Part shown: positions 1-64,000 of the stretch, piece by piece
How positions within the stretch are numbered: position 1 is the first letter of the stretch
Layout of the letters: each line of letters begins with the position of its first letter
NCBI GenBank assembly: GCA_002840405.1
Contig: PHAR01000003.1
Coordinates: forward strand, 251,946-315,945
Length of the DNA: 64,000 bases
Origin: Deltaproteobacteria bacterium HGW-Deltaproteobacteria-8
GTDB lineage: Bacteria; Desulfobacterota; Desulfovibrionia; Desulfovibrionales; Desulfovibrionaceae
Direction: 5' to 3'
Made by a program: the position numbers and the translations under genes
The notes under the pieces: generated by a model
What the model saw: the letters and a program-made list of their open reading frames with translations, nothing else
Databases searched by the model: none
What the model was told of the DNA's origin: nothing

Positions 1-249
1 CCGTTTTCCGAGCGGGCGGAGGGCATGCTGCGCCGCAGGGCTCATGTCTTCGCCTCGGCGGGGGAGATGGCCCGGGCCATCGCGGCGTATGGCCGCGAAC
101 CCCTGGCCCGGTTGCGCAGTCCGGAGTATCATGAGCACTACATCGCCCGTCCGGGCTCGGCCGAGCGCCTGCTCCGGGAGGCGGCCGCGCTGGTCCGGGG
201 CGCACACCGCGAGCCAACCGAAGGAGAGGTCCCATGCAGCAGCGCGTGA
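1..249 (+). CDS. C-terminal fragment of an unidentified protein
   Basis: The reading frame is open from the first base and ends in TGA at 247-249, so this is the last 82 residues of a gene that begins outside the window. The fragment is rich in Arg, Ala and Glu and ends in an amphipathic helical stretch, with no motif that identifies a family. It overlaps the start of the aldolase gene by 16 bases, which suggests co-transcription with the glycan island downstream. Given that context it could be the end of a glycan-assembly protein, but this is only a guess. Confidence 0.6.
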   Translation, partial: PFSERAEGMLRRRAHVFASAGEMARAIAAYGREPLARLRSPEYHEHYIARPGSAERLLREAAALVRGAHREPTEGEVPCSSA

Positions 250-1298
250 ACATCCTGGACACCACCCTGCGTGACGGCAGTTATGCCGTGGACTTCCAGT
301 TCACGACGCAGGACACGGCGGTCATCGCCAAGGCCCTGGAGGACGTGGGCGTGGACATCGTGGAGATCGGCCACGGAGTGGGCCTTGGAGCCTCGCGCAA
401 GGGCTTCGGCGAAGCTGCGGCCACGGACGCGGAATATCTCCAGGCTGCGGGCGAGGTGTTGAGCCGGGCCCAGTACGGCATGTTCTGCATCCCGGGCGTG
501 GCCACGCTGGAGGATGTGGACATGGCGGCCGACCTGGGCGCGCGGTTCATCCGCATCGGCACCAACGTCACGGAAGTGCGGGCCTCCGAGCCGTTCATCG
601 CCCGGGCCAAGCGGCATGGGCTCTTCGTCTCGGCCAATTACATGAAGTCCTACGCCCTGCCGCCGGAGCAGTTCGCCCGGCACGCCCGGGAAAGCCAGGC
701 CTATGGCGCGGACGTTTTGTGCGTCGTCGATTCGGCCGGGGGCATGTTGGCCTCGGACCTTGTGAGCTATTTCAAGGCCGTGCGCGCGGTGTGCGACATC
801 GACCTGGGCTTCCACGGGCACAACAACCTGGGCCTGGCCGTGGCGCATTCGCTGCTGGCCGTGGAGCTGGGCGCCACGGTGGTGGACTCCTCGCTGCAGG
901 GCCTGGGGCGCAGCTCCGGCAACGCCGCCACGGAGCTCGTGGTGGCGGGGCTCATGCGCATGGGAGTGGAGACCGGGGTGGACCTGCTGGGGGTCATGGA
1001 CGCCGGGGAGATCCTGATCAAGCCTCTGCTGCACGCAAGCGGCCTGTCCTCCCTGGACATGGTCATGGGCTACGCCCAGTTCCACTCCAGCTACATGGGG
1101 CTGGTGCGCCAGCACGCGGGCAGGCAGCGGGTGGACCCCCGGAGGCTCATCATCGAACTGTGCAAGCGGGACAAGGTCAACGCTCCGGAGGCGCTGGTGA
1201 AGGAGGTCGCTGCGGGCATCGAGAAGAAGATGGACCAGCCCCTGACCAGCCGCTTCAACTTCGCGGCCTACCACGGCAACGAGCAGGAGGAGCGATGA
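234..1298 (+). CDS. HMGL/DRE-TIM-type aldolase (4-hydroxy-2-oxovalerate aldolase-like)
   Basis: A 354-residue protein of the HMG-CoA lyase-like aldolase superfamily, which makes or breaks C-C bonds next to a 2-oxo acid using a divalent metal in a TIM barrel. The N-terminus carries the hallmark LDTTLRDGSY (residues about 8-17), whose Arg and Asp bind substrate and metal. The second signature GFHGHNNLGLA, about residue 193, supplies the metal-binding His pair. It lacks the long C-terminal domain of isopropylmalate synthase and is closest in size to 4-hydroxy-2-oxovalerate aldolases. No acylating aldehyde dehydrogenase lies nearby, so a catabolic meta-cleavage role is unlikely. Sitting before an acyl ligase and a carrier protein, it probably builds or trims the carbon skeleton of a glycan substituent. 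The substrate is unknown. Confidence 0.85.
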   Translation: MQQRVNILDTTLRDGSYAVDFQFTTQDTAVIAKALEDVGVDIVEIGHGVGLGASRKGFGEAAATDAEYLQAAGEVLSRAQYGMFCIPGVATLEDVDMAADLGARFIRIGTNVTEVRASEPFIARAKRHGLFVSANYMKSYALPPEQFARHARESQAYGADVLCVVDSAGGMLASDLVSYFKAVRAVCDIDLGFHGHNNLGLAVAHSLLAVELGATVVDSSLQGLGRSSGNAATELVVAGLMRMGVETGVDLLGVMDAGEILIKPLLHASGLSSLDMVMGYAQFHSSYMGLVRQHAGRQRVDPRRLIIELCKRDKVNAPEALVKEVAAGIEKKMDQPLTSRFNFAAYHGNEQEER

Positions 1299-1328
1299 AC
1301 CGGGCGCAGGCCGAAAACGGAGGCCCCA

Positions 1329-2888
1329 GTGGCTGAATTGGACCTGGCGGCGGCCAGCCATGCAACGCGGCCTTTCCTGGTGGATGCCCGGACCGGGCGC
1401 ACGCTGAGCTACGCGGACTTTCGCCTCGTGGTGCTTGATCTGGCCGCGGGATTGGCCCGCGCCGGGGCGGCGCGCGGCGCGCACATCGCCCTGCTGCTGC
1501 CCAACGGGCCGGAGCTGGCCTGCGCATATTTTGCCTGCCTGCGCCTGGGGGCCGTGGCCGTGCCTGTGAACGCCAAGTACCCCCCGGCGGACCGGGAGTA
1601 CATCCTTGGCGTGTCGCGGGCGGTGCTGGCGGTTGTTCCCACTGCGGGCGCGGAAGCGGCCGGGGACGCCGAAAGGGCCGGACTGCCGGTCTTCCGGGTC
1701 GGCACGGACCCGGCCGGGGAGCGGCCGGACTGGGTGCTCCCGGACAGCGCACCCGTTGTCCCGGCGGACGCACCCCCGCCCAACCAGACTCCGGACGCCC
1801 CGTTTGCGCTCACGTTCACCTCGGGAACCACGGGCCGCCCCAAGGGCATTTTTCATAGCGCGGCCACCCTGCTTGGCAACGCCAGAGCCTTCAACCAGGC
1901 CCTGTCCATCACTCCGGAGCACCGCTTTCTGCACGCCATGCCCATGGCCTACATGGCTGGCCTGCTCAACTGCCTGCTTTGTCCTTTCGCCGCCGGGGCC
2001 AGCGTGGTGGTGGACCGCGAGTTCGACGCGCGCATGGCCTTTTCTTTCTGGCAGGGGGTGCTGCGCCATGGGGTGAACTGCTTGTGGTCGGCCCCTTCGG
2101 CGCTGGGCATGGTCCTGGCCCTGGACCGGGGCGAGGACGGCCGACGCACGGCCCTGCGCTTCATCGCCGCCTGCACGGCCAGTCTGCCCGGGCAGCTCCG
2201 GGCAGAATTTGAGGAGCGTTACGGCGTACCCGTGCTGCCCAGCTTCGGCATGTCGGAGACGCTCATCAACACGGTGGACTCGCTTGAGCGCCGCTGCCCG
2301 GACGGGGCCACGGGCTACCCGCTGCCCGGCATGGAGCTGCGGGTGGTCGGGCCAGACGGATTGGCCGGGGCGGCCTTGGCGCCGGGCGCGGAGGGTGAGC
2401 TGCTGGTGCGCTCCCCCAGCCTGATGCTGGGCTATCTTGACCCGGACACGGGCGGCCTGCAGCCCGCGCCGCCCTCCACGCCGCCAGGCGGCTGGTTCCC
2501 CACCGGGGACATGGGCGTGCTGCTGCCCGGCGGCTCCCTGCGCATCACGGACCGCAAAAAAGATCTCATTGTGCGCGGCGGCATGAACGTGAGCCCGAAA
2601 AAGGTGGAGGTGGCGTTGGAAGGCCACGCCGGAGTGCTGGAGGCCGCTGTGGTGGGCCTGCCGGACCCTGCCCGCGGCGAGCGCGTGGCGGCGGCGGTGC
2701 GCCTCCGGCCGGGTCCGGGGACGGCCTCCGGAGAAGCGCTCCGGGGAGAGCTGCTCGCCCGCTGCCGGGAGCTGCTGGAGCCAGCGGCCAGGCCGGAGGC
2801 GCTGGTCGTCCTGGAGGATTTTCCGCGTGGGAGCACCGGCAAAGTAGACAAGCGGGCTCTGCGCGCGCTGCTGGAGGAAACATGCTGA
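1329..2888 (+). CDS. AMP-dependent acyl-CoA/acyl-ACP synthetase (ANL family)
   Basis: A 519-residue adenylate-forming ligase that activates a carboxylic acid as acyl-AMP and passes it to a thiol. The P-loop-like FTSGTTGRPKG lies at about 163-173. It also has FGMSETL, the GWFPTGDMG/ITDRKKDLI region at the hinge, and the C-terminal STGKVDK containing the catalytic lysine. The start is GTG at 1329, chosen because GGAGG lies five bases upstream. It overlaps the cyclase gene by 7 bases and is two genes away from a stand-alone acyl carrier protein, so the natural acceptor may be that carrier rather than CoA. This is inferred from position. Substrate specificity cannot be read from the sequence. Confidence 0.9.
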   Translation: MAELDLAAASHATRPFLVDARTGRTLSYADFRLVVLDLAAGLARAGAARGAHIALLLPNGPELACAYFACLRLGAVAVPVNAKYPPADREYILGVSRAVLAVVPTAGAEAAGDAERAGLPVFRVGTDPAGERPDWVLPDSAPVVPADAPPPNQTPDAPFALTFTSGTTGRPKGIFHSAATLLGNARAFNQALSITPEHRFLHAMPMAYMAGLLNCLLCPFAAGASVVVDREFDARMAFSFWQGVLRHGVNCLWSAPSALGMVLALDRGEDGRRTALRFIAACTASLPGQLRAEFEERYGVPVLPSFGMSETLINTVDSLERRCPDGATGYPLPGMELRVVGPDGLAGAALAPGAEGELLVRSPSLMLGYLDPDTGGLQPAPPSTPPGGWFPTGDMGVLLPGGSLRITDRKKDLIVRGGMNVSPKKVEVALEGHAGVLEAAVVGLPDPARGERVAAAVRLRPGPGTASGEALRGELLARCRELLEPAARPEALVVLEDFPRGSTGKVDKRALRALLEETC

Positions 2889-3580
2889 AACTTGTGGACC
2901 TCACCCTGCCCATCGAAGAGGGCATGCTGACTTTTCAACGCCCCTGGCACGTGCGCGTGCAGGTGCGGCAACTTGCGGAACTGGCGGTGCAGGGGCGCGA
3001 AACCCGCTCCATCACCCTGGGCAGCCACACCGGCACCCACGTGGATGCGCCCCGGCATTTTATGCCGGGTGGGGCCGGCGTGGACCAACTGCCCCTGGAC
3101 GCCCTGATCGGGCGGGCGCGTCTGCTCGATCTCCATGGCCTTGCGCCGCTCACGCCCATCACCACGGAGCTGCTTGCCGCGGCCCTGGGCGGGGCGGTCC
3201 CCGCGCGGCTGGTGCTGCGCTTCGACTGGGACAGGTTCTGGGGCGCGGAGGACTATTACCGGGGGCATCCGTACCTGACCGAGGAGGCCGCCCGCTGGCT
3301 TGTGCAGGGCGGTTTGCGCCTTTTGGGGCTGGACGCGCCCATGCCCGACAACCCCGAGCCCGCAGAGGGCGCGCCGGACTCGCCCATTCACAAGATCCTT
3401 CTCGGGTCCGGGGTCATCCTGCTGGAGTACTTGTGCAATCTTGGCGCGCTGCGCTCCCCGGAGATCACCCTGGTGGCCCTGCCCCTGCGGGTGAGCGGGG
3501 CCGATGGCGCCCCGACGCGTTGCGTGGCCTATGACGGTTTGGCTGATTTCACCGACGAAGCGCAGGAGGAGCGTTCATGA
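2882..3580 (+). CDS. Cyclase-family metal hydrolase (kynurenine formamidase-like fold)
   Basis: A 232-residue member of the Cyclase family (PF04199), metal-dependent enzymes that include bacterial arylformamidases and some polyketide cyclases. The signature SHTGTHVDAPRHF spans residues 48-60, with His49, His53 and Asp55 the expected metal ligands. The rest of the protein shows typical family features, including a late LLGLDAPMPD segment. It starts inside the end of the ligase gene and its stop overlaps the carrier-protein start as ATGA. No tryptophan-catabolism genes are nearby, so kynurenine degradation is improbable. Cyclisation or hydrolysis of a carrier-bound or sugar-bound intermediate fits the context better, but is inference. 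Confidence 0.85.
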   Translation: MLKLVDLTLPIEEGMLTFQRPWHVRVQVRQLAELAVQGRETRSITLGSHTGTHVDAPRHFMPGGAGVDQLPLDALIGRARLLDLHGLAPLTPITTELLAAALGGAVPARLVLRFDWDRFWGAEDYYRGHPYLTEEAARWLVQGGLRLLGLDAPMPDNPEPAEGAPDSPIHKILLGSGVILLEYLCNLGALRSPEITLVALPLRVSGADGAPTRCVAYDGLADFTDEAQEERS

Positions 3581-3840
3581 GCGAAGAGATACAAAGCTTT
3601 GTGCTGGCCAGCCTTGAGGCCGCGCGGCCTCTGCCGGGGGCCACGCAGGCCGACAAGTTGGCTTACGACTACCTGGACCAGGGGCATATCGATTCCTTCA
3701 GCATCATGCAGCTGATCCTGACGCTGGAGGAGCGCTTCGGCATCCGCTTCGGCCAGGAGGACCTGGAATCCGACGAAATGCGCACAGTGGGCGGGCTGGC
3801 CGCCATCGTGGAGCGGCTGTCGGAAGGCGGCGCGCGCTGA
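3577..3840 (+). CDS. Stand-alone acyl carrier protein
   Basis: An 87-residue acidic helical protein with the phosphopantetheine-attachment motif GHIDSFSIMQL; Ser40 is the expected attachment site, with the usual preceding Asp. Size and layout match acyl and peptidyl carrier proteins. It overlaps the cyclase (ATGA) and shares one base with the next start (TGATG), so translation is tightly coupled. It is clearly not the housekeeping fatty-acid AcpP by context: no fab genes flank it. Dedicated carrier proteins occur in flagellin-glycosylation loci of Campylobacter and Pseudomonas. Here it probably carries the acid activated by the ligase at 1329-2888. Confidence 0.9.
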   Translation: MSEEIQSFVLASLEAARPLPGATQADKLAYDYLDQGHIDSFSIMQLILTLEERFGIRFGQEDLESDEMRTVGGLAAIVERLSEGGAR

Positions 3841-5000
3841 TGTTCATTCCGCAGGACGTGGTGGCGCTGTTTGCAGAGCAGGGCGCGGCCATCCTCTACA
3901 ACGTGTTCAGCCGGACGTCTCTTGGGCTCTCGCCCGAGGCCTTGGCGCAGGCCCTGGCCCTGGGAGCCGGGCGCGAGGCCGGGGCCGGGCCGTTCACGGT
4001 GTGGGAAACCGGCTGGTTCTCCAACGAGCAGGGCCTGCTGGCGGACCCGACGCGTCTGCTGCGCAGCCCGGAGCAGTGGCCCGCGCCGCTGACCCTTTCC
4101 GGTGCGGAGTTGGCGGGGTTGCTGGTCAAGCGCTGCCTGCTGGCGGAGGACCGCGAGACCTACCTGGCCCGCTTCGCGCCGAAGAAGGGGCTGCTTGATT
4201 TCGCGCATTTCGGAAACTTCCACCAGCAGCTCGGCCAGCACCTCATGACCGCGTTGCGCACGGATCCCGGGCGCTGGTGGTGCGAACAGAAGTTTTTGCC
4301 CGGCCTGACGGGCATCCGGGACAACCTGTACAAGTTCGTGCAGGAGGCGTTTCTGGCGGAGCATTTTGCCGGCAGCCTGGGCCAGGGGACGCGTGTTCTC
4401 GACGTCGGCTGCGGGGTGGGCTATTTCGCCCGCATGATGGCCGCAGCCGGGGCTGAGGTCGTGGGCGTGGACCCCAACGCGCAGTATGTGGAGCGCGCGG
4501 CGCAGGGCGGGGCGGGCTCGGTCCGCTTCGTGCGCGAGGCCGTGGGGGCGGAGCCCATGACCGCCGTGCCCGACGGCTGGGCGGACGTCGTGTTCATGAG
4601 CGACGCGCTGCTGTTCTATTTCATCCCGGAGGCGCCGGGACAGCGGGCCGACTCCGGCGTGCTGCTCCGGGACATCCACAGGCTGCTGCGGCCCGGGGGC
4701 CGGTTCTGGAGCCTTGAACCGCACAGCGCCTTCTTTCTGTCCCCGCGCCTGGGCGACGAGGACCGGCCGTTCACCGTGCTCACGGAATACCACCACAAGC
4801 GCTTCGGCATCACCCCGAACCTGACCGATCTCATCGGCACGGTGCTGGGGCACGGCTTCGCGTTGACGGCCCTGCGGGAACTCTACCCCGCCGCCTCCGG
4901 CCAGGCCGCCGCCGCCAGCCTCGACGCCGATGCGCGCGGCCACCACTTTGCCGACGAGTTCCCGCAGTGGCACCTGCTCGAATTCACCCGGCAGGCGTGA
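3840..5000 (+). CDS. Class I SAM-dependent methyltransferase
   Basis: A 386-residue protein with a central Rossmann methyltransferase domain. Motif I, VLDVGCGVGYFARMM, lies at about residue 185, followed by VVGVDPN, whose acidic residue binds the SAM ribose. A post-motif segment reads LLRPGGRFWSLEP. The first 180 residues match no family I can name. The start shares its A with the TGA of the carrier-protein gene. The position between the carrier protein and an N-acyltransferase-like fusion suggests methylation of the same intermediate. Whether it modifies O, N or C is not visible. Confidence 0.8.
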   Translation: MFIPQDVVALFAEQGAAILYNVFSRTSLGLSPEALAQALALGAGREAGAGPFTVWETGWFSNEQGLLADPTRLLRSPEQWPAPLTLSGAELAGLLVKRCLLAEDRETYLARFAPKKGLLDFAHFGNFHQQLGQHLMTALRTDPGRWWCEQKFLPGLTGIRDNLYKFVQEAFLAEHFAGSLGQGTRVLDVGCGVGYFARMMAAAGAEVVGVDPNAQYVERAAQGGAGSVRFVREAVGAEPMTAVPDGWADVVFMSDALLFYFIPEAPGQRADSGVLLRDIHRLLRPGGRFWSLEPHSAFFLSPRLGDEDRPFTVLTEYHHKRFGITPNLTDLIGTVLGHGFALTALRELYPAASGQAAAASLDADARGHHFADEFPQWHLLEFTRQA

Positions 5001-5010
5001 GGGGAAGGCC

Positions 5011-6876
5011 ATGCCGAACTGCGACTATACGCCGAAAGAGATGGTGCAGGCCCTGCGGAACGTGGGGCTGGAGCGCGGCGACACCGCCATCTTCCACACC
5101 GGTCTTGGCTTCTTCGGCCTGCCCGGCGGGGTGAGCGGGCAGGAGGGGCTGAACCGCCTGTTCCTGGACTGCGTGCGGGAGGTGCTGGGGCCGGAGGGCA
5201 CCATGCTGGTGCCTACGTATACCTACAGCCTGTGCCGGGGCGAGGTCTTCGACGTGCGCGCGACCCCGGCGGGCATAGGCCCCTTCCCGGAGTATTTCCG
5301 TACCCAGGAGGGCGTGCTGCGCTCGCAGGAGCCGATCCTTTCCGTCTGCGGGCAGGGGCCGCAGGCCCGGGAGCTTTTCGCGGACCTGCCCCCCACCACG
5401 TACGGGCCGGGCTGCCTGTACCAGCGCCTGGTTGAACGCAAGGCCAAGGTCTGCACCGCCGGGCTGGGGCTCAACTGGGCCACGTTCCTGCACCACATCG
5501 AGGAGATGTCCCAGGTTCCCTACCGCTACAAGAAGCTTTTCGTGGGCGAGATGACCGACGGCGCCGGGCGCACGTCCACCGTGCGCTGGACCTACTACGT
5601 GCGCCTCTGGGCGGCCAATGCCAACGTGGACGCGCGGGCGCTGGTGGCCATGCTGCACGCCGACGGCGTGTGCGCCAGGGCCGGGCTTGGGCGCGGCGGG
5701 CTGTGCTGCATCGGGGCGGACCGTTACTTTGAATACGCCTCGACCAGGATGCGCGAGAACCCGTGGCTTGCGGCCCAGGGTCCGTCCCGCGAGCCGGTGG
5801 AGCTGGAGCGCGAGCGCGTCCCCAGGCAGAGCTTCGCCCTGCCGGAGGCCACGGGTTCGCTTTCGGCCCTTGCCGAGGCCTTGACCCCCCTGCCGCGGGA
5901 TCCGGTCTCTGATGCGCTGGACGCTTCGCTGGAGCTTTTGGCCGCGCACGAGTCTCTGCTGCTTCACCGCTTCCGGACGGGAACCGTAGTGGCTGGAGAA
6001 CTGGTACCCGAGCGCTGGAGCTGCCGCGAAGCCACGCTCCAGACCCTGGCCGGAGAGCCCGTGTTTTCCCTGCACGATTCGCCTTTGCACGTGGTTTCCT
6101 GCTCCCACGGCTTCACGGGCGAGGTGGACCGGGCGGAGTTGCTGGCCCACCTGCACCTACACCCCCGGCTTGAGCACGCGGTGCCCCATGTGCGCAACGA
6201 CTTCCGGCGGCAATGGGGTTTGTGCTGCAGCGCAAAGCAGCGCGCCCGGCTTAGCGATGCACGCTACCTGGTGCGCATCGACGCGGGCTTCTCCTGCGGG
6301 GAGATGCTCGTGGGCGAGCTGGCCCGGCCGGGGAACGGCGCGGCGGAGATCGTGCTCTGCGCGCATCTTGGCGCGCCCGGACAGTTCAACGAGGGGCTCT
6401 CCGGCGCGCTGGCCGGGCTGGAGGCCCTGCGCGGGCTGTTGCCGCAGGGGCCGGGCGAGGTGGGCTGCCGGCTGCTGCTGGTTCCCGGTCCTCTTGGGCT
6501 GCGCGCCTGGCTGGAGCAGGCTGGCCCGCACCCCGGCAGGGTGATCCTTCTGCTCAACCACCTGGCTCTGCCGGGCCCCTTGCGCTGGTCCGGCCCAGTG
6601 GCGGGCTCCTCCCTCCGGGAGACCCTGCACCGGGCCCTGCCGGGCGTGACGGCGGCGCAGACAGAGCCTGCGGTGCCCTGGCAGGACGCCTGGCGGATCG
6701 GCGCCGGACCGGACGGGGTCCTGCCCGCGTTGACGCGCGCCCTGCCTGGGGAGCACCCCCGGCATCCGTACCCGGAGCATCGTTCCAGCGCGGACTGCGT
6801 GGAGGCCTTTGGCCTGGAAAGCCTGAGCGGCGCGGCGCAGGCCCTGGCCACAGCCCTGAAGGCCTGCGGGTGCTGA
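5011..6876 (+). CDS. AAC(3)-like N-acetyltransferase fused to a degenerate DUF4910 aminopeptidase-like domain
   Basis: A 621-residue two-part protein. Residues 1-265 resemble the aminoglycoside 3-N-acetyltransferase family, CoA-dependent N-acetylation enzymes: HTGLGFFGLPGG at 29-40, GTMLVPTYTY, GPFPEYFR and TFLHHIEE at 158-165. The usual RSxHP is RSQEP here. Residues about 310-615 align with the DUF4910 protein at 8182-9516: QWGLC matches RWGFC, the metal-site block reads CAHLGAPGQFNEGLSG where the other has SSYLCHPAMANNELSG, and HPYPEHRSSAD matches YREYHTSLDN. The CHP histidine is replaced, so the second half may be non-catalytic. ATG 5011 is preferred over the longer frame that overlaps the previous gene. 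It sits 10 bases after the methyltransferase and 1 base before the next gene. Confidence 0.75.
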   Translation: MPNCDYTPKEMVQALRNVGLERGDTAIFHTGLGFFGLPGGVSGQEGLNRLFLDCVREVLGPEGTMLVPTYTYSLCRGEVFDVRATPAGIGPFPEYFRTQEGVLRSQEPILSVCGQGPQARELFADLPPTTYGPGCLYQRLVERKAKVCTAGLGLNWATFLHHIEEMSQVPYRYKKLFVGEMTDGAGRTSTVRWTYYVRLWAANANVDARALVAMLHADGVCARAGLGRGGLCCIGADRYFEYASTRMRENPWLAAQGPSREPVELERERVPRQSFALPEATGSLSALAEALTPLPRDPVSDALDASLELLAAHESLLLHRFRTGTVVAGELVPERWSCREATLQTLAGEPVFSLHDSPLHVVSCSHGFTGEVDRAELLAHLHLHPRLEHAVPHVRNDFRRQWGLCCSAKQRARLSDARYLVRIDAGFSCGEMLVGELARPGNGAAEIVLCAHLGAPGQFNEGLSGALAGLEALRGLLPQGPGEVGCRLLLVPGPLGLRAWLEQAGPHPGRVILLLNHLALPGPLRWSGPVAGSSLRETLHRALPGVTAAQTEPAVPWQDAWRIGAGPDGVLPALTRALPGEHPRHPYPEHRSSADCVEAFGLESLSGAAQALATALKACGC

Positions 6877-6877
6877 C

Positions 6878-8089
6878 ATGAGCCATGCGCACCACACGGC
6901 GGCAGGAGACGGCGGCGCGTACCGGATGCGGCAGCGGGACAGGTCTTGCGAACTGTGCGGCAACGACAGGCTTGAGCAGGTGTTCCGCCACGGCTTCCAG
7001 AGCCGCACGCGCAACGCGCTGTACCAGTGGGACGTGCGCGTGGTCCTTTGCCCGCGTTGCGGCTTCGCCTTCGCCTCCCCCGCGCCGGAGGACCAGGACC
7101 TGCTCGCCTACTATGCCGATTCTTTCGCCGCGAGCCCGCTTCAGCAGCGGGACTACTCCCTGGAGAAACGCCTGGCCCTTATCGACCGCTTCCGCGAGCC
7201 GGGCCGGGCGGGCGTCTGTGTGGAGGCTGGGGGCAACGCGGCCGGAGACTTCGCCGAGGGTTTACGGCAGCGCTTCCGACAGGTGCTGAACGCGGAGCCC
7301 AACCAGAGTTGCGCGGGTTCGCACAGCACCCTGGGGGAGCTTGGGGACGGGTGCGCCGACATGGTGGCGGCCTACTTTGTCCTGGAGCACGCGGCCCGGC
7401 CTCTGGAATTTCTGCGGGACTGCGCCCGGATCCTGCGCGTCGGCGGGCTGTGCGTCCTCGAGGTGCCGGACCTCCATGCCTATCCGAAGAGCCCTGTGTC
7501 GCTGCTGCTTTACGAGCACCTGAACCACTTCTCCCCGCGCACCCTGGACCGTCTGTGCCGCGCGGCCGGTCTTGAGGCCGTGCACATGGGCGCACGGGAA
7601 TGCAGCCGAGGCTACGGTTTTGCCGCCATGTTGCGCAAGTCCGGCCGGGTACTCCCCGCGTACCGGGACGGCGACCCGGACGATGCGCGGGAGGCTGCCA
7701 GGGCGGCGGAGTCTCTGCGGCAGGGCGTGGAGGCGCTCCACGGCTTTTTCGCGGAGGCGGAGGCGGTCCGGGAGCGGCTGGACAGCCATGCGGCCGCAGG
7801 CGGCCGGGCGGTCATCTGGGGGGCCAACGACGTCTGCCTGCATCTGCTGGCGGGCCGGGCGCCAGCCCAGGGAGTGGAAGTGGTGGACAGCAACCCGGCC
7901 AAGGCCGACTTTCTGCGCAGTCGCCCCGTGCTTCTGCCCGAACAGGCCGCCGGGCACATCCGGGCGAGCACCTTGTTTGTCGTCTGCACCCAGCTGCATG
8001 CCGGGGCGATAACGCGCACCCTGGAGGGTCTGCTCGGTCGGCCGGTGGAGGACGTTCTCGTGCTGGACCTGCCCGATGCGGCGGGATGA
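6878..8089 (+). CDS. Sugar C-methyltransferase-like SAM protein with N-terminal zinc motif
   Basis: A 403-residue protein with the three-part layout of NDP-sugar C-methyltransferases. The N-terminus has paired CELC and CPRC cysteines (about residues 25-65) as a zinc-binding module, then a Rossmann methyltransferase core (GVCVEAGGNAAG, ILRVGGLCVLEVPDLH). The C-terminal Rossmann-like domain carries GRAVIWGANDVCLHLL. Related enzymes methylate a keto-sugar carbon, but family members in glycan clusters also act on other substrates. The start follows the previous stop after one base. Motif I is less canonical than in the methyltransferase at 3840-5000 (E-A-G-G-N rather than D-x-G-x-G), so activity should be treated as probable, not certain. 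Confidence 0.8.
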   Translation: MSHAHHTAAGDGGAYRMRQRDRSCELCGNDRLEQVFRHGFQSRTRNALYQWDVRVVLCPRCGFAFASPAPEDQDLLAYYADSFAASPLQQRDYSLEKRLALIDRFREPGRAGVCVEAGGNAAGDFAEGLRQRFRQVLNAEPNQSCAGSHSTLGELGDGCADMVAAYFVLEHAARPLEFLRDCARILRVGGLCVLEVPDLHAYPKSPVSLLLYEHLNHFSPRTLDRLCRAAGLEAVHMGARECSRGYGFAAMLRKSGRVLPAYRDGDPDDAREAARAAESLRQGVEALHGFFAEAEAVRERLDSHAAAGGRAVIWGANDVCLHLLAGRAPAQGVEVVDSNPAKADFLRSRPVLLPEQAAGHIRASTLFVVCTQLHAGAITRTLEGLLGRPVEDVLVLDLPDAAG

Positions 8090-8181
8090 GTGCGGCCTTG
8101 CCGCGCGCCGGGGCGACTGGACAAGCCGTGCTCCCCTGTGGCACGCACCGTGCATAAACCCAGAGTATGCAGAAGGAATTC

Positions 8182-9516
8182 ATGAGCGATAAAGTCTTGG
8201 ATCCGCTCGCCGAGCGCATGGAGAAGACCTTCGACAGGCTGTGGCCCTTGCACCGTAGCCTGGCCGGGCCGGGCTTCGTGGCCTCGCTCGACGTGCTGGG
8301 CGGGATAATGCCCCACGAACGGCTTCTTTTCCCAACCGGAACGCAGGTTCTGGACTGGACCGTTCCATCGGAATGGCACCCGCGGGAGGCCTATTTCCTG
8401 GCGCCCGACGGACGGCGCTGCGCAGACATCCGCGAAAACACGCTGCACCTGCTCGGGTACTCCGCGCCCTTCCGGGGGCGGGTTTCCCTCGCGGAGCTGC
8501 GGGAGCACCTGCACACCCGGCCCGATCTGCCGGAGGCCGTACCCTACGCGACCTCGTACTATTCGCCGCGCTGGGGCTTCTGCATCCCGCACGCGCTGCT
8601 CGAAACCCTGCCCGAGGGCGACTACGAGGTGGTCATCGACACCGAACTGGTCCCCGGGCACGTCACCGTGGCCGAGGCCGTGCTGCCGGGGGAGGGCGCG
8701 GAGGAGATCCTGCTCTCCTCCTACCTGTGCCATCCGGCCATGGCCAACAATGAGCTTTCCGGCCCGCTGGTGCTCAGCTACCTGTATGAGCAGGTGCGCC
8801 GCCTGCCCCGAAGGCGTTACACCTACCGCTTTGTGCTCCTGCCGGAGACCATCGGCTCCATCTGCCTGCTTTCGCTGCGCGGGGAGCACCTGGTGCGGCA
8901 TTTGCGCGCCGGGCTGATGCTCACCTGCCTGGGCGACGCCGGGGCGTTCACCTACAAGCGCTCGCGCCGGGGCGGAGCCCTGGTGGACAGGGCGGCCGAG
9001 GCGGTTCTGGCCGCGCGCGGTCCGCACCGCCTTCTGGCCTTCGATCCGGCCGACGGCAGCGACGAGCGGCAGTATTGCTCGCCAGGGTTCAACCTGCCCG
9101 TGGGCACGCTCTCGCGCAGCATCTATGGCCAGTACCGGGAGTACCACACCTCCCTGGACAACAAGGCGTTCATGGATTTCGGGAGCATGGCGCAGTCCGT
9201 GGCCGTGGCGCTGGAGGTGCTGCAGGCCTTGGAGGCGAACCATGCGCCGGTCAATTTGTCCCCCCGTGGCGAGCCGCAGCTCGGGAAGCGGAACCTGTAT
9301 CCGACCCTGAGCGCCGAGACCAGCCTGGCACAGGCTCAGCAGGCCGTGATGTGGCTGCTGAACTACGGGGATGGGGAGCACGACCTGCTGGAGATCTCCC
9401 GGTTGTCGGGACTTTCCCCGGTGCTCCTGGGTCATATGTCCGAAAAGCTGCAGGCGGCCGGCCTGGTGCGCGCGGACCAAGCACGGTCAAATGCAAAGGA
9501 GAATCCGGCATGCTGA
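8182..9516 (+). CDS. DUF4910 aminopeptidase-like protein with C-terminal winged helix (COG4310 type)
   Basis: A protein of 444 residues. ATG 8182 is preferred over ATG 8167 because an AGAAGGA ribosome site lies just before it. The family (DUF2172/DUF4910 plus winged helix) has an M28-peptidase-like fold and is usually annotated as polysaccharide-biosynthesis-associated, with unproven chemistry. Visible hallmarks are CHPAMANNELSG, LLPETIGSICLL, SDERQYCSPGFNLPVG and YREYHTSLDN, the usual metal and active-site blocks. The last 65 residues form a small helical domain with a LLEISRLSGLS helix-turn-helix-like element. It overlaps the next gene by 7 bases. The neighbouring fusion protein carries a decayed copy of the same domain, hinting at a catalytic and non-catalytic pair. 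Confidence 0.85.
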   Translation: MSDKVLDPLAERMEKTFDRLWPLHRSLAGPGFVASLDVLGGIMPHERLLFPTGTQVLDWTVPSEWHPREAYFLAPDGRRCADIRENTLHLLGYSAPFRGRVSLAELREHLHTRPDLPEAVPYATSYYSPRWGFCIPHALLETLPEGDYEVVIDTELVPGHVTVAEAVLPGEGAEEILLSSYLCHPAMANNELSGPLVLSYLYEQVRRLPRRRYTYRFVLLPETIGSICLLSLRGEHLVRHLRAGLMLTCLGDAGAFTYKRSRRGGALVDRAAEAVLAARGPHRLLAFDPADGSDERQYCSPGFNLPVGTLSRSIYGQYREYHTSLDNKAFMDFGSMAQSVAVALEVLQALEANHAPVNLSPRGEPQLGKRNLYPTLSAETSLAQAQQAVMWLLNYGDGEHDLLEISRLSGLSPVLLGHMSEKLQAAGLVRADQARSNAKENPAC

Positions 9517-10949
9517 AGCACCCGCGCATTCTGTTGATCAACGTGTGCCTGCGCTACGACACCCCGCTTTCAGCCCTGCCCGTGGGGCTGGCGTGCATCG
9601 CCACGGCCCTGCGCGACGCGGGGTACCTGCCCGAGATCCTGGACATCGACCTGCACCGCCTGAGCGATGACGCCGTGCGCGAGCACCTGGAGCGCAACCG
9701 CTACGACATCATCGGCCTGGGCAACATCATCTCCGGCTACCGCCACACCAAGCGCTTGTGCCAACTGGCCAAGGCGGTGCAGCCGGACGCGCTGCTCGTG
9801 GTGGGCAACACCGTGGCCTCCATTCCAGAGCAGCTGCTGGGCTGGAACCCAGAGGTCGATGTCGCGGTTTTGGGCGAGGGCGACCGGACCATCGTCGAGC
9901 TTGCGCGGGCCTGGGCTGGCGGCACGAGCCTGGAGGCCGTGGCTGGCATCGCCCTGCGGGTGGACGGCAAGGTGGTGCGCACGCCGGTCCGCGAGTGTGT
10001 TCCACGGCTGGAGGACGTTCCGTTTCCGGACTTCACGCTGTTCGAGCTGGAGAAGTATCTGGAGTTCTCCTGGAAATTCGTGCCGGAACCGCATCCCATA
10101 AAGCGGGAGTTGATGCTCAGCCTGCCGGTGAACACGGCGCGCGGCTGCCCCTTTGACTGCACGTTCTGCTACCACGCCTTCAAGGCTTGCCCGTACCGCT
10201 ACTACTCCTTCGAAAGTGCCGTGCAATACTTCCAGGAGATGCAGCGGCGCTACAAGGTGCAGTACCTCAATTTTTGGGACGAGCTCACCCTGGTCTCCAG
10301 GCCCAGGGCCGTGGAGTTGTGCGATGCGCTGGAGCGCAACGACTGCAAGGCCTACTGGCCTGTCGGTCCGCGCGGCAACCTGTTCAAGGCGCAGGACCTC
10401 GACCTGCTGCGGCGCTGTGCGAGCCTGGGCGCCACGACCATCGGCGGCGCCCTGGAGTCCGGCGCGCCCGAGATTCTGGCGGCCATGAATAAGAAGATCT
10501 CTCCCGAGGAGTTCATCGAGCAGATGCAGACCGGATATCGCGCCGGGCTGGTGCCGAACACCTCGGTGGTGTTCGGCTACCCCCAGGAGACGAAGGAGAC
10601 CATCGCGCAGACGCTGCTGGTCTGTGAACGCGCGGGGGTCTACCCGTCCGCCGGGTATGTGCTGCCCCTGCCGAACACCCGCATCTACGAGCACTGCCGC
10701 AAGCGCGGGCTCATCACCGACGAGGAGGCCTACCTGTTGCGCATCGCGGACAGGCAGGACCTGCACGTGAACCTGACCGCGATGCCCGACGAGGAACTGG
10801 TCAGCACGGTCACCGAGGGGCTCATCCGCCTGAAGGACAAGCTGGGCATCCCCCTGTCGGACAAGGACGTCATCAAGACAACGTATTACCGCGCGGCCCG
10901 GCGCAACGCAGACGGGAGCGGTGTGGGCGCAAGACAGGACGGCGTATGA
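9510..10949 (+). CDS. B12-binding-type radical SAM protein
   Basis: A 479-residue enzyme starting at ATG 9510, inside the end of the DUF4910 gene with AAAGGAG upstream; the longer open frame to 9075 is a shadow. The N-terminal 130 residues have the alpha/beta pattern of a cobalamin-binding domain (PVGLACIATALRDAGY, VDVAVLGEGD). The radical SAM cluster motif is CPFDCTFC in ARGCPFDCTFCYHAF, about residue 215. Members with this layout often methylate unactivated carbons or remodel rings. In this cluster it could act on the sugar or acyl precursor. The stop overlaps the next start as ATGA. Confidence 0.9.
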   Translation: MLKHPRILLINVCLRYDTPLSALPVGLACIATALRDAGYLPEILDIDLHRLSDDAVREHLERNRYDIIGLGNIISGYRHTKRLCQLAKAVQPDALLVVGNTVASIPEQLLGWNPEVDVAVLGEGDRTIVELARAWAGGTSLEAVAGIALRVDGKVVRTPVRECVPRLEDVPFPDFTLFELEKYLEFSWKFVPEPHPIKRELMLSLPVNTARGCPFDCTFCYHAFKACPYRYYSFESAVQYFQEMQRRYKVQYLNFWDELTLVSRPRAVELCDALERNDCKAYWPVGPRGNLFKAQDLDLLRRCASLGATTIGGALESGAPEILAAMNKKISPEEFIEQMQTGYRAGLVPNTSVVFGYPQETKETIAQTLLVCERAGVYPSAGYVLPLPNTRIYEHCRKRGLITDEEAYLLRIADRQDLHVNLTAMPDEELVSTVTEGLIRLKDKLGIPLSDKDVIKTTYYRAARRNADGSGVGARQDGV

Positions 10950-11707
10950 TCGCGGCACTTCTCATGGGGCGCAAGGGCAGCGTGGGCCTGCCGGGCAAGA
11001 ACACCATGCCGGTGCTCGGGCGGCCTCTGGCCGAGTATCCGTTCCTGGCGGCGCGGCACGCCCGCTGCGTGGACGCCATCTACATCAGCACCGACGACGA
11101 ACGGCTGGCGCAGATCGGCCGCAAGGTCGGAGCGCGGGTCATCGACCGGCCGCCGCACCTGGCCACCAAAGAGGCTCTGGGCGAGCACGTGTACCAGCAC
11201 GGCCTTTCGGTCATCCGCCAGGACGCGGCCCAGGCCGGGCAGGAGGTCGAGCTCCTGGCCCTGCTCATGTGCAATGCGGCCACGGTGGTTGCCGCGCAGA
11301 TCGACGAGGCCGCAGGCATCTTGCGCCGCGACCCCGGGCTGGACTCCGTGGTGACGGTCTCGTGCCTGAACATGTGGTCGCCGCTGCGCGCCCGCAAGCT
11401 GGACGGGGAGGGACTGCTGCAGCCCTTCGTGCCCTTCGAGGCCTTCGGCGACCCGCAGACCCTGAACTGCGATCGCGACAGCCAGGGGGACGTGTGGTTC
11501 GCGGACATGGGCCTGTCCATGATCCGCCCCGCCAACCTGGACCTGCTGGAGCAGGGCCTGCTGCCCCAGAAGTGGATGGGGCGTCGCATCGCGCCGCTCA
11601 AGCAGTGGGGCGGCTGCGACGTGGACTACGCCTGGCAGGTGCCCGGCGTGGAGCACTGGCTGCGAGAGCACGGTTTCTCGGAGACGGGGACACCCTATGA
11701 CGATTGA
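10946..11707 (+). CDS. Cytidylyltransferase (CMP-sugar synthetase-like, NeuA family)
   Basis: A 253-residue nucleotidyltransferase of the family that activates sialic-acid-like sugars as CMP derivatives. The N-terminus MIAALLMGRKGSVGLPGKN carries the nucleotide-binding loop with R and K in a slightly divergent form of the usual RxGSKGLPGKN. TDDERLAQI follows as the second strand and DVDYAWQ near the end matches the family's Asp-containing C-terminal motif. No sialic-acid synthase (NeuB) is present in the window, so the sugar being activated is unknown. It is coupled to both neighbours (ATGA upstream, 11-base overlap downstream). Confidence 0.8.
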   Translation: MIAALLMGRKGSVGLPGKNTMPVLGRPLAEYPFLAARHARCVDAIYISTDDERLAQIGRKVGARVIDRPPHLATKEALGEHVYQHGLSVIRQDAAQAGQEVELLALLMCNAATVVAAQIDEAAGILRRDPGLDSVVTVSCLNMWSPLRARKLDGEGLLQPFVPFEAFGDPQTLNCDRDSQGDVWFADMGLSMIRPANLDLLEQGLLPQKWMGRRIAPLKQWGGCDVDYAWQVPGVEHWLREHGFSETGTPYDD

Positions 11708-12659
11708 GCCGAGGGCCAACAGCAACTTTACCGTCCTTGGGGGAACGAGCCCCCACGAGCAAGGCGACGCGCGCTACCAGGCCTACCGGGCCGACTGGTT
11801 CGGGCGGCCGCGCCGTTTTGAGGCCGGGGACTTTCCGCTGCATCTGGACCTGGAGGCCACAAGCCGCTGCAACCTGCGCTGCGTGTTCTGCGACAAGCTG
11901 CCCGTTTTGCCCCGGGAAAAGATCGGGGACATGGACTTCGCCCTGTACGAGCGCATCCTGGCCGAGGCCGAAGAGCACGGCCTGTGCGGGCTCAAGCTGA
12001 GCTACCGCGGCGAGCCGCTGCTGCACCCGCGCATCGTGGACATGGTGCGCCTGGCCAAGCGGCGCGGCGTGCAGGACGTGTATTTCAACACCAACGGCAT
12101 GCTGCTGACCGAGGACCTGGCCGCCGCCCTCATGGACGCCGGGCTGGACCGCATCTCCATCTCGATGGAGGGCACGGACCCGCTGGCCTTTGAGTCCGCG
12201 CGGCGCGGGGCCAGCTTCGAGCGCATCAAGGCCAACGTGGCCGGGCTGTTGGCGCTGCGCCGCCGCCGCGGGCTCGGCATTCCGCACGTGCGCCTGCAGA
12301 CCGTGGTTCTGCCGGGCATCGACCTGGAGGCCTATGCGGCCTACTGGGGGCCCCTGAGCGACGAGACCGCAGCGGTGGACTACAAGGACGTCCGGGTGGA
12401 GCAGCGGGAAACTCCCGGCTGGGCCTGCCCGCAGCCCTGGCAGCGCGTGACTGTGGAGTGGGACGGCACGGTGCATCCGTGCAACAATGACGACCAGCAG
12501 CGCGCTGTGCTGGGCAACGCGGCCCGGACGAGCCTCGCCGAATGCTGGCGGGGGCCGGCGGCCTGCGCCCTGCGGGAGCTGCACCGGGCCGGAAATGCGC
12601 ACGTGTCCCCGGCCTGCGCCGTGTGCCCGTGGCGCGCGGCCCAGGCGGACAAGGCATGA
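11697..12659 (+). CDS. Radical SAM protein with SPASM-type C-terminus
   Basis: A 320-residue enzyme. CNLRCVFC at about residue 58 supplies the three cysteines of the SAM-bound 4Fe-4S cluster. LSYRGEPLLHP corresponds to the GGEP-type SAM-binding strand. The C-terminus has CPQPW, then TVHPCNNDDQ and SPACAVCPW, a set of Cys able to hold auxiliary clusters. This arrangement resembles SPASM proteins found in glycan clusters and dehydrogenase-type enzymes. The reaction cannot be deduced. It overlaps the cytidylyltransferase gene by 11 bases. Confidence 0.85.
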   Translation: MTIEPRANSNFTVLGGTSPHEQGDARYQAYRADWFGRPRRFEAGDFPLHLDLEATSRCNLRCVFCDKLPVLPREKIGDMDFALYERILAEAEEHGLCGLKLSYRGEPLLHPRIVDMVRLAKRRGVQDVYFNTNGMLLTEDLAAALMDAGLDRISISMEGTDPLAFESARRGASFERIKANVAGLLALRRRRGLGIPHVRLQTVVLPGIDLEAYAAYWGPLSDETAAVDYKDVRVEQRETPGWACPQPWQRVTVEWDGTVHPCNNDDQQRAVLGNAARTSLAECWRGPAACALRELHRAGNAHVSPACAVCPWRAAQADKA

Positions 12660-12691
12660 GCGCGGGCTTTGCGCAAAGCCAGGAGGCGGAT

Positions 12692-13426
12692 ATGCGGCAC
12701 GACCCTCCCGTAGTCCTCATCACCGGCGCCAGCAGCGCCATAGGCGCGGCCGTGGCCCGCAGATACGCAGCCGATGGCTGGGAGCTGCTGCTCTGGCACC
12801 GTTCCGGCGGGCAGCTGGTCCGGGACCTGGAGGCGGAGCTTGAGGCCCTGGGCGCGCGGCGCTCATGGACCCAGGTCGACTTCAAGGACGCCCCGGCAGT
12901 GGAGCGGGCCGTGGAGCCTTTGCGCCAGGCACGGGTGGACGCCCTGGTGAACAACGCTGGCGGCTACGAGGCGCTGCAGCATTTCAGCACCCTGGGCCAT
13001 GCCGAGGTCATGGAGTCCCTGGCCGTGAATTTCACCGCGCCGTTTCTGCTGGCCTCGGCGGTGTTCGAGGGCATGGCCGGGCGCGGCGCCGGGCGCATGG
13101 TCAACATCAGCTCCGTGGCGGCGAAGTATGGCGGCTCGGCCCAGTCCATGCACTACGGCTGCGCCAAGCGCGCGCTGGAGGGCATCACGCGGACCTTGGC
13201 CCGCGAGGGGGCTTCCAGCGGCGTGCTGGTCAACACGGTGCGGCCCGGCGTCATCGACACCGGGTTCCACACCCGCCTGGGGCGGGACATGGCGGTGCGG
13301 ACGGAGCTCATCCCCCTGGGCCGCATGGGCACGCCGGAGGAGGTCGCCGAGGTGGTGCATTTTCTGGGCAGCTTCCGCAACACGTATGTCACGGGGCAGA
13401 CCATCGCCGTTTCCGGCGGGGAGTAG
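12692..13426 (+). CDS. Short-chain dehydrogenase/reductase
   Basis: A 244-residue NAD(P)-dependent oxidoreductase. ATG 12692 is chosen because AGGAGG lies five bases ahead; an in-frame ATG at 12656 overlaps the previous gene and lacks such a site. It has VLITGASSAIGAAVA for the cofactor, VNNAGG, a Ser in NISSVAAKYG, and the catalytic YGCAK (Tyr-x-x-x-Lys). It ends with the usual VTGQTIAVSGGE. The sequence is close to 3-oxoacyl-ACP reductases, which would suit reduction of a carrier-bound intermediate, but sugar-modifying SDRs look alike. Confidence 0.88.
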   Translation: MRHDPPVVLITGASSAIGAAVARRYAADGWELLLWHRSGGQLVRDLEAELEALGARRSWTQVDFKDAPAVERAVEPLRQARVDALVNNAGGYEALQHFSTLGHAEVMESLAVNFTAPFLLASAVFEGMAGRGAGRMVNISSVAAKYGGSAQSMHYGCAKRALEGITRTLAREGASSGVLVNTVRPGVIDTGFHTRLGRDMAVRTELIPLGRMGTPEEVAEVVHFLGSFRNTYVTGQTIAVSGGE

Positions 13427-13504
13427 CCGTGCGCGGGGACTTTTTTCGGACGGGATTCGGCAACAGTGCAACGCGCCCGCAGGGCGCTGGACGCAGGTGA
13501 GGGC

Positions 13505-14392
13505 ATGAAAGGCAAGGCAGTTGTCGTCGGCGGTTCGGGGTTCATGGGCAGCCATCTGGCGGACGAATTGACCGCGCGCGGCTACGACACGGTGATCGTG
13601 GACCGGGTTCCCTCGCCCTGGCTGCAGCCCGGGCAGGAGATGGTCGTGGCGGACACCGACGACCTTGAGGCCCTCAAGGCGGCCTTCGCTGGCGCGCGCT
13701 TTGTCTACCACCTGGCAGGCATCGCGGACATCGAAGCCACGGCGAACCGTCCCCTGGAGGTCGTGCGGGCCAACATCATGGGCAGCGCCAACGCCATCGA
13801 GGCGAGCCTGGCCGCAGGGGTCGAGCGTTTCATCTTCGCCTCCACGGTCTACGTCTACAGCCAGCAGGGGTCGTTCTACCGCGTGAGCAAGCAGGCCACG
13901 GAGCTGCTGCTGGAGAACTACCACAAGGAATTCGGGCTGGCCTACACGATCCTGCGTTACGGCTCCATCTACGGTCCGCGCAGCCAGTCCTGGAACGGCA
14001 TGCGCCGCTACGTCAGCCAGGCGGTGAAGACCGGCGTGCTGCTCTACCCCGGCACAGGCGAGGAGCGGCGGGAATATGTGCACGTGAAGGACGCCGCGCG
14101 TCTCAGCGTGGACATCCTCGCGCCGGAGTACGCCAACGCCTGCTACATCCTGACCGGGACCCAGGTGCTGAGTTCCCGCGATCTGACGAACCTCATCCGC
14201 GAAATACTGGGCGGCCGGGTGGACGTGCAATTCGACCCCGCAAACCGCGCCCCGGAACACTACAGCCTGACGCCCTACCGCTACACCCCGAAGGAGGGCC
14301 GGAAGATCGTGCTGACCACGTTCTACGACATCGGCCAGGGGGTGCTCGAACTCATCGAGGAGGCGATCCGGGATGCCGGGCCGGAGGACTGA
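13505..14392 (+). CDS. NAD-dependent epimerase/dehydratase (extended SDR)
   Basis: A 295-residue nucleotide-sugar-type enzyme. VVVGGSGFMGSHLADEL binds NAD near the N-terminus, FIFASTVYVYS holds the active-site Ser/Thr, and FYRVSKQ is the catalytic Tyr-x-x-x-Lys. ATG 13505 is preferred over the upstream in-frame codon because of the nearby GGTGAGGG. The protein lacks the features that would make it a dTDP-glucose dehydratase or UDP-galactose epimerase by name, so only the class is assigned. It follows the SDR with a 78-base gap and closes the first biochemical block of the island. Confidence 0.85.
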   Translation: MKGKAVVVGGSGFMGSHLADELTARGYDTVIVDRVPSPWLQPGQEMVVADTDDLEALKAAFAGARFVYHLAGIADIEATANRPLEVVRANIMGSANAIEASLAAGVERFIFASTVYVYSQQGSFYRVSKQATELLLENYHKEFGLAYTILRYGSIYGPRSQSWNGMRRYVSQAVKTGVLLYPGTGEERREYVHVKDAARLSVDILAPEYANACYILTGTQVLSSRDLTNLIREILGGRVDVQFDPANRAPEHYSLTPYRYTPKEGRKIVLTTFYDIGQGVLELIEEAIRDAGPED

Positions 14393-14446
14393 GGCGGTCC
14401 TGCGCGCCGCTGGCCCAGGGGCCGGAGGCCGGGGGCGTCGCCGGGT

Positions 14447-16348
14447 ATGAGCCAGGGCGTCGTGCACATCATCGACGCCAGACGGCCGTTGGAACGCTGG
14501 GCCGCTCTTTTGCGGGCCGGGACGGAATTCCTGTATCTCGGACGCGACGCCGGGCGCCTGCGGGCGCTGCAGGAGCTCGCCGGGGCCGGAGGCCGCCTGG
14601 CGCCGCTGGGCGCGCGCGTCGGCCAGCGGATCGAGCTGCTGCGGCGGGAATACATCGGTCTCGACCGGCACCTTGCCCAGCCGCAAGACGACCTGCTGTG
14701 GCAGGCCAGCGACCTCGCGGAGCGCAATCCCTACACCTCGAGCCTGCTCCACGACTGTTGCCTGCTCTGGGAGGCGCAGGAGCATCTGCGCGAGGACCGT
14801 GGACCGGCGCTTGTCTTCGTGGAGAACCCGGTGCTGGGGCTGGAGCTCGGGCGCGCCCTCCGCAACCTGGGCCGGGAGGTGCGGCACGCGACGGGCAGCG
14901 GGCTGCTGGACGCTCTGCCCTGGCTGCTTGGCCCGGCGCGGATCGCGGAGCTTTTCCGGCAGGCCGTTTCGAGTCGGCTTTGGTACCTGCGGAGCTTCTG
15001 CGCCAAGCGTGCGCAGCTCCGCGGCCGCCTGCGTCCGCCCGCTTCCGGGGACTACGCCGCCGTGCTCACGGTCTGGGCCGACGGGAAAAATTTTCCTCCC
15101 GGCGCGCCCAAGGAGCGCGACGCCTTCTGGGGGGAGCTGCCGGGGCATGCCCGGCGTTCCGGGGCGCGGCTGTTGTACCTGGCCACGGTGCTGGACTGGG
15201 TCCACCCCTATGCGGAGGTCCTGGAAAGCCTTCGGGCCAGCCCGGAGGCCGTGCTGGTGCCAGAGGCCTGCCTGGGCCTGGGCCGGACGCTCTGGGACCT
15301 GCTCCGGACGCTCTGCTGGCGGCCCCGGAGGCGGCGGCGCTTCACGCTGCTCGGGCGGGACTTCGAGTCCCTGTTCGGCGACGCCGTCCGGCAGGAGCGG
15401 GCCAAGCCAAGGCAGTGCGTGGCGCTCAAGTATTTGCGGGTGGGTGCGGCCCTGGCCCGGCTGGGCGTGCGGCCCGAGTCCCTGCTGCACCTCTACGAGA
15501 ACCAGCCCTGGGAAAAGATGCTGCGCCTGGGCATGCGCAGGGCCTTGGCCGGGGTGCGCTGCGACGCTTTTCTGCACATGCCCTTTTCCCGGCAATACCT
15601 GAGTTTTTTCCCCTCCGGCGCGGACATGCGCGCGGGCCTCGCGCCCGACAGGCTGCTGGTGCCGGGCGAGGCCTGGCGGGAGATTTTCGAACGGGAGGGG
15701 ATGCCCCCGGAGCGCCTGGAGGTCTGTGCGGCCCTGCGGCACGAGCATCTCTTCGGAGTCGCTTGCGGCCCTGCGGCGCTGGGGCCTGCGTGGGAGGTGC
15801 TGGTGGTCGGTCCGCTGGACGATCAGGAGCTGCGCGGCATGCTGGGGCTGCTGGCCGCCGTGGGGCCGGAATTCCCGCAGCTGGGCTTCCGGTTAAAGCT
15901 CCACCCGACCATGGCCGAAGAAGAAAAGGGGCGCATCCGTAAGGACTTTCTGACCCCTGCCGCGCCTTGGCTGCGGGAGACCTCGGAGCCGGTGCCGGCG
16001 CTGCTTGGCCTGGTGGGCGCCGTCATGTACACCAGCAGCGCCGTTTGCTATGAGGCTGTGGCCTGCGGCCTGGCCACTATTTTTGTCGGCGCGGAGCCGG
16101 GCCCGGCCATGGACAAGCTGGACTGGTTCCCGGAATTGCGCCTGGCCGCGCACAGCGCCCCGGAACTGCGCGCCGTCCTGGCGGGGTTCCTGGACCAAGG
16201 CCCGGAGGAGGCCGCCCGCCGGAGCGCAAGGGCGGCGGCGGAGCTGCCCCGGCTGTTCCGGGCCGTGACGCCCGCCGGGCTGGACCGGTTTTTTCACCCC
16301 GCGCAACCCCTTTCCCAACCGCAAGGCGGCAGTCGTGAACAGCACTGA
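14447..16348 (+). CDS. Putative surface-polysaccharide protein, GT-B-like C-terminal half
   Basis: A 633-residue protein I cannot assign to a characterised enzyme. The second half has features seen in capsule and surface-carbohydrate transferases: HLYENQPWEKMLRLGM at about 345, FLHMPFSRQYLSFFP, and a late AVMYTSSAVCYEAVACGL segment that resembles the nucleotide-sugar-binding end of GT-B and epimerase folds. The first 200 residues are Arg-rich and without motif. The start is uncertain because no strong ribosome site precedes ATG 14447. The end overlaps the dehydrogenase gene by 14 bases. A role in glycan transfer or assembly is inferred from position and these blocks. Confidence 0.6.
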   Translation: MSQGVVHIIDARRPLERWAALLRAGTEFLYLGRDAGRLRALQELAGAGGRLAPLGARVGQRIELLRREYIGLDRHLAQPQDDLLWQASDLAERNPYTSSLLHDCCLLWEAQEHLREDRGPALVFVENPVLGLELGRALRNLGREVRHATGSGLLDALPWLLGPARIAELFRQAVSSRLWYLRSFCAKRAQLRGRLRPPASGDYAAVLTVWADGKNFPPGAPKERDAFWGELPGHARRSGARLLYLATVLDWVHPYAEVLESLRASPEAVLVPEACLGLGRTLWDLLRTLCWRPRRRRRFTLLGRDFESLFGDAVRQERAKPRQCVALKYLRVGAALARLGVRPESLLHLYENQPWEKMLRLGMRRALAGVRCDAFLHMPFSRQYLSFFPSGADMRAGLAPDRLLVPGEAWREIFEREGMPPERLEVCAALRHEHLFGVACGPAALGPAWEVLVVGPLDDQELRGMLGLLAAVGPEFPQLGFRLKLHPTMAEEEKGRIRKDFLTPAAPWLRETSEPVPALLGLVGAVMYTSSAVCYEAVACGLATIFVGAEPGPAMDKLDWFPELRLAAHSAPELRAVLAGFLDQGPEEAARRSARAAAELPRLFRAVTPAGLDRFFHPAQPLSQPQGGSREQH

Positions 16349-17303
16349 GGCAGAACAAGGGTCCCAGAAGACCATCGCCATTACGACGACGTCCTTCGCC
16401 AAGTGGGACGAGACGCCCCTGCGCCTGCTCGCGCAGGCCGGGCTTGCCGTCCGCCGCAACCTGCACGGGCGTAAGCTGACGGCCGAGGAGGCGCGGGAGA
16501 TGCTCGCGGGCTGTGTGGGCGTCATCGCAGGCACCGAGCCGCTCACCGCGCAGGTGCTGGGGGCTTTGCCCGGCTTGCGGGCCATTTCCCGGCTCGGCGT
16601 GGGGCTGGACAACGTGGACCTGGAGGCCGCCGCGCGCCTGGGCATCCGCGTGGACATCGCCCCGGAAGGCTTGGCCAATGCCGTGGCGGAACTGACCCTG
16701 GGCGTGCTGCTCGACCTGCTGCGGCACATCTCCCGCATGGACCGCGAGCTGCGCGCCGGCATCTGGACGAAGCGCACGGGCGGGCTGCTGCGCGGCCGCC
16801 GGGTGGGCCTGGTGGGCTACGGGCGCATCGGCCGGGCCACGGCGCATCTGCTGGCGGCCTTCGAGGCGGAGGTGGCCTATGCCGACCCCTGCGTGGCGCC
16901 GGAGCCGGATGGGCCGAGGCGCATGACGCTGGAGGAGCTGCTGCCCTGGGCCGAGGTGGTGAGCCTGCACTGCCCGGGCCAGGCGAATGGCGGGGCGCTG
17001 CTCGGCGCGGAGGCGCTCGGGTGCATGCGGCCGGGGGCGCTGCTGATCAACTGCGCCCGCGGCGGGTTGGTGGATGAGCAGGCCCTGGCCCAGGCGCTGG
17101 AGCAGGGCCACTTGGCCGGGGCGGCCCTGGACGGCTTTGCCGTCGAGCCTTATGCAGGGCCGCTGCAAGGTTTTGAGAATGTTGTTTTGACGCCGCATGT
17201 GGGCTCCTATGCGCGGGAGGCGCGCGTCCGCATGGAATTGCAGGCCGCGCAGAATCTGCTCCTGGCCCTGGGCCTGGATGCCTGCGGAGGGGCGAGTGAC
17301 TGA
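16335..17303 (+). CDS. D-2-hydroxyacid dehydrogenase (phosphoglycerate dehydrogenase-like)
   Basis: A 322-residue NAD-dependent dehydrogenase starting at GTG 16335. ISRLGVGLDNVDL precedes the cofactor fold VGLVGYGRIGRAT; the catalytic Arg is in NCARGGLVDE and the catalytic His in TPHVGSYARE. It lacks the C-terminal ACT domain of housekeeping SerA enzymes, so serine synthesis is not its likely role. It overlaps the polysaccharide gene and is followed, with an 8-base overlap, by a HAD phosphatase, a combination suggesting preparation of a hydroxyacid or phospho-acid building block. Confidence 0.88.
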   Translation: MNSTEAEQGSQKTIAITTTSFAKWDETPLRLLAQAGLAVRRNLHGRKLTAEEAREMLAGCVGVIAGTEPLTAQVLGALPGLRAISRLGVGLDNVDLEAAARLGIRVDIAPEGLANAVAELTLGVLLDLLRHISRMDRELRAGIWTKRTGGLLRGRRVGLVGYGRIGRATAHLLAAFEAEVAYADPCVAPEPDGPRRMTLEELLPWAEVVSLHCPGQANGGALLGAEALGCMRPGALLINCARGGLVDEQALAQALEQGHLAGAALDGFAVEPYAGPLQGFENVVLTPHVGSYAREARVRMELQAAQNLLLALGLDACGGASD

Positions 17304-17937
17304 GCTGGCCCTGGTGATCCTGGACTGCGATGGGGTCATCCTTGAGAGCGTGGACGCCAAGACCCGCGCCTTTGCCCAGCTGTACCGGCCTCACGGCCCG
17401 GACATCGAGCGTCTGGCCGTGGAGCACCATCTGCGGCACGGCGGGGTCAGCCGGTACGAGAAGTTCCGGTATATTTCCCGCCAGTACCTCGGCCGGGAGC
17501 TCCCTGCGGACGAGGAGGTCCGGCTGGGCGAGCGCTTCGCCGGGCTCTGCCTGGAGGAGGTTCTGGCCTCGCCCCTGGTGCCCGGCGCGCTTGCGTTCAT
17601 CCAGGCGGCGCGGCAGCGTGTGCCGGTGTATGTGGCTTCCGGCGCGCCGCACGAGGAGTTGGCGCATATCCTGCAAACTCGTGGCTTGGCGGGCCTGTTC
17701 ACCGGCATTTTTGGCTCCCCGCCGGGCAAGGCGGAGCTGGTGCGGCGCATCCTGGCGCAGGAGGGCGTCTTGCCCCGGGCTGCGGTGCTTATCGGCGACA
17801 GCGGCACGGACGAGGCCGCTGCGGTGGAAACGGGCGTCCGCTTCTGGGGCCGGGGGGAGTTTCCCGGCCGCGAGTGCAGCCCGGATTTGACAGGAGCCAT
17901 GGTTCTTCTCGACCGAATGTGCGGAGTTGCCCAATGA
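17296..17937 (+). CDS. HAD-family phosphatase
   Basis: A 213-residue haloacid-dehalogenase-type hydrolase. GTG 17296 is chosen because GGAGG lies five bases upstream. Motif I is LDCDGVILES, where the first Asp is the nucleophile and the second the acid/base. Motif II is YVASGAP, motif III Lys is in GKAELV, and motif IV is LIGDSGTDEAAA. The inserted cap domain (about residues 20-85) is of the helical type found in phosphoglycolate-type phosphatases. It overlaps the dehydrogenase before it and the glycosyltransferase after it, so it likely dephosphorylates an intermediate of the same pathway. Confidence 0.88.
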   Translation: MTELALVILDCDGVILESVDAKTRAFAQLYRPHGPDIERLAVEHHLRHGGVSRYEKFRYISRQYLGRELPADEEVRLGERFAGLCLEEVLASPLVPGALAFIQAARQRVPVYVASGAPHEELAHILQTRGLAGLFTGIFGSPPGKAELVRRILAQEGVLPRAAVLIGDSGTDEAAAVETGVRFWGRGEFPGRECSPDLTGAMVLLDRMCGVAQ

Positions 17938-18833
17938 TGCGTCTCAGCGTGCTCATGACAATGCACAACGCCGGGCGCTATGTGGCGGAGGCGGTGGGCA
18001 GCCTGCTTGCGCAGGACCTCGCCGACTTTGAGCTCATCGTCGTGGACGACGGCTCAAGCGATGACTCCGTGAAGATCGTGCGCGACCTTGGCGACAAGCG
18101 CATCCGGCTCGTGGCGCCCGGTCGGCTGGGCCGCACCCCGGCGCTGCAACTGGCCCTTGGCATGGCCCAGGCAGACTACGTGGCCGTGCTGGACGCCGAC
18201 GACACCTGCCGCCCGGACCGCCTGGCCTTGCAGTGCGCCTTTTTGGACGCCCACCCGCAGGTGGCCCTGCTGGGAAGTTATTGCCGCCTGGTGGACGCCT
18301 CCGGCGCGCTGCTGGAGGAGTTTCGGCCGCCCACGGACCACGCGGGCATTCTGGCCTGCATGCCGCTGTACAACCCCTTTGCGCATTCCGCTGTGATGTA
18401 CCGCCGCCAGGCGGCGCTTGCGGCCGGAGGCTACCGCGCCCGGTACGCCTATGCGCAGGACTTTGCGCTCTGGCTGCGCCTTGTGGCCCGGCACCAGACG
18501 GCCAACCTGCCGGAGTTCCTCGTCGACCTCAGGCAGCACGGCAGCCAGATGACGACCTCGCCCGCGTTTTTGGCCAGCCGCCTGCGCGACGGCATCCACC
18601 TGATTTCTCAGGCCCGGAAGCTGCCGGGCATACCCCAGGCGGCCCGGCGTGAGAGCCGGGGTTTTTACCAGAGCTATGACCGCGACTACCTCGACTGTCT
18701 GTGCGAGCAGGGGCTGTTTTGCCGCGCCCTGGGCTTCCTCGGCGGGCACCTGCTGCGCGAGGGGCCTTCGTCCCATGCTGCGGCCCTGGTGCGGCAGCTG
18801 TGGGGACGGGCCACGGCTCCGACGGGGCGGTAG
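17934..18833 (+). CDS. Glycosyltransferase family 2
   Basis: A 299-residue GT-A glycosyltransferase with start ATG 17934 overlapping the previous stop. MRLSVLMTMHNAGRYVAEAV opens the fold, LIVVDDGSSDDS binds the nucleotide, and VAVLDADDTC contains the metal-binding Asp-x-Asp motif. AQDFALWLRL is the usual acceptor-side acidic block. No membrane segment is evident, so it probably acts at the inner face of the membrane or on a soluble acceptor protein. An 80-base gap follows, with a good ribosome site (CACAGGAGAG) for the next gene. Confidence 0.9.
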   Translation: MMRLSVLMTMHNAGRYVAEAVGSLLAQDLADFELIVVDDGSSDDSVKIVRDLGDKRIRLVAPGRLGRTPALQLALGMAQADYVAVLDADDTCRPDRLALQCAFLDAHPQVALLGSYCRLVDASGALLEEFRPPTDHAGILACMPLYNPFAHSAVMYRRQAALAAGGYRARYAYAQDFALWLRLVARHQTANLPEFLVDLRQHGSQMTTSPAFLASRLRDGIHLISQARKLPGIPQAARRESRGFYQSYDRDYLDCLCEQGLFCRALGFLGGHLLREGPSSHAAALVRQLWGRATAPTGR

Positions 18834-18913
18834 GCCGGTGCCGCCGCTCCCACCATTGATGTTTTGCGCAGGCCCGGCCAGCGCGTCAGGTCACCACAGG
18901 AGAGAACAGACCC

Positions 18914-19900
18914 ATGAACATGCTTGAGCTCTTGTCCTGCCCGCGCTGCGGCGGGGCGCTCGTTTCCAGCCAGGAGGGGGCGCTGCTGCGCTGCGGGGCC
19001 GGGCACGAGCATCCCGTGGTCCGAGGCATCCCCCGTTTCGTCCCCGAGGACAACTACGCGCGTTCCTTTGGCCTGCAGTGGAACGTGTTCCGTCAGACCC
19101 AGCTCGATTCGCACACAGGCACCACCATTTCCCGCGACCGCCTGGCCCGGCTCCTGGGCGGCAGCATGGAACCCGTGCGTGGCAAGCTGGTGCTGGAGGC
19201 GGGCTGCGGCGCCGGGCGTTTCACCGAGGTCATGCTGGACGCCGGCGCGCGGGTCATGGCTGTGGACATCTCCTCCGCCGTGGAGGCGAACCAGGCCAAC
19301 TGCGGCCACCGCCCGGGCCACGCCGTGGCGCAGGCCGACATCGAGCAGCTGCCCTTTGCCCCAGGTGGCTTTGACGTGGTGGTCTGCATCGGCGTGCTCC
19401 AGGCCACGCCGGACCCGGAGCGGGCCATCGCCGCGCTGTGCGCGCAGCTTAAGCCGGGCGGGCTTTTGGTCATCGACCACTACACCTACGGCTACGCCAC
19501 CACCCCGAGCCGTGCGGCCCTGCGCAAAAGGCTTCTGGGCCGAAGCCCGGAGGACGCCCTGCGGAGCTGCCTGCGCATCCAGGCCGTGCTCTGGCCGGCG
19601 CACCGCCTGCTGTGGGCCTTGCGGAAGCTGCCGGGAATGGCCCGGCTGCGGGAGCGCTTCCTTCATTTCTCCCCGCTGGTGGACTACCACGAGCACTACG
19701 GTCAGATCGGCAAGACGCTGCTGCGCCAGTGGGCCGTGCTGGACATGCACGACACCGTCACCGACGTGTTCAAGCACCTGCGCGGCGTGGACGAGATCGC
19801 GGCCTGCCTGCGGGGGTGCGGCATGGTCGAGGTCCGCGCCTGGCTTGGCGGCAACGGGGTGGAAGCCTCGGCCCGCAAGGGCGCGGAAGAGGCCGCATGA
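18914..19900 (+). CDS. SAM methyltransferase with N-terminal zinc finger (Trm112-like)
   Basis: A 328-residue protein. The first 50 residues resemble Trm112-type zinc modules: LLSCPRCGGAL followed by LLRCGAGHEHPV. The methyltransferase core has LVLEAGCGAGRFTEVML as motif I, VMAVDIS as the acidic strand and LKPGGLLVIDHYTYG after the domain's central sheet. The combination is common in surface-glycan clusters, where it methylates sugars. It stands 13 bases before the glycosyltransferase that follows, separated by a clear GGAGG. Confidence 0.85.
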   Translation: MNMLELLSCPRCGGALVSSQEGALLRCGAGHEHPVVRGIPRFVPEDNYARSFGLQWNVFRQTQLDSHTGTTISRDRLARLLGGSMEPVRGKLVLEAGCGAGRFTEVMLDAGARVMAVDISSAVEANQANCGHRPGHAVAQADIEQLPFAPGGFDVVVCIGVLQATPDPERAIAALCAQLKPGGLLVIDHYTYGYATTPSRAALRKRLLGRSPEDALRSCLRIQAVLWPAHRLLWALRKLPGMARLRERFLHFSPLVDYHEHYGQIGKTLLRQWAVLDMHDTVTDVFKHLRGVDEIAACLRGCGMVEVRAWLGGNGVEASARKGAEEAA

Positions 19901-19913
19901 GGAGGCGCCCGGC

Positions 19914-21164
19914 ATGATGATCAAAGATTTCCAGGGCGACCCGCACCCCGGTGCGCCACGGATCCTTTTCGTCGGCTGGGCGCACAGCAGCCACACCCAC
20001 GGCTGGCTCGACCTCCTGGCCGGCGCCGGGTTCAACGTCCGGCTGTATGCCCTGCCCCTGGGCTTCCCGCCGGATGAATGGCCCGTGCGGACCTATCTCA
20101 CCCAGTCCACGGGCAGGCGCTTCGACCCGGCGACCCGGGTGAAGCTCTACCCCTTGAACAAGCCGGACCTGTGGCTGCGCAACCGCCTGTCGCGGGCGCT
20201 CTTCGGCGCGGAGACCGACGCCCCGCGCAGGGGCCTGGCCGAGGTCATCCGCCGCTGGCGGCCGGACGTGGTGCACGCCCTGGGCATCGACCCCGCTGGC
20301 CTCTTTTACGCTCAGGTGCGCGCGCGTTTCGGGCTGGAGCGCCACGGGCTGTGGGTGCAGCACATCTGGGGCGGCAGCGACCTGGCCCTGACCCTGGACG
20401 ACCCGGACAAGCGCCCCGGCATCCTGGCCGTGCTGCGCTCCTGCCATGCGCTCATCACCGACACCAGCCGCAACGTCGGCCTGGTGGAGCAGCTTGGCGT
20501 TCCGCCGGAGAAGTTTTCGCCGCTGACGCCCATTCCGGGCAACGGCGGCATCGACGTGGAGGCCCTGCGCCAAAGCTGGAGCGGGCCGCCCTCGGCCCGG
20601 CGCGACGTGCTCTGGCCCAAAGCCTACGAGTGCCCGTACTCCAAGGCCCTGCCGGTGTTCGAGGCCCTGGGCCTGTGCGCTGGGGAGCTGGCCGGACGAA
20701 CGGTGCACCTGCTGGCCATGAACGATGAGTCCCGGGCCTGGTACAATGCCCTGCCTGAGGCGCTTCGGAGCATCTGCAGGCCCCACGACCGCATCCCGCA
20801 CCAGGAGGCCCTGGCGCTCATGGCCCGGTCGCGGGTGATGCTCGCGCCTTCGCTCATCGACGGGTTCCCCAATTGCGTCCACGAGGCCATGGCTTGCGGG
20901 GCCGTGCCCGTGGTCTCGCCGCTTGTGAACATCACGGCGCATGTGGCGGCGGAGGAGAACGTCCTGTTCGCCCGCAACCTGTATCCACAGGAGATCGCCG
21001 AGGCCCTGCGGCGCGCCCTGACGGATGATGTGCTGGCCGACACCATGGCCGCGCGCAATGTTGAGGTGGCACGGCAGGTTGCGCACCGGCCCGCGCTGGC
21101 AGCGCGCGTTCAGGCGTGGTATGCCGAGCTGGCCGCGCAGGCGCGGGGAGAAAGGGTTTGCTGA
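19914..21164 (+). CDS. Glycosyltransferase family 4 (GT-B)
   Basis: A 416-residue GT-B transferase; the real start is ATG 19914 (an alternative is 19917), eight bases after GGAGG. The N-terminal domain begins ILFVGWAHSSHTHGWLDLL, and RPDVVHALGIDP is a typical inter-strand acidic-His segment. The nucleotide-binding half has LAPSLIDGFPNCVHEAMACG, an E-x7-E-like block shared by retaining GT4 enzymes. The open frame upstream of 19914 is a shadow of the methyltransferase gene. Confidence 0.88.
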   Translation: MMIKDFQGDPHPGAPRILFVGWAHSSHTHGWLDLLAGAGFNVRLYALPLGFPPDEWPVRTYLTQSTGRRFDPATRVKLYPLNKPDLWLRNRLSRALFGAETDAPRRGLAEVIRRWRPDVVHALGIDPAGLFYAQVRARFGLERHGLWVQHIWGGSDLALTLDDPDKRPGILAVLRSCHALITDTSRNVGLVEQLGVPPEKFSPLTPIPGNGGIDVEALRQSWSGPPSARRDVLWPKAYECPYSKALPVFEALGLCAGELAGRTVHLLAMNDESRAWYNALPEALRSICRPHDRIPHQEALALMARSRVMLAPSLIDGFPNCVHEAMACGAVPVVSPLVNITAHVAAEENVLFARNLYPQEIAEALRRALTDDVLADTMAARNVEVARQVAHRPALAARVQAWYAELAAQARGERVC

Positions 21165-21264
21165 CCCGGCCCGATGCTGCTAGCCTGCGCTGGCTGGCGG
21201 CGCGCGTTCCGCATCCACTGGGGAATGCCGCTGGCGCGGCCACCCGCAACAGCCGGAAGGTTTG

Positions 21265-22441
21265 ATGACCAAGGCCGGAATTTTCTTCCACCCCCCAGGT
21301 GAGCTCTCGCAGAGCGGCGTGCTCGACGTGGGCCTGAAATGCGCCCATTCCTGCCGCTTCTGCTACTACAGCTTCATGGCCGAGGCCGCCTCCGGCAAGA
21401 GTGCCTCGCCCGGCAGCCAGCATGGCGCTTTGCGCCAGGCGGCCTTCCGCACAACCGAGGACAGCCTGCGCATCATCGACCTCATGGCCGACCATGGCCT
21501 CATCAACTTCGACATCACCGGCGGCGAACCCACCATGCATCAGGGCTTGCCGGACATGGTGCGCCGGGCTGTGGAGCGCTTGATGAGCGTGCGCGTCATC
21601 ACCCTCGGGCAATTCCTCCTGCGCCAGACCCCCGAGCGCCAAGGCGGCGGCCCGCACCTCCTGGATACGCTGCTTGAGGCCGGGGTGACGGATTTTCTCT
21701 TCTCGCTGCACGCCGCCACAGAGGACGGCTTCCACGAAGCCACGCGCGGCTCGCTCGCGAAGGTCCTGGCGGCCATGGACGCGCTCGACCGCGTGGGTTT
21801 CCAGTACTCGGCCAACACGGTCATCCACGCGGGCAACCTGGACGACCTGCCGAGGATCGCCGAACTCTCGGCCGCGCGCGGGGTGTACCACCACAACTTC
21901 ATCGTCTTCAACGCCTACTACCGCTGGGACTCGCCCGAGAGCATCGCGGGCCTGCAGGCCGCCTACACGGACATCGCCGGGCCGCTCACGCGTCGGCGTG
22001 CACCACGACCCGCACGAGTGGATGAACCGCGCGGGCAACCCGGATCGCGAACCGGAATACTGCGCCGAGCCTCTGCCCGTGCCCGTGGACGGTCCGCGCG
22101 ACATTTATGCGCTCGTGCGCGGTGAGCGGCGGCTCGACGCTGGCAAGGATGGGGTGGTGGACATCGTGGCCGAGCGCGGCGACGCCTTCAAGGTCTTTCC
22201 GGCCCTTTGCCGGGACTGCGCGGCCATGGACTACTGCGATGGCCTGGACCCCAAGTATGTCCTGCTGCACGGCCTCTCCGGCATTACGCCCTTTGCGGAG
22301 ATGCCGGGCAGCCCGCCGCTCATCAATGCGCGCCGGGCCTATCTGCCCGCCTTTGTGCTCAAGCGTGCACCTTTGGCCGACATGCGCGCGGCCATTGCCG
22401 GCCTGTCGAAGCGGGTGACGGGGCGTGTGGCCCGGTCGTGA
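21265..22441 (+). pseudogene. Radical SAM/SPASM-type protein, interrupted by a frameshift
   Basis: Two overlapping frames together make one radical SAM protein of roughly 390 residues. The first frame (21265 to stop at 22125) has KCAHSCRFCYYSF, the cluster-binding CxxxCxxC, and FDITGGEPTMH for SAM. After codon 21985 its translation turns into Arg/Ala-rich nonsense. The adjacent frame, open through 22441, carries the expected continuation VGVHHDPHEWMNRAG and a Cys-rich LCRDCAAMDYCDGLDP resembling the C-terminus of the radical SAM gene at 23501-24706. The shift equals one extra base near 21985-21995. ATG 21265 follows CGGAAGG. It may be a decayed gene, a sequencing error or, less likely, programmed frameshifting. 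Confidence 0.8.
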
Positions 22442-22610
22442 GCGGGGGACAAATATTCCCGTGGCGCGGCCCTTGCATTTTCCCTGGAAACGGGTCCAGG
22501 GTGTCGTGTTTTTGGCACGGCGCCTGACCGAGCCTGGCGCACCCTGGCGCGCTCCCGGCGATCTTCCCGCGTGAACGGGCCCTGGCCTTGGCCGGGACCG
22601 AGGAGAACAT

Positions 22611-23504
22611 ATGATCCCTTTGTCCGAGATGCAGATCATCCAGATCGACGTGACCAACGCCTGCATGAACCGCTGCTCCAACTGCACGCGCTTCACCGGC
22701 CACCACCGCAAGCCCTTTTTCATGGACATGGAGTGCTTCCGCCGCGCCGTGGACTCCCTCGTGGACTTCCCCGGCATGGTCGGCATGATCGGCGGGGAGC
22801 CGCTATTGCACCCGCAGTTCGCGGAGATGGCCGAGTACCTGGCGCTTAAGATCACCGACAAGAAGCGCCGGGGCCTGTGGTCCACGGTGCCCAAGGCCCA
22901 GGGCGAGAAGTATGGCGCGCTCATCCGCGAGGTGTACGGGAATTTCTATTTCAACGACCACAGCGTCGACCAGATCCTGCACCAGCCCCTGCTGGTGGCG
23001 GCAGAGGAAGTGGTGGCCGACCGTGACGAGATGTGGCGGCTCATCGACGACTGCTGGATCCAGAAGTACTGGTCCGCCTCCATCACGCCCAAGGGCGCCT
23101 TCTTCTGCGAGGTGGCGGCCAGCTTCGACATGCTTTTTGACGGCCCCGGCGGCTGGCCGGTGGAGCCCGGCTGGTGGAAGCGCGTGCCTGCGGACTTCAC
23201 CGAGCAGAAAGAACGCGCCTGCCCGCGTTGCGGCTGCGCCATTCCGCTCAAGCGCCGTCCCAGCGCCCAGGAGATCGACGACGTCAGCCCCGGCAACCTC
23301 GCGGCCCTGCTTGCCATCCGCTCACCAAAGGCCCAGCGCGGCCGCGTGGAGATCTACGGCGGCGGCCTGGCCGAGGACTGGAACCCCGGCCCCAACTGGT
23401 ACATGAGCGAGGTGGAGCGCGGGACTGAGCTTGAGTACCGCGAGAAGATCGCCGGGCGCCTGGCTGCGGAAGAGAAGGGCGCCTGCGCCGGGAGCGCCAA
23501 ATGA
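22611..23504 (+). CDS. Radical SAM protein
   Basis: A 297-residue protein with CMNRCSNC at about residues 18-25 as the iron-sulfur motif and MIGGEPLLHP as the SAM-contacting strand. CPRCGCAIPLKRRP around residue 205 could bind an additional cluster or zinc. Unlike most family members it has a Trp- and Asp-rich region between these parts (FNDHSVDQILHQP). A GAGGAGAAC ribosome site precedes ATG 22611. The stop overlaps the next radical SAM start as ATGA, so the two are made together. Substrate unknown. Confidence 0.85.
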   Translation: MIPLSEMQIIQIDVTNACMNRCSNCTRFTGHHRKPFFMDMECFRRAVDSLVDFPGMVGMIGGEPLLHPQFAEMAEYLALKITDKKRRGLWSTVPKAQGEKYGALIREVYGNFYFNDHSVDQILHQPLLVAAEEVVADRDEMWRLIDDCWIQKYWSASITPKGAFFCEVAASFDMLFDGPGGWPVEPGWWKRVPADFTEQKERACPRCGCAIPLKRRPSAQEIDDVSPGNLAALLAIRSPKAQRGRVEIYGGGLAEDWNPGPNWYMSEVERGTELEYREKIAGRLAAEEKGACAGSAK

Positions 23505-24706
23505 GCGCCACCGTTCAGAAGACAACGAAACGCGTGCTGACGCGCCGGGGCGTGGTCTGGCTGGGCCAGACCTGCAACCTGCGCTGCCGCTTCTGCTATT
23601 TCCAGACGCGCATTGAGGCCAAGGACCACCCCGAGCACCCGTTCATGACGCTCGACAAGGCCAAGGCCATCTTCGACATCCTGCGCAACCACTATGGCAA
23701 CAACGCCATAGACATCCAGGGCGGCGAGCCCACCATCTTCCCCGGCATCGAGGAGCTGTGCAGCCACAGCGCCAAGATCGGGCTTTTGCCCACGCTCATC
23801 ACCAACGCCCTGGTGCTGGCCAAGCGCGAGGCCCTGCAGCGGCTCAAGGATTCCGGCGTGCGCGACCTGCTGGTCAGCGTGCACGGCCTGGGCCAGAACT
23901 ACGACGACATGGTGGGCGTGCCCGGCGCGCACAAGCTGCAGATGGCCGCGCTTGACAACTGCGTGGCCCTCGGCATGCCCGTGCGCTTCAACTGTGTGCT
24001 CACCAAGTCTTCCCTGCCGCATCTGGCGGGCGTGGCCCGGCTGGCCGTCAGCGTGGGGGCGCGCGCGGTGAACTTCATCGCCTTCAACCCCTTTGAGGAC
24101 CAGCAGAAGGGCGAGCGGTCGCTGGACGACGTGGCCGCCTACTCCGAGGTCTCCGCATCGCTCGTGCCCGCGCTGGACATCCTCCGCGCCGCAGGCATCG
24201 AGGCCAACGTGCGCTACTTCCCGCTGTGCCAGGTGCCGGAAGCCTACCGCCAGCACCTCTACAATTTCCAGCAGCTGCCCTATGACCTGCACGAATGGGA
24301 CTACGCCTCCTGGACCTTCACGGACATGAAGCCCCAGCGCATGCGCGCGGGGGAGCTCTCGCCCCTCGTCAGCCTGCGTCAGGCCAACGCCCGCTCGCCC
24401 ATGTTCAAGGGCGTGCCGAACTATCTCGACGACCCGGCCATCAGCCTGGAGGACGAGTACCGCCACAGCGCGCTGATCCGCGCGCGCGAGCACTGCGGCT
24501 ACCGCGAGACCCCGGCTTGCCAGGCCTGCGGCATGCGCCAGATTTGTGACGGCTTCCACGGGGATTACGCGGCCTTCTTCGGCACGGACGAGGCCCAGGC
24601 CATCCAGACGCCGACGCCCGGTGCCGGTCCGATTGTCGACCCGCGCCACTACATCAACCAGCAAGAGAAGATCGTCGAGCCCGAGGACGCGGGCTGGGCG
24701 CTCTAG
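23501..24706 (+). CDS. Radical SAM protein with C-terminal Cys-rich motif
   Basis: A 401-residue protein. CNLRCRFCYF at about residue 27 is the cluster motif, AIDIQGGEPTIFPG the SAM-binding strand. CQACGMRQICDGFHGDY, around residue 356, is a SPASM/twitch-like auxiliary-cluster segment that resembles the one in the frameshifted gene at 21265-22441. The internal KSSLPHLAGVARLAV and FIAFNPFED segments fit the partial TIM barrel. It is the third radical SAM gene in a row and is coupled to the second. Modification of a sugar, a lipid or a small peptide are all open possibilities. Confidence 0.87.
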   Translation: MSATVQKTTKRVLTRRGVVWLGQTCNLRCRFCYFQTRIEAKDHPEHPFMTLDKAKAIFDILRNHYGNNAIDIQGGEPTIFPGIEELCSHSAKIGLLPTLITNALVLAKREALQRLKDSGVRDLLVSVHGLGQNYDDMVGVPGAHKLQMAALDNCVALGMPVRFNCVLTKSSLPHLAGVARLAVSVGARAVNFIAFNPFEDQQKGERSLDDVAAYSEVSASLVPALDILRAAGIEANVRYFPLCQVPEAYRQHLYNFQQLPYDLHEWDYASWTFTDMKPQRMRAGELSPLVSLRQANARSPMFKGVPNYLDDPAISLEDEYRHSALIRAREHCGYRETPACQACGMRQICDGFHGDYAAFFGTDEAQAIQTPTPGAGPIVDPRHYINQQEKIVEPEDAGWAL

Positions 24707-24723
24707 CCGCAAGGAGAAAGGCC

Positions 24724-24789
24724 GTGCCGAACATCTTCGTCACCACGCGCCCGGAAGTCCCGTTGGCAATGGCCGGAGGCCGTTCGTGA
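24724..24789 (+). CDS. Possible 21-codon coupled leader ORF
   Basis: A short frame starting GTG 24724 directly after AAGGAGAAAGGCC and ending TGA 24787-24789, which overlaps the GTG start of the next gene (GTGA). The peptide would be VPNIFVTTRPEVPLAMAGGRS. The strong ribosome site is better than that of many real genes here and would otherwise have no purpose. It could couple translation into the glycosyltransferase gene or be the worn remnant of a longer gene. Confidence 0.35.
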   Translation: MPNIFVTTRPEVPLAMAGGRS

Positions 24790-26807
24790 GCACTGCGGAA
24801 GCGCCGGACCGGCCCCTGCGCATCGTGCACGTGAACACCCACGACGAGGAGGGCGGCGCGGCCAAGGTGGCGCGCCAGCTGTGCCAGCTCCAGAGGCGGG
24901 CGGGACACACGGCGCACCTGCTGGTGGGCCAGCGCAAAACCCGTTTTCGAGGCGTCCGGAGATTGGACCCGAGGCCGGAACACGAGCTGGAGTACTTCTG
25001 CCAGGAGGCGAATCTGCAGGACCTGGAGCTCCAGGGCAGTCACGACCTGGACTTGCATCCCCTGGTCGCTGCCGCGGATGTGCTCCACCTGCACAACATG
25101 CATGGCGGCTATCTGAACCCGGCCTCCGTGGCGGTTCTCAGCCGCAGCAAGCCCACAGTGTGGACCCTGCACGACTTGCAGGGCCTCACCGGATTCTGCC
25201 ACCATCCCCTGGACTGCGAGGGCTGGCTTTCGGACTGCGCGCGCTGTCTGCGCCAGTCCATGGACCGGCCTTGGCCTCTGCACCAGCCGGGCACGCTCAA
25301 GGCCGCCATGTTCGGCGCGGGCGCGGCCACCTGCCTCGGCGTAAAGCGCGCGGCCTACGGCGCAAGCGTGTTGGACATCGCCTGCCCCTCGCAATGGGTC
25401 GCCGACCGGGCCGGGGCGGGCATTCTGGGCGGCCAGCGGCTGCATGTGGTCCAAAACGCGGTGAACACCCGGGCCTTCAGCCCGCGCGACAAGGCCAAGG
25501 CCAGAGAGCGCCTGGGCCTGCCGCAGGACGCCTTCCTCGTGGGCGCGGTGGCCATCAGCGGCATCTTCGACAATCCCCTCAAGGGCGGGCACCTGGCCCA
25601 GCCCATGCTCGACCGCCTGCGCGAACTCGTGCCCGGCGCGCTGCTGGTAAACATCGGCGCGCGCAGCCGCAACGAGCGCGAGGGCGTCATCGGCCTGCCC
25701 TTTCAGCACACGGAGCGCGACATGGCCTGGGCCTATGCCGCGCTGGACGCGCTGGTGCATCTTTCCCTGGCCGAAACCTTCTGCTTGGTCGCGGCGGAGG
25801 CCCTCTCCTGCGGTCGGCCGGTGCTGGCCTTCGACATCGGCCCCCTGCCCGGCGTGGTGCGCCACGGCGTGGACGGCCTGCTGGCCCCGGCGGGAGACGC
25901 CCTGGCCCTGGCCGAGCTTGCGGCGCGGCTGGCCGTTGACCCGGCCCTGGCCCGGCGCATGGGCGAGGCCGGGCGCAAGGGCGCGCTGGAGCGTTTTGAC
26001 CTGGCCGTGCTGGACAGGGGATATATGGGGCTGTACCGCCGGGCCATGGCCGAACACCCTGCGCGTCTGGCGGCCACGCCGCCCCTGGACCCGGTTGCGT
26101 TGCCCGCCTTCTTGCGCACCCCGGCCCTGCTGGCCGGAATCGCACGCGCAGGCGGGCAGGCGGTTCCCGCTTCCAGCCCGAAGACCATCGCCGGGCTCGT
26201 GGAGCAGTATCTCGCGGAAGAAACCGACGACGCCAAACGCAGGCCCCTGGCCTTCGCCTGGGAGCGCGCCCTGGCCTATCCCCGGGTCTTTGTGCTGCGC
26301 TCGGAAAAGCGCTGGGCCGATGCCCTGCGGCTGCTGGAGGAACTGCTGGCCGATGCGCCGGAGGACCGGCGGCTGTTGCGCACCTACGGCGTGACCCTGG
26401 GGCTTTCCGGCCGAGTCGACCTCGCACTCAAGGCCTTTGCGCGGTGCATCGAGGCGGACCGCCTGCTGAACGACGTGCACCTGACCATTTCCGACATGTA
26501 CCGGTTCCTGGGCGATGCCGACAAGTCCTGGCAGGCCCTGGACGACATGGCCGTGCGCGATCCGGCCATCCGGGGGCTGGCGCTGCGGCGCGGCATCCTG
26601 CTGGAGCAGCGCGGAGACGCGCACGGGGCGGCCGCCATGTATCAGCGTGAATTCGACCTGCACGGCGACGCCAACGCCGGGCGCAAGGCCAAGGAACTCG
26701 GTGCCGGCGCCGCCTGTCCGGCGGGACAACCAGAACGCCCCGCCACCGCGCGGAGCGCCCGAACGAAAGCCCCGGCCAAGCGCGGGCGCGGCAAGAAGGG
26801 GAACTAA
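24786..26807 (+). CDS. Glycosyltransferase family 4 with C-terminal TPR-like region
   Basis: A 673-residue protein from GTG 24786, six bases after GGAGG. Residues 1-420 are a GT-B transferase: IVHVNTHDEEGGAAKVARQL at the N-terminus, LHLHNMHGGYL, VVQNAVNTRAFSP at the hinge, and HLSLAETFCLVAAEALSCG for donor binding. Residues about 480-650 form repeated helix pairs of TPR type (RWADALRLLEELLADAPED, LALKAFARCIEAD). The last 25 residues are a Lys/Arg/Ala-rich basic tail. GT plus TPR combinations can recognise protein acceptors, which would suit protein glycosylation; that is inference. It is followed after three bases by a family 2 glycosyltransferase. Confidence 0.85.
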   Translation: MSTAEAPDRPLRIVHVNTHDEEGGAAKVARQLCQLQRRAGHTAHLLVGQRKTRFRGVRRLDPRPEHELEYFCQEANLQDLELQGSHDLDLHPLVAAADVLHLHNMHGGYLNPASVAVLSRSKPTVWTLHDLQGLTGFCHHPLDCEGWLSDCARCLRQSMDRPWPLHQPGTLKAAMFGAGAATCLGVKRAAYGASVLDIACPSQWVADRAGAGILGGQRLHVVQNAVNTRAFSPRDKAKARERLGLPQDAFLVGAVAISGIFDNPLKGGHLAQPMLDRLRELVPGALLVNIGARSRNEREGVIGLPFQHTERDMAWAYAALDALVHLSLAETFCLVAAEALSCGRPVLAFDIGPLPGVVRHGVDGLLAPAGDALALAELAARLAVDPALARRMGEAGRKGALERFDLAVLDRGYMGLYRRAMAEHPARLAATPPLDPVALPAFLRTPALLAGIARAGGQAVPASSPKTIAGLVEQYLAEETDDAKRRPLAFAWERALAYPRVFVLRSEKRWADALRLLEELLADAPEDRRLLRTYGVTLGLSGRVDLALKAFARCIEADRLLNDVHLTISDMYRFLGDADKSWQALDDMAVRDPAIRGLALRRGILLEQRGDAHGAAAMYQREFDLHGDANAGRKAKELGAGAACPAGQPERPATARSARTKAPAKRGRGKKGN

Positions 26808-26810
26808 ACC

Positions 26811-27932
26811 ATGTCCATCCACGACCTCATCGCCAGGCGCGCCAAACCCGCGCCGGACCAGCAGCCCGTGGCCCTGCCCCAGGCTTTGCGCGACCCGCGC
26901 CTGGACCGCGCCCGGATGCTGAAGCCTCGCGTCAGCTTCATCGTCACCAGCTACAACTACGAGAAGTACATCGTGGAGTGCCTGCGCTCCGTGACGCGCC
27001 AGACCTATGGCAATTGGGAATGCATCGTGGTGGACGACGTGTCCACGGACGGCACGGTGGCCGCTGTGCGCGCCTTTGTGGACAGCCCCGAGGCCGGGGG
27101 GAAGTTCACGCTCACCCAGCGGGCCGAGAACGGCGGCCAGATGGAGGCCTTCCGCGACGGGCTTGCGCTGGCCACGGGCGCCTTCGTGTGCATGCTCGAC
27201 GCCGACGACGTGCTGCTGGAAGATTTCCTTGAGGCGCACATGAGCGCGCACCTTTCCGTGGCCACCGTGGCCTTCACCAGCTCCAACCAGTACCAGATCA
27301 ACGCCAAGGGCGAGATCATCGGCGGCCAGCACATGGACCACCAGTCCAAGGGCCACTACCGCCACGTGCAGAAGACCAGCTTCCAGAAGGGGCTGTGGAT
27401 CTGGGCCACGTCGAGCTCCATGGTCTTCCGCCGCAGCACGGTGGAGCTCATCATGCCGCGCGACGGCACCACGTTCCGCATCTGCGCGGACTACTATATC
27501 GCGCATTTCTGCCACCTCATCGGCGACTCGCTCCTGATCCCCACCATCCACGGCTGCTACCGCCGCCACGGGGGCAACAACTTCGGCACCAACCCGGTGC
27601 TGGGCAACATCAACAGCGTGGGCAACCTGGACAAGCACCCGCCCCACGACCTGTTCCGCTGGACCATGATCCGGCACGTGCTGGACAATTTCGACGTGTT
27701 CTACCCCATCTTCATGGGCAAGGGGCTGGTCAGGTTCCTGCTGCGGCTGGTGAAGCCGAGCGAGTTGCCGGGCCTTGTGGCGCAGTACCCCAGGGCCTTT
27801 CCGGAACCGCTCTGGCGTTACTTTTGGATGGTGGTGGAGCAATGGCGCATGAAGCGCTACACGCCCATGAGCGTGAAGTTCAAGATCCTGCCCGACCCGG
27901 AGTCGGGTCCGCGCGGCCACGTTTCAGAATAG
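26811..27932 (+). CDS. Glycosyltransferase family 2
   Basis: A 373-residue GT-A enzyme. After a 40-residue N-terminal extension comes VSFIVTSYNYEKYIVECL, then CIVVDDVSTDGT for nucleotide binding and FVCMLDADDVLLEDF with the metal-binding Asp motif. The later CYRRHGGNNFGTNP segment is characteristic of the acceptor side. No transmembrane helix is evident. It sits three bases after the GT4-TPR gene and ten before the FkbM methyltransferase, so the three probably act on the same acceptor. Confidence 0.9.
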   Translation: MSIHDLIARRAKPAPDQQPVALPQALRDPRLDRARMLKPRVSFIVTSYNYEKYIVECLRSVTRQTYGNWECIVVDDVSTDGTVAAVRAFVDSPEAGGKFTLTQRAENGGQMEAFRDGLALATGAFVCMLDADDVLLEDFLEAHMSAHLSVATVAFTSSNQYQINAKGEIIGGQHMDHQSKGHYRHVQKTSFQKGLWIWATSSSMVFRRSTVELIMPRDGTTFRICADYYIAHFCHLIGDSLLIPTIHGCYRRHGGNNFGTNPVLGNINSVGNLDKHPPHDLFRWTMIRHVLDNFDVFYPIFMGKGLVRFLLRLVKPSELPGLVAQYPRAFPEPLWRYFWMVVEQWRMKRYTPMSVKFKILPDPESGPRGHVSE

Positions 27933-27942
27933 GAGCGGCTTG

Positions 27943-29001
27943 ATGCTGGAGTCATTATTGGATGTGCGGCAGGGGGTGGCCTTTAACCCCTTTGCCGTGG
28001 ACCTGCCTGCGGAGATTGTGGTTTTCGGCACGGGCGAGCGCGGCAGGCGCTGCCGGGAACGCCTTGCCCGCCTGGGCGTGAGCGTGCGCTGCTTCGCCGA
28101 CAACGATCCAAAGCGTCAGGGCACGTTGCTGGATGGTATCCCCGTGCTGGCTCCGCAGGCTCTGGCCGGACAGGCCGCCGGGCTGCCCGTCATCGTGTGC
28201 AGTTGGGCGCAGGAGAGCATCGTGGGGCAGCTGCGCTGCCTGGGGGTGCGGGGCATCTATGCGGACGACGCCAGCGCATACCCGCCCCGCAGCCTGGTGG
28301 AAAACGCCGAGAAATTGCGCGCTGTGTATGACAGCCTGGCGGACGAAAAGTCACGTGAGCAGTACCGGGGCGCCCTGCAGGTGCGCTTCAGTGGCGTCGC
28401 GATGACCTACTACGCGGATTACCCCACCTATAGGCATCCCCTGGTCAAGGCCCGTCCCGGAGACTGCATCATCGACGGCGGCGCGGCCTCCGGCGACACC
28501 TTGGACCTCTTTCTCGAAGATTGTGGCGGGGATTGCGCCATGCACCTGTTCGAGCCCACGCCGCAGTCATTTCAGCAGTTGAGCGCGGGCATCGCCGCAA
28601 AGGGCCTGGCTCGGGCCTTTTCCGTTAACAAGGCTCTCTGGGACAAGAATGAGGAGCTTTGCTTTGAAGAGGATGCCCCCACCGGCCACAGCAATCACGT
28701 CAGCGCCACGGGCGGTGTGCGCGTGGAGGCCGTGACCCTGGACAGTTACGTGGAGGCTGAGGGCATCGCGCGCGTGGACCTCATCAAGCTGGACATCGAG
28801 GGCGCGGAGTTGGCGGCGCTCACGGGCGCTGCCGGGGTCATCCGGCGCGACAAGCCCCGCCTGCAGATTTGCCTGTACCACAAGGACCCGGACCTGTGGG
28901 AGATTCCACAATACATCAAGAGCCTTGTGCCGGAATATCGGATGTTCGTGGGGCATCATTCCTGCTGTTTGTTGGACACGGTTCTATACTGCGTGCTGTA
29001 G
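27943..29001 (+). CDS. FkbM-family methyltransferase
   Basis: A 352-residue protein from ATG 27943 (AGGAG seven bases upstream; an in-frame TTG at 27940 is less likely). The N-terminal 110 residues form a Rossmann-like domain (IVVFGTGERGRRCRERL) seen in sugar-modifying proteins. The C-terminal half is an FkbM-type methyltransferase: CIIDGGAASGDTLDLF as motif I and VDLIKLDIEGAELAAL as the family signature. FkbM enzymes in glycan clusters O-methylate sugars. Confidence 0.88.
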   Translation: MLESLLDVRQGVAFNPFAVDLPAEIVVFGTGERGRRCRERLARLGVSVRCFADNDPKRQGTLLDGIPVLAPQALAGQAAGLPVIVCSWAQESIVGQLRCLGVRGIYADDASAYPPRSLVENAEKLRAVYDSLADEKSREQYRGALQVRFSGVAMTYYADYPTYRHPLVKARPGDCIIDGGAASGDTLDLFLEDCGGDCAMHLFEPTPQSFQQLSAGIAAKGLARAFSVNKALWDKNEELCFEEDAPTGHSNHVSATGGVRVEAVTLDSYVEAEGIARVDLIKLDIEGAELAALTGAAGVIRRDKPRLQICLYHKDPDLWEIPQYIKSLVPEYRMFVGHHSCCLLDTVLYCVL

Positions 29002-29015
29002 CCAGAGAGAACGTG

Positions 29016-30824
29016 ATGTCGCATCAAGTGCTTTTTGCCGTCCTGCGCGAGCTGGGGGTGCTTTTCGAGGCCCCCGGTGCGAGCAGGATTCATGACCTGA
29101 CGCCGGACGAGCCCCCGGCCCAGGGGCTGGATCACGCCTTCTACGCGCACACCCCGTTGTGGGAGTACGAGCACCCGTACTACGCCTATCCCTATGCCCA
29201 GCCGGGCCTGCCCAAGGTCTTCGAGACCCTGCCGCAGGACACCGACGTGGCGGGCGTGCTGGCCAAGACCCGGCTCGTGGTCTTCCTGGGCGCGGCCGAC
29301 ACCCCGGTCTTCCGCCGCTGCCTGGAGCAGCCCGGCACCTTCCTGCTCGTCCTGGAGCCCGACGCACGGCGCCTGGCCTGGTTCGCCGCCAGGGTCCCGG
29401 CGTCCCGGCTGGCCAATCGCGTGCTGGTGCTGCTGGGCGACCCGGACATGTTTGTGCCGCCGGTGTCGCAGATCCTGCCGCCAGCCCTTTTCAGCCTTGG
29501 CGCCCCGGTGATCTACAGCCTGCCGGAATTGGCGGGCACGGCCCAGGCCGCCCGGCTGGCGGAGCTCATCGAGATCATGTTCTACCGGCACCGCGTCTAT
29601 CTCTTAAGCGGGCAGGCCAACGCCAGCAGCCTGCCCATGCGCGACCTGACGCGCGGGCTGTTCTTCGACCAGCAGCAGCACGTGTATGACAACACCGCCG
29701 AGTACCTGCGCTGGCCGGACATCCGGCCCCTGCGCAAGGCCTTCCAGGGCGAGACCGCAGTGCTGGTGGCCGCCGGGCCGGACCTGCCGGAGCGCATGGA
29801 CTACCTGCGCTCGGTGCGCGAGCGGGCCGTGGTCATCGCCGTGAACAACGCGTTCAAGCCCATGCTGGCGGCCGGGGTGCGGCCGCACTTCGTGGTGGCC
29901 AACGACACCTCGGTGCACACAGGGCGCTCCTGGGAGGGGCTGGGGCATCTGCCCGATGTCTCCCTGGTGGCCCACTGCATGGCTGACCTGGGCGGAGAGG
30001 TGTTCGGGCGGAAGTATATTTTCGGCACGCATCTGCCGGAGCTTTACGGAAAACGCCCGGATCTGCGGCTGCATGGCTCGGTGGCCACCACGGCCTTTTC
30101 CCTGGCCCGCTACATGGGCTGCGTGCGCTGCGTGCTCGTGGGCGTGCAGCTCTGCTCGCCGGACCCGTGGCAGCTCAGCTACTCGCGCGGGAGCATCCAC
30201 GAGCCCGGGGCCGGGGGCGAGGCCGTGCCCGCTCGTCCGCTGACCAACGCCTGGCCCCAGCTGGTGCCGGTGGCCGACCTGGCCGGGCGCACGTGCTACA
30301 CCACGCTTAATTTCCTGGACGCGGCCTACTGGCTGCGCGAAGAGATCCGCACCTCGGGCATCCCCTGCGCCAACGTCACCCAGGAGAGCCTCATCAGCGG
30401 GCCTGGGGTCACGTTCCTCCCCGACTGCCCGGTTGAGGGCACCGGGCGGCTGGAGCGCAGGCTGGGCCGCGTGGCCGCAGTGCGGGCGCCCGGGATAGCC
30501 CGGGAGCCGGTGCTGGCGCACCTGCGGCGCGACCATGGGATCTGGACGTCCCTGGCCGCCGGGGTGGAGGGCATCCTGGCCAAGCAGGGGGCGGAGTTTC
30601 TGGCCGCAGCCAGTCAGGCCCTGGAGCAGTTCGACCAGGGCGGGGTGACCTATCTGGTGCAGCGCTTCGAGGGGTTCGACAACCAGCGCTTCCACGCGGC
30701 CGTGCTTGAGCCCGGTCCGGAGGAGCAGAAGGCCTGGGGCCTGCGGTATTATCTGGAGCACGTGGGCCGCATGGCCCGGCATTTCGCAGCGGTGCTGACC
30801 ACGCAGTTGGCGCGCCTGGGCTGA
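29016..30824 (+). CDS. DUF115 motility-associated factor (Maf-type) glycosyltransferase-like protein
   Basis: A 602-residue protein from ATG 29016 (GTG 29013 also possible). The central part carries DUF115/MptE-like blocks: ETAVLVAAGPDLPERMDYL, AVVIAVNNAFKPMLAAGVRP, FVVANDTS and GSVATTAFSLARYMGC. Maf proteins in Campylobacter, Helicobacter, Aeromonas and Clostridium are needed to put nonulosonic acids on flagellin, so this gene is the best hint that the island upstream serves flagellin glycosylation. No flagellin gene is in the window. It is the last plus-strand gene before a convergent kinase, only 34 bases away. Confidence 0.85.
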   Translation: MSHQVLFAVLRELGVLFEAPGASRIHDLTPDEPPAQGLDHAFYAHTPLWEYEHPYYAYPYAQPGLPKVFETLPQDTDVAGVLAKTRLVVFLGAADTPVFRRCLEQPGTFLLVLEPDARRLAWFAARVPASRLANRVLVLLGDPDMFVPPVSQILPPALFSLGAPVIYSLPELAGTAQAARLAELIEIMFYRHRVYLLSGQANASSLPMRDLTRGLFFDQQQHVYDNTAEYLRWPDIRPLRKAFQGETAVLVAAGPDLPERMDYLRSVRERAVVIAVNNAFKPMLAAGVRPHFVVANDTSVHTGRSWEGLGHLPDVSLVAHCMADLGGEVFGRKYIFGTHLPELYGKRPDLRLHGSVATTAFSLARYMGCVRCVLVGVQLCSPDPWQLSYSRGSIHEPGAGGEAVPARPLTNAWPQLVPVADLAGRTCYTTLNFLDAAYWLREEIRTSGIPCANVTQESLISGPGVTFLPDCPVEGTGRLERRLGRVAAVRAPGIAREPVLAHLRRDHGIWTSLAAGVEGILAKQGAEFLAAASQALEQFDQGGVTYLVQRFEGFDNQRFHAAVLEPGPEEQKAWGLRYYLEHVGRMARHFAAVLTTQLARLG

Positions 30825-30860
30825 GGCCCGGCGGCCGCCGAAATTTCTTTGCCGGCCCTC
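30823..30860. terminator. Possible bidirectional hairpin between convergent genes
   Basis: GAGGCCCGGC at 30823-30832 can pair with GCCGGCCCTC at 30851-30860, nine of ten positions, around an 18-base loop that contains AAATTTCTTT. The two convergent genes end within it. The T run lies in the loop rather than after the stem, so this is a weak call. Confidence 0.3.
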
Positions 30861-33006
30861 AGGCCAGCGGCAATTCCACCACGAACATCGAGCCCTTGGG
30901 TTTGGCCTCCTCCACGCGCACCGCGCCCTTGTGGTCGGTGACGATGGAGCGCACGATGGTGAGTCCCAGGCCCGTGCCGGACTTCTTGCGCGAGTAGTAG
31001 GGCTCGAACATGCGCGCGCGCTCCTCCTGGGCCAGGTACTCGGCGCGCACGTCCACGGCCCCGTCCTCGTGGCCCTCCAGGGCCTCGGCCGCGTTGGTCA
31101 GCAGGTTCATGAAGACCTTGCGCAGGCCTTCGGCGTCGAAGGGAAACTCCGGCAAGGCAGGGTCTGCGGCCAGGGTCCAGGCGATGTCGCGGTGGGCCGT
31201 GGCAAAGGTGCCCACAACCTCCTCCAGCAGGGGGCCGAGGTCGCCCTGGCGCATCTCCGGCTCGGGCAGCTTGGCGTAGTTCGAGAACTCGGCCACCAGC
31301 TGCTGCAGGCGCTCCACCTCGCGCACGATGAGCTGGCCGCACTCGGCAAAGGACGGATCCTGGTTCGCCGGGCCGAACTTGCGCAGCAGGCGTTGGGCCG
31401 AGAGCTTGATGGGCGTGAGCGGGTTCTTGATCTCATGGGCGATCCGCTGGGCCACCTCGCGCCAGGCGGCCAGGCGCTGCATCTTCTCCAGCTCCGTGAT
31501 GTCCTCGAACACGGCCACCAGGCCCGTGCCGTCGCTCTGGCCCGTCTGGCCGGACTGGCCCGACGACAGGCCCACCACGTTGACCAGGAAGCGGGCGCCG
31601 CGTCCTTGCAGGGGCAGGTCGATCTGCCGGGTCCACTGGGCCGAGGGGTTCCTGGCGATCTGGACCAGGGCCTCCTTCAAGAGTTCTGAAAATTCGCCCT
31701 GCACCAGGTGCTGGGCCTTGAGTCCCAGGATCTGCTCGGCGCGGATGCCGAGCATGGCCTCGGCGGCCTTGTTCACGGTGCCGATGCGCCCCTGGGCGTC
31801 GGAGCGGCCCCGGCGCTCCAGCTCCTCGTACTGCTGGCCCATGCGCTCGTTGGCGTTCATGAGCCGCGTCTGCCCGGCCTCCAGGTCCTCGGCCATGCGG
31901 TTGAAGGAGCGCACCAGGGAGCCCAACTCGTCGTCGCCCGCGTCCTCCAGGCGCACGGAGAGGTCGCCCTTGGCGATGCGCTCGGTGCCCAGCGCCATGG
32001 CCTGCACCGGTGCGCTGATCTCCTTGGCCAGGCGGAAGCCGAACCAGGAGGCCCCGAGTACGATCAAGAGGCTCATGACGCCGAGGGTCAGGTACAGGTT
32101 CATCTTCCAGGGATATTTGAGCTTGCGGAGCTTCTTGTACTCGTCCAGGCCGCGCACCACCTGGTCGAGCTTGTACATCAGCCCGCTGCCGATGCTCTCG
32201 CCCACCACCAGGAAGCCGGTCTTGCCCTCGTCCACGGGCAGGATGCCGACGATGAGGTCGTTGCCCGCGCTACTGAGCACCACCGACACGTAGTGCGGGT
32301 TTTTCCGCAGGCTATCCATGTCGATCTTGCCCCTGGCCTCGCCCCAGACGCGGTCGAAGACCTGCGGGGGGTGCTTGTTCTGGTCGCGGCCCTCGGGCGT
32401 GATGACCCCGATGACGGCCAGGCCATATTCGCGCTGGGAGTCCGCCAGGTGGGCGTCCATGCTCTTGCCGCCCCAGGTCAGGTGGTTGTCCGCGATTTGG
32501 GACAGGACCTCGCGGCCGCGCTGCTCCACCCGGGCCTGGGCGGACTGGTAGAAGGCCCGGCCGATCTCCAGGGACTGCTCCATGGAGTCCTCCACCTGGG
32601 TCTTGAACCAGTAGTCCACGCTGGTCTGCACGAACTTGGCCGAGACGTAGAACATGAGCGCCACGGGCACCAGGGACAGGAAGATGAAGGCCAGCACCAG
32701 GCGCGAGCGCAGGCGCGAGCCGAGCACGTTGCGGCGGCGCTCCAGCACGAGCTTGACCCCGTTTCTGGCGACCACGAAGAGCACCACCAGAAGCAGGATG
32801 AAGTTCAGGTTGAACAGACCGAGGAAGAGGTAGGAGTTGACGCCCAAAAGCTTGAGCTCAACCCAGGTCAAGACCACGATGAGCAGCACGCCGATGAGCG
32901 CGATGATCACCTCGCGCTTGCGCCGGGCGTGCTCTTTCGCGTCGGGCGCCATGAGCCGGATGGGTGCTGCGGAGTCGGGTGCGGGGTCCTGGTCCATGCT
33001 GCTCAT
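30859..33006 (-). CDS. NtrY-like sensor histidine kinase lacking the G1 ATP-binding box
   Basis: A 715-residue membrane kinase. Two hydrophobic hairpins lie near the N-terminus (residues about 33-85 and 103-125), then a periplasmic sensing region, a third membrane segment (about 310-330), HAMP, PAS, and the His phosphorylation site in AHEIKNPLTPIKLS. The N box is MNLLTNAAEAL, and the protein ends with MFEPYYSRKKSGTGLGLTIV. The usual Asp-x-Gly-x-Gly box between them is absent: only about 29 residues separate the N-box Asn from FEPYY. That implies an internal in-frame deletion and probable loss of ATP binding. No response regulator follows. A DUF4390 gene lies just upstream. Confidence 0.88.
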   Translation of the reverse strand: MSSMDQDPAPDSAAPIRLMAPDAKEHARRKREVIIALIGVLLIVVLTWVELKLLGVNSYLFLGLFNLNFILLLVVLFVVARNGVKLVLERRRNVLGSRLRSRLVLAFIFLSLVPVALMFYVSAKFVQTSVDYWFKTQVEDSMEQSLEIGRAFYQSAQARVEQRGREVLSQIADNHLTWGGKSMDAHLADSQREYGLAVIGVITPEGRDQNKHPPQVFDRVWGEARGKIDMDSLRKNPHYVSVVLSSAGNDLIVGILPVDEGKTGFLVVGESIGSGLMYKLDQVVRGLDEYKKLRKLKYPWKMNLYLTLGVMSLLIVLGASWFGFRLAKEISAPVQAMALGTERIAKGDLSVRLEDAGDDELGSLVRSFNRMAEDLEAGQTRLMNANERMGQQYEELERRGRSDAQGRIGTVNKAAEAMLGIRAEQILGLKAQHLVQGEFSELLKEALVQIARNPSAQWTRQIDLPLQGRGARFLVNVVGLSSGQSGQTGQSDGTGLVAVFEDITELEKMQRLAAWREVAQRIAHEIKNPLTPIKLSAQRLLRKFGPANQDPSFAECGQLIVREVERLQQLVAEFSNYAKLPEPEMRQGDLGPLLEEVVGTFATAHRDIAWTLAADPALPEFPFDAEGLRKVFMNLLTNAAEALEGHEDGAVDVRAEYLAQEERARMFEPYYSRKKSGTGLGLTIVRSIVTDHKGAVRVEEAKPKGSMFVVELPLA

Positions 33007-33021
33007 CCGCCCGGTCCGGCT

Positions 33022-33594
33022 CTAGTAGGTGAAGTGCAGCTGGTAGGTGGCCGACGGCGCCACGTCCCAGGCCCAGAAGAACAGGGTGCGCTTGAACCAG
33101 TTGGGGATGTCCGTCTGCTGCAGGCGGATGTCCAGGGCCAGGGAGTAGTCCTTGTTGCGCTCCAGCATGCGCCAGGGACCCATGTCGAGCGTCAACTCGC
33201 CCCAGCCCGCGCGCAGCAGTTCATTGAGCCCGGCGTTCTTGAGCGGGGCCTCGCGGCCGGGCAGAAACAAGGCGTATTCCTTGGTCAGGGAATCGTACTT
33301 GAGGCGGCTGGTCATCTCGGCCTTGGAGAGCTGCGGGCTGCCGAACAGGCCGCTCTTCTTGCTGAGCTCGGCCTTGCAGGTGAGGGCCAGGGTGACGCCG
33401 TTGTGGAGGCTCTCGGTGAGCTCGGCCACGCCGTCCACGGACACGCCGAAGCGGGCCATGAGGCTGCCGGCCTGGTTGTCCACCACGAGGTTGGAGAGCA
33501 CCAGGGTCTGCGCGTGGGCTGCAGAGGCCCAGAGGACCAGCGCCAGGGCGAAAGCCGTTGCTGCGGCCAGGGTCGGGCGGCGGGTGCGGTGCAT
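33022..33594 (-). CDS. DUF4390 periplasmic protein
   Basis: A 190-residue protein with an N-terminal signal: basic residues, then AAATAFALALVLWASAAHA, with likely cleavage after the final Ala. The mature part is beta-rich with repeated Leu and Lys patterns and ends with WDVAPSATYQLHFTY. DUF4390 genes commonly precede NtrY-type kinases in deltaproteobacteria, as here (15 bases apart), suggesting a periplasmic partner or sensor accessory. Function is unproven. Confidence 0.75.
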   Translation of the reverse strand: MHRTRRPTLAAATAFALALVLWASAAHAQTLVLSNLVVDNQAGSLMARFGVSVDGVAELTESLHNGVTLALTCKAELSKKSGLFGSPQLSKAEMTSRLKYDSLTKEYALFLPGREAPLKNAGLNELLRAGWGELTLDMGPWRMLERNKDYSLALDIRLQQTDIPNWFKRTLFFWAWDVAPSATYQLHFTY

Positions 33595-33717
33595 GGGCGG
33601 TGGTGTCCAGGGTCAAATGTTGGCGCATGGGCGGAGGCAACTGCGCCCGCGCACCGTATTCTATAGCATCCGGTGCGGCGATGCGCAAGGCCGGACGCGG
33701 CTCCCGGGCTCGGGCCC

Positions 33718-34449
33718 CTAGGGCTTGCGGGGGCGTTCGCCAAAGATGGACGTGCCCACCCGGATGATGGTGGCGCCCTCCTCGATGGCGGCCTCGAAAT
33801 CGCCGGTCATGCCCATGGACAGGTGCGGCAGGGCCACGCCCAGGCTGGCGGACAACCCGTCGCGCAGCTCGCGCAGGTACTCGAAGGCGGGCCCGGCCTC
33901 CTCGGGGGAGTCGAAGACTGGCGGCAGGCACATGAGCCCCTGGAGGTCCAGGCCGACGTCGCCTTTGCGCAGGGAAAGCACGGTCTCGGCCAAGCCCGGC
34001 AGGTCGGCCTCGTCCACCCCGGCCTTTTGCTCCTCGCCCATGTTGACCTCGATGAGCACGCTCTGGAGCACGCCCGCATCTTCCGCGCGCCGGGCCAGCT
34101 CCCGGGCCAGCTTCTCGGAGTCCACGCTGTGCACCAGCACAAAGCGCCCGGCCACCTGCCTGGCCTTCTTGGTCTGCAGGCCGCCCACGAAATGCCAGAG
34201 GATGTCCTGGCCCACCAGTTCGTCCTGCTTGAGCAGCGCCTCTTGGACATAAGACTCGGCGAAGTCGCGCTGCCCGGCCTCCACCAGCGCCAAAATGTCG
34301 CTGGCCGGGTGGAACTTGCTGACCGCCACCAGACGGACTGTTTCGGGGTCGCGGCCAGCGCGCGCGCAGGCCTTGGCCATGCGGGAACGCACGGCGGCCA
34401 GGTTGGCGGCGAGCTGCTTGGCGCGGGCGGTGTTTGTGATGAGTGCCAT
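33718..34449 (-). CDS. yggS: YggS/PROSC family pyridoxal-phosphate homeostasis protein
   Basis: A 243-residue single-barrel PLP protein. ATG 34449 is chosen: the longer frame to 34563 adds a stretch unlike the family, and usual length is about 230. VRLVAVSKFHP holds the PLP-binding Lys, HFVGGLQTKKARQVAG the phosphate-side block (usually HFIGxLQxNK), and LSMGMTGDFEAAIEEGAT the C-terminal signature. It maintains PLP balance and has no known enzyme activity. It is transcribed away from the gmd-fcl pair and runs in the same direction as the DUF4390 and kinase genes. Confidence 0.92.
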   Translation of the reverse strand: MALITNTARAKQLAANLAAVRSRMAKACARAGRDPETVRLVAVSKFHPASDILALVEAGQRDFAESYVQEALLKQDELVGQDILWHFVGGLQTKKARQVAGRFVLVHSVDSEKLARELARRAEDAGVLQSVLIEVNMGEEQKAGVDEADLPGLAETVLSLRKGDVGLDLQGLMCLPPVFDSPEEAGPAFEYLRELRDGLSASLGVALPHLSMGMTGDFEAAIEEGATIIRVGTSIFGERPRKP

Positions 34450-34602
34450 GGGGGTCTGCCTACGCCAAAACGTTCCCGCAGGGAAGGATGAACTCTCAGG
34501 CGATGCCATGCGCACCCGCCAGACGCCGGCAGGCGGATTTCGCCCACCGGCGCCGGTCGCCACCCTGACCCTCGGGGCAGGGCGCTCCCCTTGGGGGCCA
34601 CC

Positions 34603-34627
34603 TCTGGACTTAAGTAGGGAGTCCAGA
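34603..34627. repeat. 8-bp perfect inverted repeat upstream of gmd
   Basis: TCTGGACT (34603-34610) and AGTCCAGA (34620-34627) form a perfect stem around a nine-base loop, in the 259-base divergent region between yggS and gmd. No T run follows, so it is more likely an operator or a leader hairpin than a terminator. CATAAT at 34632-34637 just after it could be a -10 element for gmd, but no convincing -35 is present. Confidence 0.4.
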
Positions 34628-34708
34628 CTAACATAATGAGAGGTACAATTCGTGGGGGCAGGTCAATTCCCTTTTGGGCGGGGAATACGTTGCTGCAAAG
34701 GGGTTGAG

Positions 34709-35797
34709 ATGCAAGATAAAGTTGCGTTGATCACGGGCATAACGGGGCAGGATGGTTCTTACTTGGCTGAATTGTTGCTTTTTAAGGGGTATGTCGTTCA
34801 TGGGATCAAGCGACGGTCTTCCTCGTTTAATACCTCCCGCATTGATCATATCTATCAGGATCCCCATGAACGGAAGCGCAAGTTTATTCTTCACTATGGA
34901 GATCTGACTGACAGCGCCAATCTGTTCCGTATCATCCAGAAGTCTCAGCCAGACGAGATCTACAACTTGGCCGCCATGAGTCACGTTGCTGTGAGCTTTG
35001 AGATGCCGGAGTACACGGCAGATACCAACGCGCTTGGCACTCTCCGCATCCTGGAGGCCATCAGGACGCTTGGCCTTGAGAAAAAGACCCGGTTCTATCA
35101 GGCCTCTACCAGTGAGCTCTTTGGTCAGGTGCGTGAGATTCCGCAGAGAGAAAGCACACCTTTTTATCCGCGCAGTCCGTATGCTGTGTCCAAGCTTTTC
35201 GCCTATTGGATCACCGTGAACTATCGTGAAGCATATGGCATCTACGCCTGCAACGGAATCCTGTTCAACCATGAGTCACCTCTACGAGGTGAGACATTCG
35301 TAACCAGGAAGATCACCAGGGCTCTCTCGCGCATCAAGCTCGGACTTCAAGACCGTTTGTACCTTGGCAATATGGACGCGCTGCGAGACTGGGGGCACGC
35401 CAAGGATTACGTGAAAATGCAGTGGCTGATGCTGCAACAAAAAGCCCCTGAAGATTATGTCATTGCAACCGGCCTACAGTACAGCGTGCGAGACTTTGTC
35501 AATGCCGTAGCCGAAGCGCTGGAGATGAAAATAACCTGGTCCGGCAAGGGGCTGAATGAGACCGGGACTGATGGCACTAGACGCGTTATCGTGCGAGTCG
35601 ATCCTCGATATTTCCGGCCGACTGAGGTGGATACCCTCCTGGGTGATCCCTCGCGTGCACGCAACGAACTCGGTTGGGTACCCAAGATAACCTTTGCCGA
35701 AATGGTGGCAGAGATGGTGTGCGAGGATCTTACCGTTGCTAAGCGTGATGACCTTGTGAAGCGTAACGGCTACCGCGTTTGCGATTACAAAGAATAA
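34709..35797 (+). CDS. gmd: GDP-mannose 4,6-dehydratase
   Basis: A 362-residue enzyme converting GDP-D-mannose to GDP-4-keto-6-deoxymannose, the first step to GDP-L-fucose. [19 protein letters not shown] binds [13 protein letters not shown] and [12 protein letters not shown] give the catalytic Thr/Ser and Tyr-x-x-x-Lys; [20 protein letters not shown] is strongly family-specific. ATG 34709 has AAAGGGG five bases ahead. The coding DNA is far less GC-rich than its neighbours (line 34801-34860 is 47% GC against 82% at 20221-20280), suggesting transfer. fcl follows nine bases later. Confidence 0.95.
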
Positions 35798-35806
35798 GGG
35801 CACACA

Positions 35807-36790
35807 ATGGAAAGAGGTGCTCTGATTTTTGTCGCTGGTCATAGAGGACTCGTAGGCTCTGCCATTGTTCGCCAGTTAAAGGCGCAAGGCTTCACCAATC
35901 TGGTGCTTCGTACACATGCAGAACTCGATCTCGTAGACGGAGCACAGGTCCGCTCCTTTTTTGAAGAAGTGCAACCAGAGTATGTAATCCTCGCTGCGGC
36001 CAAGGTGGGAGGGATTTACGCCAATAGCACATATCCGGCGGATTTTATCTACATCAATCTTGCTATCCAGAACAATGTCATACACAGCGCATATCTGCAG
36101 AGTGTCAAGCGGCTGCTCTTTCTAGGATCTTCCTGTATTTACCCGCGCCATGCCCCGCAGCCGATGAAAGAAGAGCACCTGCTTACGGGTCCTCTGGAGC
36201 CAACAAACAGGCCGTATGCGTTGGCAAAGATCTCTGGCATTGAGATGTGCTGGAGCTACAACCGGCAGTACGGGACGAAGTATTTTGCCGTGATGCCCAC
36301 CAATCTGTACGGCCCAGGTGACAACTACCACCCAGAGAACAGCCACGTTATTCCGGCCTTGATCCGGCGTTTCCATGAGGCCAAGCTGCGCGGGGATGCT
36401 TGTGTCACGGTCTGGGGTACGGGTATGCCTCGGCGCGAGTTCATGTACAGCGACGACATGGCGGAGGCCTGTGTCTACCTGTTGAACTTGCCGGAAGCGA
36501 ACTACTCTGCTTTGCTTGGAAACAATAACATCAAGGCTGAACGGTTTGAGCCCCCATTGATCAACATTGGGGCCGGCTATGATGTTTCTATCCGCGAAAT
36601 CGCGGAGTTGGTGCGAGATGTTGTGGGATATGCCGGAGCCCTTGAGTTCGATGCGACAAAGCCAGATGGTAGTCCGCAGAAGCTTTTGGACGTTTCGCGC
36701 TTGGCCCAGGCGGGTTGGGTGGCACGGACCAAGCTGCATGAGGGGCTCGCCACCGCCTACGCGGATTTTATGGGGCGGGGTGGTGTGTGA
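35807..36790 (+). CDS. fcl: GDP-L-fucose synthase
   Basis: A 327-residue epimerase/reductase that finishes GDP-L-fucose synthesis from the Gmd product. [17 protein letters not shown] is the NADP-binding start, [11 protein letters not shown] and [14 protein letters not shown] hold the Ser and the Tyr-x-x-x-Lys, and [20 protein letters not shown] is the family block. It shares the lower GC of gmd and forms a two-gene unit with it. The sugar could feed either glycan operon in the window, although neither contains an obvious fucosyltransferase. Confidence 0.95.
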
Positions 36791-37109
36791 TAGCTTTGGC
36801 ATTGGCCCTGTTCCGAGATTTTGTTAATATAGCCCACGGGTTTTATCAGACGGCTTAAGGTCATGGGGGCATGGCCGGAGTCGTCCGAACCATCTGCAAC
36901 ATGCTCGATTCATGACAGAGCGATGGAATTGCAGGCAAAAATATTAATCGATCACGTTAGGTTGTGAGGGGAAGGTCTCCCCACGAACCCCCCTTCGGCG
37001 TAATGGGAGTCCAGAGGGCCTTACGGCTCTTTGGCCGCCGGAGGCAGGCCTGGCCGCTTATCTGGAGTGCGCTTGTGCATCCCGGTCCGTGCTGGTAGAT
37101 ACTTGGGCG
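36791..37109. other. Intergenic region between fcl and rlmN
   Basis: This 319-base stretch has no supported gene. Its first 165 bases are AT-richer, like gmd-fcl, and contain no clear terminator. From about 36965 it becomes GC-rich: a hairpin-like GGGGA...TCCCC followed by CGAACCCCCC, then a copy of the repeat described at 36998-37027. TTGTGC at 37073-37078 and TAGATA at 37096-37101, 17 bases apart, could be a poor sigma-70 promoter placed almost on the rlmN start. Confidence 0.5.
36998..37027 (+). repeat. GC-rich intergenic repeat, copy 1
   Basis: This 30-base stretch beginning GCGTAATGGG and ending GGGCCTTACGGC matches 24 of 30 positions with 41442-41471. Both copies sit between genes, contain a GGGCCTTA(A/C)GGC core able to fold on itself, and have CGAACCCCC nearby. 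They look like members of a dispersed intergenic repeat family. Confidence 0.45.
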
Positions 37110-38255
37110 ATGAATGACGCAGCACCCACCCTGTCCAAAGTGGACCTCCTGAACCTGACGCGCTCGGAGCTTGAGGCGTTCGTGGTGGAGGACCTGCGCC
37201 AGCCGCGCTTCCGCACGGACCAGCTCTGGCACTGGCTGTGGCACCGGGGAGTGCGGGATTTCGCGGCCATGACCAACCTGTCCAAGGACCTGAAGGCGCG
37301 GCTGGCGGAGCGCGCGGTCATCGACGTGCCCGGCGTGGACGTGGCGCGCACCAGCCGCGACGGCACCATCAAGCTGCTGCTGCGCCTGGCCGACGGCGAG
37401 CGCATCGAGACCGTGCTCATCCCCATGGGCGCGCACTACACCCAGTGCCTCTCCACCCAGGTGGGCTGCGCCATGGCCTGCTCCTTCTGCTCCACCGGGG
37501 AGCTCGGGTTTACGCGGAACATGAGCATGGGCGAAATTCTGGGCCAGGTCCTGGTGGGCCGGGAGCATCTGGCCAAAGCGGGGCTGCCCACGGTGCGCAA
37601 CCTCGTGTTCATGGGCATGGGCGAGCCGCTCATGAACTTGTCCGAACTTTTGCGCAGCCTGGAGACCCTGGGCAGCTCCGAGGGCCTGTCCTTCGCCTCG
37701 CGCCGCAGCACGGTGAGCAGCGTGGGCATTCCGGCCGCCCTCAAGATCCTGGGCGACTCCGGCCTGGCCGTGCCGGCCATCAGCCTCCACGCGCCGACCC
37801 AGGAGCTGCGCGAGCAGCTCATGCCCAAGGCCGCGCGCGTGCCCCTGTCCGAGCTGCTCGACGCGCTCGACCGCTACCCGCTGAAGTCGCGCGAGCGCGT
37901 GACGTACGAATACATCATGCTCGGCGGGGTCAACGATTCCCTGGTGCACGCCAAGCAGCTGGTGAAACTTTTGGGGCAGCGGCGCTGCAAGGTCAATCTC
38001 ATCGGCTACAATCCGCCGCCGCCGGAGACTGGCCCGGCCCCCTACCGCGCGCCGGAGCCAGCCGACGTGCTGGCGTTTGAGGAGTACCTGCGCAGCAAGC
38101 GCATCACCACGTTCATCCGGCGCAGCATGGGCCAGGACATTGCCGCGGCGTGCGGCCAGTTGAAGCTTCTGGCGGGGCCGGAGCTGGGCCCAGCGGAAGA
38201 ACGGATGGAAGAGTCGATGGAAGGGCCGGAGAAAGGCGCACTGGGCGTGGCTTGA
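37110..38255 (+). CDS. rlmN: Dual-specificity RNA methyltransferase RlmN
   Basis: A 381-residue radical SAM enzyme that methylates C2 of A2503 in 23S rRNA and A37 in some tRNAs. The cluster motif CAMACSFCSTGELGFTRN is exact for the family. NLVFMGMGEPLMN is the SAM-binding region, and the conserved mechanistic Cys lies in IAAACGQL near the C-terminus. The N-terminal helical domain includes RFRTDQLWHWLW. ATG 37110 is preferred over the GTG at 37089, although neither has a strong ribosome site. It is a core gene flanked by a probable insertion (gmd-fcl) and the polyamine group. Confidence 0.96.
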   Translation: MNDAAPTLSKVDLLNLTRSELEAFVVEDLRQPRFRTDQLWHWLWHRGVRDFAAMTNLSKDLKARLAERAVIDVPGVDVARTSRDGTIKLLLRLADGERIETVLIPMGAHYTQCLSTQVGCAMACSFCSTGELGFTRNMSMGEILGQVLVGREHLAKAGLPTVRNLVFMGMGEPLMNLSELLRSLETLGSSEGLSFASRRSTVSSVGIPAALKILGDSGLAVPAISLHAPTQELREQLMPKAARVPLSELLDALDRYPLKSRERVTYEYIMLGGVNDSLVHAKQLVKLLGQRRCKVNLIGYNPPPPETGPAPYRAPEPADVLAFEEYLRSKRITTFIRRSMGQDIAAACGQLKLLAGPELGPAEERMEESMEGPEKGALGVA

Positions 38256-38263
38256 AAAAAGCT

Positions 38264-38291
38264 CTTGCCAGGACCGCGCAGATTTTATAGT
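38264..38291 (+). promoter_or_regulatory. Putative sigma-70 promoter of the polyamine genes
   Basis: TATAGT at 38286-38291 matches five of six -10 positions and follows CTTGCC/TTGCCA at 38264-38270 with a 15-16 base spacer. It lies 78 bases before the arginine decarboxylase start, right after the rlmN stop. A small hairpin (CGTCGG/CCGACG, 38326-38341) lies in the leader. Confidence 0.45.
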
Positions 38292-38368
38292 AGCCAGCCC
38301 TTCCAAAAAAATATATGCCGTCTCTCGTCGGGACACCGACGCTATCCACAGCCCAGGAGGGTCACCAC

Positions 38369-38923
38369 ATGGCCAATCATCCCATGGTTCCCACCCGCGC
38401 CTTCTTCACCAAAGGCGTGGGCGTCCACAAAAACAAGCTGCAATCCTTCGAGTTGGCGCTGCGCGAGGCCGGCATCGAAAAACAGAATCTTGTTTACGTG
38501 TCCAGCATCTATCCGCCAAACTGCGAACTGGTGAGCCTGGACGAGGGCGTGAAAGCCCTGTTCCCCGGCCAGATCACCTTCTGCGTCATGGCCCGCAACC
38601 AGACCAACGAGAAGGGCCGCCTGGTGGGCAGCGCCTGCGGCCTGGCCATCCCGGCCGACAAGCAGCACTACGGCTACATCTCCGAGCACCACAGCTTCGG
38701 CGAGGAGGAGAAGGAACTGGGCGATTTCGCCGAGGACCTGGCCTCGACCATGCTGGCCACCACCCTTGGCGTGGATTTCGATCCTGAGATCGGCTACGAC
38801 GAGCGCCGCGAGGTCTACCTCATGAGCGGCAAGATCATCGATTCCATCTCCGCCCCGGTTTCCGCCATGGGCACGACGAACATGTGGACCACCACCGTGT
38901 CCGCAGTCGTCTTCATTTTGTAA
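38369..38923 (+). CDS. Pyruvoyl-dependent arginine decarboxylase
   Basis: A 184-residue proenzyme that self-cleaves to make a pyruvoyl cofactor and converts arginine to agmatine. The cleavage site is the Ser-Ser pair in VYVSSIYPPNCEL; the second Ser becomes the pyruvoyl group. GSACGLAIP and YISEHHSFGEEE are typical substrate-side segments. ATG 38369 follows GGAGGG by seven bases; the longer frame from 38315 has no such support. The enzyme type is common in archaea and in a few bacterial groups. It heads a probable three-gene polyamine unit. Confidence 0.93.
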   Translation: MANHPMVPTRAFFTKGVGVHKNKLQSFELALREAGIEKQNLVYVSSIYPPNCELVSLDEGVKALFPGQITFCVMARNQTNEKGRLVGSACGLAIPADKQHYGYISEHHSFGEEEKELGDFAEDLASTMLATTLGVDFDPEIGYDERREVYLMSGKIIDSISAPVSAMGTTNMWTTTVSAVVFIL

Positions 38924-38953
38924 GACGACCCATTCCACAGAACCACGTCCTGG

Positions 38954-38986
38954 GCCTCCCGTCTCCTTGAAAAGGGGGCGGGGGGC
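38954..38986 (+). repeat. 15-bp intercistronic hairpin
   Basis: Bases 38954-38968 can pair with 38972-38986 through 15 positions (three G-U pairs) around a GAA loop. It stands between the decarboxylase and DHS-family genes. There is no T run after it, so it more likely protects or processes the mRNA and sets the ratio of the two products than ends transcription. Confidence 0.5.
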
Positions 38987-39006
38987 TTAGGCACAAGGAA
39001 GTCTCC

Positions 39007-40134
39007 ATGGCCATCAAGCGCACCCTGCACGACGGCGTCAAGGACAAGCTCACCGCACTCTCCACCCTCGATCCGGACGCCATCAGCGACTTTGACGAGT
39101 TGTTGACGGCCATGGGCCGCACCGCCTTTGGCGGCCGCAGCCTGGGCGAGGCCCTGGACGTGCTGGAGGCCATGGTCAGCGACCCCGACTGCGTAGTGGT
39201 GGGCACCTTCTCCGGCGCCATGACCGTGGCCAAGCAGAGCAAGCTCTTGATCAAGATGATCGACGAGGGCTGGCTCGACGTGGTGGTCTCCACCGGCGCG
39301 CTCATGGCCCACGGCTTCATCGAGTCCATCGGACTCAAGCATTTCAAGTACGAACCCGCCAAGATGAACGACAAGGCCCTGTTCGACGCCGGGTACAACC
39401 GCGTGTACGACACGTTAGAGCCCGAGGCCAACTTCGCCCAGGCCGAGCTGGTGGTCCGCGAGGTCATGCACCAGCTCATGGACAAGGACAAGGTCACGCA
39501 CCTGTCCTCCGAGCTCATCTGCTCGGCCATCGGCAAGCACCTAAGCGAGAAGTACAACGGCCCCGGCATCCTGAAGAGCGCCTACAAGAAGGGCGTGCCG
39601 GTCTATATCCCGGCCTTCACGGACTCCGAATTGGCTTTGGATGTGGCCTGCTCCATCCTGGCCAAGGACTTCGGCCACCTGCTGGGTGAGAAAGGCCCCG
39701 AGGCCCTGCCCTTCCAGTTCAACCCGTTCCTGGACCTGTTCAGCTACTCCAAGAAGATGTTCGGCGCCAAGAAGATGGCCATCTTCACCATCGGCGGCGG
39801 GGTGCCGCGCAACTGGGCGCAGCAGATCGGCCCGTTCTTCGACGTCATGGGCGAGCGCCTGGAGCGCGACCTGCCCGAGCGCCGCTTCACCTACGCCATC
39901 CGCATCTGCCCGGAGCCCGTGCACTGGGGCGGCCTGTCCGGCTGCACCTATCAGGAGGGCATCTCCTGGGGCAAGTTCGTGCCCCCGGCCGAGGGCGGCC
40001 AGTTCGCCGAGGTCCACTCCGACGCCACCGTGGTCTGGCCGCTGCTCATCAAGGGCCTGCAGGACCGCCTGGCCAAGAAGGCCAAGTCTGCGGCCAAGGC
40101 CCCAACCAAGGCCCCAACCAAGGCGAAGAAGTAG
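39007..40134 (+). CDS. Deoxyhypusine synthase-family protein (possible homospermidine-type synthase)
   Basis: A 375-residue NAD-dependent aminobutyl-transfer enzyme family member. The C-terminal ISWGKF retains the lysine that forms the covalent enzyme intermediate in deoxyhypusine synthase; FTIGGGVPRNWAQQ and VVSTGALMAHGFIE are NAD and substrate blocks. Bacteria have no eIF5A to modify, and bacterial relatives have been reported to make homospermidine or related polyamines instead, so a free polyamine product is likely. The last 20 residues are Lys/Ala-rich with a repeated KAPT unit, built from a 12-base tandem repeat. It lies nine bases before agmatine deiminase. Confidence 0.85.
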   Translation: MAIKRTLHDGVKDKLTALSTLDPDAISDFDELLTAMGRTAFGGRSLGEALDVLEAMVSDPDCVVVGTFSGAMTVAKQSKLLIKMIDEGWLDVVVSTGALMAHGFIESIGLKHFKYEPAKMNDKALFDAGYNRVYDTLEPEANFAQAELVVREVMHQLMDKDKVTHLSSELICSAIGKHLSEKYNGPGILKSAYKKGVPVYIPAFTDSELALDVACSILAKDFGHLLGEKGPEALPFQFNPFLDLFSYSKKMFGAKKMAIFTIGGGVPRNWAQQIGPFFDVMGERLERDLPERRFTYAIRICPEPVHWGGLSGCTYQEGISWGKFVPPAEGGQFAEVHSDATVVWPLLIKGLQDRLAKKAKSAAKAPTKAPTKAKK

Positions 40135-40142
40135 GGCGGGCC

Positions 40143-41198
40143 ATGAGCGTGGCCCGGAGTCCTGTTCGCCTCCCGGCGGAGTGGGAGCCCCACGCCGCCA
40201 CCTGGATCACCTGGCCCCAGAATCCGCGCGACTGGCCGGGCAAGTTCCAGCTCATGCCCTGGGCCTTTGCCGAAATCATCCGCAAGATCGCCAATGCAGA
40301 AAGCGGCGAGCGCGTGCGCGTGCTCGTGGGCTCGGCTTCGGTGCTGCACCGCGCCAGCAAGCAGCTTGAGAAAGCCCACGTGGACCTGGGGTTCGTGGAC
40401 TTCTTCGTCATCCCCACGGATCGCGGCTGGATGCGCGACTGCGGCCCCTGCTTCATCGAAAACAGCGGCGAGGTGGCCATCGCGGGCTTCGGCTTCGACG
40501 CCTGGAGCAAGTACCCGGACTTTGCGCTGGATGCGGAGGTGCCGCGGACCATCGCCGGGCTTTTGGGCTTTGGCCTCACGCCGGTGACGCACCAGGGCCG
40601 CCAGGTGGTCTTCGAGGGCGGGGCCCTGGACATCAACGGCCTCGGCACGCTTGTGACCACCGAGGAGTGCTGCCTGGACCCGTCGGTGCAGGTGCGCAAC
40701 CCCGGCTTCACCCACGCCGACTACGAGGCCGTGTTCGCAGAGAGCCTCGGCATCACCAACACCCTTTGGTTGGCCAATGGCATCGTGGGCGACGACACCC
40801 ACGGCCACGTGGACGACTTCTGCCGCTTCGTGGACCCGCGCACCATGGTTTTGTGCGAAGAAAAGGACCCGGACGACCCGAACCACGCCATCCTTGAGGA
40901 GAACCGCGAGCGCCTGGAAACGGCGAAGCTTGAGGACGGCTCCAGGCCCGAGGTCATCCGCCTGCCCATGCCCGCGCCGCTTCATTTCGACGGCCTGCGC
41001 CTGCCCGCCAGCTACGCCAACTTCCTCATCACCAACGCCGCTGTGCTGGTGCCGACCTTCAACGACCCCAATGACCGGCTCGCATTGGGCATCCTGGCCG
41101 ACTGCTTCGACAGGCCCGTCATCGGCATCCATGCCGTGGACCTGGTCTGGGGCCTGGGCACCATCCATTGCCTGACCCGGCAGGAGCCGCTGGGCTGA
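40143..41198 (+). CDS. aguA: Agmatine deiminase
   Basis: A 351-residue guanidino-modifying enzyme that converts agmatine to N-carbamoylputrescine and ammonia. WMRDCGPCF, FEGGALDING, DTHGHVDDF and the C-terminal GLGTIHCLTRQEP, whose Cys is the nucleophile, are all present. It takes the product of the upstream decarboxylase. The expected next enzyme, N-carbamoylputrescine amidohydrolase (AguB), is not in the window. It is the last plus-strand gene before a strong bidirectional terminator. Confidence 0.96.
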   Translation: MSVARSPVRLPAEWEPHAATWITWPQNPRDWPGKFQLMPWAFAEIIRKIANAESGERVRVLVGSASVLHRASKQLEKAHVDLGFVDFFVIPTDRGWMRDCGPCFIENSGEVAIAGFGFDAWSKYPDFALDAEVPRTIAGLLGFGLTPVTHQGRQVVFEGGALDINGLGTLVTTEECCLDPSVQVRNPGFTHADYEAVFAESLGITNTLWLANGIVGDDTHGHVDDFCRFVDPRTMVLCEEKDPDDPNHAILEENRERLETAKLEDGSRPEVIRLPMPAPLHFDGLRLPASYANFLITNAAVLVPTFNDPNDRLALGILADCFDRPVIGIHAVDLVWGLGTIHCLTRQEPLG

Positions 41199-41298
41199 TG
41201 CCTCCGGCGGCCGGGGGGCATGATGCCCCCCGAACCCCCTCAGATGGGCTGGGCCGGGTGGCTGGGGCGAAGCCTTCGGCTGTGCTGGCCCTGGCAAT

Positions 41299-41338
41299 GC
41301 GAGCGGATTTCGAGCGAAGGCGCTCGAAATCCGCTCGC
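41299..41338. repeat. Perfect 18-bp inverted repeat with 4-base loop
   Basis: GCGAGCGGATTTCGAGCG (41299-41316) is repeated exactly inverted at 41321-41338 around AAGG. No T run adjoins it. It could be a cruciform-forming site, a protein-binding dyad or an RNA-processing hairpin downstream of aguA. Confidence 0.65.
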
Positions 41339-41398
41339 GGTTGGCCCCTTTCGAGAACGTTGATGAAAAGGTGAAGAGACTCTCCCTGACCCACCAAA

Positions 41399-41443
41399 GC
41401 CAAAAGGGCTGTTTCAGGTTCCTCCTGAAGCAGCCCTTTTGGC
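41399..41443. terminator. Bidirectional intrinsic terminator
   Basis: A 20-base arm beginning GCCAAAAGGGCTG (41399-41418) pairs with 41424-41443 with one G-U pair, loop TTCCT. The arms contain AAAA on the left and TTTT on the right, giving a U run at the foot of the hairpin in both directions. It lies between the convergent aguA and kinase genes and can end both. Confidence 0.85.
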
Positions 41444-41477
41444 GCAATGGGGGGCCCGGGGGCCTTAAGGCCCCCGG
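41442..41477 (+). repeat. GC-rich intergenic repeat, copy 2, with 22-bp palindrome
   Basis: Positions 41442-41471 match the copy at 36998-37027 at 24 of 30 bases. Within and just beyond, 41456-41477 is a perfect palindrome centred on TTAA (GGGGGCC-TTAA-GGCCCCC core). An AGGGGC/GCCCCT hairpin follows at 41486-41500. Confidence 0.5.
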
Positions 41478-41506
41478 CGGGGTGTAGGGGCGGAGCCCCT
41501 GCTGCG

Positions 41507-42928
41507 CTACTCACCCTCTTCCAGGGGCAGCACCACGTAAAAGTTGTTGCCCAGCTCCGACGGTTCGTACCCGACCATGCCGCCGTGCAGCTCCACCACC
41601 TGGAGCACGAAGGCCAGGCCGTGGCCCGAGCCGTGCTCGCGCTGCGTGGATTTGGAGCGGAAGCCCGGCTTGAACAGCCCCTCACGTTCGGGCTGCGGCA
41701 CGGTGGTCCCGGTGGTGAAGACGTTGAGCTTCACTCCCGGCTGCCCCGGGCCGAAGGCCTTGGGCAGGAGAGTCCAGCCGTAGGCCATGAACTTCAGCGG
41801 CAGCCCGTCCGGTCCGGTGACCGTGCGTGTGTACTTCACGGCGTTGGAGAACAGGTTGGCGTACACCTGGGCGATGAGGCCCAGGTCGGCCATGAGGTGG
41901 ATGGGCTCATCCGGGATGCCGCCCATGGACAGGTCGATGGCGATGCCCCGGTCCTCCATGCGTGGCCGGTAGCGCTCCACCTGGGGCTCCACCACCTGTT
42001 TGAGCAGGTTCACCCGGCGCTTTTCCAGCACGTAGCGGCCTTCCTGGAAGTGCCGCCGCCGCAGCAGGGTCTCCAGAAACAGGCTGGTCTGGGCGTAGTG
42101 GCTGCTGATCTCGGCGTACTGGTCGGACAGGCGCGCCTGGATGAAGTTCAGGCTGGTGGTGAAGTCCGCCGGGGTCTCTGCCGGGGCCTCGGCCACGCAG
42201 CGGGACAGGGCGCCGATGGAGGCGTTCAGGCGGTTGAAGAAGAGCTTGAAGACCATGTTCGGCACGATGACGTTGTGCCCGATGTCCTCCACCAGGTTCT
42301 GGATGAAGGACAGGTGCTCACGGTTCTTGGCCCGGGCCAGGAGGTTGTGCAGCTGGAAGCCGATGCGCCCGGCGTACTTTTCAAAATACAGCTGCGTGTG
42401 GCGCGAGAGCGCGGCCCCGCCCGCGACCTCGAGCCAGCCCATGACATTGTCGGCAACGTCGAAACCCAGCACGTCCCCGGCGTCCTTGCGGCCGAAGATG
42501 GGCGCATAGTAGTTCGCGCCGCGCACGGCCGGATAGGCGGGCGGCTCCATGTCCGGCAGGCTCGCGGGCAGCTTGAGGCAGCGCGCGAGCTTCCAGGTCT
42601 TGGACCCGGTGCGCAGGTACAGGCGGCAGTCCTGGTCGAAGAAAAGCATGGGCAGCTGCACGCAGAGGCTCAAAAAGTCGCGCCGCGAATCGAACTCCTG
42701 GGCCAGCTCGAAGAACACGGTGAGCATGCGCAGCTCCTCCGGGTTGAAGGCGTTGGCCTCGGCGTCGTCGAGCTTCTGGAGCACGCGCCGGATCATGGTC
42801 TCCTTGCGCAGGGGGTCGTTTTCCAGGCACTGGGCCGGGTCTGGCGGCAGTGGGGACTGCGAACCGTGTGTGGGCGCAGGCGTCGATTCCTTGGGCGCGT
42901 TGCGCCTTGGGCTGTTCTCGCTCTCCAT
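41507..42928 (-). CDS. Sensor histidine kinase (soluble)
   Basis: A 473-residue kinase without membrane segments. Residues about 45-185 form a GAF-like sensing region (FDQDCRLYLRTG, GANYYAPIFGRKD). The phosphorylation His is in EDIGHNVIVPNM. The ATPase part has the N box YANLFSNAVKYT and a final GSGHGLAFVLQVVELHGG. The G1 box is unusual: VFTTGTTVP where an Asp or Asn normally precedes the first Gly. It is the last gene of a six-gene signalling operon, 13 bases after the hypothetical gene, and stops near the strong terminator. Confidence 0.85.
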   Translation of the reverse strand: MESENSPRRNAPKESTPAPTHGSQSPLPPDPAQCLENDPLRKETMIRRVLQKLDDAEANAFNPEELRMLTVFFELAQEFDSRRDFLSLCVQLPMLFFDQDCRLYLRTGSKTWKLARCLKLPASLPDMEPPAYPAVRGANYYAPIFGRKDAGDVLGFDVADNVMGWLEVAGGAALSRHTQLYFEKYAGRIGFQLHNLLARAKNREHLSFIQNLVEDIGHNVIVPNMVFKLFFNRLNASIGALSRCVAEAPAETPADFTTSLNFIQARLSDQYAEISSHYAQTSLFLETLLRRRHFQEGRYVLEKRRVNLLKQVVEPQVERYRPRMEDRGIAIDLSMGGIPDEPIHLMADLGLIAQVYANLFSNAVKYTRTVTGPDGLPLKFMAYGWTLLPKAFGPGQPGVKLNVFTTGTTVPQPEREGLFKPGFRSKSTQREHGSGHGLAFVLQVVELHGGMVGYEPSELGNNFYVVLPLEEGE

Positions 42929-42941
42929 GTTCCTCCCGGTT

Positions 42942-43730
42942 TCAGGCCGCTACGTCCCGGACGTTCTGGACGCCCAGCACCACTCTTTCCACATCGAGGC
43001 CGCGCACGGCCTCCCCGTCCGGGGCCATGTTCCAGGCCCAGGTCTCACCTCTGAGGCCGGGGGCCACCCCGAAAAGCAGATCCGCCTCGTAGTCCACGAC
43101 ACCCTGGCGCAGTCCGCGCTCGGTCACGTCAGTGACCAGGCAGGCCGGGCAGGGCAGGGCGAGCAGCCCGTCCAGGTGTTGGCGCACGATGGCCGCAGCC
43201 AACTCCGCGCAACGTCCCTCTTCCAGGCCGGGCAGCGCGTCCAGGGCGAACAACGGCAGCTGCGAGAGCAGGTTCGCCGAGTACGCGAAATCAAGCCCGG
43301 CCCGGCCTGTGGCCAGCTCCCCCAGGACATCCGGCAGCGGCTCGCCCAGGGTTCCCGGCAGACGGTCCAGTTGCCCCGTGAGGTCGGTCACAAGGGTCTT
43401 TACATTGCCCAGGCGGGCGGCCTTGGCCCGGACCTCGGGCACAAAGGCCATATCGGCCAGGACCACGGTTTCAAACAGGGCCGAGAGCTCGTCCAGGGGC
43501 ACGTCCAGCAGCAGGCCAGAGCCCAGCACCAGGGCTGTGCGCCGCGCGTCTTCCGGGCAGGCGCGGGCCGCCGCCAGGGCCAGGCTGCGGCAGCGGGCCA
43601 GGTGCGGCTCCCAGGCCGTGCTGTGGCGTCTGTGCCGCGCCCAGATGGCCACCTGCTGGGCAAGGTGCCCATGCGGGTCGCCCTGGCCGCGCAGGCGCGC
43701 TGCGGCGTATTTGACGGTCTCCGCCAGCAT
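42942..43730 (-). CDS. Hypothetical protein with a Rossmann-like segment
   Basis: A 262-residue protein of no recognised family. RRTALVLGSGLLLDVPLDEL followed by FETVVLADMAFV looks like a dinucleotide- or SAM-binding start and second strand, so a methyltransferase-like fold is possible. FAYSANLLSQLPLFALD and VDYEADLLFGV also fit such a fold. ATG 43730 lies five bases after the rubrerythrin stop; a GTG at 43778 would overlap that gene. Position in the signalling operon gives no clear role. Confidence 0.6.
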   Translation of the reverse strand: MLAETVKYAAARLRGQGDPHGHLAQQVAIWARHRRHSTAWEPHLARCRSLALAAARACPEDARRTALVLGSGLLLDVPLDELSALFETVVLADMAFVPEVRAKAARLGNVKTLVTDLTGQLDRLPGTLGEPLPDVLGELATGRAGLDFAYSANLLSQLPLFALDALPGLEEGRCAELAAAIVRQHLDGLLALPCPACLVTDVTERGLRQGVVDYEADLLFGVAPGLRGETWAWNMAPDGEAVRGLDVERVVLGVQNVRDVAA

Positions 43731-43735
43731 GGGGG

Positions 43736-44236
43736 CTAGGCCTTGATCTCGCTGAATTTTTCCGGCACGGCCTGGCACACGGGGCAGCGGCCCGGCGCCT
43801 CGCCCGCGTGCACATATCCGCAGATGACGCAGACATGGTAGCGCGTGGCGGCCTCGGTCCGGGGCTGGCCGGTTTGCGCGATGCCGGGCAGGGCCAGGTG
43901 GCTTTGCACGGCGCGGGCCATCTGGGTCAAAAGCGAGCCTGCGGCCTTGTCGGCATCGGCCTCGGACTGCAGGGTCCAGCCCAGGGCGTTGACGGCCATC
44001 TCGCGGGCCTCCTGCAGGGCCAGGGCCAGGTTTTCGGCGGATGAGCCGATGCGTCCGCGCAGGAAGGTCAGGGCCTTTTTGGCGTGCACCTCCTGGGCCT
44101 CGGCCAGGGCGCGCAGGGCCAGGGCCGCGTCCGGCTGGCCGTCCTGGACGGCCTTCTGGGAGCGCACGCGGTTTTTCGCTGCGGCCAGGGACTGGTGCAC
44201 AAAGGCCTGGGTCAGCGGGGTCATTTCCAGGGGCAT
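43736..44236 (-). CDS. Rubrerythrin-like protein with C-terminal rubredoxin domain
   Basis: A 166-residue protein. The C-terminus has CVICGYVHAGEAPGRCPVCQ, a rubredoxin-type iron site with two CxxC pairs. The N-terminal helical domain is ferritin-like in pattern (AEAQEVHAKKALTFL, LQEAREMAVNALG), but the paired ExxH diiron ligands are incomplete compared with classical rubrerythrin, so peroxidase activity is uncertain. ATG 44236 follows AAGGAGAG; the alternative ATG 44266 overlaps the previous stop (ATGA). It lies among kinases and CheY proteins and may be an oxidative-stress output or a redox-sensing partner. Confidence 0.8.
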   Translation of the reverse strand: MPLEMTPLTQAFVHQSLAAAKNRVRSQKAVQDGQPDAALALRALAEAQEVHAKKALTFLRGRIGSSAENLALALQEAREMAVNALGWTLQSEADADKAAGSLLTQMARAVQSHLALPGIAQTGQPRTEAATRYHVCVICGYVHAGEAPGRCPVCQAVPEKFSEIKA

Positions 44237-44262
44237 ATTCTCTCCTTGGTCGGCTGTGGTGT

Positions 44263-44634
44263 TCATGGATTCAGGGCCTGCTCGACGGCGCGGAGCATCT
44301 CGGCCCTGGTGAAGGGCTTGCGCAGGATGGAGCGTGCGCCCAAGCGGCGGGACATGTCCAGGAAGACTTCGGGCTCGATGCGCCCCTGGCCGGACATGAC
44401 CAGCGCGCCCACGCCCGGGGCGGCAAGCCGGAGCTTGAGCAGCACCGCGAAGCCGTCCACCTCGGGCATGACCACGTCGGTGATGACGAGGTCCGGCGGG
44501 TCCCGCTCCAGGCGCTCCAGGGCCTGCTGCCCGCCTGAAGCCGGGATGGCTTCGTAGCCGCTGGCTGTGAGCGTGCGGCAGACCATGTCGCGCACATCCG
44601 CGTCGTCGTCGACGACCAGAATCCTATGAGGCAT
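44263..44634 (-). CDS. CheY-like single-domain response regulator
   Basis: A 123-residue receiver domain with no output domain. ILVVDDDADV gives the acidic pocket, LVITDVVMPEVDG the phosphoacceptor Asp, LVMSGQG the switch Ser and LRKPFT the conserved Lys. It overlaps the end of the hybrid kinase gene by 11 bases and is the likely phosphate acceptor or relay for one of the two kinases of the operon. Confidence 0.9.
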   Translation of the reverse strand: MPHRILVVDDDADVRDMVCRTLTASGYEAIPASGGQQALERLERDPPDLVITDVVMPEVDGFAVLLKLRLAAPGVGALVMSGQGRIEPEVFLDMSRRLGARSILRKPFTRAEMLRAVEQALNP

Positions 44635-47600
44635 GAACTTCCCCTCTGGTGTTTGCGAGCGCCTGGCGGACCACGCGGGTCAGCTCGCCCGAAGTAAAGG
44701 GCTTGGCGAGCAGCCAGGCTTTGCCCAGGGCCTGGATACGGTCAGGGGGGATGACCATGCTGAAGCCGGAACACAAGACCACGGGCAGGTCCGGGCGCAC
44801 CTCGCGCAGGCGCGTGGCCAGCTGGATGCCGGAAAGCCGGGGCATGCTCTGATCGGTGAGGACGAGGTCGAAGGACTGGGGGCTGGCCAGAAAGGCTTCA
44901 AGCGCGGTCTCGGGCTGGTTGTGGGGCGCCACCTGATAGCCCAGGGGCTCCAGGAACTGGCACACCATGTCGAGCAGGTCGGACTCGTCGTCCACCAGCA
45001 GGATGCGCTCGCGGCCCGTGGGATTGCCCGGATACGGCTCATGGGCCGGGGCGGGGCTGTCCGGGGCCGTGGGCAGGAGCATCGTGAGGCGCGCCCCCTG
45101 GCCGGGCTCGCTCTCGGCGAAGACCGTGCCGCCCAGGCTGAGGACGATGCCGTGGACCACGGCCAGGCCGAGCCCGGTGCCTTCGCCGGAGCCCTTGGTG
45201 GTGAAGAAGGGGTCGAAGATGCGGCCCAGGACGTCGGGTGCGATGCCCTCTCCGGTGTCCTCCACGGTCAGGGAAAGATACTGCCCGGCGGGCAGCCTGT
45301 GGGGGTTGGCCAGGCTGTTGTCGCCCAGGCGGACCAGCCGCGTGGCGACGCTCATGCGGCCGCCGCTTTTCATGGCCTGGGCGGCGTTGGTGCACAGGTT
45401 CATGACGATCTGGTGGGTCTGGGAGGGATCGGCCAGGATGGCGCAGTCCTGGGCCTGCAGGCTGGCCGAGATCTCGATGTTCTTCGGCAGGCTGGCCTCC
45501 ATGAGCCGCAGGGCCTCGCCGATGACCTTGTCGGCGTGCAGGGTGTGCTGTTCCCGCTCGGTGCGGCGGCTGAAGGTGAGGATCTGCCGCACCAGCTCCT
45601 TGGCGCGGCTGCTGGCCTTGAGCACCCGGGCGAGGCTGCCCCTGGCCCGGCTTTCGGGTGGGGTGTCGTCCAGGGCGAGTTCGGTGAAGCCCATGATGGA
45701 GGCCAGGATGTTGTTGAAGTCATGGGCGATGCCCCCGGCCAGGGTGCCCAGGGCCTCCATTTTCTGGGCCTGCCAGAGCTGCCGCTCCAGGAGCCGCTTC
45801 TCGGTGACGTCGCGGCACACGGCCACGAAGCTCATGACCTCGCCGTCGGTGTCGCGGATGGCCGAGACGGTGAACTCCACCTCCACGTTCTGCCCGTGGG
45901 GCCGGGCAAAGGAGCTGGTGCCGCGCCACACGCCCCCGCACTCGTCCAGGCTCACGGCGGAGTCCTGGTGCTGCAAAACGGTCTGCTGGACCTCCTGCAC
46001 GGACAGCCCATGCTTTCGGGCCTCGTCGCTGGAGAGCCCGGTCATGTGCTCCAGCGCGGGGTTGATGTAGGTGATGATGCCGTTCTTGTCGGTGATGAGC
46101 ACGCCCTCGGCGGCATGATCGATGGCCCGGTGCAGGCGCTTGAGCTCGATCTCGGACTGCTTGCGCGCGGTGATGTCCACGCCCACGCTCTGGAAGGCCC
46201 TGATGTTGCCGCCCGCGTCGAACAGGGCGCGGTCGGTCCAGCTCTGCCAGCCGATGCTGCCATCCGGCAGCACGAGGGTGTGCTCGTGGGAGTTCACCGG
46301 CGCCTCAGGCGTCAGGGACTCAATGTTCGCGCGGATGCGCTCTCGCTCCTCCGGCGGCCAATACTCCAGAAAGCAGGTGCCGACCAGTTCGTCCGCAGTT
46401 TTGCGGAACGTGTCCTGGTAGGTCTTGTTGACGTAGGTGATGATGCAGCCCGGCACGGATCGGCAGATGAGGGCCGGGGAGTCCTCGGCCAGGGTGCGGA
46501 ACATCTCCTCGCTTTGGGCCAGGGCTTCCTCGGCGCGGCGCAGGTCGGTGATGTCGTTGGCCACGCAGATGAGTCCCGTGACCGCGCCCTTGGCGTCGCG
46601 CCGGGGCAGCTTGTGGGCGATGAACCGGCGCAGGCCCTGGGGCGTGGCGACATCCTCCTGGATGTTCATCTTGGCCTGGCCGCTTTGGATGACTTCCCTG
46701 TCATCCTCGCGCACCTTTCTGGCGAATTCGGCGGGGTAGACGTCCTCCAGCGCAACGCCGAGGATGGACTCGTCCAGGCCCATGGTTCGGAACCAGGCCT
46801 CGTTGGCGCGCAGGATGCGGTTGTCCAGGCTTTTGTAGAAGATCATGGCCGGGACGCCGTTGAACAGGGTCAGGATCTCGCTGTTCTGCTCCTTGAGCGC
46901 CTCCTCGGCCTGCTTGCGCTCGGTGATGTCGATGCCGAAGGCGATGAGCCCGGTGATCTCTTGGCCCTGCCGGAGCAGGCTGTTGCGCCAGGAGATGAGC
47001 CGCTGCCTGCCGTCCTTGGTCACCAGCGGGGTCTCGTCGTGCCGGGACAGCTCAATCTCGCCGTTCATGACCTTGGCGTAGTTGGCGGCGATGGCCTTGG
47101 CCCGCCAGCTGGAATACAGCGTGGTGAACCAGTTGCTGCCGAGCATCTCGCTCTGGGTGCGGCCGGTGATCTGCTCGGCTGCGGCGTTGAAGGTCGTGAC
47201 CCGGCCCGCGCGGTCAAGGCCCACGACCATGGCGTTGGCGCCCTCAAGCAGGCTCTCGGCGTAGTCCCTGGCCTGGCGGATCTCGTTGGCGTCGCGGCGG
47301 GCCTTGAGCACGCGCCACAGGCCGGAGAGAAAGAGCTGAAGCTGGCGGGCGTCGGTGTCGTCGTAAGGTTCGGCCTTGTCGCCCACACCGAAGATGACCA
47401 GGGCGCGGCCGTCCTCCACCAGGGGCACGCCCATGTGCCGCGCGATGGGCGCATGGCCCTCGGGCAGGGGGCGGCGGCCGGGGTGGGAGGGGTAGTCGTT
47501 GATGATGGACGGGACGCCGGTGCGCAGGCACTCGGCCCAGAGCCCGCCCTGGCTGATGGTGAAGGTTGCGTTCTCATGCAGTTCCGGCAGCAGCGCGCAG

Positions 47601-48823
47601 CGCTCCCTGGCCGTCCTGGACCAGACGGCCAGGCCTCGGTCCGCTCCCTCGCCCTCGACAAAGATGAGGTAGCCGTTCTGGCTGCCGGTGAGGCGCACGC
47701 CCTGCTCCAGGGCGAAGTCCACAAGCTCCTCGGTGCTGGCGGCCTCCATGTGGGCCAGGGTGAACAGGGCCTCCAGGCGTTCCTCGGTCAGGCCCTGGGC
47801 GGCGAGCGCCCGGTCGCGCTCGGTTACGGCCAGGGTGAGCCTGCGGTTCAGGCGCAAAAGCGAGAAGGAGCGCCAGGCCAGCAGCGCGGCGGAGAGAGCC
47901 AGCCCAAATGCGGCCATGGTCCAGAGCGCCACGGGCGAAAAGGAGGGAGGATCAGGCTCGGCGTGCCATTTGCGGTAGAGTTCCCGGAATTCCTGGGTGT
48001 CGCTGAACGCGTGCAGGGCCGTGTCCAGCCGCGCCAGCACCTGCGGGGAGTCGCGGTTTACGGCCAGGGCCCGGCCGATTTCGAACAGGGGGCGGGCGCT
48101 GCGGCCGAGCTTCTGCTCCACTCCTGCGGCGCTGGCGGCCTGCCGCACCACCGGCGCGAGGTAGACCAGGGCGTCGGCCTGGCCCGCGAGTACGTCGAAG
48201 ATGGCCTCGGCCAGGGTCGGGGTGAGCAGGATGTTCAGCTCTGTCCGGCCCCGCAGCCGTTCCGCGGGGATGCTCCCGGCCACCAGGGCCAGGCGTTTGC
48301 CGGCCAGGTCGTCGAGGGTTTCCAGCGGCTGGGTGGCGGCGCGGAAGAAGATGTGCACGGGCAGGGTCTCAAGGGGCCGGGTGAAACCCAGGTCCTGCTC
48401 ACGGGCCGGGCTGGCGCCCAGGCCGGGCACGACCTGGACCTTGCCCTGGCGCAGCAGCTGCACAGCCTCGACAATGGTGGCCGTGGGGATGAAGCGCAGG
48501 CTGAAGCCGGCGTTTGTCGCCACGCGCCGCAGCACCTCAACGGCGAAGCCTCCAGGCGTGCCGTCGGCGGCGGGGACGTAGAACGGCGGCATGTTGGCCG
48601 GGGCGGCGACGAGAAGCTCTTTGGGCAGGGGACTGGGAGGTGCTGCTCCTGGAAGCGGGGCGGCCAGGGCTGGGCCGCTGCGGCCAGGACCGAGGGCGCT
48701 CAGCAGCAGGACAAGGCAGAAAAGAACAGTCCTGATGCCCGGAAAGCCGCCGGGGGCTGCATGGTCCGCCCGCGCAGGGCAGGTCCGGACCCTGTGCGGG
48801 ACCGCTGGCGGGTCGCTGGACAT
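44624..48823 (-). CDS. Hybrid sensor kinase: SBP_bac_3-GAF-PAS(x4)-HisKA-HATPase-REC
   Basis: A 1399-residue membrane kinase. A hydrophobic segment (31-55) leads to a periplasmic solute-binding-type domain (about 68-288), a membrane helix (298-318), a GAF domain (350-505) and four PAS segments (about 520-635, 645-760, 770-885, 895-1005). The phosphorylated His is His1034 in AGGIAHDFNNIL. The ATPase domain shows LCTNAAQAM, TVEDTGEGI and GTGLGLAVVHGI, and the C-terminal receiver has LLVDDESDLLD, LVLTDQSMP and LLAKPFT. ATG 48823 is preferred to the longer frame that runs into the CheY gene. It probably senses a small periplasmic ligand plus cytoplasmic cues and relays to the CheY proteins beside it. 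Confidence 0.92.
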   Translation of the reverse strand: MSSDPPAVPHRVRTCPARADHAAPGGFPGIRTVLFCLVLLLSALGPGRSGPALAAPLPGAAPPSPLPKELLVAAPANMPPFYVPAADGTPGGFAVEVLRRVATNAGFSLRFIPTATIVEAVQLLRQGKVQVVPGLGASPAREQDLGFTRPLETLPVHIFFRAATQPLETLDDLAGKRLALVAGSIPAERLRGRTELNILLTPTLAEAIFDVLAGQADALVYLAPVVRQAASAAGVEQKLGRSARPLFEIGRALAVNRDSPQVLARLDTALHAFSDTQEFRELYRKWHAEPDPPSFSPVALWTMAAFGLALSAALLAWRSFSLLRLNRRLTLAVTERDRALAAQGLTEERLEALFTLAHMEAASTEELVDFALEQGVRLTGSQNGYLIFVEGEGADRGLAVWSRTARERCALLPELHENATFTISQGGLWAECLRTGVPSIINDYPSHPGRRPLPEGHAPIARHMGVPLVEDGRALVIFGVGDKAEPYDDTDARQLQLFLSGLWRVLKARRDANEIRQARDYAESLLEGANAMVVGLDRAGRVTTFNAAAEQITGRTQSEMLGSNWFTTLYSSWRAKAIAANYAKVMNGEIELSRHDETPLVTKDGRQRLISWRNSLLRQGQEITGLIAFGIDITERKQAEEALKEQNSEILTLFNGVPAMIFYKSLDNRILRANEAWFRTMGLDESILGVALEDVYPAEFARKVREDDREVIQSGQAKMNIQEDVATPQGLRRFIAHKLPRRDAKGAVTGLICVANDITDLRRAEEALAQSEEMFRTLAEDSPALICRSVPGCIITYVNKTYQDTFRKTADELVGTCFLEYWPPEERERIRANIESLTPEAPVNSHEHTLVLPDGSIGWQSWTDRALFDAGGNIRAFQSVGVDITARKQSEIELKRLHRAIDHAAEGVLITDKNGIITYINPALEHMTGLSSDEARKHGLSVQEVQQTVLQHQDSAVSLDECGGVWRGTSSFARPHGQNVEVEFTVSAIRDTDGEVMSFVAVCRDVTEKRLLERQLWQAQKMEALGTLAGGIAHDFNNILASIMGFTELALDDTPPESRARGSLARVLKASSRAKELVRQILTFSRRTEREQHTLHADKVIGEALRLMEASLPKNIEISASLQAQDCAILADPSQTHQIVMNLCTNAAQAMKSGGRMSVATRLVRLGDNSLANPHRLPAGQYLSLTVEDTGEGIAPDVLGRIFDPFFTTKGSGEGTGLGLAVVHGIVLSLGGTVFAESEPGQGARLTMLLPTAPDSPAPAHEPYPGNPTGRERILLVDDESDLLDMVCQFLEPLGYQVAPHNQPETALEAFLASPQSFDLVLTDQSMPRLSGIQLATRLREVRPDLPVVLCSGFSMVIPPDRIQALGKAWLLAKPFTSGELTRVVRQALANTRGEVHAS

Positions 48824-48851
48824 GAGGCGCTCCGCACGGGGGCCAGCCGCG

Positions 48852-49217
48852 CTATTTGATGGCCCGGTTGATATAGTCCTCGAGCATGATCCGGTCCACG
48901 GGCTTGGGCATGAACCAGGTGGCCCCGATCTCCAGCAGGCCCGCGATCTCGTTGACGCCGATGAAGGCGGACATGATGATGATGGGCAGCTTGGCGAGGC
49001 GCTTGTCCTCGCGGATGGTGCGGATGAGCGTCGTGCCATCCATGCCCGGCATCATCATGTCGGTGATGAGCAGCTCGAAGCGGTTCTCGCTGCAGAGCGC
49101 CTCCCATGCGTGGCGCCCGTTGGGACTCACGAAAGCGCAGTGGCCCATGCGGTCGACCACTGTACTCACGAACCTCTGTGACAAGGCATCATCTTCAGCG
49201 ATGAGAATCTTGGCCAT
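48852..49217 (-). CDS. CheY-like single-domain response regulator
   Basis: A 121-residue receiver: ILIAEDDALS for the acidic pocket, LLITDMMMPGMDG with the phosphoacceptor Asp, IIMSAF for the switch Ser, and FMPKPV for Lys. It is the first gene of the kinase operon, 28 bases before the hybrid kinase, with GGGAGAGC upstream. Together with the CheY at 44263-44634 it brackets the kinase, giving two soluble acceptors in one operon. Confidence 0.9.
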   Translation of the reverse strand: MAKILIAEDDALSQRFVSTVVDRMGHCAFVSPNGRHAWEALCSENRFELLITDMMMPGMDGTTLIRTIREDKRLAKLPIIIMSAFIGVNEIAGLLEIGATWFMPKPVDRIMLEDYINRAIK

Positions 49218-49271
49218 TGTGCTCTCCCTTCGCGGGCAAGGGCGGGGCGAACCGCCGCCGTGAATCAGATT

Positions 49272-49288
49272 ATCAAGAAACGTTCCAA
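49272..49288 (-). promoter_or_regulatory. Candidate sigma-54 promoter of the kinase operon
   Basis: Read on the minus strand, TTGGAACG (49288-49281), TTTC and TTGAT (49276-49272) match the sigma-54 pattern TTGGCACG-N4-TTGCW except for two C-to-A changes, one of them in the usually invariant -12 GC. It lies 55 bases before the CheY start and about 100 bases downstream of the dyad at 49359-49377, the usual distance for an activator site. Confidence 0.45.
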
Positions 49289-49356
49289 TCCATACCGTGC
49301 CGCTAAGCTCCTGTCAGGTCTGGTAGTATTCAGAACTACTTCCGGCATCTCCCGTA

Positions 49357-50814
49357 TTATTCCGGAAACTCCGGAATTGGCGCTTGCCCGCGTTTGGGCC
49401 GGAGCAGCCCGTGCTTGGCCAGCAGTTCGTACAGCCTGGCCGACTTGAGGCCGGAAAGATTCGCGGCCCGCGCCACATCCCCGTTGGTGCGCAGGAACAG
49501 GGCGGAGAAGTAGGCGCGCTCGGCCTTGTCCAGCACCCGTGAGCGGTGCTCGCGCCAGGGCTTGAGCGCTTCGGCCCCCTCGGCTGCCTCACCGTCGCCG
49601 TCCAGGGCGGGCTCTTGTCCGGCCTCGGCCCTGTCGGTCACGCTGCGGCGCAGAAGCCGCACCCGCAGGTCAAGCGGCAGGTGCTGCGGCAAGAGGACAT
49701 GGTCACCATGGGCTGAAACCAGGCTCATGTCCACCGTTTGCAGAAGTTCACGCACATTACCTGGCCAATCGTGGGCCTTGAGCAGATCCATGTAGTCCGG
49801 GCTGGCTTCGACCGCGTCCTTTGCGAGCGGGTCCTGGACCTTTGCCAGGTGGGCCTGGACCAGGGCCTGGATGTCCCCCTCGCGTTCGCGCAGGGGCGGC
49901 AGCTCGATGCGGAAGGCCCGCAGGCGGTACAGCAGGTCGTCGCGGAACTCGCCGCGCCGGACCATGGCCGAGAGGTCGCGGTTGGTGGCGGCCACGAGGC
50001 GAAAGTCGCTCTTGATCTCGGCCTCGCCGCCCAGGGGCCGGAAGCGGCGCTCCTGGAGCACGCGCAGGAACTTGGCCTGGACGGACAGGGGCAGCTCGCC
50101 AACCTCATCCAGGAACAGGGTGCCGCCGTCGGCCTGCTGGATGAGCCCGGTCTGGCGGCGGCTGGCCCCGGTGAAGGAGCCGCGCTCGTGGCCGAAGAGT
50201 TCGCTCTCGGCCAGGTTGCCGGGCAGGGTGGTGCAGTCCACCACCACGAAGCGGCTCTTGGCGCGGCAGCTGCTCTGGTGGATGGCCTGGGCGAAGACCT
50301 CTTTGCCGGTGCCTGTCTCGCCGCTGATGAACACGTCGACGCGGCTGGCGGCGGCCATGGCGGCCCGGGCCAGGCAAGCGGCCATCTTGGGGCTGGTGCC
50401 CACGATGCCCGAGCCTGCGGCCAGGGTCGGCGCGTGCCGCCGCTGCTTCTCCTCGCGGAAGGCCAGGGCGCGCAACAGCGGCAGCACCATGCGGTCCACG
50501 GAGGTGGGCTTCTCGATGTAGTCCCAGGCCCCGCAGCGCAGGGCCAGCTCCGCGCCGTCCGGGTCGCCCTGGCCGGTGATGATGATGACCTCCGGCGCAC
50601 AGGCGCTGGCGCGGATCTCCTCCAGGGCGGCAATGCCTGAACCGTCGGGCAGGCGCACGTCCATGTAGACAAGATCCGGTTCCTCGCGCGCCAGGATGCG
50701 CCTGGCCTCGCCCAGGGTGCCCGCGCACAGGGGGGTGTGCCCGCGCCTGCCCACAGCGTCCGCAAGCAGCTCGCGGATAAGCTCGTCGTCGTCCACCACA
50801 AGGATCTTGGCCAT
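49357..50814 (-). CDS. Sigma-54-dependent response regulator (NtrC family)
   Basis: A 485-residue activator. Receiver: ILVVDDDELI, DLVYMDVRLPDGSG, IIITGQ, IEKPTS. AAA+ domain: Walker A GETGTGKE, sigma-54 contact loop ERGSFTGASRR, Walker B GGTLFLDEVGELP, and ATNRDL. C-terminal Fis-type helix-turn-helix: NGDVARAANLSGLKSARLYELL. The contact loop reads GSFTGA instead of the usual GAFTGA. ATG 50814 is preferred over 50880, which adds a tail unlike the family. It is oriented with the kinase operon 139 bases downstream and probably activates it. Confidence 0.93.
   Translation of the reverse strand: MAKILVVDDDELIRELLADAVGRRGHTPLCAGTLGEARRILAREEPDLVYMDVRLPDGSGIAALEEIRASACAPEVIIITGQGDPDGAELALRCGAWDYIEKPTSVDRMVLPLLRALAFREEKQRRHAPTLAAGSGIVGTSPKMAACLARAAMAAASRVDVFISGETGTGKEVFAQAIHQSSCRAKSRFVVVDCTTLPGNLAESELFGHERGSFTGASRRQTGLIQQADGGTLFLDEVGELPLSVQAKFLRVLQERRFRPLGGEAEIKSDFRLVAATNRDLSAMVRRGEFRDDLLYRLRAFRIELPPLREREGDIQALVQAHLAKVQDPLAKDAVEASPDYMDLLKAHDWPGNVRELLQTVDMSLVSAHGDHVLLPQHLPLDLRVRLLRRSVTDRAEAGQEPALDGDGEAAEGAEALKPWREHRSRVLDKAERAYFSALFLRTNGDVARAANLSGLKSARLYELLAKHGLLRPKRGQAPIPEFPE
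49359..49377. promoter_or_regulatory. Dyad ATTCCGGA-AAC-TCCGGAAT, possible activator site
   Basis: A perfect 8-bp inverted repeat with a three-base centre, overlapping the stop codon of the NtrC-type gene. Sixteen of 19 positions recur at 50845-50863 on the other side of that gene. Size and symmetry suit an enhancer site for the NtrC-type regulator. Confidence 0.45.
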
Positions 50815-50844
50815 GCGTGCTCCAACAGGCTTGTGCGCCAGGGA

Positions 50845-50863
50845 ATTCTGGAAACGCCGGAAA
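50845..50863. promoter_or_regulatory. Second copy of the CCGGAA dyad
   Basis: ATTCTGGAAACGCCGGAAA matches the 49359-49377 dyad at 16 of 19 positions. It lies 31 bases before the NtrC-type start on the divergent side, where it could mediate autoregulation or act on the plus-strand gene. Confidence 0.4.
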
Positions 50864-51047
50864 AGTTCTGATGAGACCATAGCAGAGGCTGCCGGGACTG
50901 GCTAGAGGGGGGTGCGAGAAAACGTGCAATGCTGCGCAATTCAAGGAAAAGGGACGAGCTGGCAAGGTTGGAATGAATATTGATAGGCAAGGACTGTGCG
51001 CCGGACGGCAACGTCCCGGCGGCCGCGTCGGTCGGACCGGCGTGTCT

Positions 51048-51084
51048 GCCGGGCAGGTGGGGGGCCTGCCCGGCTCTTCTTTTG
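51048..51084 (+). terminator. Intrinsic terminator with no upstream gene
   Basis: GCCGGGCAGG (51048-51057) and CCTGCCCGGC (51065-51074) form a perfect 10-bp stem with a seven-base loop, followed by TCTTCTTTTG. It is oriented for plus-strand transcripts, yet no plus-strand gene lies before it, so it may end a small RNA, a leader, or antisense transcription from inside the regulator gene. Confidence 0.7.
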
Positions 51085-51114
51085 CCCGTGGACGGCCCTT
51101 TCTTGAGTGTCCTT

Positions 51115-51143
51115 TTGACTCCCGCAGATCATTTGGCTAGACA
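51115..51143 (+). promoter_or_regulatory. Putative sigma-70 promoter of the 51190 gene
   Basis: TTGACT (51115-51120) and TAGACA (51138-51143) are 17 bases apart; the -35 matches five of six, the -10 only three of six. It is placed between the terminator and the gene start, 46 bases upstream of the ATG. Confidence 0.4.
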
Positions 51144-51189
51144 TGAGCTTGCCCGGCTTGTCTGGCCGGTCGCGCCGCGAGGAGTCTTC

Positions 51190-52701
51190 ATGGCATATGT
51201 GCTACTCATCGAGCCGGACCACCACTGTGGCCTTTCCCCCTTCCCCTGGGGCACCTTGGCAGTGGGCAGCCACCTCGCGTCCCGCAACATCCCCGTGGCC
51301 CTGATCAACGCCAGCTACCTGGACTTGGCCGCCTTCGAGGCCGAGCTGTCCGGGCTGCTTCCGCAGGCCACGTTGCTCGGCGTGTCCTGTTTCTCGACGG
51401 ATGCCGCCTGGGTGCTTGAGCTGCTGGCCCGGGTCAAGAAGCTTCGGCCGGAGCTGCCGGTGATCCTGGGCGGCCCGCACCCCACGCTTTTGCCGGAGCA
51501 GACGATCCAGCACCCCCTGGTGGATTATCTGGTGCGCGGCCCTGGCGAGGAGGCCTGCGCGGGCTTGGCCCTGCTGCTCGACGAGGTGGGGCGGCCCATC
51601 GTGGATGCGCCGGAGCGCCTGGCCGCCCTGCCGGGCCTGCACTGGCGCGACGGGCGGGGAGAGGCCCACGGCAATCCCCCGGCCGGAGCGCCCCCGGAGG
51701 TGCCCACCGACTACTCCCTGCTGCCCGAGATCAAGCAGCGGCATTTGCCGAAATACATGGAGATCCTGGCCGGGCGCGGCTGCTCCTTTGCCTGCGCCTT
51801 CTGCTACAACGCGGTCTGCGGGCACAAGTGGGCGGGCAAGTCGGCCCAGGCCCTGGCGGAGGAAGTGGAAAGCATCGTGCGGCGCTTTGATCCGCAGGTC
51901 ATCTACTTCCGCGACGAGAACTTCTTCCACTCCAGGGAGCGGGTGCTGGCCTTCATCGGGGAATACCGCAGTCGCGGCTTCCGCTTCCAGTGGGACGCCA
52001 CCTGCCGCGCCAACTATTTCACCAAGGGCTACATCAACCAGGAGCTGCTGCGGGAGCTGGAATCCATCAACTGCCGGCGCATGAAGTTTGGCATGGAGTC
52101 CGGCTCGCCCAGGGTGCTCAAGCTGCTGCACAAGGGCATCCGCGTGGAGCAGATACTGCACGTGGCCCAGACCCTTTCCGGGTCGAGCATCATCGGCAAC
52201 TATTCCTTCCTGATGGGCGTGCCTGGCGAGACCAGGGGCGAATACCGGGCCACCCTCGGGCTCATCCGCACCATCCTCGACCACGATCCCAGGGCCGAGA
52301 TCATCGGGCCGCAATACTACCGCGTGTACCCCGGTGGCGAACTCTACGACGAGGTCGTGGCGCACTGGGGCTTCCGCCAGCCGGAGAGCTTCGAGCAATG
52401 GGCCGAGGCTGTGCGGGGGGACTTCTTCGGGCTCGACAAGGCGCAGGATTACCGCTGGATCGACGGCAGCCCTGACCTGCCGCGCCGCGCGGACTTCCTG
52501 GTGCTTCTGGCCCGCAAGCCCCTGTCGAGCCTGCTGCACCCCTTGAAGTTCCCGGCCCTGCCCTTTGCGCTTCTGGCCCGGCTCAGGCTGCGGCTGGGGT
52601 TCTACGCGGGCATGTGGGACATGCGGCTGGCGGCCTGGATGTTCGGGAAGTATGTCTCGGCGGTCTACCTGCCCAAGAGCAAGGCCGGGCTGGTGGGCTA
52701 G
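51190..52701 (+). CDS. B12-binding radical SAM protein
   Basis: A 503-residue enzyme from ATG 51190, with GAGGAG five bases upstream. An N-terminal cobalamin-binding-type domain (about 1-140: VSCFSTDAAWVLELL, VILGGPHPTLLPE, VRGPGEEA) precedes the radical SAM motif GRGCSFACAFCYNAVCG, about residue 195. FGMESGSPRVLKLL and NYSFLMGVPGETRGEY follow the family pattern. The C-terminal 70 residues are hydrophobic and basic, perhaps membrane-touching. It is transcribed alone and faces the glycan operon's end. A methylation or rearrangement of a lipid or glycan precursor is plausible. Confidence 0.9.
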   Translation: MAYVLLIEPDHHCGLSPFPWGTLAVGSHLASRNIPVALINASYLDLAAFEAELSGLLPQATLLGVSCFSTDAAWVLELLARVKKLRPELPVILGGPHPTLLPEQTIQHPLVDYLVRGPGEEACAGLALLLDEVGRPIVDAPERLAALPGLHWRDGRGEAHGNPPAGAPPEVPTDYSLLPEIKQRHLPKYMEILAGRGCSFACAFCYNAVCGHKWAGKSAQALAEEVESIVRRFDPQVIYFRDENFFHSRERVLAFIGEYRSRGFRFQWDATCRANYFTKGYINQELLRELESINCRRMKFGMESGSPRVLKLLHKGIRVEQILHVAQTLSGSSIIGNYSFLMGVPGETRGEYRATLGLIRTILDHDPRAEIIGPQYYRVYPGGELYDEVVAHWGFRQPESFEQWAEAVRGDFFGLDKAQDYRWIDGSPDLPRRADFLVLLARKPLSSLLHPLKFPALPFALLARLRLRLGFYAGMWDMRLAAWMFGKYVSAVYLPKSKAGLVG

Positions 52702-52712
52702 AAGGTATCGGG

Positions 52713-54071
52713 CTAGAACCGCGCGTACAGGAACGGCGTGAAGCCTTCGGTGGCGAAGATCAGCGAAAGCCAGACCAGGGTCAACAGCACCGCCGGAGCG
52801 TACCAGCGCTGGCCGCGCAGCATCAGCACATCCTCCTGGCCAAGCCCATGCAGGGCGTGGGCCAGCACCGTGAGCGCCAGCGACGCCCAGACGAACGGGT
52901 GTATCCAGTGCACCACCCCGCCAGCACCTAGCATGGCCGAGACGATGCGCCCCGCGTGCCCCAGATCCTCGGCCCGGAAGGGAATCCAGCATAGGCCCGC
53001 AAACAGTGTCGCTCCGGCCCAGGCCAGCGCCGCGCTGAGCGGGGAATGGTCCCGCCGCCCGCGCCATTCCCGCCACAGCCGGTGCGCGCAGAGCCCCAGC
53101 CCGTGCAGCGCGCCCCAGAGCGCGAAGGTCCAGCCCGAGCCGTGCCAGATGCCGCAGAGCACCATGACCAGCATGAGGTTGAAGAGGGTGCGCGCCTCGC
53201 CCTGCCTGCTGCCGCCAAGGGGGATGTAGAGGTAGTCCCGGAACCCGAAGGACAGGCTCATGTGCCAGCGCCGCCAGAACTCGGAAGGATTCTTCGACGC
53301 ATACGGGAAGTTGAAGTTCTCGGGCAGGCGCACGCCCAGGGCCCTGGCCGCGCCGATGGCCATGTCCGAGTAGCCGGAGAAGTCCAGGTAGATCTGCAGG
53401 GCATAGGCCAGGGCCGCAGCCCAGGTAGAGGCCGCGTCATAGGCCCCGGCGTTGCCGTAGACCTCGGCCACATAGAGCCCCAGGCGGTCGGCCAGCACCA
53501 GCTTCTTGAACAGGCCCATGCTGAAGCGCCGGAAGCCCTCGTACAAATCTTCGGCGCCGGGCCTGGGCAGGGCGTCCAGTTGGGGCAAGAGCTCCTCTGC
53601 GCGCACGATGGGCCCGGCCGAGAGCACCGGGAAGAAGGTGGCGAAGCAGAGCACGTCCAGGGGGCTTTTGCGCGCCGCCATGCGTCCTGTGTGCACCGCC
53701 GCGAGGTAGGTGATGGCCGAGAAGGTCTGGAAGGACAGGCCGAGCGGCATGATCAGCCAGAGGGTGGACCCGGCCGGGGCGGTGAGGAAGAAGTCCGCAT
53801 ACTTGAAGAAGGCCAAAAGCCCCAGGTGCAGGGCCAGGCCGGCCAGGAACAGGGCCTTGCGCGGTGCGTTCGGGCGCTCCATCCCCAGGGCCAGGGCCCA
53901 GTCCGCCAGGGCCGCGCCCGCGATGAGCGGCACGAAGCGCAGGTCCCACCAGGCGTAGAAATACAGCCCCGCCAGGGTCAGCAGCAGCTTGCGCCAGGGC
54001 GCTGGGGAAAATCGCAGCAGCGCCAGGCACAGGCCCAGGAGCAGCAGGAACTCAGGGTGCCAGAAGGGCAT
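52713..54071 (-). CDS. MBOAT-family membrane O-acyltransferase (AlgI-like)
   Basis: A 452-residue polytopic membrane protein, with about ten hydrophobic helices spread along its length. NPSEFWRRWHMSLSFGFRDY and the catalytic-His block CGIWHGSGWTF are hallmarks of AlgI/DltB-type enzymes that pass acyl groups across the membrane to glycans or teichoic acids. Its start overlaps the SGNH gene by 20 bases, and the pair forms the usual two-protein O-acetylation unit. It is the last gene of the minus-strand glycan operon. Confidence 0.93.
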   Translation of the reverse strand: MPFWHPEFLLLLGLCLALLRFSPAPWRKLLLTLAGLYFYAWWDLRFVPLIAGAALADWALALGMERPNAPRKALFLAGLALHLGLLAFFKYADFFLTAPAGSTLWLIMPLGLSFQTFSAITYLAAVHTGRMAARKSPLDVLCFATFFPVLSAGPIVRAEELLPQLDALPRPGAEDLYEGFRRFSMGLFKKLVLADRLGLYVAEVYGNAGAYDAASTWAAALAYALQIYLDFSGYSDMAIGAARALGVRLPENFNFPYASKNPSEFWRRWHMSLSFGFRDYLYIPLGGSRQGEARTLFNLMLVMVLCGIWHGSGWTFALWGALHGLGLCAHRLWREWRGRRDHSPLSAALAWAGATLFAGLCWIPFRAEDLGHAGRIVSAMLGAGGVVHWIHPFVWASLALTVLAHALHGLGQEDVLMLRGQRWYAPAVLLTLVWLSLIFATEGFTPFLYARF

Positions 54072-55116
54072 CTCTGTGCTCCTTGGTGTAGTTCAGGACG
54101 GCCTCGGCGACCAGGCGGTGCCCGTCCTGGTTGAGATGCCCGGTGCCGGGCGGGGTGTTGAAGAAGCCGCGCGGGAAGCGGCCCGTGGCCTGGAACCGCG
54201 CGGCGAAGGCCGGGCCGAGGTCCAGGAAGCCCACGCCATTGCGCGCGCAGGCCTGGGCGATCCTTCGGGACAGGTCCGGCTGCGGCTCGGCCAGTACGAT
54301 CCGGCCCTGGTTCAGGGCGGGCACCGGCGGGATGCGCAGCAGCAGCACCGGCCCGCGCGCCAGCTCCTGGGTGCGCGCCAGCAGGAAGTTGAAGGCGGCG
54401 TCCTGATCGATTTCGGGCGCCGGGGCGTTTCCCCTCGTTGTGAGGGGAGCCGGGCCTGGGCTAAGGCGCACGGTGAGCGTCTGGAGCTTGCGGTACAGCT
54501 CAAAGGCTCCGGCCAGCTCCAGGGAGTGAAACGGGCCTGCCAAACGCAGCCCAAGGGTCGAGGGGGGGCAGTCCCCGCGCTCCAGCCGAAGCTCGGGAGT
54601 CGAGAGAAAGCGCGCGCGGCAGGGGCGTGGCATGTCCGGCAGCGTGTCCTCGAGCCTGCTCAGGACCAGGACGTTCAGGGCCACGGGCTCAAGGACCCCG
54701 GCGTAGTCGGGCAGCCGGAACACGGCGTCGATGAGGGTGTCGCCGCCGTTGCCGATGCCCACACCGTTCAGGGGCAAAGCGTCTCGCCGGGCCAGGGAAG
54801 TGAACACCTGGGCCATGCGTTCGCTGTCATCCACCTGCACGGCCTCCACAAAGGAGTCGCCCCAGAAGACGACCTTGGGCCCCTGCGGCAGATCTCCACC
54901 GGGCAGGCCCCGGATGCCGTGCCCGCCCACTTTCGACGTGGCCCAGCCCTCGCCCCGCGTGCGCGAGGAGGTGCCTGGAGCCGGGACATAGCGATTCACG
55001 GCGGTGTCAAAAACGACTGGCTGCACCGTGTCCAGAAAAAACGCCCCGGCGACCCAGGCCGCGAGCAGGGACAAGGCCAGTCCGAGAAGCCAATGGCGCA
55101 GCGGCGGGGCGCTCAT
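54052..55116 (-). CDS. SGNH-hydrolase-like protein, O-acetylation partner
   Basis: A 354-residue protein with one N-terminal membrane segment (WLLGLALSLLAAWVAGAFFL), leaving the rest outside the cytoplasm. KVVFWGDSFVEAVQ gives the nucleophilic Ser and GHLNQDGHRLVAEAV the C-terminal Asp-x-x-His part of the triad. Such AlgJ/AlgX/DltD-like proteins act with an MBOAT enzyme to move acetyl groups to an extracellular glycan. ATG 55116 overlaps the preceding stop as ATGA; the ATG at 55134 is less likely. Confidence 0.82.
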   Translation of the reverse strand: MSAPPLRHWLLGLALSLLAAWVAGAFFLDTVQPVVFDTAVNRYVPAPGTSSRTRGEGWATSKVGGHGIRGLPGGDLPQGPKVVFWGDSFVEAVQVDDSERMAQVFTSLARRDALPLNGVGIGNGGDTLIDAVFRLPDYAGVLEPVALNVLVLSRLEDTLPDMPRPCRARFLSTPELRLERGDCPPSTLGLRLAGPFHSLELAGAFELYRKLQTLTVRLSPGPAPLTTRGNAPAPEIDQDAAFNFLLARTQELARGPVLLLRIPPVPALNQGRIVLAEPQPDLSRRIAQACARNGVGFLDLGPAFAARFQATGRFPRGFFNTPPGTGHLNQDGHRLVAEAVLNYTKEHRDALLAP

Positions 55117-56252
55117 GGCTGGACCTTGCCGCACAGCCCTGCCAGCAGCGCCTCGGTGTCATCCACCATGCGCTGCACCCCGAAATTCACGACGATGCGC
55201 TCCCGGCAGGCCCGGCCCAGTCCCTCGTCCTCACGTTTCAAGCGCTCAAGCAGGTCCTCCAGCCCGGCGGCCAGGGCCTCGGGCTCGCCCTTGGGGACGA
55301 GCCTGCCCGTGTCGCCCAGGACCAGGGCCGCGTCGCCCGCATCCGTGGCGCAGCAGGGCACGCCGCAGGCCATGGCCTCGCCCAGCACGTTGGGGAAGCC
55401 TTCGCCAAAGGCTGAGGACAGGCACAGCGCGTCCAGGGCGTTGTACACCTCGGGCATGTCCGTGCGCATCCCGGCCCAGACGAGCCTTTTGGCCAGCCCA
55501 AGCCCGGCGGCCTGGTCGCGGAGCTCGGCCAGGTAAGACTCTGGCCCGCCGCCCACGCACACGAAGCGCGCCTCCGGGCGTCTTGCGGCCAGCAGGGCTG
55601 CGGCGCGCAGAAAGTTCGGGTGGTCCTTCATGGGGTCCAGCCGCGCCACAAGGCCGATGAGCGCCTCGCCCGGCCCGATGCCCCAGCCCTGCCGCAGGGC
55701 CGCGCCCAGGGCCCTGTCCGGCCGGCAGCGGGCGGTGTCGATGCCGTTTGGCACCACCACGGCGCGCGTCTCTGGAAACCCTCGCGCCAGGCAGTCGCGC
55801 AGGCCGGCATGGGAGTTGACGATGACCAAGTCGGCCAGAAAGGACAGCCGGACCTCCATGCTCTGCAGCCAGCTTCCGGCCCGGCCATGTGCATAGGCTC
55901 CGGGGTCCACGTTGGTGGCGCGCATGCCCATGACCAGCCGCGCGGCCGGGGCCGCCGGCCGCACAAGGGCGCCCAGGACGCAGGGGGTGGACAGGAAGGC
56001 GTAGTGGACCTGGGGCCGGAAGGAGCGCAGCAGCCCGGCCAGGCGCAGGGCCACGCGCAGGTTGTCCCAGCGGCCCTGTTTGTTCAGCGTGACGAGTTCG
56101 GCCTTGCCCAGGGCCGCCTCCAGCGGGCCTGCCTGGCCCAGGGTCGCGGCCAGCACCTCGTGCCCGCGCTCGGACAGCCCGGCGGCCAGTTCGGCGAACT
56201 GGCGCTCGGCCCCGCCGGGCATGAGGGAGGGGATGGAGAGGAGGATGCGCAT
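55113..56252 (-). CDS. Glycosyltransferase family 4
   Basis: A 379-residue GT-B enzyme. MRILLSIPSLMPGGAERQFA at the start is typical, with the glycine-rich acceptor loop. VVVPNGIDTARC and LIGLVARLDPMKDHPNFL mark the second Rossmann domain, and SSAFGEGFPNVLGEAMACG the donor-binding E-x7-E block. The ATG shares one base with the stop of the upstream gene (TGATG), and its own stop overlaps the SGNH start. Confidence 0.92.
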   Translation of the reverse strand: MRILLSIPSLMPGGAERQFAELAAGLSERGHEVLAATLGQAGPLEAALGKAELVTLNKQGRWDNLRVALRLAGLLRSFRPQVHYAFLSTPCVLGALVRPAAPAARLVMGMRATNVDPGAYAHGRAGSWLQSMEVRLSFLADLVIVNSHAGLRDCLARGFPETRAVVVPNGIDTARCRPDRALGAALRQGWGIGPGEALIGLVARLDPMKDHPNFLRAAALLAARRPEARFVCVGGGPESYLAELRDQAAGLGLAKRLVWAGMRTDMPEVYNALDALCLSSAFGEGFPNVLGEAMACGVPCCATDAGDAALVLGDTGRLVPKGEPEALAAGLEDLLERLKREDEGLGRACRERIVVNFGVQRMVDDTEALLAGLCGKVQP

Positions 56253-57208
56253 CAAGCCCGGCTCTCCCCGTCCGCCTGGAACAGCTCCAGGGCCTCGTGG
56301 CCGCCCTGCTTCTCCTCCAGCACGAGCCGTCCGCCGGTCTTGCGCAGCACAAAGTAGGCCTCGCCGCCGGGATAGCGGGCGTTGTTCTGGGAGATGACCA
56401 GGATCCCGCCCTCCAGCAGGCTCTCGCCCAGGTTGGCCGTTGCCGCGCGGATGACCTGGTCCGGGAAATAGTGGCGGTTGAACACGTTGGCGCATTTGAT
56501 GGCGTGCACCGGGGCTGTGGCCCGGCCCCAGCGCACGTCAAAGGGGCGGATGACGTTGATGCCCAGGGACTCCGGCAGGATCGGGTTGATGGTCTCGATG
56601 CGCGCCCAGGAAGCCGTGTCGAAGGTGACGGAGAGCGGCAGGTTGAGGTAGAACAGCGGCAGCTTGAGGCCCAGCAGGCGGCCGTCGGCGTCCGCCAGCA
56701 GGCAGGCGAAGGGCAGGCCCTTGCGGTAGAAATACGGATGCCGGTCCGTGAGCTCCGCCACCGCGTCTGCTGGCAGGGACTCCAGGAGCCTGATGCAGGA
56801 GACGCCGTCGGACACGCCCACTTCGAGCAGGCGCGGCGCGGGCACGCCCTGGATGCCGCGCAGAACCGCCGCGTCAGCCAGCCGCGTCCGGTCCAGGCCG
56901 GTGGTTTTGTAGGTCTCCCGGGCGTTGATGTAGGAGATGGCCTGGGTGAACAGGGCGGAGCGGGTCGAGAGCTCTGCCGAGAGCCCACGGATGCGCCCCA
57001 GGAGCATGGGGGTGAATTTCAGGCGCAGGAAGCGCAGGGCCAGGGTCTGCAGGCTGCCCCCGCGCATGATCCAGCGCAGGACCAAGGGGGAGTCGACGCA
57101 CATCCCGCTTGTCTTCAGGACGTGCTCGAGGCCAAGGAAAAAAGGCAAGGAGTCCTCAGGTATTGGACCAGGCTGCTCGACGGCATTTTGCGGAATGGTG
57201 CTGGTCAT
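56252..57208 (-). CDS. Methyltransferase-like protein
   Basis: A 318-residue protein from ATG 57208; the longer frame to 57448 overlaps asnB and looks like a shadow. PRLLEVGVSDGVSCIRLLESL resembles motif I of class I methyltransferases, and ESLLEGGILVISQNN the late hydrophobic strand. The N-terminal 130 residues are helical and unlike known families. Between an asparagine synthase and a glycosyltransferase, it may modify a sugar. The class is moderately supported, the substrate unknown. Confidence 0.65.
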   Translation of the reverse strand: MTSTIPQNAVEQPGPIPEDSLPFFLGLEHVLKTSGMCVDSPLVLRWIMRGGSLQTLALRFLRLKFTPMLLGRIRGLSAELSTRSALFTQAISYINARETYKTTGLDRTRLADAAVLRGIQGVPAPRLLEVGVSDGVSCIRLLESLPADAVAELTDRHPYFYRKGLPFACLLADADGRLLGLKLPLFYLNLPLSVTFDTASWARIETINPILPESLGINVIRPFDVRWGRATAPVHAIKCANVFNRHYFPDQVIRAATANLGESLLEGGILVISQNNARYPGGEAYFVLRKTGGRLVLEEKQGGHEALELFQADGESRA

Positions 57209-57327
57209 GGTCGCCTTGTGGGTTTGGTGGTTGGCGGGCCGGAGCAGTTCTTCCCACAGGTCCGGTCCGGACTCAAGGCCAAAATCCGAGGCCGCCCTGA
57301 CTGGGCGCAACAGGCAGCAAATGTCAT
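57205..57327 (-). CDS. Possible 40-residue coupled small ORF
   Basis: ATG 57327 overlaps the asnB stop (ATGA) and follows GGAGGG by four bases. The frame ends in a TGA that overlaps the start of the methyltransferase-like gene (ATGA again). The peptide has four Cys and many Pro/Thr/Arg, no motif. It neatly fills the 115-base gap, so it may be a real small protein or a coupling device. Confidence 0.35.
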   Translation of the reverse strand: MTFAACCAQSGRPRILALSPDRTCGKNCSGPPTTKPTRRP

Positions 57328-59243
57328 GCGACCCTCCCCGGCCAGTGCAGGCGCCAAGCTTGGTACATGAGGATGTCCCAAAGGTGATTGAACCAGTTGT
57401 TCTTACCGGCCAGATACTCGGCCCAGATGCGCCGCACAAGGGGCGCATTGAGCATGCCTTCGTGCCTGAGAGCCTGCTCGTTCAACAGGTCCTCGGCCCA
57501 GTCGCGCAGTTCGTCTTTGAGCCACAGGTCGATGGGTACGCCAAAACCCATCTTGGGCCTGTCCACCAGTTCACGCGGCACGTGCCGGTAAAGCACCCTG
57601 CGCAACACCGCCTTGCCAACGCCATTCTGGACCTTGAAGGCCGTGGGCAGGCTGGCCGCGAACTCCACGACCCGGTGGTCCAGGAGCGGGCAGCGCACCT
57701 CCAGTGATACGGCCATGCTGGCGCGGTCCACCTTGGCCAGGATGTCATCAGGCAGGTAGAGTAGGTGGTCGATGAGGGCCATGCGGCGCAGCGGGTCGTT
57801 TCCGGCGGCGCGGGAGAGCAGCCCCTGATCCATGTCAAAAGTGGTCTGCCGCTCATGGCTCCCCAGCACCAAATCACCGGGGGCGCGGAAGTGCGAGAAG
57901 AGGAAGCGGTAATAGTCTTCGAAGTTTCGCGTGCCCATGGCCCCTAGCCGCCAGTGGATCTTTGGCCCAAGGCTCCCCATCAGGCGGAAGGCGGCCTCGG
58001 GCAGGCGTCCGGCCAGACTCCCGGCAATGGCCCGCAAAGGCCGGGGAGCGAGGGAGAACTTTCGCCACAGCGCGTCGAGGTATAGATAGCGTTCATAGCC
58101 ATTAAAAAGTTCGTCGCCGCCGTCACCGGACAAGGCAACGGTGACGTGCTGACGGGCTAGGCGGCACACCGCATAGGTGGGAATCTGAGAGGAGTCGGCG
58201 AAGGGCTCGTCCCAAAAATGCGGAATCACGGGCACCATGTCAAGAAGATCCTGCTGGCGAAGGATGAACTCCGAGTGGTCCGTGCCCAGGTGCGCGGCCA
58301 CGGCCTTGGCATGGTGAGCCTCGTTGTAACGCCCCTCGGCGAAGCCGATAGAGAATGTGCGCACCGGGCGGGCGCTCTGGGACTGCATGAGCGCGGTGAC
58401 GAGCGAGGAGTCGATGCCGCCGGACAAAAACGAGCCCAGGGGCACATCGGCCACCATGCGCAGGCCGGTGGCGTTGGTGAGGAGCCGCTCCAGTTCTGTG
58501 GCGGCGTCTTCCTCCGTGCCTGTGAAGGGGTGCGCCAGTCCGACCTCGAAGACCTCCGTCGCAGACCAGTAGGGGCGCGGCTCGGCCGCAAGCGGGTCCT
58601 GGCCTGGCCGCAATGTGAGCGCATGGGCGGGCGGAAGTTTTCTGGCGGCGCTGTACACGCTCTGGGGGGCCGGGATGTAGCCCAGCCGAAAATATGCCGC
58701 CAGAGAGTCCGGGTCGATCCTGGCGTCGAAAGCCGAATGTATGGTCAGGGCCTTGAGCTCGGAGCCGAAGACCGTGGCCTTTCCGGCCAAGCCGTAGTAA
58801 AGAGGCTTTTTACCCATGCGGTCGCGGGCCAGGAGCAGGGTGCGCTCCTTGCGGTCCCACAGGGCCAGGGCGAACATGCCGTTGAGCCTGGGCAGTGCGG
58901 CCTCGCCCCATTCTTCAAAGGCCGCCAGCAGCACCTCGGTGTCTGAACCACCACGGAAGGCGTGCCCCAGGGGCTCAAGCTCGGTCTTGAGCGCCCGGAA
59001 ATTGTAGATTTCGCCGTTGAAAACGATGACGAAGCGCCCCGAGGCCGAGACCATGGGCTGGTGTCCCAGGGGCGAGAGGTCGAGGATGGACAGGCGGCGG
59101 TGCCCCAGGGCGATGCCTTGGGCGTCATCGGAGAAGACGCCAGAATCGTCCGGGCCTCGGTGCGCCAGTGTTGTTGTCATGGCGTTCAGGGTCGCGCCCT
59201 GGTCCTGGCCGAGGGGAGAGAGGATGCCGCAGATGCCGCACAT
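57324..59243 (-). CDS. asnB: Asparagine synthetase B-like glutamine amidotransferase, copy 1
   Basis: A 639-residue two-domain enzyme. It starts MCGICGI, placing the catalytic Cys at position 2 once Met is removed; this is why ATG 59243 is chosen over 59255. RLSILDLSPLGHQPM and VFNGEIYNF complete the glutaminase domain. FLSGGIDSSLVTALM is the PP-loop of the synthetase half, and VALSGDGGDELFNGYERY and KVDRASMAVSLEVRCPLLDH are further signatures. In glycan operons such enzymes often amidate uronic acids rather than make free asparagine. It is paralogous to the gene at 62108-64000. Confidence 0.93.
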   Translation of the reverse strand: MCGICGILSPLGQDQGATLNAMTTTLAHRGPDDSGVFSDDAQGIALGHRRLSILDLSPLGHQPMVSASGRFVIVFNGEIYNFRALKTELEPLGHAFRGGSDTEVLLAAFEEWGEAALPRLNGMFALALWDRKERTLLLARDRMGKKPLYYGLAGKATVFGSELKALTIHSAFDARIDPDSLAAYFRLGYIPAPQSVYSAARKLPPAHALTLRPGQDPLAAEPRPYWSATEVFEVGLAHPFTGTEEDAATELERLLTNATGLRMVADVPLGSFLSGGIDSSLVTALMQSQSARPVRTFSIGFAEGRYNEAHHAKAVAAHLGTDHSEFILRQQDLLDMVPVIPHFWDEPFADSSQIPTYAVCRLARQHVTVALSGDGGDELFNGYERYLYLDALWRKFSLAPRPLRAIAGSLAGRLPEAAFRLMGSLGPKIHWRLGAMGTRNFEDYYRFLFSHFRAPGDLVLGSHERQTTFDMDQGLLSRAAGNDPLRRMALIDHLLYLPDDILAKVDRASMAVSLEVRCPLLDHRVVEFAASLPTAFKVQNGVGKAVLRRVLYRHVPRELVDRPKMGFGVPIDLWLKDELRDWAEDLLNEQALRHEGMLNAPLVRRIWAEYLAGKNNWFNHLWDILMYQAWRLHWPGRVA

Positions 59244-59247
59244 GGTG

Positions 59248-59388
59248 CTAGGCACCTCCCGTGTGCGTGCGGGGTCGCTCGTTGCGCCTGAACTGGCCGC
59301 CCGTGGAAGGAGCGAGCCGCAGCCCGAAGCCGCGCGCGCGCAAAATGCGCTGGCCCGTGCCCCTGTTCCTCGTCCAGCCGGTGGTCAT
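59248..59388 (-). CDS. Possible 46-residue Arg-rich coupled ORF
   Basis: ATG 59388 overlaps the stop of the glycosyltransferase gene (ATGA) and the frame ends four bases before asnB copy 1, filling the 141-base gap. An AAGGAAA stretch lies upstream. The peptide is basic, with eleven Arg, and has no recognised motif. It could be real, or chance in GC-rich DNA. Confidence 0.3.
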   Translation of the reverse strand: MTTGWTRNRGTGQRILRARGFGLRLAPSTGGQFRRNERPRTHTGGA

Positions 59389-60500
59389 TTCGTTTCCTTG
59401 TCCTTGGTAATGTGCATCAGTATGGTTTCCCACATGTCCAGCACCTTCTCAAGCCCGAAGCGCTCCAGGATGTTAGGCGCCTGCTCGGCGAAGGAGCGGC
59501 GTAATGTCTCGTCACCCATGAGCCGGGAGAGTGCGTCGGTCAGTTCCTCCACATTGCCCGGCGGCACCAGCAGGCCGTCCACCTCGTGGCGTACGATTTC
59601 AGCCGGACCGCTGGGACAGTTGAAGGCCACGGCGGGCAGGCCGCAGGCCATGGCCTCGCACAGGGCGTTGGGGAAGCCCTCGAAGCGCGAGGAGAGCACG
59701 AAGAGGTCGGCCTTGCGCAGAACCCCGCCGGGGGCGTTCAGGCGACCAGGAAGCAGGATGCGGTCCGCAAGGCCAAGGGAGACTCTTTGGCGCTCCAGCC
59801 GTTCACGTTCAGGCCCTTCGCCCAGGATGGCCAGGGTCCAGTCTGGAAAGTGTGCGGCCAGCCGGCCGAAGGCCGTCAGCAGGAGGTCGAAGCCTTTCTG
59901 GCGATCGAGCCGCCCCATGCCGAGCAGCAGGGGGCGATGCATGTCCGGGGTCGGCCCCTCTGTCTCCGGCGCGGTAACGGGGTTTGGCAGGACGTGGCAC
60001 AGGGCACGGATGCGCGGCGGGAAGAACTCGGCCACGCCGAGCGTCTGTACGGCCACAGCCGCTGCGCGCGGATAGGCCATGCGCCGCAGGCTTCTCCAGA
60101 ACAGGTTGATGTCGTAGTGCGCGGGGTGCACGCGCTCGGACACCACCACGGGAAGGGAGCGGCCCACGGCCAGAAGCGTGAGCACATTGGTGGCGTCCAT
60201 GAAAGAGAGCACGGCCTGGGGCGGCTGGCCGTCAAAAGCCGAGGCAATCGCCTGGCGCAGGGCGCGCACACGGCCCAGGTTGGCGAAAATCGCAGCCAAG
60301 GGGCCGTTTGAGGTCCGGGCAAGGTCCAGTGCCCGGTGGCGGATGCGCGGGTGCAGGGCATAGAACGGCGGCACGGACCCGTCGTCCAGGGTGAAAAGCG
60401 TGATGCTGTGGCCCCGTGCGGCCAAGCTGCCCGCAAGTCGGGCAAAGATCCCTTCCGCCCCACCCATTTGTAGGGAGGATATGACCATGACGAGGTTCAT
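59385..60500 (-). CDS. Glycosyltransferase family 4
   Basis: A 371-residue GT-B enzyme. MVISSLQMGGAEGIFARLAG gives the N-terminal loop, VVSERVHPAHYD a linker block, LLLGMGRLDRQKGFDLLL the start of the second domain, and SSRFEGFPNALCEAMACG the donor-binding acidic pair. It resembles transferases of O-antigen and exopolysaccharide loci. The start overlaps the stop of the methyltransferase gene by four bases. Confidence 0.93.
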   Translation of the reverse strand: MNLVMVISSLQMGGAEGIFARLAGSLAARGHSITLFTLDDGSVPPFYALHPRIRHRALDLARTSNGPLAAIFANLGRVRALRQAIASAFDGQPPQAVLSFMDATNVLTLLAVGRSLPVVVSERVHPAHYDINLFWRSLRRMAYPRAAAVAVQTLGVAEFFPPRIRALCHVLPNPVTAPETEGPTPDMHRPLLLGMGRLDRQKGFDLLLTAFGRLAAHFPDWTLAILGEGPERERLERQRVSLGLADRILLPGRLNAPGGVLRKADLFVLSSRFEGFPNALCEAMACGLPAVAFNCPSGPAEIVRHEVDGLLVPPGNVEELTDALSRLMGDETLRRSFAEQAPNILERFGLEKVLDMWETILMHITKDKETK

Positions 60501-61231
60501 TTCCGGCGGCCCACCAGGAGCATGTTGTGCGAAAAATGGCCCGTGCCGTCCAGGAGATCGACGCCTCTTGCGGCCAGGTTCACGCTGGTGGAAAAGAGTA
60601 TCCAGACCGGCAGTAGCAAGGCCTTGAGCAGGCGCGTTGCCCGGCGTTGGTTGAGAGAGGTCTCCACGAAGTTGAGGAGCATCTGGCCCCCGGTACTGCC
60701 CACCTTGCCCTGGCGGCGCAGGTCGACGATGTCGAAGTCGGTTTCGAACAGCGCACGTAGGCCGAATTCCGTGAACCGACGATAGTCGTGAGGTGCGCCG
60801 TGCAGATTGTAAAGGAACGGAGCAGAGGCCACAAGCGCTCCGCCCGGGCGCAGCACTCTGGCGATCTCCCCGACGATGAGGCCGAGGTCGCGCACGTGTT
60901 CCAGCACCTGGGTGCAGAGCAGGGTGTCGAAGCTGTTGTCTGCGAAGGGCAGCGGCGCGTCCGGCTCAATCAGCACATCCACGCCCTCTCCGCTCACGTC
61001 CGCCCCGGTGTAACTGCATACGCTGGGGCTGAACCAGCTCTGATAGGGTTTGGCCCCGCAGCCCAGGTCCAGCACGTCGCCGCCCAGATTCAGGAGTAGC
61101 CCGCGCAGGTCGCGGTGCAGGTCGCAGGTGGCCAGCCACTGGAAGTGCCAGGGGCATGGACTCGGGGCAGAACCGCAGAGGGCGTTATAAATGCTTTGGT
61201 ACGCTGCGCCAAAGGCGCTTGGGGCCGTCAC
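60497..61231 (-). CDS. SAM methyltransferase, paralogue A
   Basis: A 244-residue class I methyltransferase from GTG 61231, with GAGAGGA upstream. DVLDLGCGAKPYQSWF is motif I, SYTGADVSG the acidic strand and ARVLRPGGALVASAPFLYN the late motif. HGAPHDYRRFTEFGLRALF is a family-specific segment. It is clearly paralogous to the gene at 61383-62108 across its whole length, so the two arose by duplication within the operon. Confidence 0.88.
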   Translation of the reverse strand: MTAPSAFGAAYQSIYNALCGSAPSPCPWHFQWLATCDLHRDLRGLLLNLGGDVLDLGCGAKPYQSWFSPSVCSYTGADVSGEGVDVLIEPDAPLPFADNSFDTLLCTQVLEHVRDLGLIVGEIARVLRPGGALVASAPFLYNLHGAPHDYRRFTEFGLRALFETDFDIVDLRRQGKVGSTGGQMLLNFVETSLNQRRATRLLKALLLPVWILFSTSVNLAARGVDLLDGTGHFSHNMLLVGRRK

Positions 61232-61317
61232 GCCTTCATCCTCTCACAGGGGGGGGCTGTTGGAGTTGGTGAAGCAGGTTGCTGGCTACAGATCGAAAAA
61301 TATCGAGTGCCGCACAT
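61228..61317 (-). CDS. Possible 29-residue ORF in the methyltransferase gap
   Basis: AAGGAG stands six bases before ATG 61317 (an ATG at 61323 is too close), and the frame ends in a TGA overlapping the GTG start of the next gene. The peptide begins MCGTRYFSICSQQ. It lies between the two paralogous methyltransferase genes. The opening MCG resembles that of glutamine amidotransferases and could be a relic of duplication, but the match is very short. Confidence 0.25.
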   Translation of the reverse strand: MCGTRYFSICSQQPASPTPTAPPCERMKA

Positions 61318-61382
61318 GGCCATCTCCTTGTTTGCACGTTGCCAGGCGATTTCTTGCGCGGCGTTTCCATGCTCTCCGCCGC

Positions 61383-62108
61383 TCAGCGTTTGCGTGCCAC
61401 AAGCACCAGTTCGTGCGGGAAAAGGCCGGTGCCATCGCACTGATCCAATAGCCAGCCCAGACAGTTGACTAAAAAGTCGCCCATGATGCGCACAGGTAAG
61501 AGCAGCAGCCTGAGGGCGCGTCCGATTTTGGTCCGGTTGCTCTGGAAAAACAGCCAAGCCAGTAGATGCAACGCCAGGGTACCGCCGATGCCACCCACAG
61601 GCAGCACCTTCGAGATCGTGTAGTCCGTGCCGAAAAGGGAGCGCAGCCCGTGCTCGGTGAAGCGGCGGTAGTCGTGGGGCGCGCCGTGCAGCATATACAG
61701 GAAGGGCACGGTGACTACCAGCGCGCCTCCCGACCGGAGCACCCGGTACATTTCGGAAAGCATCTGGCCTAGGTCTTCCACATGTTCCAGCAGTTGGGTG
61801 CTCAGCAGCACATCGAAGCTGGCGTTGGCAAAAGGCAATGGCTCGCCAGGGGTCACTTGCACATCCACGGTCGGAGCGTCCAGCACATCAGCGCCCACGT
61901 AGGAGCGCACCGGCTGCCTGAAAAGGCTTTGGTAGGGCTTGGCGCCGCAGCCCAGGTCCAGCACGTCGCCGCCAAACCCGGCCAGGGTGGCCGTAAGGAT
62001 TTTGTGCAACTGGTGCGTGGCGTGCCACTGAAAATGCCAGGGTCGTAGTGCCGGGGGAGTGCCGCAGAGGGCATTGTACAGCAAGGTGTGCAGTTCATCC
62101 GGGCTCAT
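61383..62108 (-). CDS. SAM methyltransferase, paralogue B
   Basis: A 241-residue class I methyltransferase. GGDVLDLGCGAKPYQSLF is motif I, SYVGADVLD the ribose-binding acidic strand, and YRVLRSGGALVVTVPFLYM the late motif. YNALCGTPP near the N-terminus and HGAPHDYRRFTEHGLRSLF are shared with paralogue A. ATG 62108 shares a base with the stop of asnB copy 2 (TGATG). The C-terminal half is more hydrophobic (LALHLLAWLFF, MGDFLVNCLGWLL), perhaps for membrane contact. Confidence 0.88.
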   Translation of the reverse strand: MSPDELHTLLYNALCGTPPALRPWHFQWHATHQLHKILTATLAGFGGDVLDLGCGAKPYQSLFRQPVRSYVGADVLDAPTVDVQVTPGEPLPFANASFDVLLSTQLLEHVEDLGQMLSEMYRVLRSGGALVVTVPFLYMLHGAPHDYRRFTEHGLRSLFGTDYTISKVLPVGGIGGTLALHLLAWLFFQSNRTKIGRALRLLLLPVRIMGDFLVNCLGWLLDQCDGTGLFPHELVLVARKR

Positions 62109-64000
62109 CAAGTGCGTCCTTCTTTTTGTTCGTATCCCTGCGCTTCCAGCCACGACTGGAGCATGACCAGGGCCCAAACCTCATGCTGTCGGTTCGCCTT
62201 GCCTTGGGCATGTTCATTCCATATGCGCGTTACCATGTCCGCGTCGAGTAGGCCCTGGGCGCGTATGCGAGCCGGGTCGAGCAGCGCTGCGCACCACTCC
62301 CGTAGTTCACCCCGCAGCCAGCGTCCCACAGGCATGCCAAAGCCCATTTTCGGGCGTTCCACAAGTTCAGGCGGGACATGGCGGTGCAGGATGCGCCGCA
62401 ACACCTGCTTGCCCACGCCGTTCTGGACTTTCAGGGCCGTGGGTAAGCTGGCGGCGAACTCCACCACCTGATGGTCCAGCAGCGGAACCCTGCCCTCCAG
62501 GCCAACGGCCATGCTCGCCCGGTCCAGCTTGGTCAGGATGTCGTCGGGTAAGTACTGGACCAGATCCATGCCGGACAGGGCCTGGAATATGTCCGTAGCA
62601 GCTATGCCTTCGGCGAGCATGCGGGTGCGCGGTTCCGCAGCTCCCGGAATGAAGGACGCAGGCTTGCGGCTCACGGAGATGAGGAACCGGTAGCGCTCGG
62701 CCAGCGTGTGAGCGGCCAGCAGCTCCGTCCTCCAATGTAGTTTCCAGGGCAGAGAGCCCAGTAGCGGCAAAGACGACGCTGGCAAAACTCGCGCTAGGCT
62801 GCTCGCTAGTGGCCGCAGGGCGGCAGGAGCCGAGGGCCAGTGCATGGCGGCTGCGGTAAAATACCTGTCATAGCCGCTGAACAGCTCATCTCCGCCGTCT
62901 CCAGACAGGCTTACGGTGACGTGTTGGCGGGCCATGCGGCTGAGGAGTAGTGTGGGCACCAGCGACACGTCGGCAAAGGGCTCGTCCCAAAGGCGGGAGG
63001 CCGCAGGGATTTCGTCCAGCAGTTGCTGTGCGTCCAGGTGCATCTCTGTGTGCTCGCATCCCAGGTGCCTAGCCACGGCGCGCGCATGGGCCGATTCATC
63101 AAAGTCGGCGTCGGCGAAGCCGATGCAGAAGGTCTTGATCGGGCGGCTGCTCTGGGCTTGCATGAGGGCCACTACTGTGGAGGAGTCCACCCCGCCGGAC
63201 AGAAAGGCCCCCAGTGGCACATCCGAAAGCATGCGCCGCCGCACGGATTGGAGCAGCAGTCGTTCCAGCTCATCGGCGGCGCTGTCTATGTCGCCGGGAA
63301 AGGTGGTGTCCGGTCCGCAACGCCAGATGTCCCGGACGTCCCAGTAGGATGTGATGTCCGGCTCCAGACCGGGGCCGCGCAGGGTCAGGATGCTGCCCGG
63401 CTCAAGCTTGCGCGCGCCAATGTATACGCTGTAGGGCGCGGGGATGTATCCGTAACGGAAATACAGGGCCAGGGCGTCCAGGTTGAAGTGGCAGTCAAAC
63501 TCCGGGTGTGCGCGCAGGGCCCCCAGCTCCGATCCGAACACGAAGGTTCTTCCAGCGCGGCCGTAGTACAGCGGTTTGATGCCGAGGCGGTCGCGCACCA
63601 GGTGCAGGGAGTGTTCATGAGCGTCCCACAGGGCAAAGGCGAACATGCCAACGAAGCGCTTGAGCGCGCCCGGCAGTCCCCATTGTTCGATGGCCGCCAG
63701 CATGGTCTCGGTGTCCGAGTTGCCCCGGAATCCCTGGCCCAGCGGTTCAAGTTCGGCGCGCAGTTCGAGGTGGTTGTATATCTCGCCATTGTAGCTCAGG
63801 ACATAGCGGCCCGTGACCGAGCGCATGGGCTGGTGGCCCAGAGGCGAGAGCTCAAGGATGGACAGCCGCCGGTGGCCCAAGGCGATGCCCGCGTGTTCGT
63901 CGGCAAAGATGCCGGAGTCGTCCGGCCCTCGGTGGGCCAGGGGGGCGGTCATGGCCCGGCACTGCGCGCGGAGAATCTCGAGCGGTGAGTCCGGAGGGGC
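62108..64000 (-). CDS. asnB: Asparagine synthetase B-like glutamine amidotransferase, copy 2 (5' end outside window)
   Basis: The frame stays open through the right edge, so the first residues, including the catalytic Cys, are outside; 630 residues are visible. The first in-window ATG at 63952 corresponds to an internal Met in copy 1 (AMTTTLAHRGPDD there, AMTAPLAHRGPDD here), so it is not the start. FLSGGVDSSTVVALM is the PP-loop, VSLSGDGGDELFSGYDRY and KLDRASMAVGLEGRVPLLDH follow. It is similar to copy 1 throughout. Its stop shares a base with the methyltransferase start, so the two are coupled. Confidence 0.93.
   Translation of the reverse strand, partial: APPDSPLEILRAQCRAMTAPLAHRGPDDSGIFADEHAGIALGHRRLSILELSPLGHQPMRSVTGRYVLSYNGEIYNHLELRAELEPLGQGFRGNSDTETMLAAIEQWGLPGALKRFVGMFAFALWDAHEHSLHLVRDRLGIKPLYYGRAGRTFVFGSELGALRAHPEFDCHFNLDALALYFRYGYIPAPYSVYIGARKLEPGSILTLRGPGLEPDITSYWDVRDIWRCGPDTTFPGDIDSAADELERLLLQSVRRRMLSDVPLGAFLSGGVDSSTVVALMQAQSSRPIKTFCIGFADADFDESAHARAVARHLGCEHTEMHLDAQQLLDEIPAASRLWDEPFADVSLVPTLLLSRMARQHVTVSLSGDGGDELFSGYDRYFTAAAMHWPSAPAALRPLASSLARVLPASSLPLLGSLPWKLHWRTELLAAHTLAERYRFLISVSRKPASFIPGAAEPRTRMLAEGIAATDIFQALSGMDLVQYLPDDILTKLDRASMAVGLEGRVPLLDHQVVEFAASLPTALKVQNGVGKQVLRRILHRHVPPELVERPKMGFGMPVGRWLRGELREWCAALLDPARIRAQGLLDADMVTRIWNEHAQGKANRQHEVWALVMLQSWLEAQGYEQKEGRT

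Follow-up and report, generated by a model that had tools for sequence, protein, structure and literature searches.

Campylobacter jejuni uses an acyl carrier protein (ACP) together with an FkbH-type glycerate loader, and its protein Cj1295 is presumably a member of the DUF4910 family. Unusual N-acyl groups on sialic-acid-like sugars have been seen by mass spectrometry, and for several of them no pathway is known, as two such reports state for their own cases (PMC3068675, PMC3765264). In C. jejuni flagellin, Cj1295 is needed for 5-(2,3-di-O-methylglyceroyl)amino-pseudaminic acid (PMC3068675). In Shewanella oneidensis, sfmABCDE puts an O-methylated, nitrogen-free moiety (C9H16O7-C11H20O7) on a nonulosonic acid (NulO) of flagellin (PMC3765264). 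A third system, CA_C2186-2199 of Clostridium acetobutylicum, surrounds the DUF4910 protein CA_C2195 (3k9t), in which His189, Asp195 and His324 are the zinc ligands. In the accessible parts of that paper, the neighbourhood is suggested to yield a modified sugar of the cell surface, perhaps via transacylation (PMC4000134).

Here, a 64,000-nucleotide stretch of the genome of Deltaproteobacteria bacterium HGW-Deltaproteobacteria-8, called the window, was analysed. A sequence-only reading had taken its positions 234-14392 for a single pathway, which may build the acyl group that a CMP-activated sugar carries. The first part of this block, module A, is probably a NulO N-acyl cassette: a hydroxy-acid built by an aldolase would be loaded onto ACP and from there attached, in amide linkage, to an amino group of a NeuB-made NulO. 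Our literature search found no description of the module A pathway.

Gene content of the locus

Every gene that had been named from the sequence is present, on one strand and backed by Pfam, and third-position G+C is that of real genes here (Table 1). The gaps between genes up to the SPASM gene range from -11 to 30 bases, with the exception of 92 bases before the stand-alone DUF4910 gene. The families confirmed by Pfam in the first part of the block are HMGL-like with DmpG_comm, AMP-binding, cyclase, PP-binding and two methyltransferases. These are joined by Antibiotic_NAT fused to DUF2172/DUF4910, the stand-alone DUF4910/HTH_47 and the B12-binding radical SAM and, in the second part, by cytidylyltransferase, radical SAM/SPASM, SDR and epimerase. 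A 612-aa protein just upstream and the 633-aa protein at 14447 had no Pfam match above the cut-off, and the search for a solved relative of the former found none (best E 0.031).

Table 1. Genes of the block and the adjoining part of module B, with positions in the window
Feature	Position	Strand	Remarks
Class II pyruvate-aldolase-like enzyme, 'GSY' family	234..1298	+	HMGL fold, DmpG_comm; DmpG His21 to Tyr17, Tyr291 to His284
AMP-forming acid ligase	1329..2888	+	Motif TSGTTGRPKG; proposed loader of free acid onto carrier
Cyclase family (PF04199) metal hydrolase-like protein	2882..3580	+	HxGTHxDxPxH motif, HTGTHVDAPRH in the window
Stand-alone acyl carrier protein (ACP)	3577..3840	+	PF00550; serine site DSF (motif check)
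SAM methyltransferase MT1, with extra N-terminal part	3840..5000	+	Proposed O-methylation of carrier-bound acyl group
AAC(3)-like N-acyltransferase fused to degenerate DUF2172/DUF4910 half	5011..6876	+	AAC(3) part motif LHHIE; proposed amide-forming enzyme
SAM methyltransferase MT2	6878..8089	+	N-terminal CxxC..CxxC zinc-like motif
Stand-alone DUF4910/DUF2172/HTH_47 protein	8182..9516	+	Aminopeptidase-like, relative of 3k9t
B12-binding radical SAM enzyme	9510..10949	+	Outside the conserved aldolase cassette; relatives in NeuB clusters
CMP-sugar-type cytidylyltransferase (PseF/NeuA-like)	10946..11707	+	First gene of module B
Radical SAM/SPASM protein	11697..12659	+	Module B
SDR oxidoreductase (FabG-like)	12692..13426	+	Module B
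NAD-dependent epimerase/dehydratase	13505..14392	+	Module B
633-aa protein	14447..16348	+	No Pfam family; relative in module B locus L150
D-2-hydroxyacid dehydrogenase	16335..17303	+	Module B; may be the reductant of the aldolase's 2-oxo acid
HAD hydrolase	17300..17937	+	Module B; start codon uncertain, open frame from 17197

Modules and their conservation

The block at 234-14392 is two or three modules and not one unit. The carrier-protein genes belong to module A (234-9516), most of which recurs elsewhere without 9510-14392. Module B (10946-17937) comprises the CMP-transferase, SPASM, SDR, epimerase, dehydrogenase and HAD genes, and travels separately, most of it recurring elsewhere without the aldolase. 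The best explanation makes module B a second, separable CMP-sugar module and gives the B12 radical SAM enzyme an accessory part. The single pathway read from the sequence is not supported: its CMP-transferase/SPASM/SDR/epimerase half is part of the separately travelling module, and conservation as a unit elsewhere was found for the first half and not for the second.

Searching genome contigs with the aldolase as a single protein confirmed no relatives. An alignment-based search found at least 579 aldolase relatives, the best 80 of which were kept as loci, a sample that leans to close relatives. Partners and ATP-grasp ligases were counted over 88 loci, L102 having been dropped beforehand as a duplicate of L021. 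The module A core is found across many phyla, commonly in the order aldolase, AMP ligase, VOC protein, cyclase, ACP, AAC(3)-like protein and DUF4910. Oceanospirillum sediminis, Phaeovulum vinaykumarii and Methylocystis (locus L036 is that of Methylocystis sp. B8) are among its carriers. Partner-family HMMs were trained on 89 loci and then used to count the partners in those very loci. In this count the AMP ligase was found in 46 of the 88 loci, cyclase in 43, ACP in 37, AAC(3) in 29, DUF4910 in 28 and VOC in 29, and at least four of these six in 31; absences are uncertain because many contigs are short. In the 26 control regions, all from the sample of the window's own class and six of them picked for a catabolic aldolase or NeuB, the cyclase, ACP, AAC(3), DUF4910 and VOC families each numbered 0 and the ligase 3.

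The 43 cyclase-bearing loci hold the ligase in 40 cases, ACP in 35, AAC(3) in 28 and DUF4910 in 26; a VOC gene is found in 27 of these loci and is lacking in the window, a point against the cassette reading. Ligase and cyclase genes are fused in L024, and AAC(3) and DUF4910 genes in the window and in L020. MT1 lies directly 3' of ACP in 5 of the 88 loci. The window's 2-hydroxyacid dehydrogenase was considered as a core reductase and rejected, as it occurs in only two of the 88, the window's own included. An LRDGSY aldolase beside cyclase, ACP, AAC(3) and DUF4910 genes is a sequence signature that finds the cassette in many phyla.

Aldolase loci without the AMP-ligase/cyclase route usually bear an ATP-grasp ligase in its place. 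This ligase was found in 28 of the 39 loci lacking both ligase and cyclase versus 1 of the 49 with either (Fisher 5e-13, a value that overstates independence because the loci are related to each other). The routes switch at least seven times on the aldolase tree, and a sign test on independent pairs from that tree was not significant (median p 0.25).

The aldolase

The window aldolase has the DmpG fold and keeps the Arg/Asp/HxH residues corresponding to Arg17, Asp18, His200 and His202 of DmpG, which we take to act in the pyruvate/metal site. Relative to DmpG, His21, presumably the catalytic residue, and the stereocontrol residue Tyr291 are reciprocally exchanged. Among the rows with a letter at these positions, Tyr replaces His21 in 89 of 89 and His replaces Tyr291 in 90 of 90, counts into which the window and L021 each enter twice. 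The swap, present in every such family row, is set against four catabolic copies. In addition, Leu88, the C4-pocket Leu of DmpG, is Phe84 in the 'GSY' aldolases, which form a separate clade (support 100). As the catalytic His of DmpG is replaced, the aldolase activity itself is only putative.

The protein scores above the cut-offs of the NCBIfam subfamily model NF006049 (311.9 bits, cut-off 229) and of Pfam DmpG_comm (28, cut-off 27). For the equivalog model TIGR03217 it falls one bit short (285.1 versus 286). Acetaldehyde dehydrogenase (PF09290) was found nowhere in the source genome (G000) or in G191, G124 and G161. In the positive controls G278, G241 and G155, this dehydrogenase sits beside the catabolic aldolase copy; in G198, where that copy is at a contig end, none was found.

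It is possible, and we propose it tentatively, that the 'GSY' aldolases are a cross-domain family building the acids of glycan N-acyl groups, and that they probably either have opposite stereochemistry (4R) or use an aldehyde that resembles a sugar. They would feed two interchangeable amide routes, one using AMP ligase, ACP, AAC(3) and DUF4910 and the other a single ATP-grasp ligase. If true, bacteria and some archaea would share a general modular pathway for substituents of the 3-deoxy-aldonic-acid type on sialic-acid-like sugars. With its reciprocal His/Tyr swap, the aldolase is an attractive test of how class II pyruvate aldolases set stereochemistry. A flagellar acid of Treponema denticola is 2-methoxy-4,5,6-trihydroxyhexanoyl, which would fit a pyruvate-glyceraldehyde aldol product; we offer this as a lead only, and a literature text search for this acid gave no match.

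DUF4910 and methyltransferase proteins

In the stand-alone DUF4910 protein, both His ligands of 3k9t are kept and Asp195 is Asn. Of the 28 rows for stand-alone DUF4910 proteins, 23 show this exchange, the window's included, and a deacylase role for this protein is doubtful because the zinc-ligand Asp is Asn. The structure model of MT1 is weak (pLDDT 72.9); the best 50 matches listed for it were all of methyltransferase fold and do not account for its N-terminal part.

Proposed pathway and its alternatives

We propose the steps of module A from gene content, conserved co-occurrence and order, the NeuB upstream and the active-site residues; each chemical step is conjectural, and so are the identities of aldehyde, product and acceptor. 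The aldolase would condense an aldehyde with pyruvate, or with a closely similar 2-oxo acid, to give a 4-hydroxy-2-oxo acid, which the cyclase, together with the VOC protein in many relatives, may reshape. The acid would be loaded on ACP by the AMP ligase and methylated by MT1 and/or MT2. The AAC(3)-like enzyme would then transfer the acyl group as an amide to an amino group of a sugar from the NeuB pathway encoded just upstream, and the stand-alone DUF4910 protein may aid in freeing or exchanging an amide already on the sugar.

The sequence-only reading had seen no NeuB-type synthase. This is correct inside the window; outside it, the same strand carries NeuB domains at G000:C2:245237-245938, about 6 kb upstream of the window, accompanied by aminotransferase, dehydratase-like, SpsF-like and amidotransferase genes, and further NeuB domains lie at two other places in the source genome. 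The island is rich in sugar genes and glycosyltransferases and holds a PF01973 protein. An HMM for Maf made from that protein had no hit in any of the 88 loci or the 26 controls, which is no proof of absence given the narrow seed and a home stretch that ends before the gene. The flagellin genes of the source genome are on other contigs.

The cassette might instead N-acylate a non-NulO amino sugar of O-antigen or capsule, NeuB co-occurring through mere clustering of glycan genes. We regard this as unlikely, though it has evidence of its own. NeuB is missing from the fetched stretch in 22 of the 43 cyclase loci, a Capsule_synth protein is the immediate upstream neighbour of the aldolase in L024 and is one gene farther away in L027, and across the 88 loci NeuB (32) is no more common than DegT (42) or epimerase (34). 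Against this, NeuB is present in 21 of the 43 cyclase loci versus 2 of the 26 control regions, both of which had been fetched for holding NeuB, and the Cj1295 precedent concerns pseudaminic acid. Of the 22 cyclase loci without nearby NeuB, 18 were tested and 16 are in genomes with NeuB over the Pfam cut-off, yet so are 9 of 14 control genomes. Given these absences and the control genomes, the acceptor may be another amino sugar.

The suggestion made from the sequence that the HMGL-type aldolase replaces NeuB, making a nonulosonic-like acid for the CMP-transferase, drew on the window's lack of NeuB and on the close-packed gene run that holds both enzymes. It is now very improbable: a NeuB lies just upstream, NeuB accompanies the aldolase family in the numbers given above, the CMP-transferase belongs to the other travelling module, and the ligase/ACP/AAC(3) set would be superfluous for such a route. 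We give equally little weight to a free siderophore- or antibiotic-like product. The carrier protein, ligase, cyclase and methyltransferases do look like natural-product genes, but Pfam found no condensation, ketosynthase (NRPS/PKS hallmark domains) or thioesterase family in the 13 genes of the block, and sugar genes fill the island and, as DegT, epimerase and NeuB, flank many of the 88 loci. The least probable reading takes the enzyme for a common 4-hydroxy-2-oxovalerate aldolase from the breakdown of aromatics that lies here by chance. The family-model scores would allow it; against it stand the active-site exchanges, the separate clade and the PF09290 distribution.

Module A as a NulO N-acyl cassette would offer candidate enzymes for one unusual N-acyl pathway on sialic-acid-like sugars, and a testable explanation for why aminopeptidase-like DUF4910 proteins sit in glycan islands.

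Comparison with known systems

The DmpG/BphI aldolases (1nvm, 4lrs, 8ih7) have the fold and the Arg, Asp and HxH residues in common with the window aldolase. They differ in that the window family has His21/Tyr291 exchanged, Phe for Leu88, a glycan context and, in four genomes holding only the 'GSY' type, no dehydrogenase partner.

Group II flagellar glycosylation islands of Aeromonas carry ACP, AMP-dependent synthetase and oxoacyl-ACP reductase genes beside pse genes; the term 'aldolase' is absent from the accessible text (PMC7874193). A term search of the accessible texts of PMC13317340 and PMC13130089 found neither 'aldolase' nor 'acyl carrier'. The sfmABCDE genes form a dedicated operon of NeuB-type, TPP-enzyme, reductase, methyltransferase and ATP-grasp genes. 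A carrier-protein gene is absent among the five and 'aldolase' from the accessible text (PMC3765264); this operon is nearer to the ATP-grasp variant of the aldolase family than to the window.

CA_C2186-2199 includes NeuB-type spsE, spsF, glyoxylase, DUF4910, a Maf-type protein, an aminosugar N-acetyltransferase and ACP. It differs in that an ATP-grasp ligase is listed rather than an AMP ligase, and 'aldolase' is absent from the main text as available (PMC4000134). The DUF4910 neighbourhood of Das et al., in which DUF4910 shares one island with nucleotidyltransferase, epimerase, N-acetyltransferase and methylase genes, is found here as well.

The C. jejuni locus is alike in having the aminopeptidase-like Cj1295 and the N-acetyltransferase gene Cj1296/7 within a NulO locus. 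Neither an aldolase nor an AMP ligase nor a cyclase is named in the accessible text on it, which also lacks the term 'acyl carrier'; its product, an O-methylated hydroxy-acid amide on NulO, resembles the one proposed for module A (PMC3068675). Several features expected of a Cj1295-type system are present in the window, namely a DUF4910/DUF2172 protein, an AAC(3)-like N-acyltransferase and a carrier protein, with the NulO synthase supplied by the upstream NeuB. Of what had been read from the sequence, the part best backed by the conserved neighbourhoods and by this precedent is that a glycan island harbours a pathway using a carrier protein, whose acyl product is meant for a CMP-activated sugar.

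Genes of the block and its upstream island

The window lies at G000:C2:251946-315945 of the 3.5 Mb genome, and its segment 234-14392 holds 13 complete genes, all on the + strand and with a coding-type composition. Each gene family that the sequence-only reading had named there was confirmed by domain scans. Starts were set to the nearest upstream ATG for the B12 radical SAM (9510), SDR (12692) and epimerase (13505) genes, and for the stand-alone DUF4910 gene both 8167 and 8182 are possible starts.

The sugar island begins upstream of the window. The 19.5 kb preceding it (L004) encode, on the same strand as the block, PseF-like and SpsF-like cytidylyltransferases, a Gfo/Idh dehydrogenase, a PseC/LegC-like aminotransferase, a dehydratase/epimerase, a NeuB with a SAF domain, a WbuX N-acetyl sugar amidotransferase that passes its NCBIfam cut-off (270.1 versus 203.2 bits), and two proteins named by inspection of sequence alone, one putatively asparagine-synthase-like and the other putatively acyltransferase-like. 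The NeuB, PseC and PseF matches fall below their NCBIfam cut-offs, and the nonulosonic acid (NulO) type is not fixed by these models. NeuB domains are found at three sites in the genome. With NeuB encoded upstream on the same strand, there is no need for the aldolase to replace it. The two large proteins flanking the block show no detectable relation to the capsule-type proteins near the aldolase in L024 and L027.

Coordinates of features in the window and in related loci
Feature	Location	Observation
Large protein before the block	L004:17957-19795	No Pfam family; may be a glycosyltransferase
Large protein after the block	Window 14447-16348	No Pfam family; may be a glycosyltransferase
AAC(3)-DUF4910 fusion	Window 5011-6876	CHP, PET, SDE and YHT motifs lost, as aligned, from the DUF4910 half, also in L020
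Stand-alone DUF4910	Window 8182-9516	CHP, PET, SDE and YHT motifs retained
Three radical SAM proteins	Window 21262-22125, 22611-23504, 23501-24706	Nearly consecutive; second slightly below Pfam cut-off
PF01973 (MptE-like) protein	Window 28869-30824	Candidate NulO or flagellin transferase at island end; one of three such proteins in the genome; called MAF_flag10 in PMC4000134 (main text)
GDP-mannose dehydratase/epimerase pair	Window 34652-36790	Third-position G+C 0.60-0.62, far below neighbours; probably acquired
Deoxyhypusine-synthase-type and peptidyl-arginine-deiminase-type (PAD_porph) genes	Window 39007-41198	Adjoining, in a bacterium
VOC gene	L038:12527-13273	Glyoxalase-superfamily protein (single member scanned)
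Aldolases with about 250 additional C-terminal residues	L024:8763-10607, L027:9249-11099	No Pfam match to the extra stretch of L024
Open frames adjoining the aldolase	L020	Resemble transposase genes on inspection of sequence

Conservation of the aldolase cassette

When 297 genomes of the class were searched at E <= 1e-60, an aldolase match was found in 12, own genome counted. Nine of these, again including the own genome, carry the LRDGSY-motif family, and the catabolic LRDG(M/S)H type is found in the other three and as a second copy in G155. At this threshold there was no match in 12 other same-genus genomes among those listed, and the closest copy (70%), at L020, belongs to a different genus. 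An alignment-based scan of genome contigs gave 80 further loci, the best 80 of at least 579 relatives, which come from a wide range of bacterial phyla and, in some cases, from archaeal MAGs.

Genes were counted by HMM in 88 loci (89 minus one duplicate, including the best 80 of at least 579 relatives). The AMP ligase is present in 46, the cyclase in 43, the ACP in 37, NeuB in 32, AAC(3) and VOC in 29 each and DUF4910 in 28. Among 26 control regions the cyclase, ACP, AAC(3), DUF4910 and VOC were each found in none, the AMP ligase in three and NeuB in two, both of which had been fetched for their NeuB. Within the 43 cyclase loci, the ligase occurs in 40, the ACP in 35, AAC(3) in 28, VOC in 27, DUF4910 in 26 and NeuB in 21. 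Most often the genes run aldolase, AMP ligase, VOC, cyclase, ACP, AAC(3), DUF4910; loci of Pelagibius litoralis, Rhizobium altiplani, Grimontia hollisae and Phaeovulum vinaykumarii are examples. The VOC gene, found in L038 and 28 other loci from many phyla and often placed between AMP ligase and cyclase, could not be listed by the sequence-only reading because the window lacks it. Ligase and cyclase form a single open frame in L024.

NeuB is missing from the surroundings of 22 cyclase loci; 18 of them were tested, and 16 of these 18 lie in genomes with NeuB over the cut-off (18/20 overall, including two loci with NeuB nearby). This is weak support, because 9 of 14 control genomes have NeuB as well.

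A separate module in the second half of the block

The segment 234-14392 had been taken as one pathway. The core of its first half does recur in many phyla, but the second half, from the CMP-transferase onward, is a different module. Elsewhere, CMP-transferase relatives are accompanied by one or more of the SPASM, SDR, epimerase, 2-hydroxyacid dehydrogenase and HAD genes, but not by the aldolase: all five at L147 and L149, all except SDR at L148, SPASM and epimerase (with a DUF4910 gene) at L150, SDR, epimerase and SPASM fragments at L151, SDR only at L152 and L153, and a dehydrogenase beside a distant copy at L154. Relatives of the B12 radical SAM enzyme occur in NeuB-gene clusters at L155, L156 and L157. 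By HMM, the 88 aldolase loci include the B12 enzyme in 4, SPASM in 8, SDR in 10 and the CMP-transferase in 16.

Aldolase structure and active site

The aldolase model (pLDDT 94.7) best matches the DmpG-type aldolases 4lrs and 1nvm (TM 0.74), but the full-length rmsd is about 15, and the two domains are therefore placed differently from those of DmpG-type enzymes. The protein scores over the NCBIfam subfamily model NF006049 and one bit short of the equivalog TIGR03217. Compared with DmpG (1nvm), it retains Arg13, Asp14, His194 and His196, but DmpG His21, which we take to be the catalytic base, is replaced by Tyr17, and DmpG Tyr291 by His284. Tyr17 is found in 89/89 and His284 in 90/90 of the family rows with a letter there (two rows are duplicates), whereas in the four catabolic copies these positions hold His and Tyr, as in DmpG. 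In addition, DmpG Leu88 and Leu90 (87 and 89 in BphI, an offset of one being assumed) are replaced by Phe84 and Ile86, both invariant across an eight-row alignment. In BphI, Tyr290 substitutions abolish stereocontrol, and L87W/Y290F or L87N/Y290F inverts it to 4R (PMC3962088, in part). Given these mutant effects and the exchanged residues, altered stereochemistry or an altered aldehyde is a reasonable prediction from sequence.

The acetaldehyde dehydrogenase PF09290 adjoins the catabolic aldolase copies in G278, G241 and G155, and none was found in genomes G000, G191, G124 and G161. G198 also has none; its catabolic copy sits at a contig end.

Proposed activation routes and order of steps

Among 39 loci that lack both AMP ligase and cyclase, 28 encode an ATP-grasp protein (L-amino-acid-ligase type by its seed), versus 1 of 49 loci with either and 2 of 26 controls. 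The contrast gives a Fisher p of 5e-13, in which independence is overstated as the loci are related. On the aldolase tree at least 7 switches between the two routes are needed; among 8 well-supported independent pairs, about 3.4 went in the expected direction, 0 in the opposite one and 4.6 showed no difference, which is not significant. We read AMP ligase/ACP and ATP-grasp as interchangeable means of coupling an amine with a free carboxylic acid, a reading that agrees with the aldolase as the maker of that acid.

The most likely order for the cassette would begin with an aldol reaction by the aldolase, whose product would be reshaped by the cyclase, plus VOC where encoded. The AMP ligase would then put the acid onto the ACP, MT1 (directly 3' of the ACP in 5/88 loci) would methylate it, and the AAC(3)-like enzyme would transfer the acyl group to a sugar amine.

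For DUF4910, the structure 3k9t has zinc ligands His189, Asp195 and His324, with both peptidase residues replaced (PMC4000134, main text). Of 28 stand-alone rows, 23, among them that of the window, carry Asn in place of Asp195, and because of this a deacylase role is just one option. Das et al. propose transacylation (PMC4000134, main text), and Hitchen et al. propose cleavage of the C5 acetamido group (PMC3068675, in part).

Comparison with described systems

The closest described system is the Cj1295-dependent di-O-methylglyceroyl pseudaminic acid of C. jejuni (PMC3068675, in part). The NulO of S. oneidensis bears a nitrogen-free, O-methylated C9-C11 moiety, and its operon includes an ATP-grasp gene (PMC3765264, in part). 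A 2014 paper (PMC4000134) describes a DUF4910 neighbourhood that includes NeuB, glyoxylase, ACP and N-acetyltransferase. In openly licensed PMC full texts (for PMC4000134, the main text), no HMGL/DmpG-type aldolase tied to ACP and NulO or glycosylation genes was found, and the acid-building front end is therefore taken as new here, added to the carrier-protein N-acylation of sialic-acid-like sugars that is already known.
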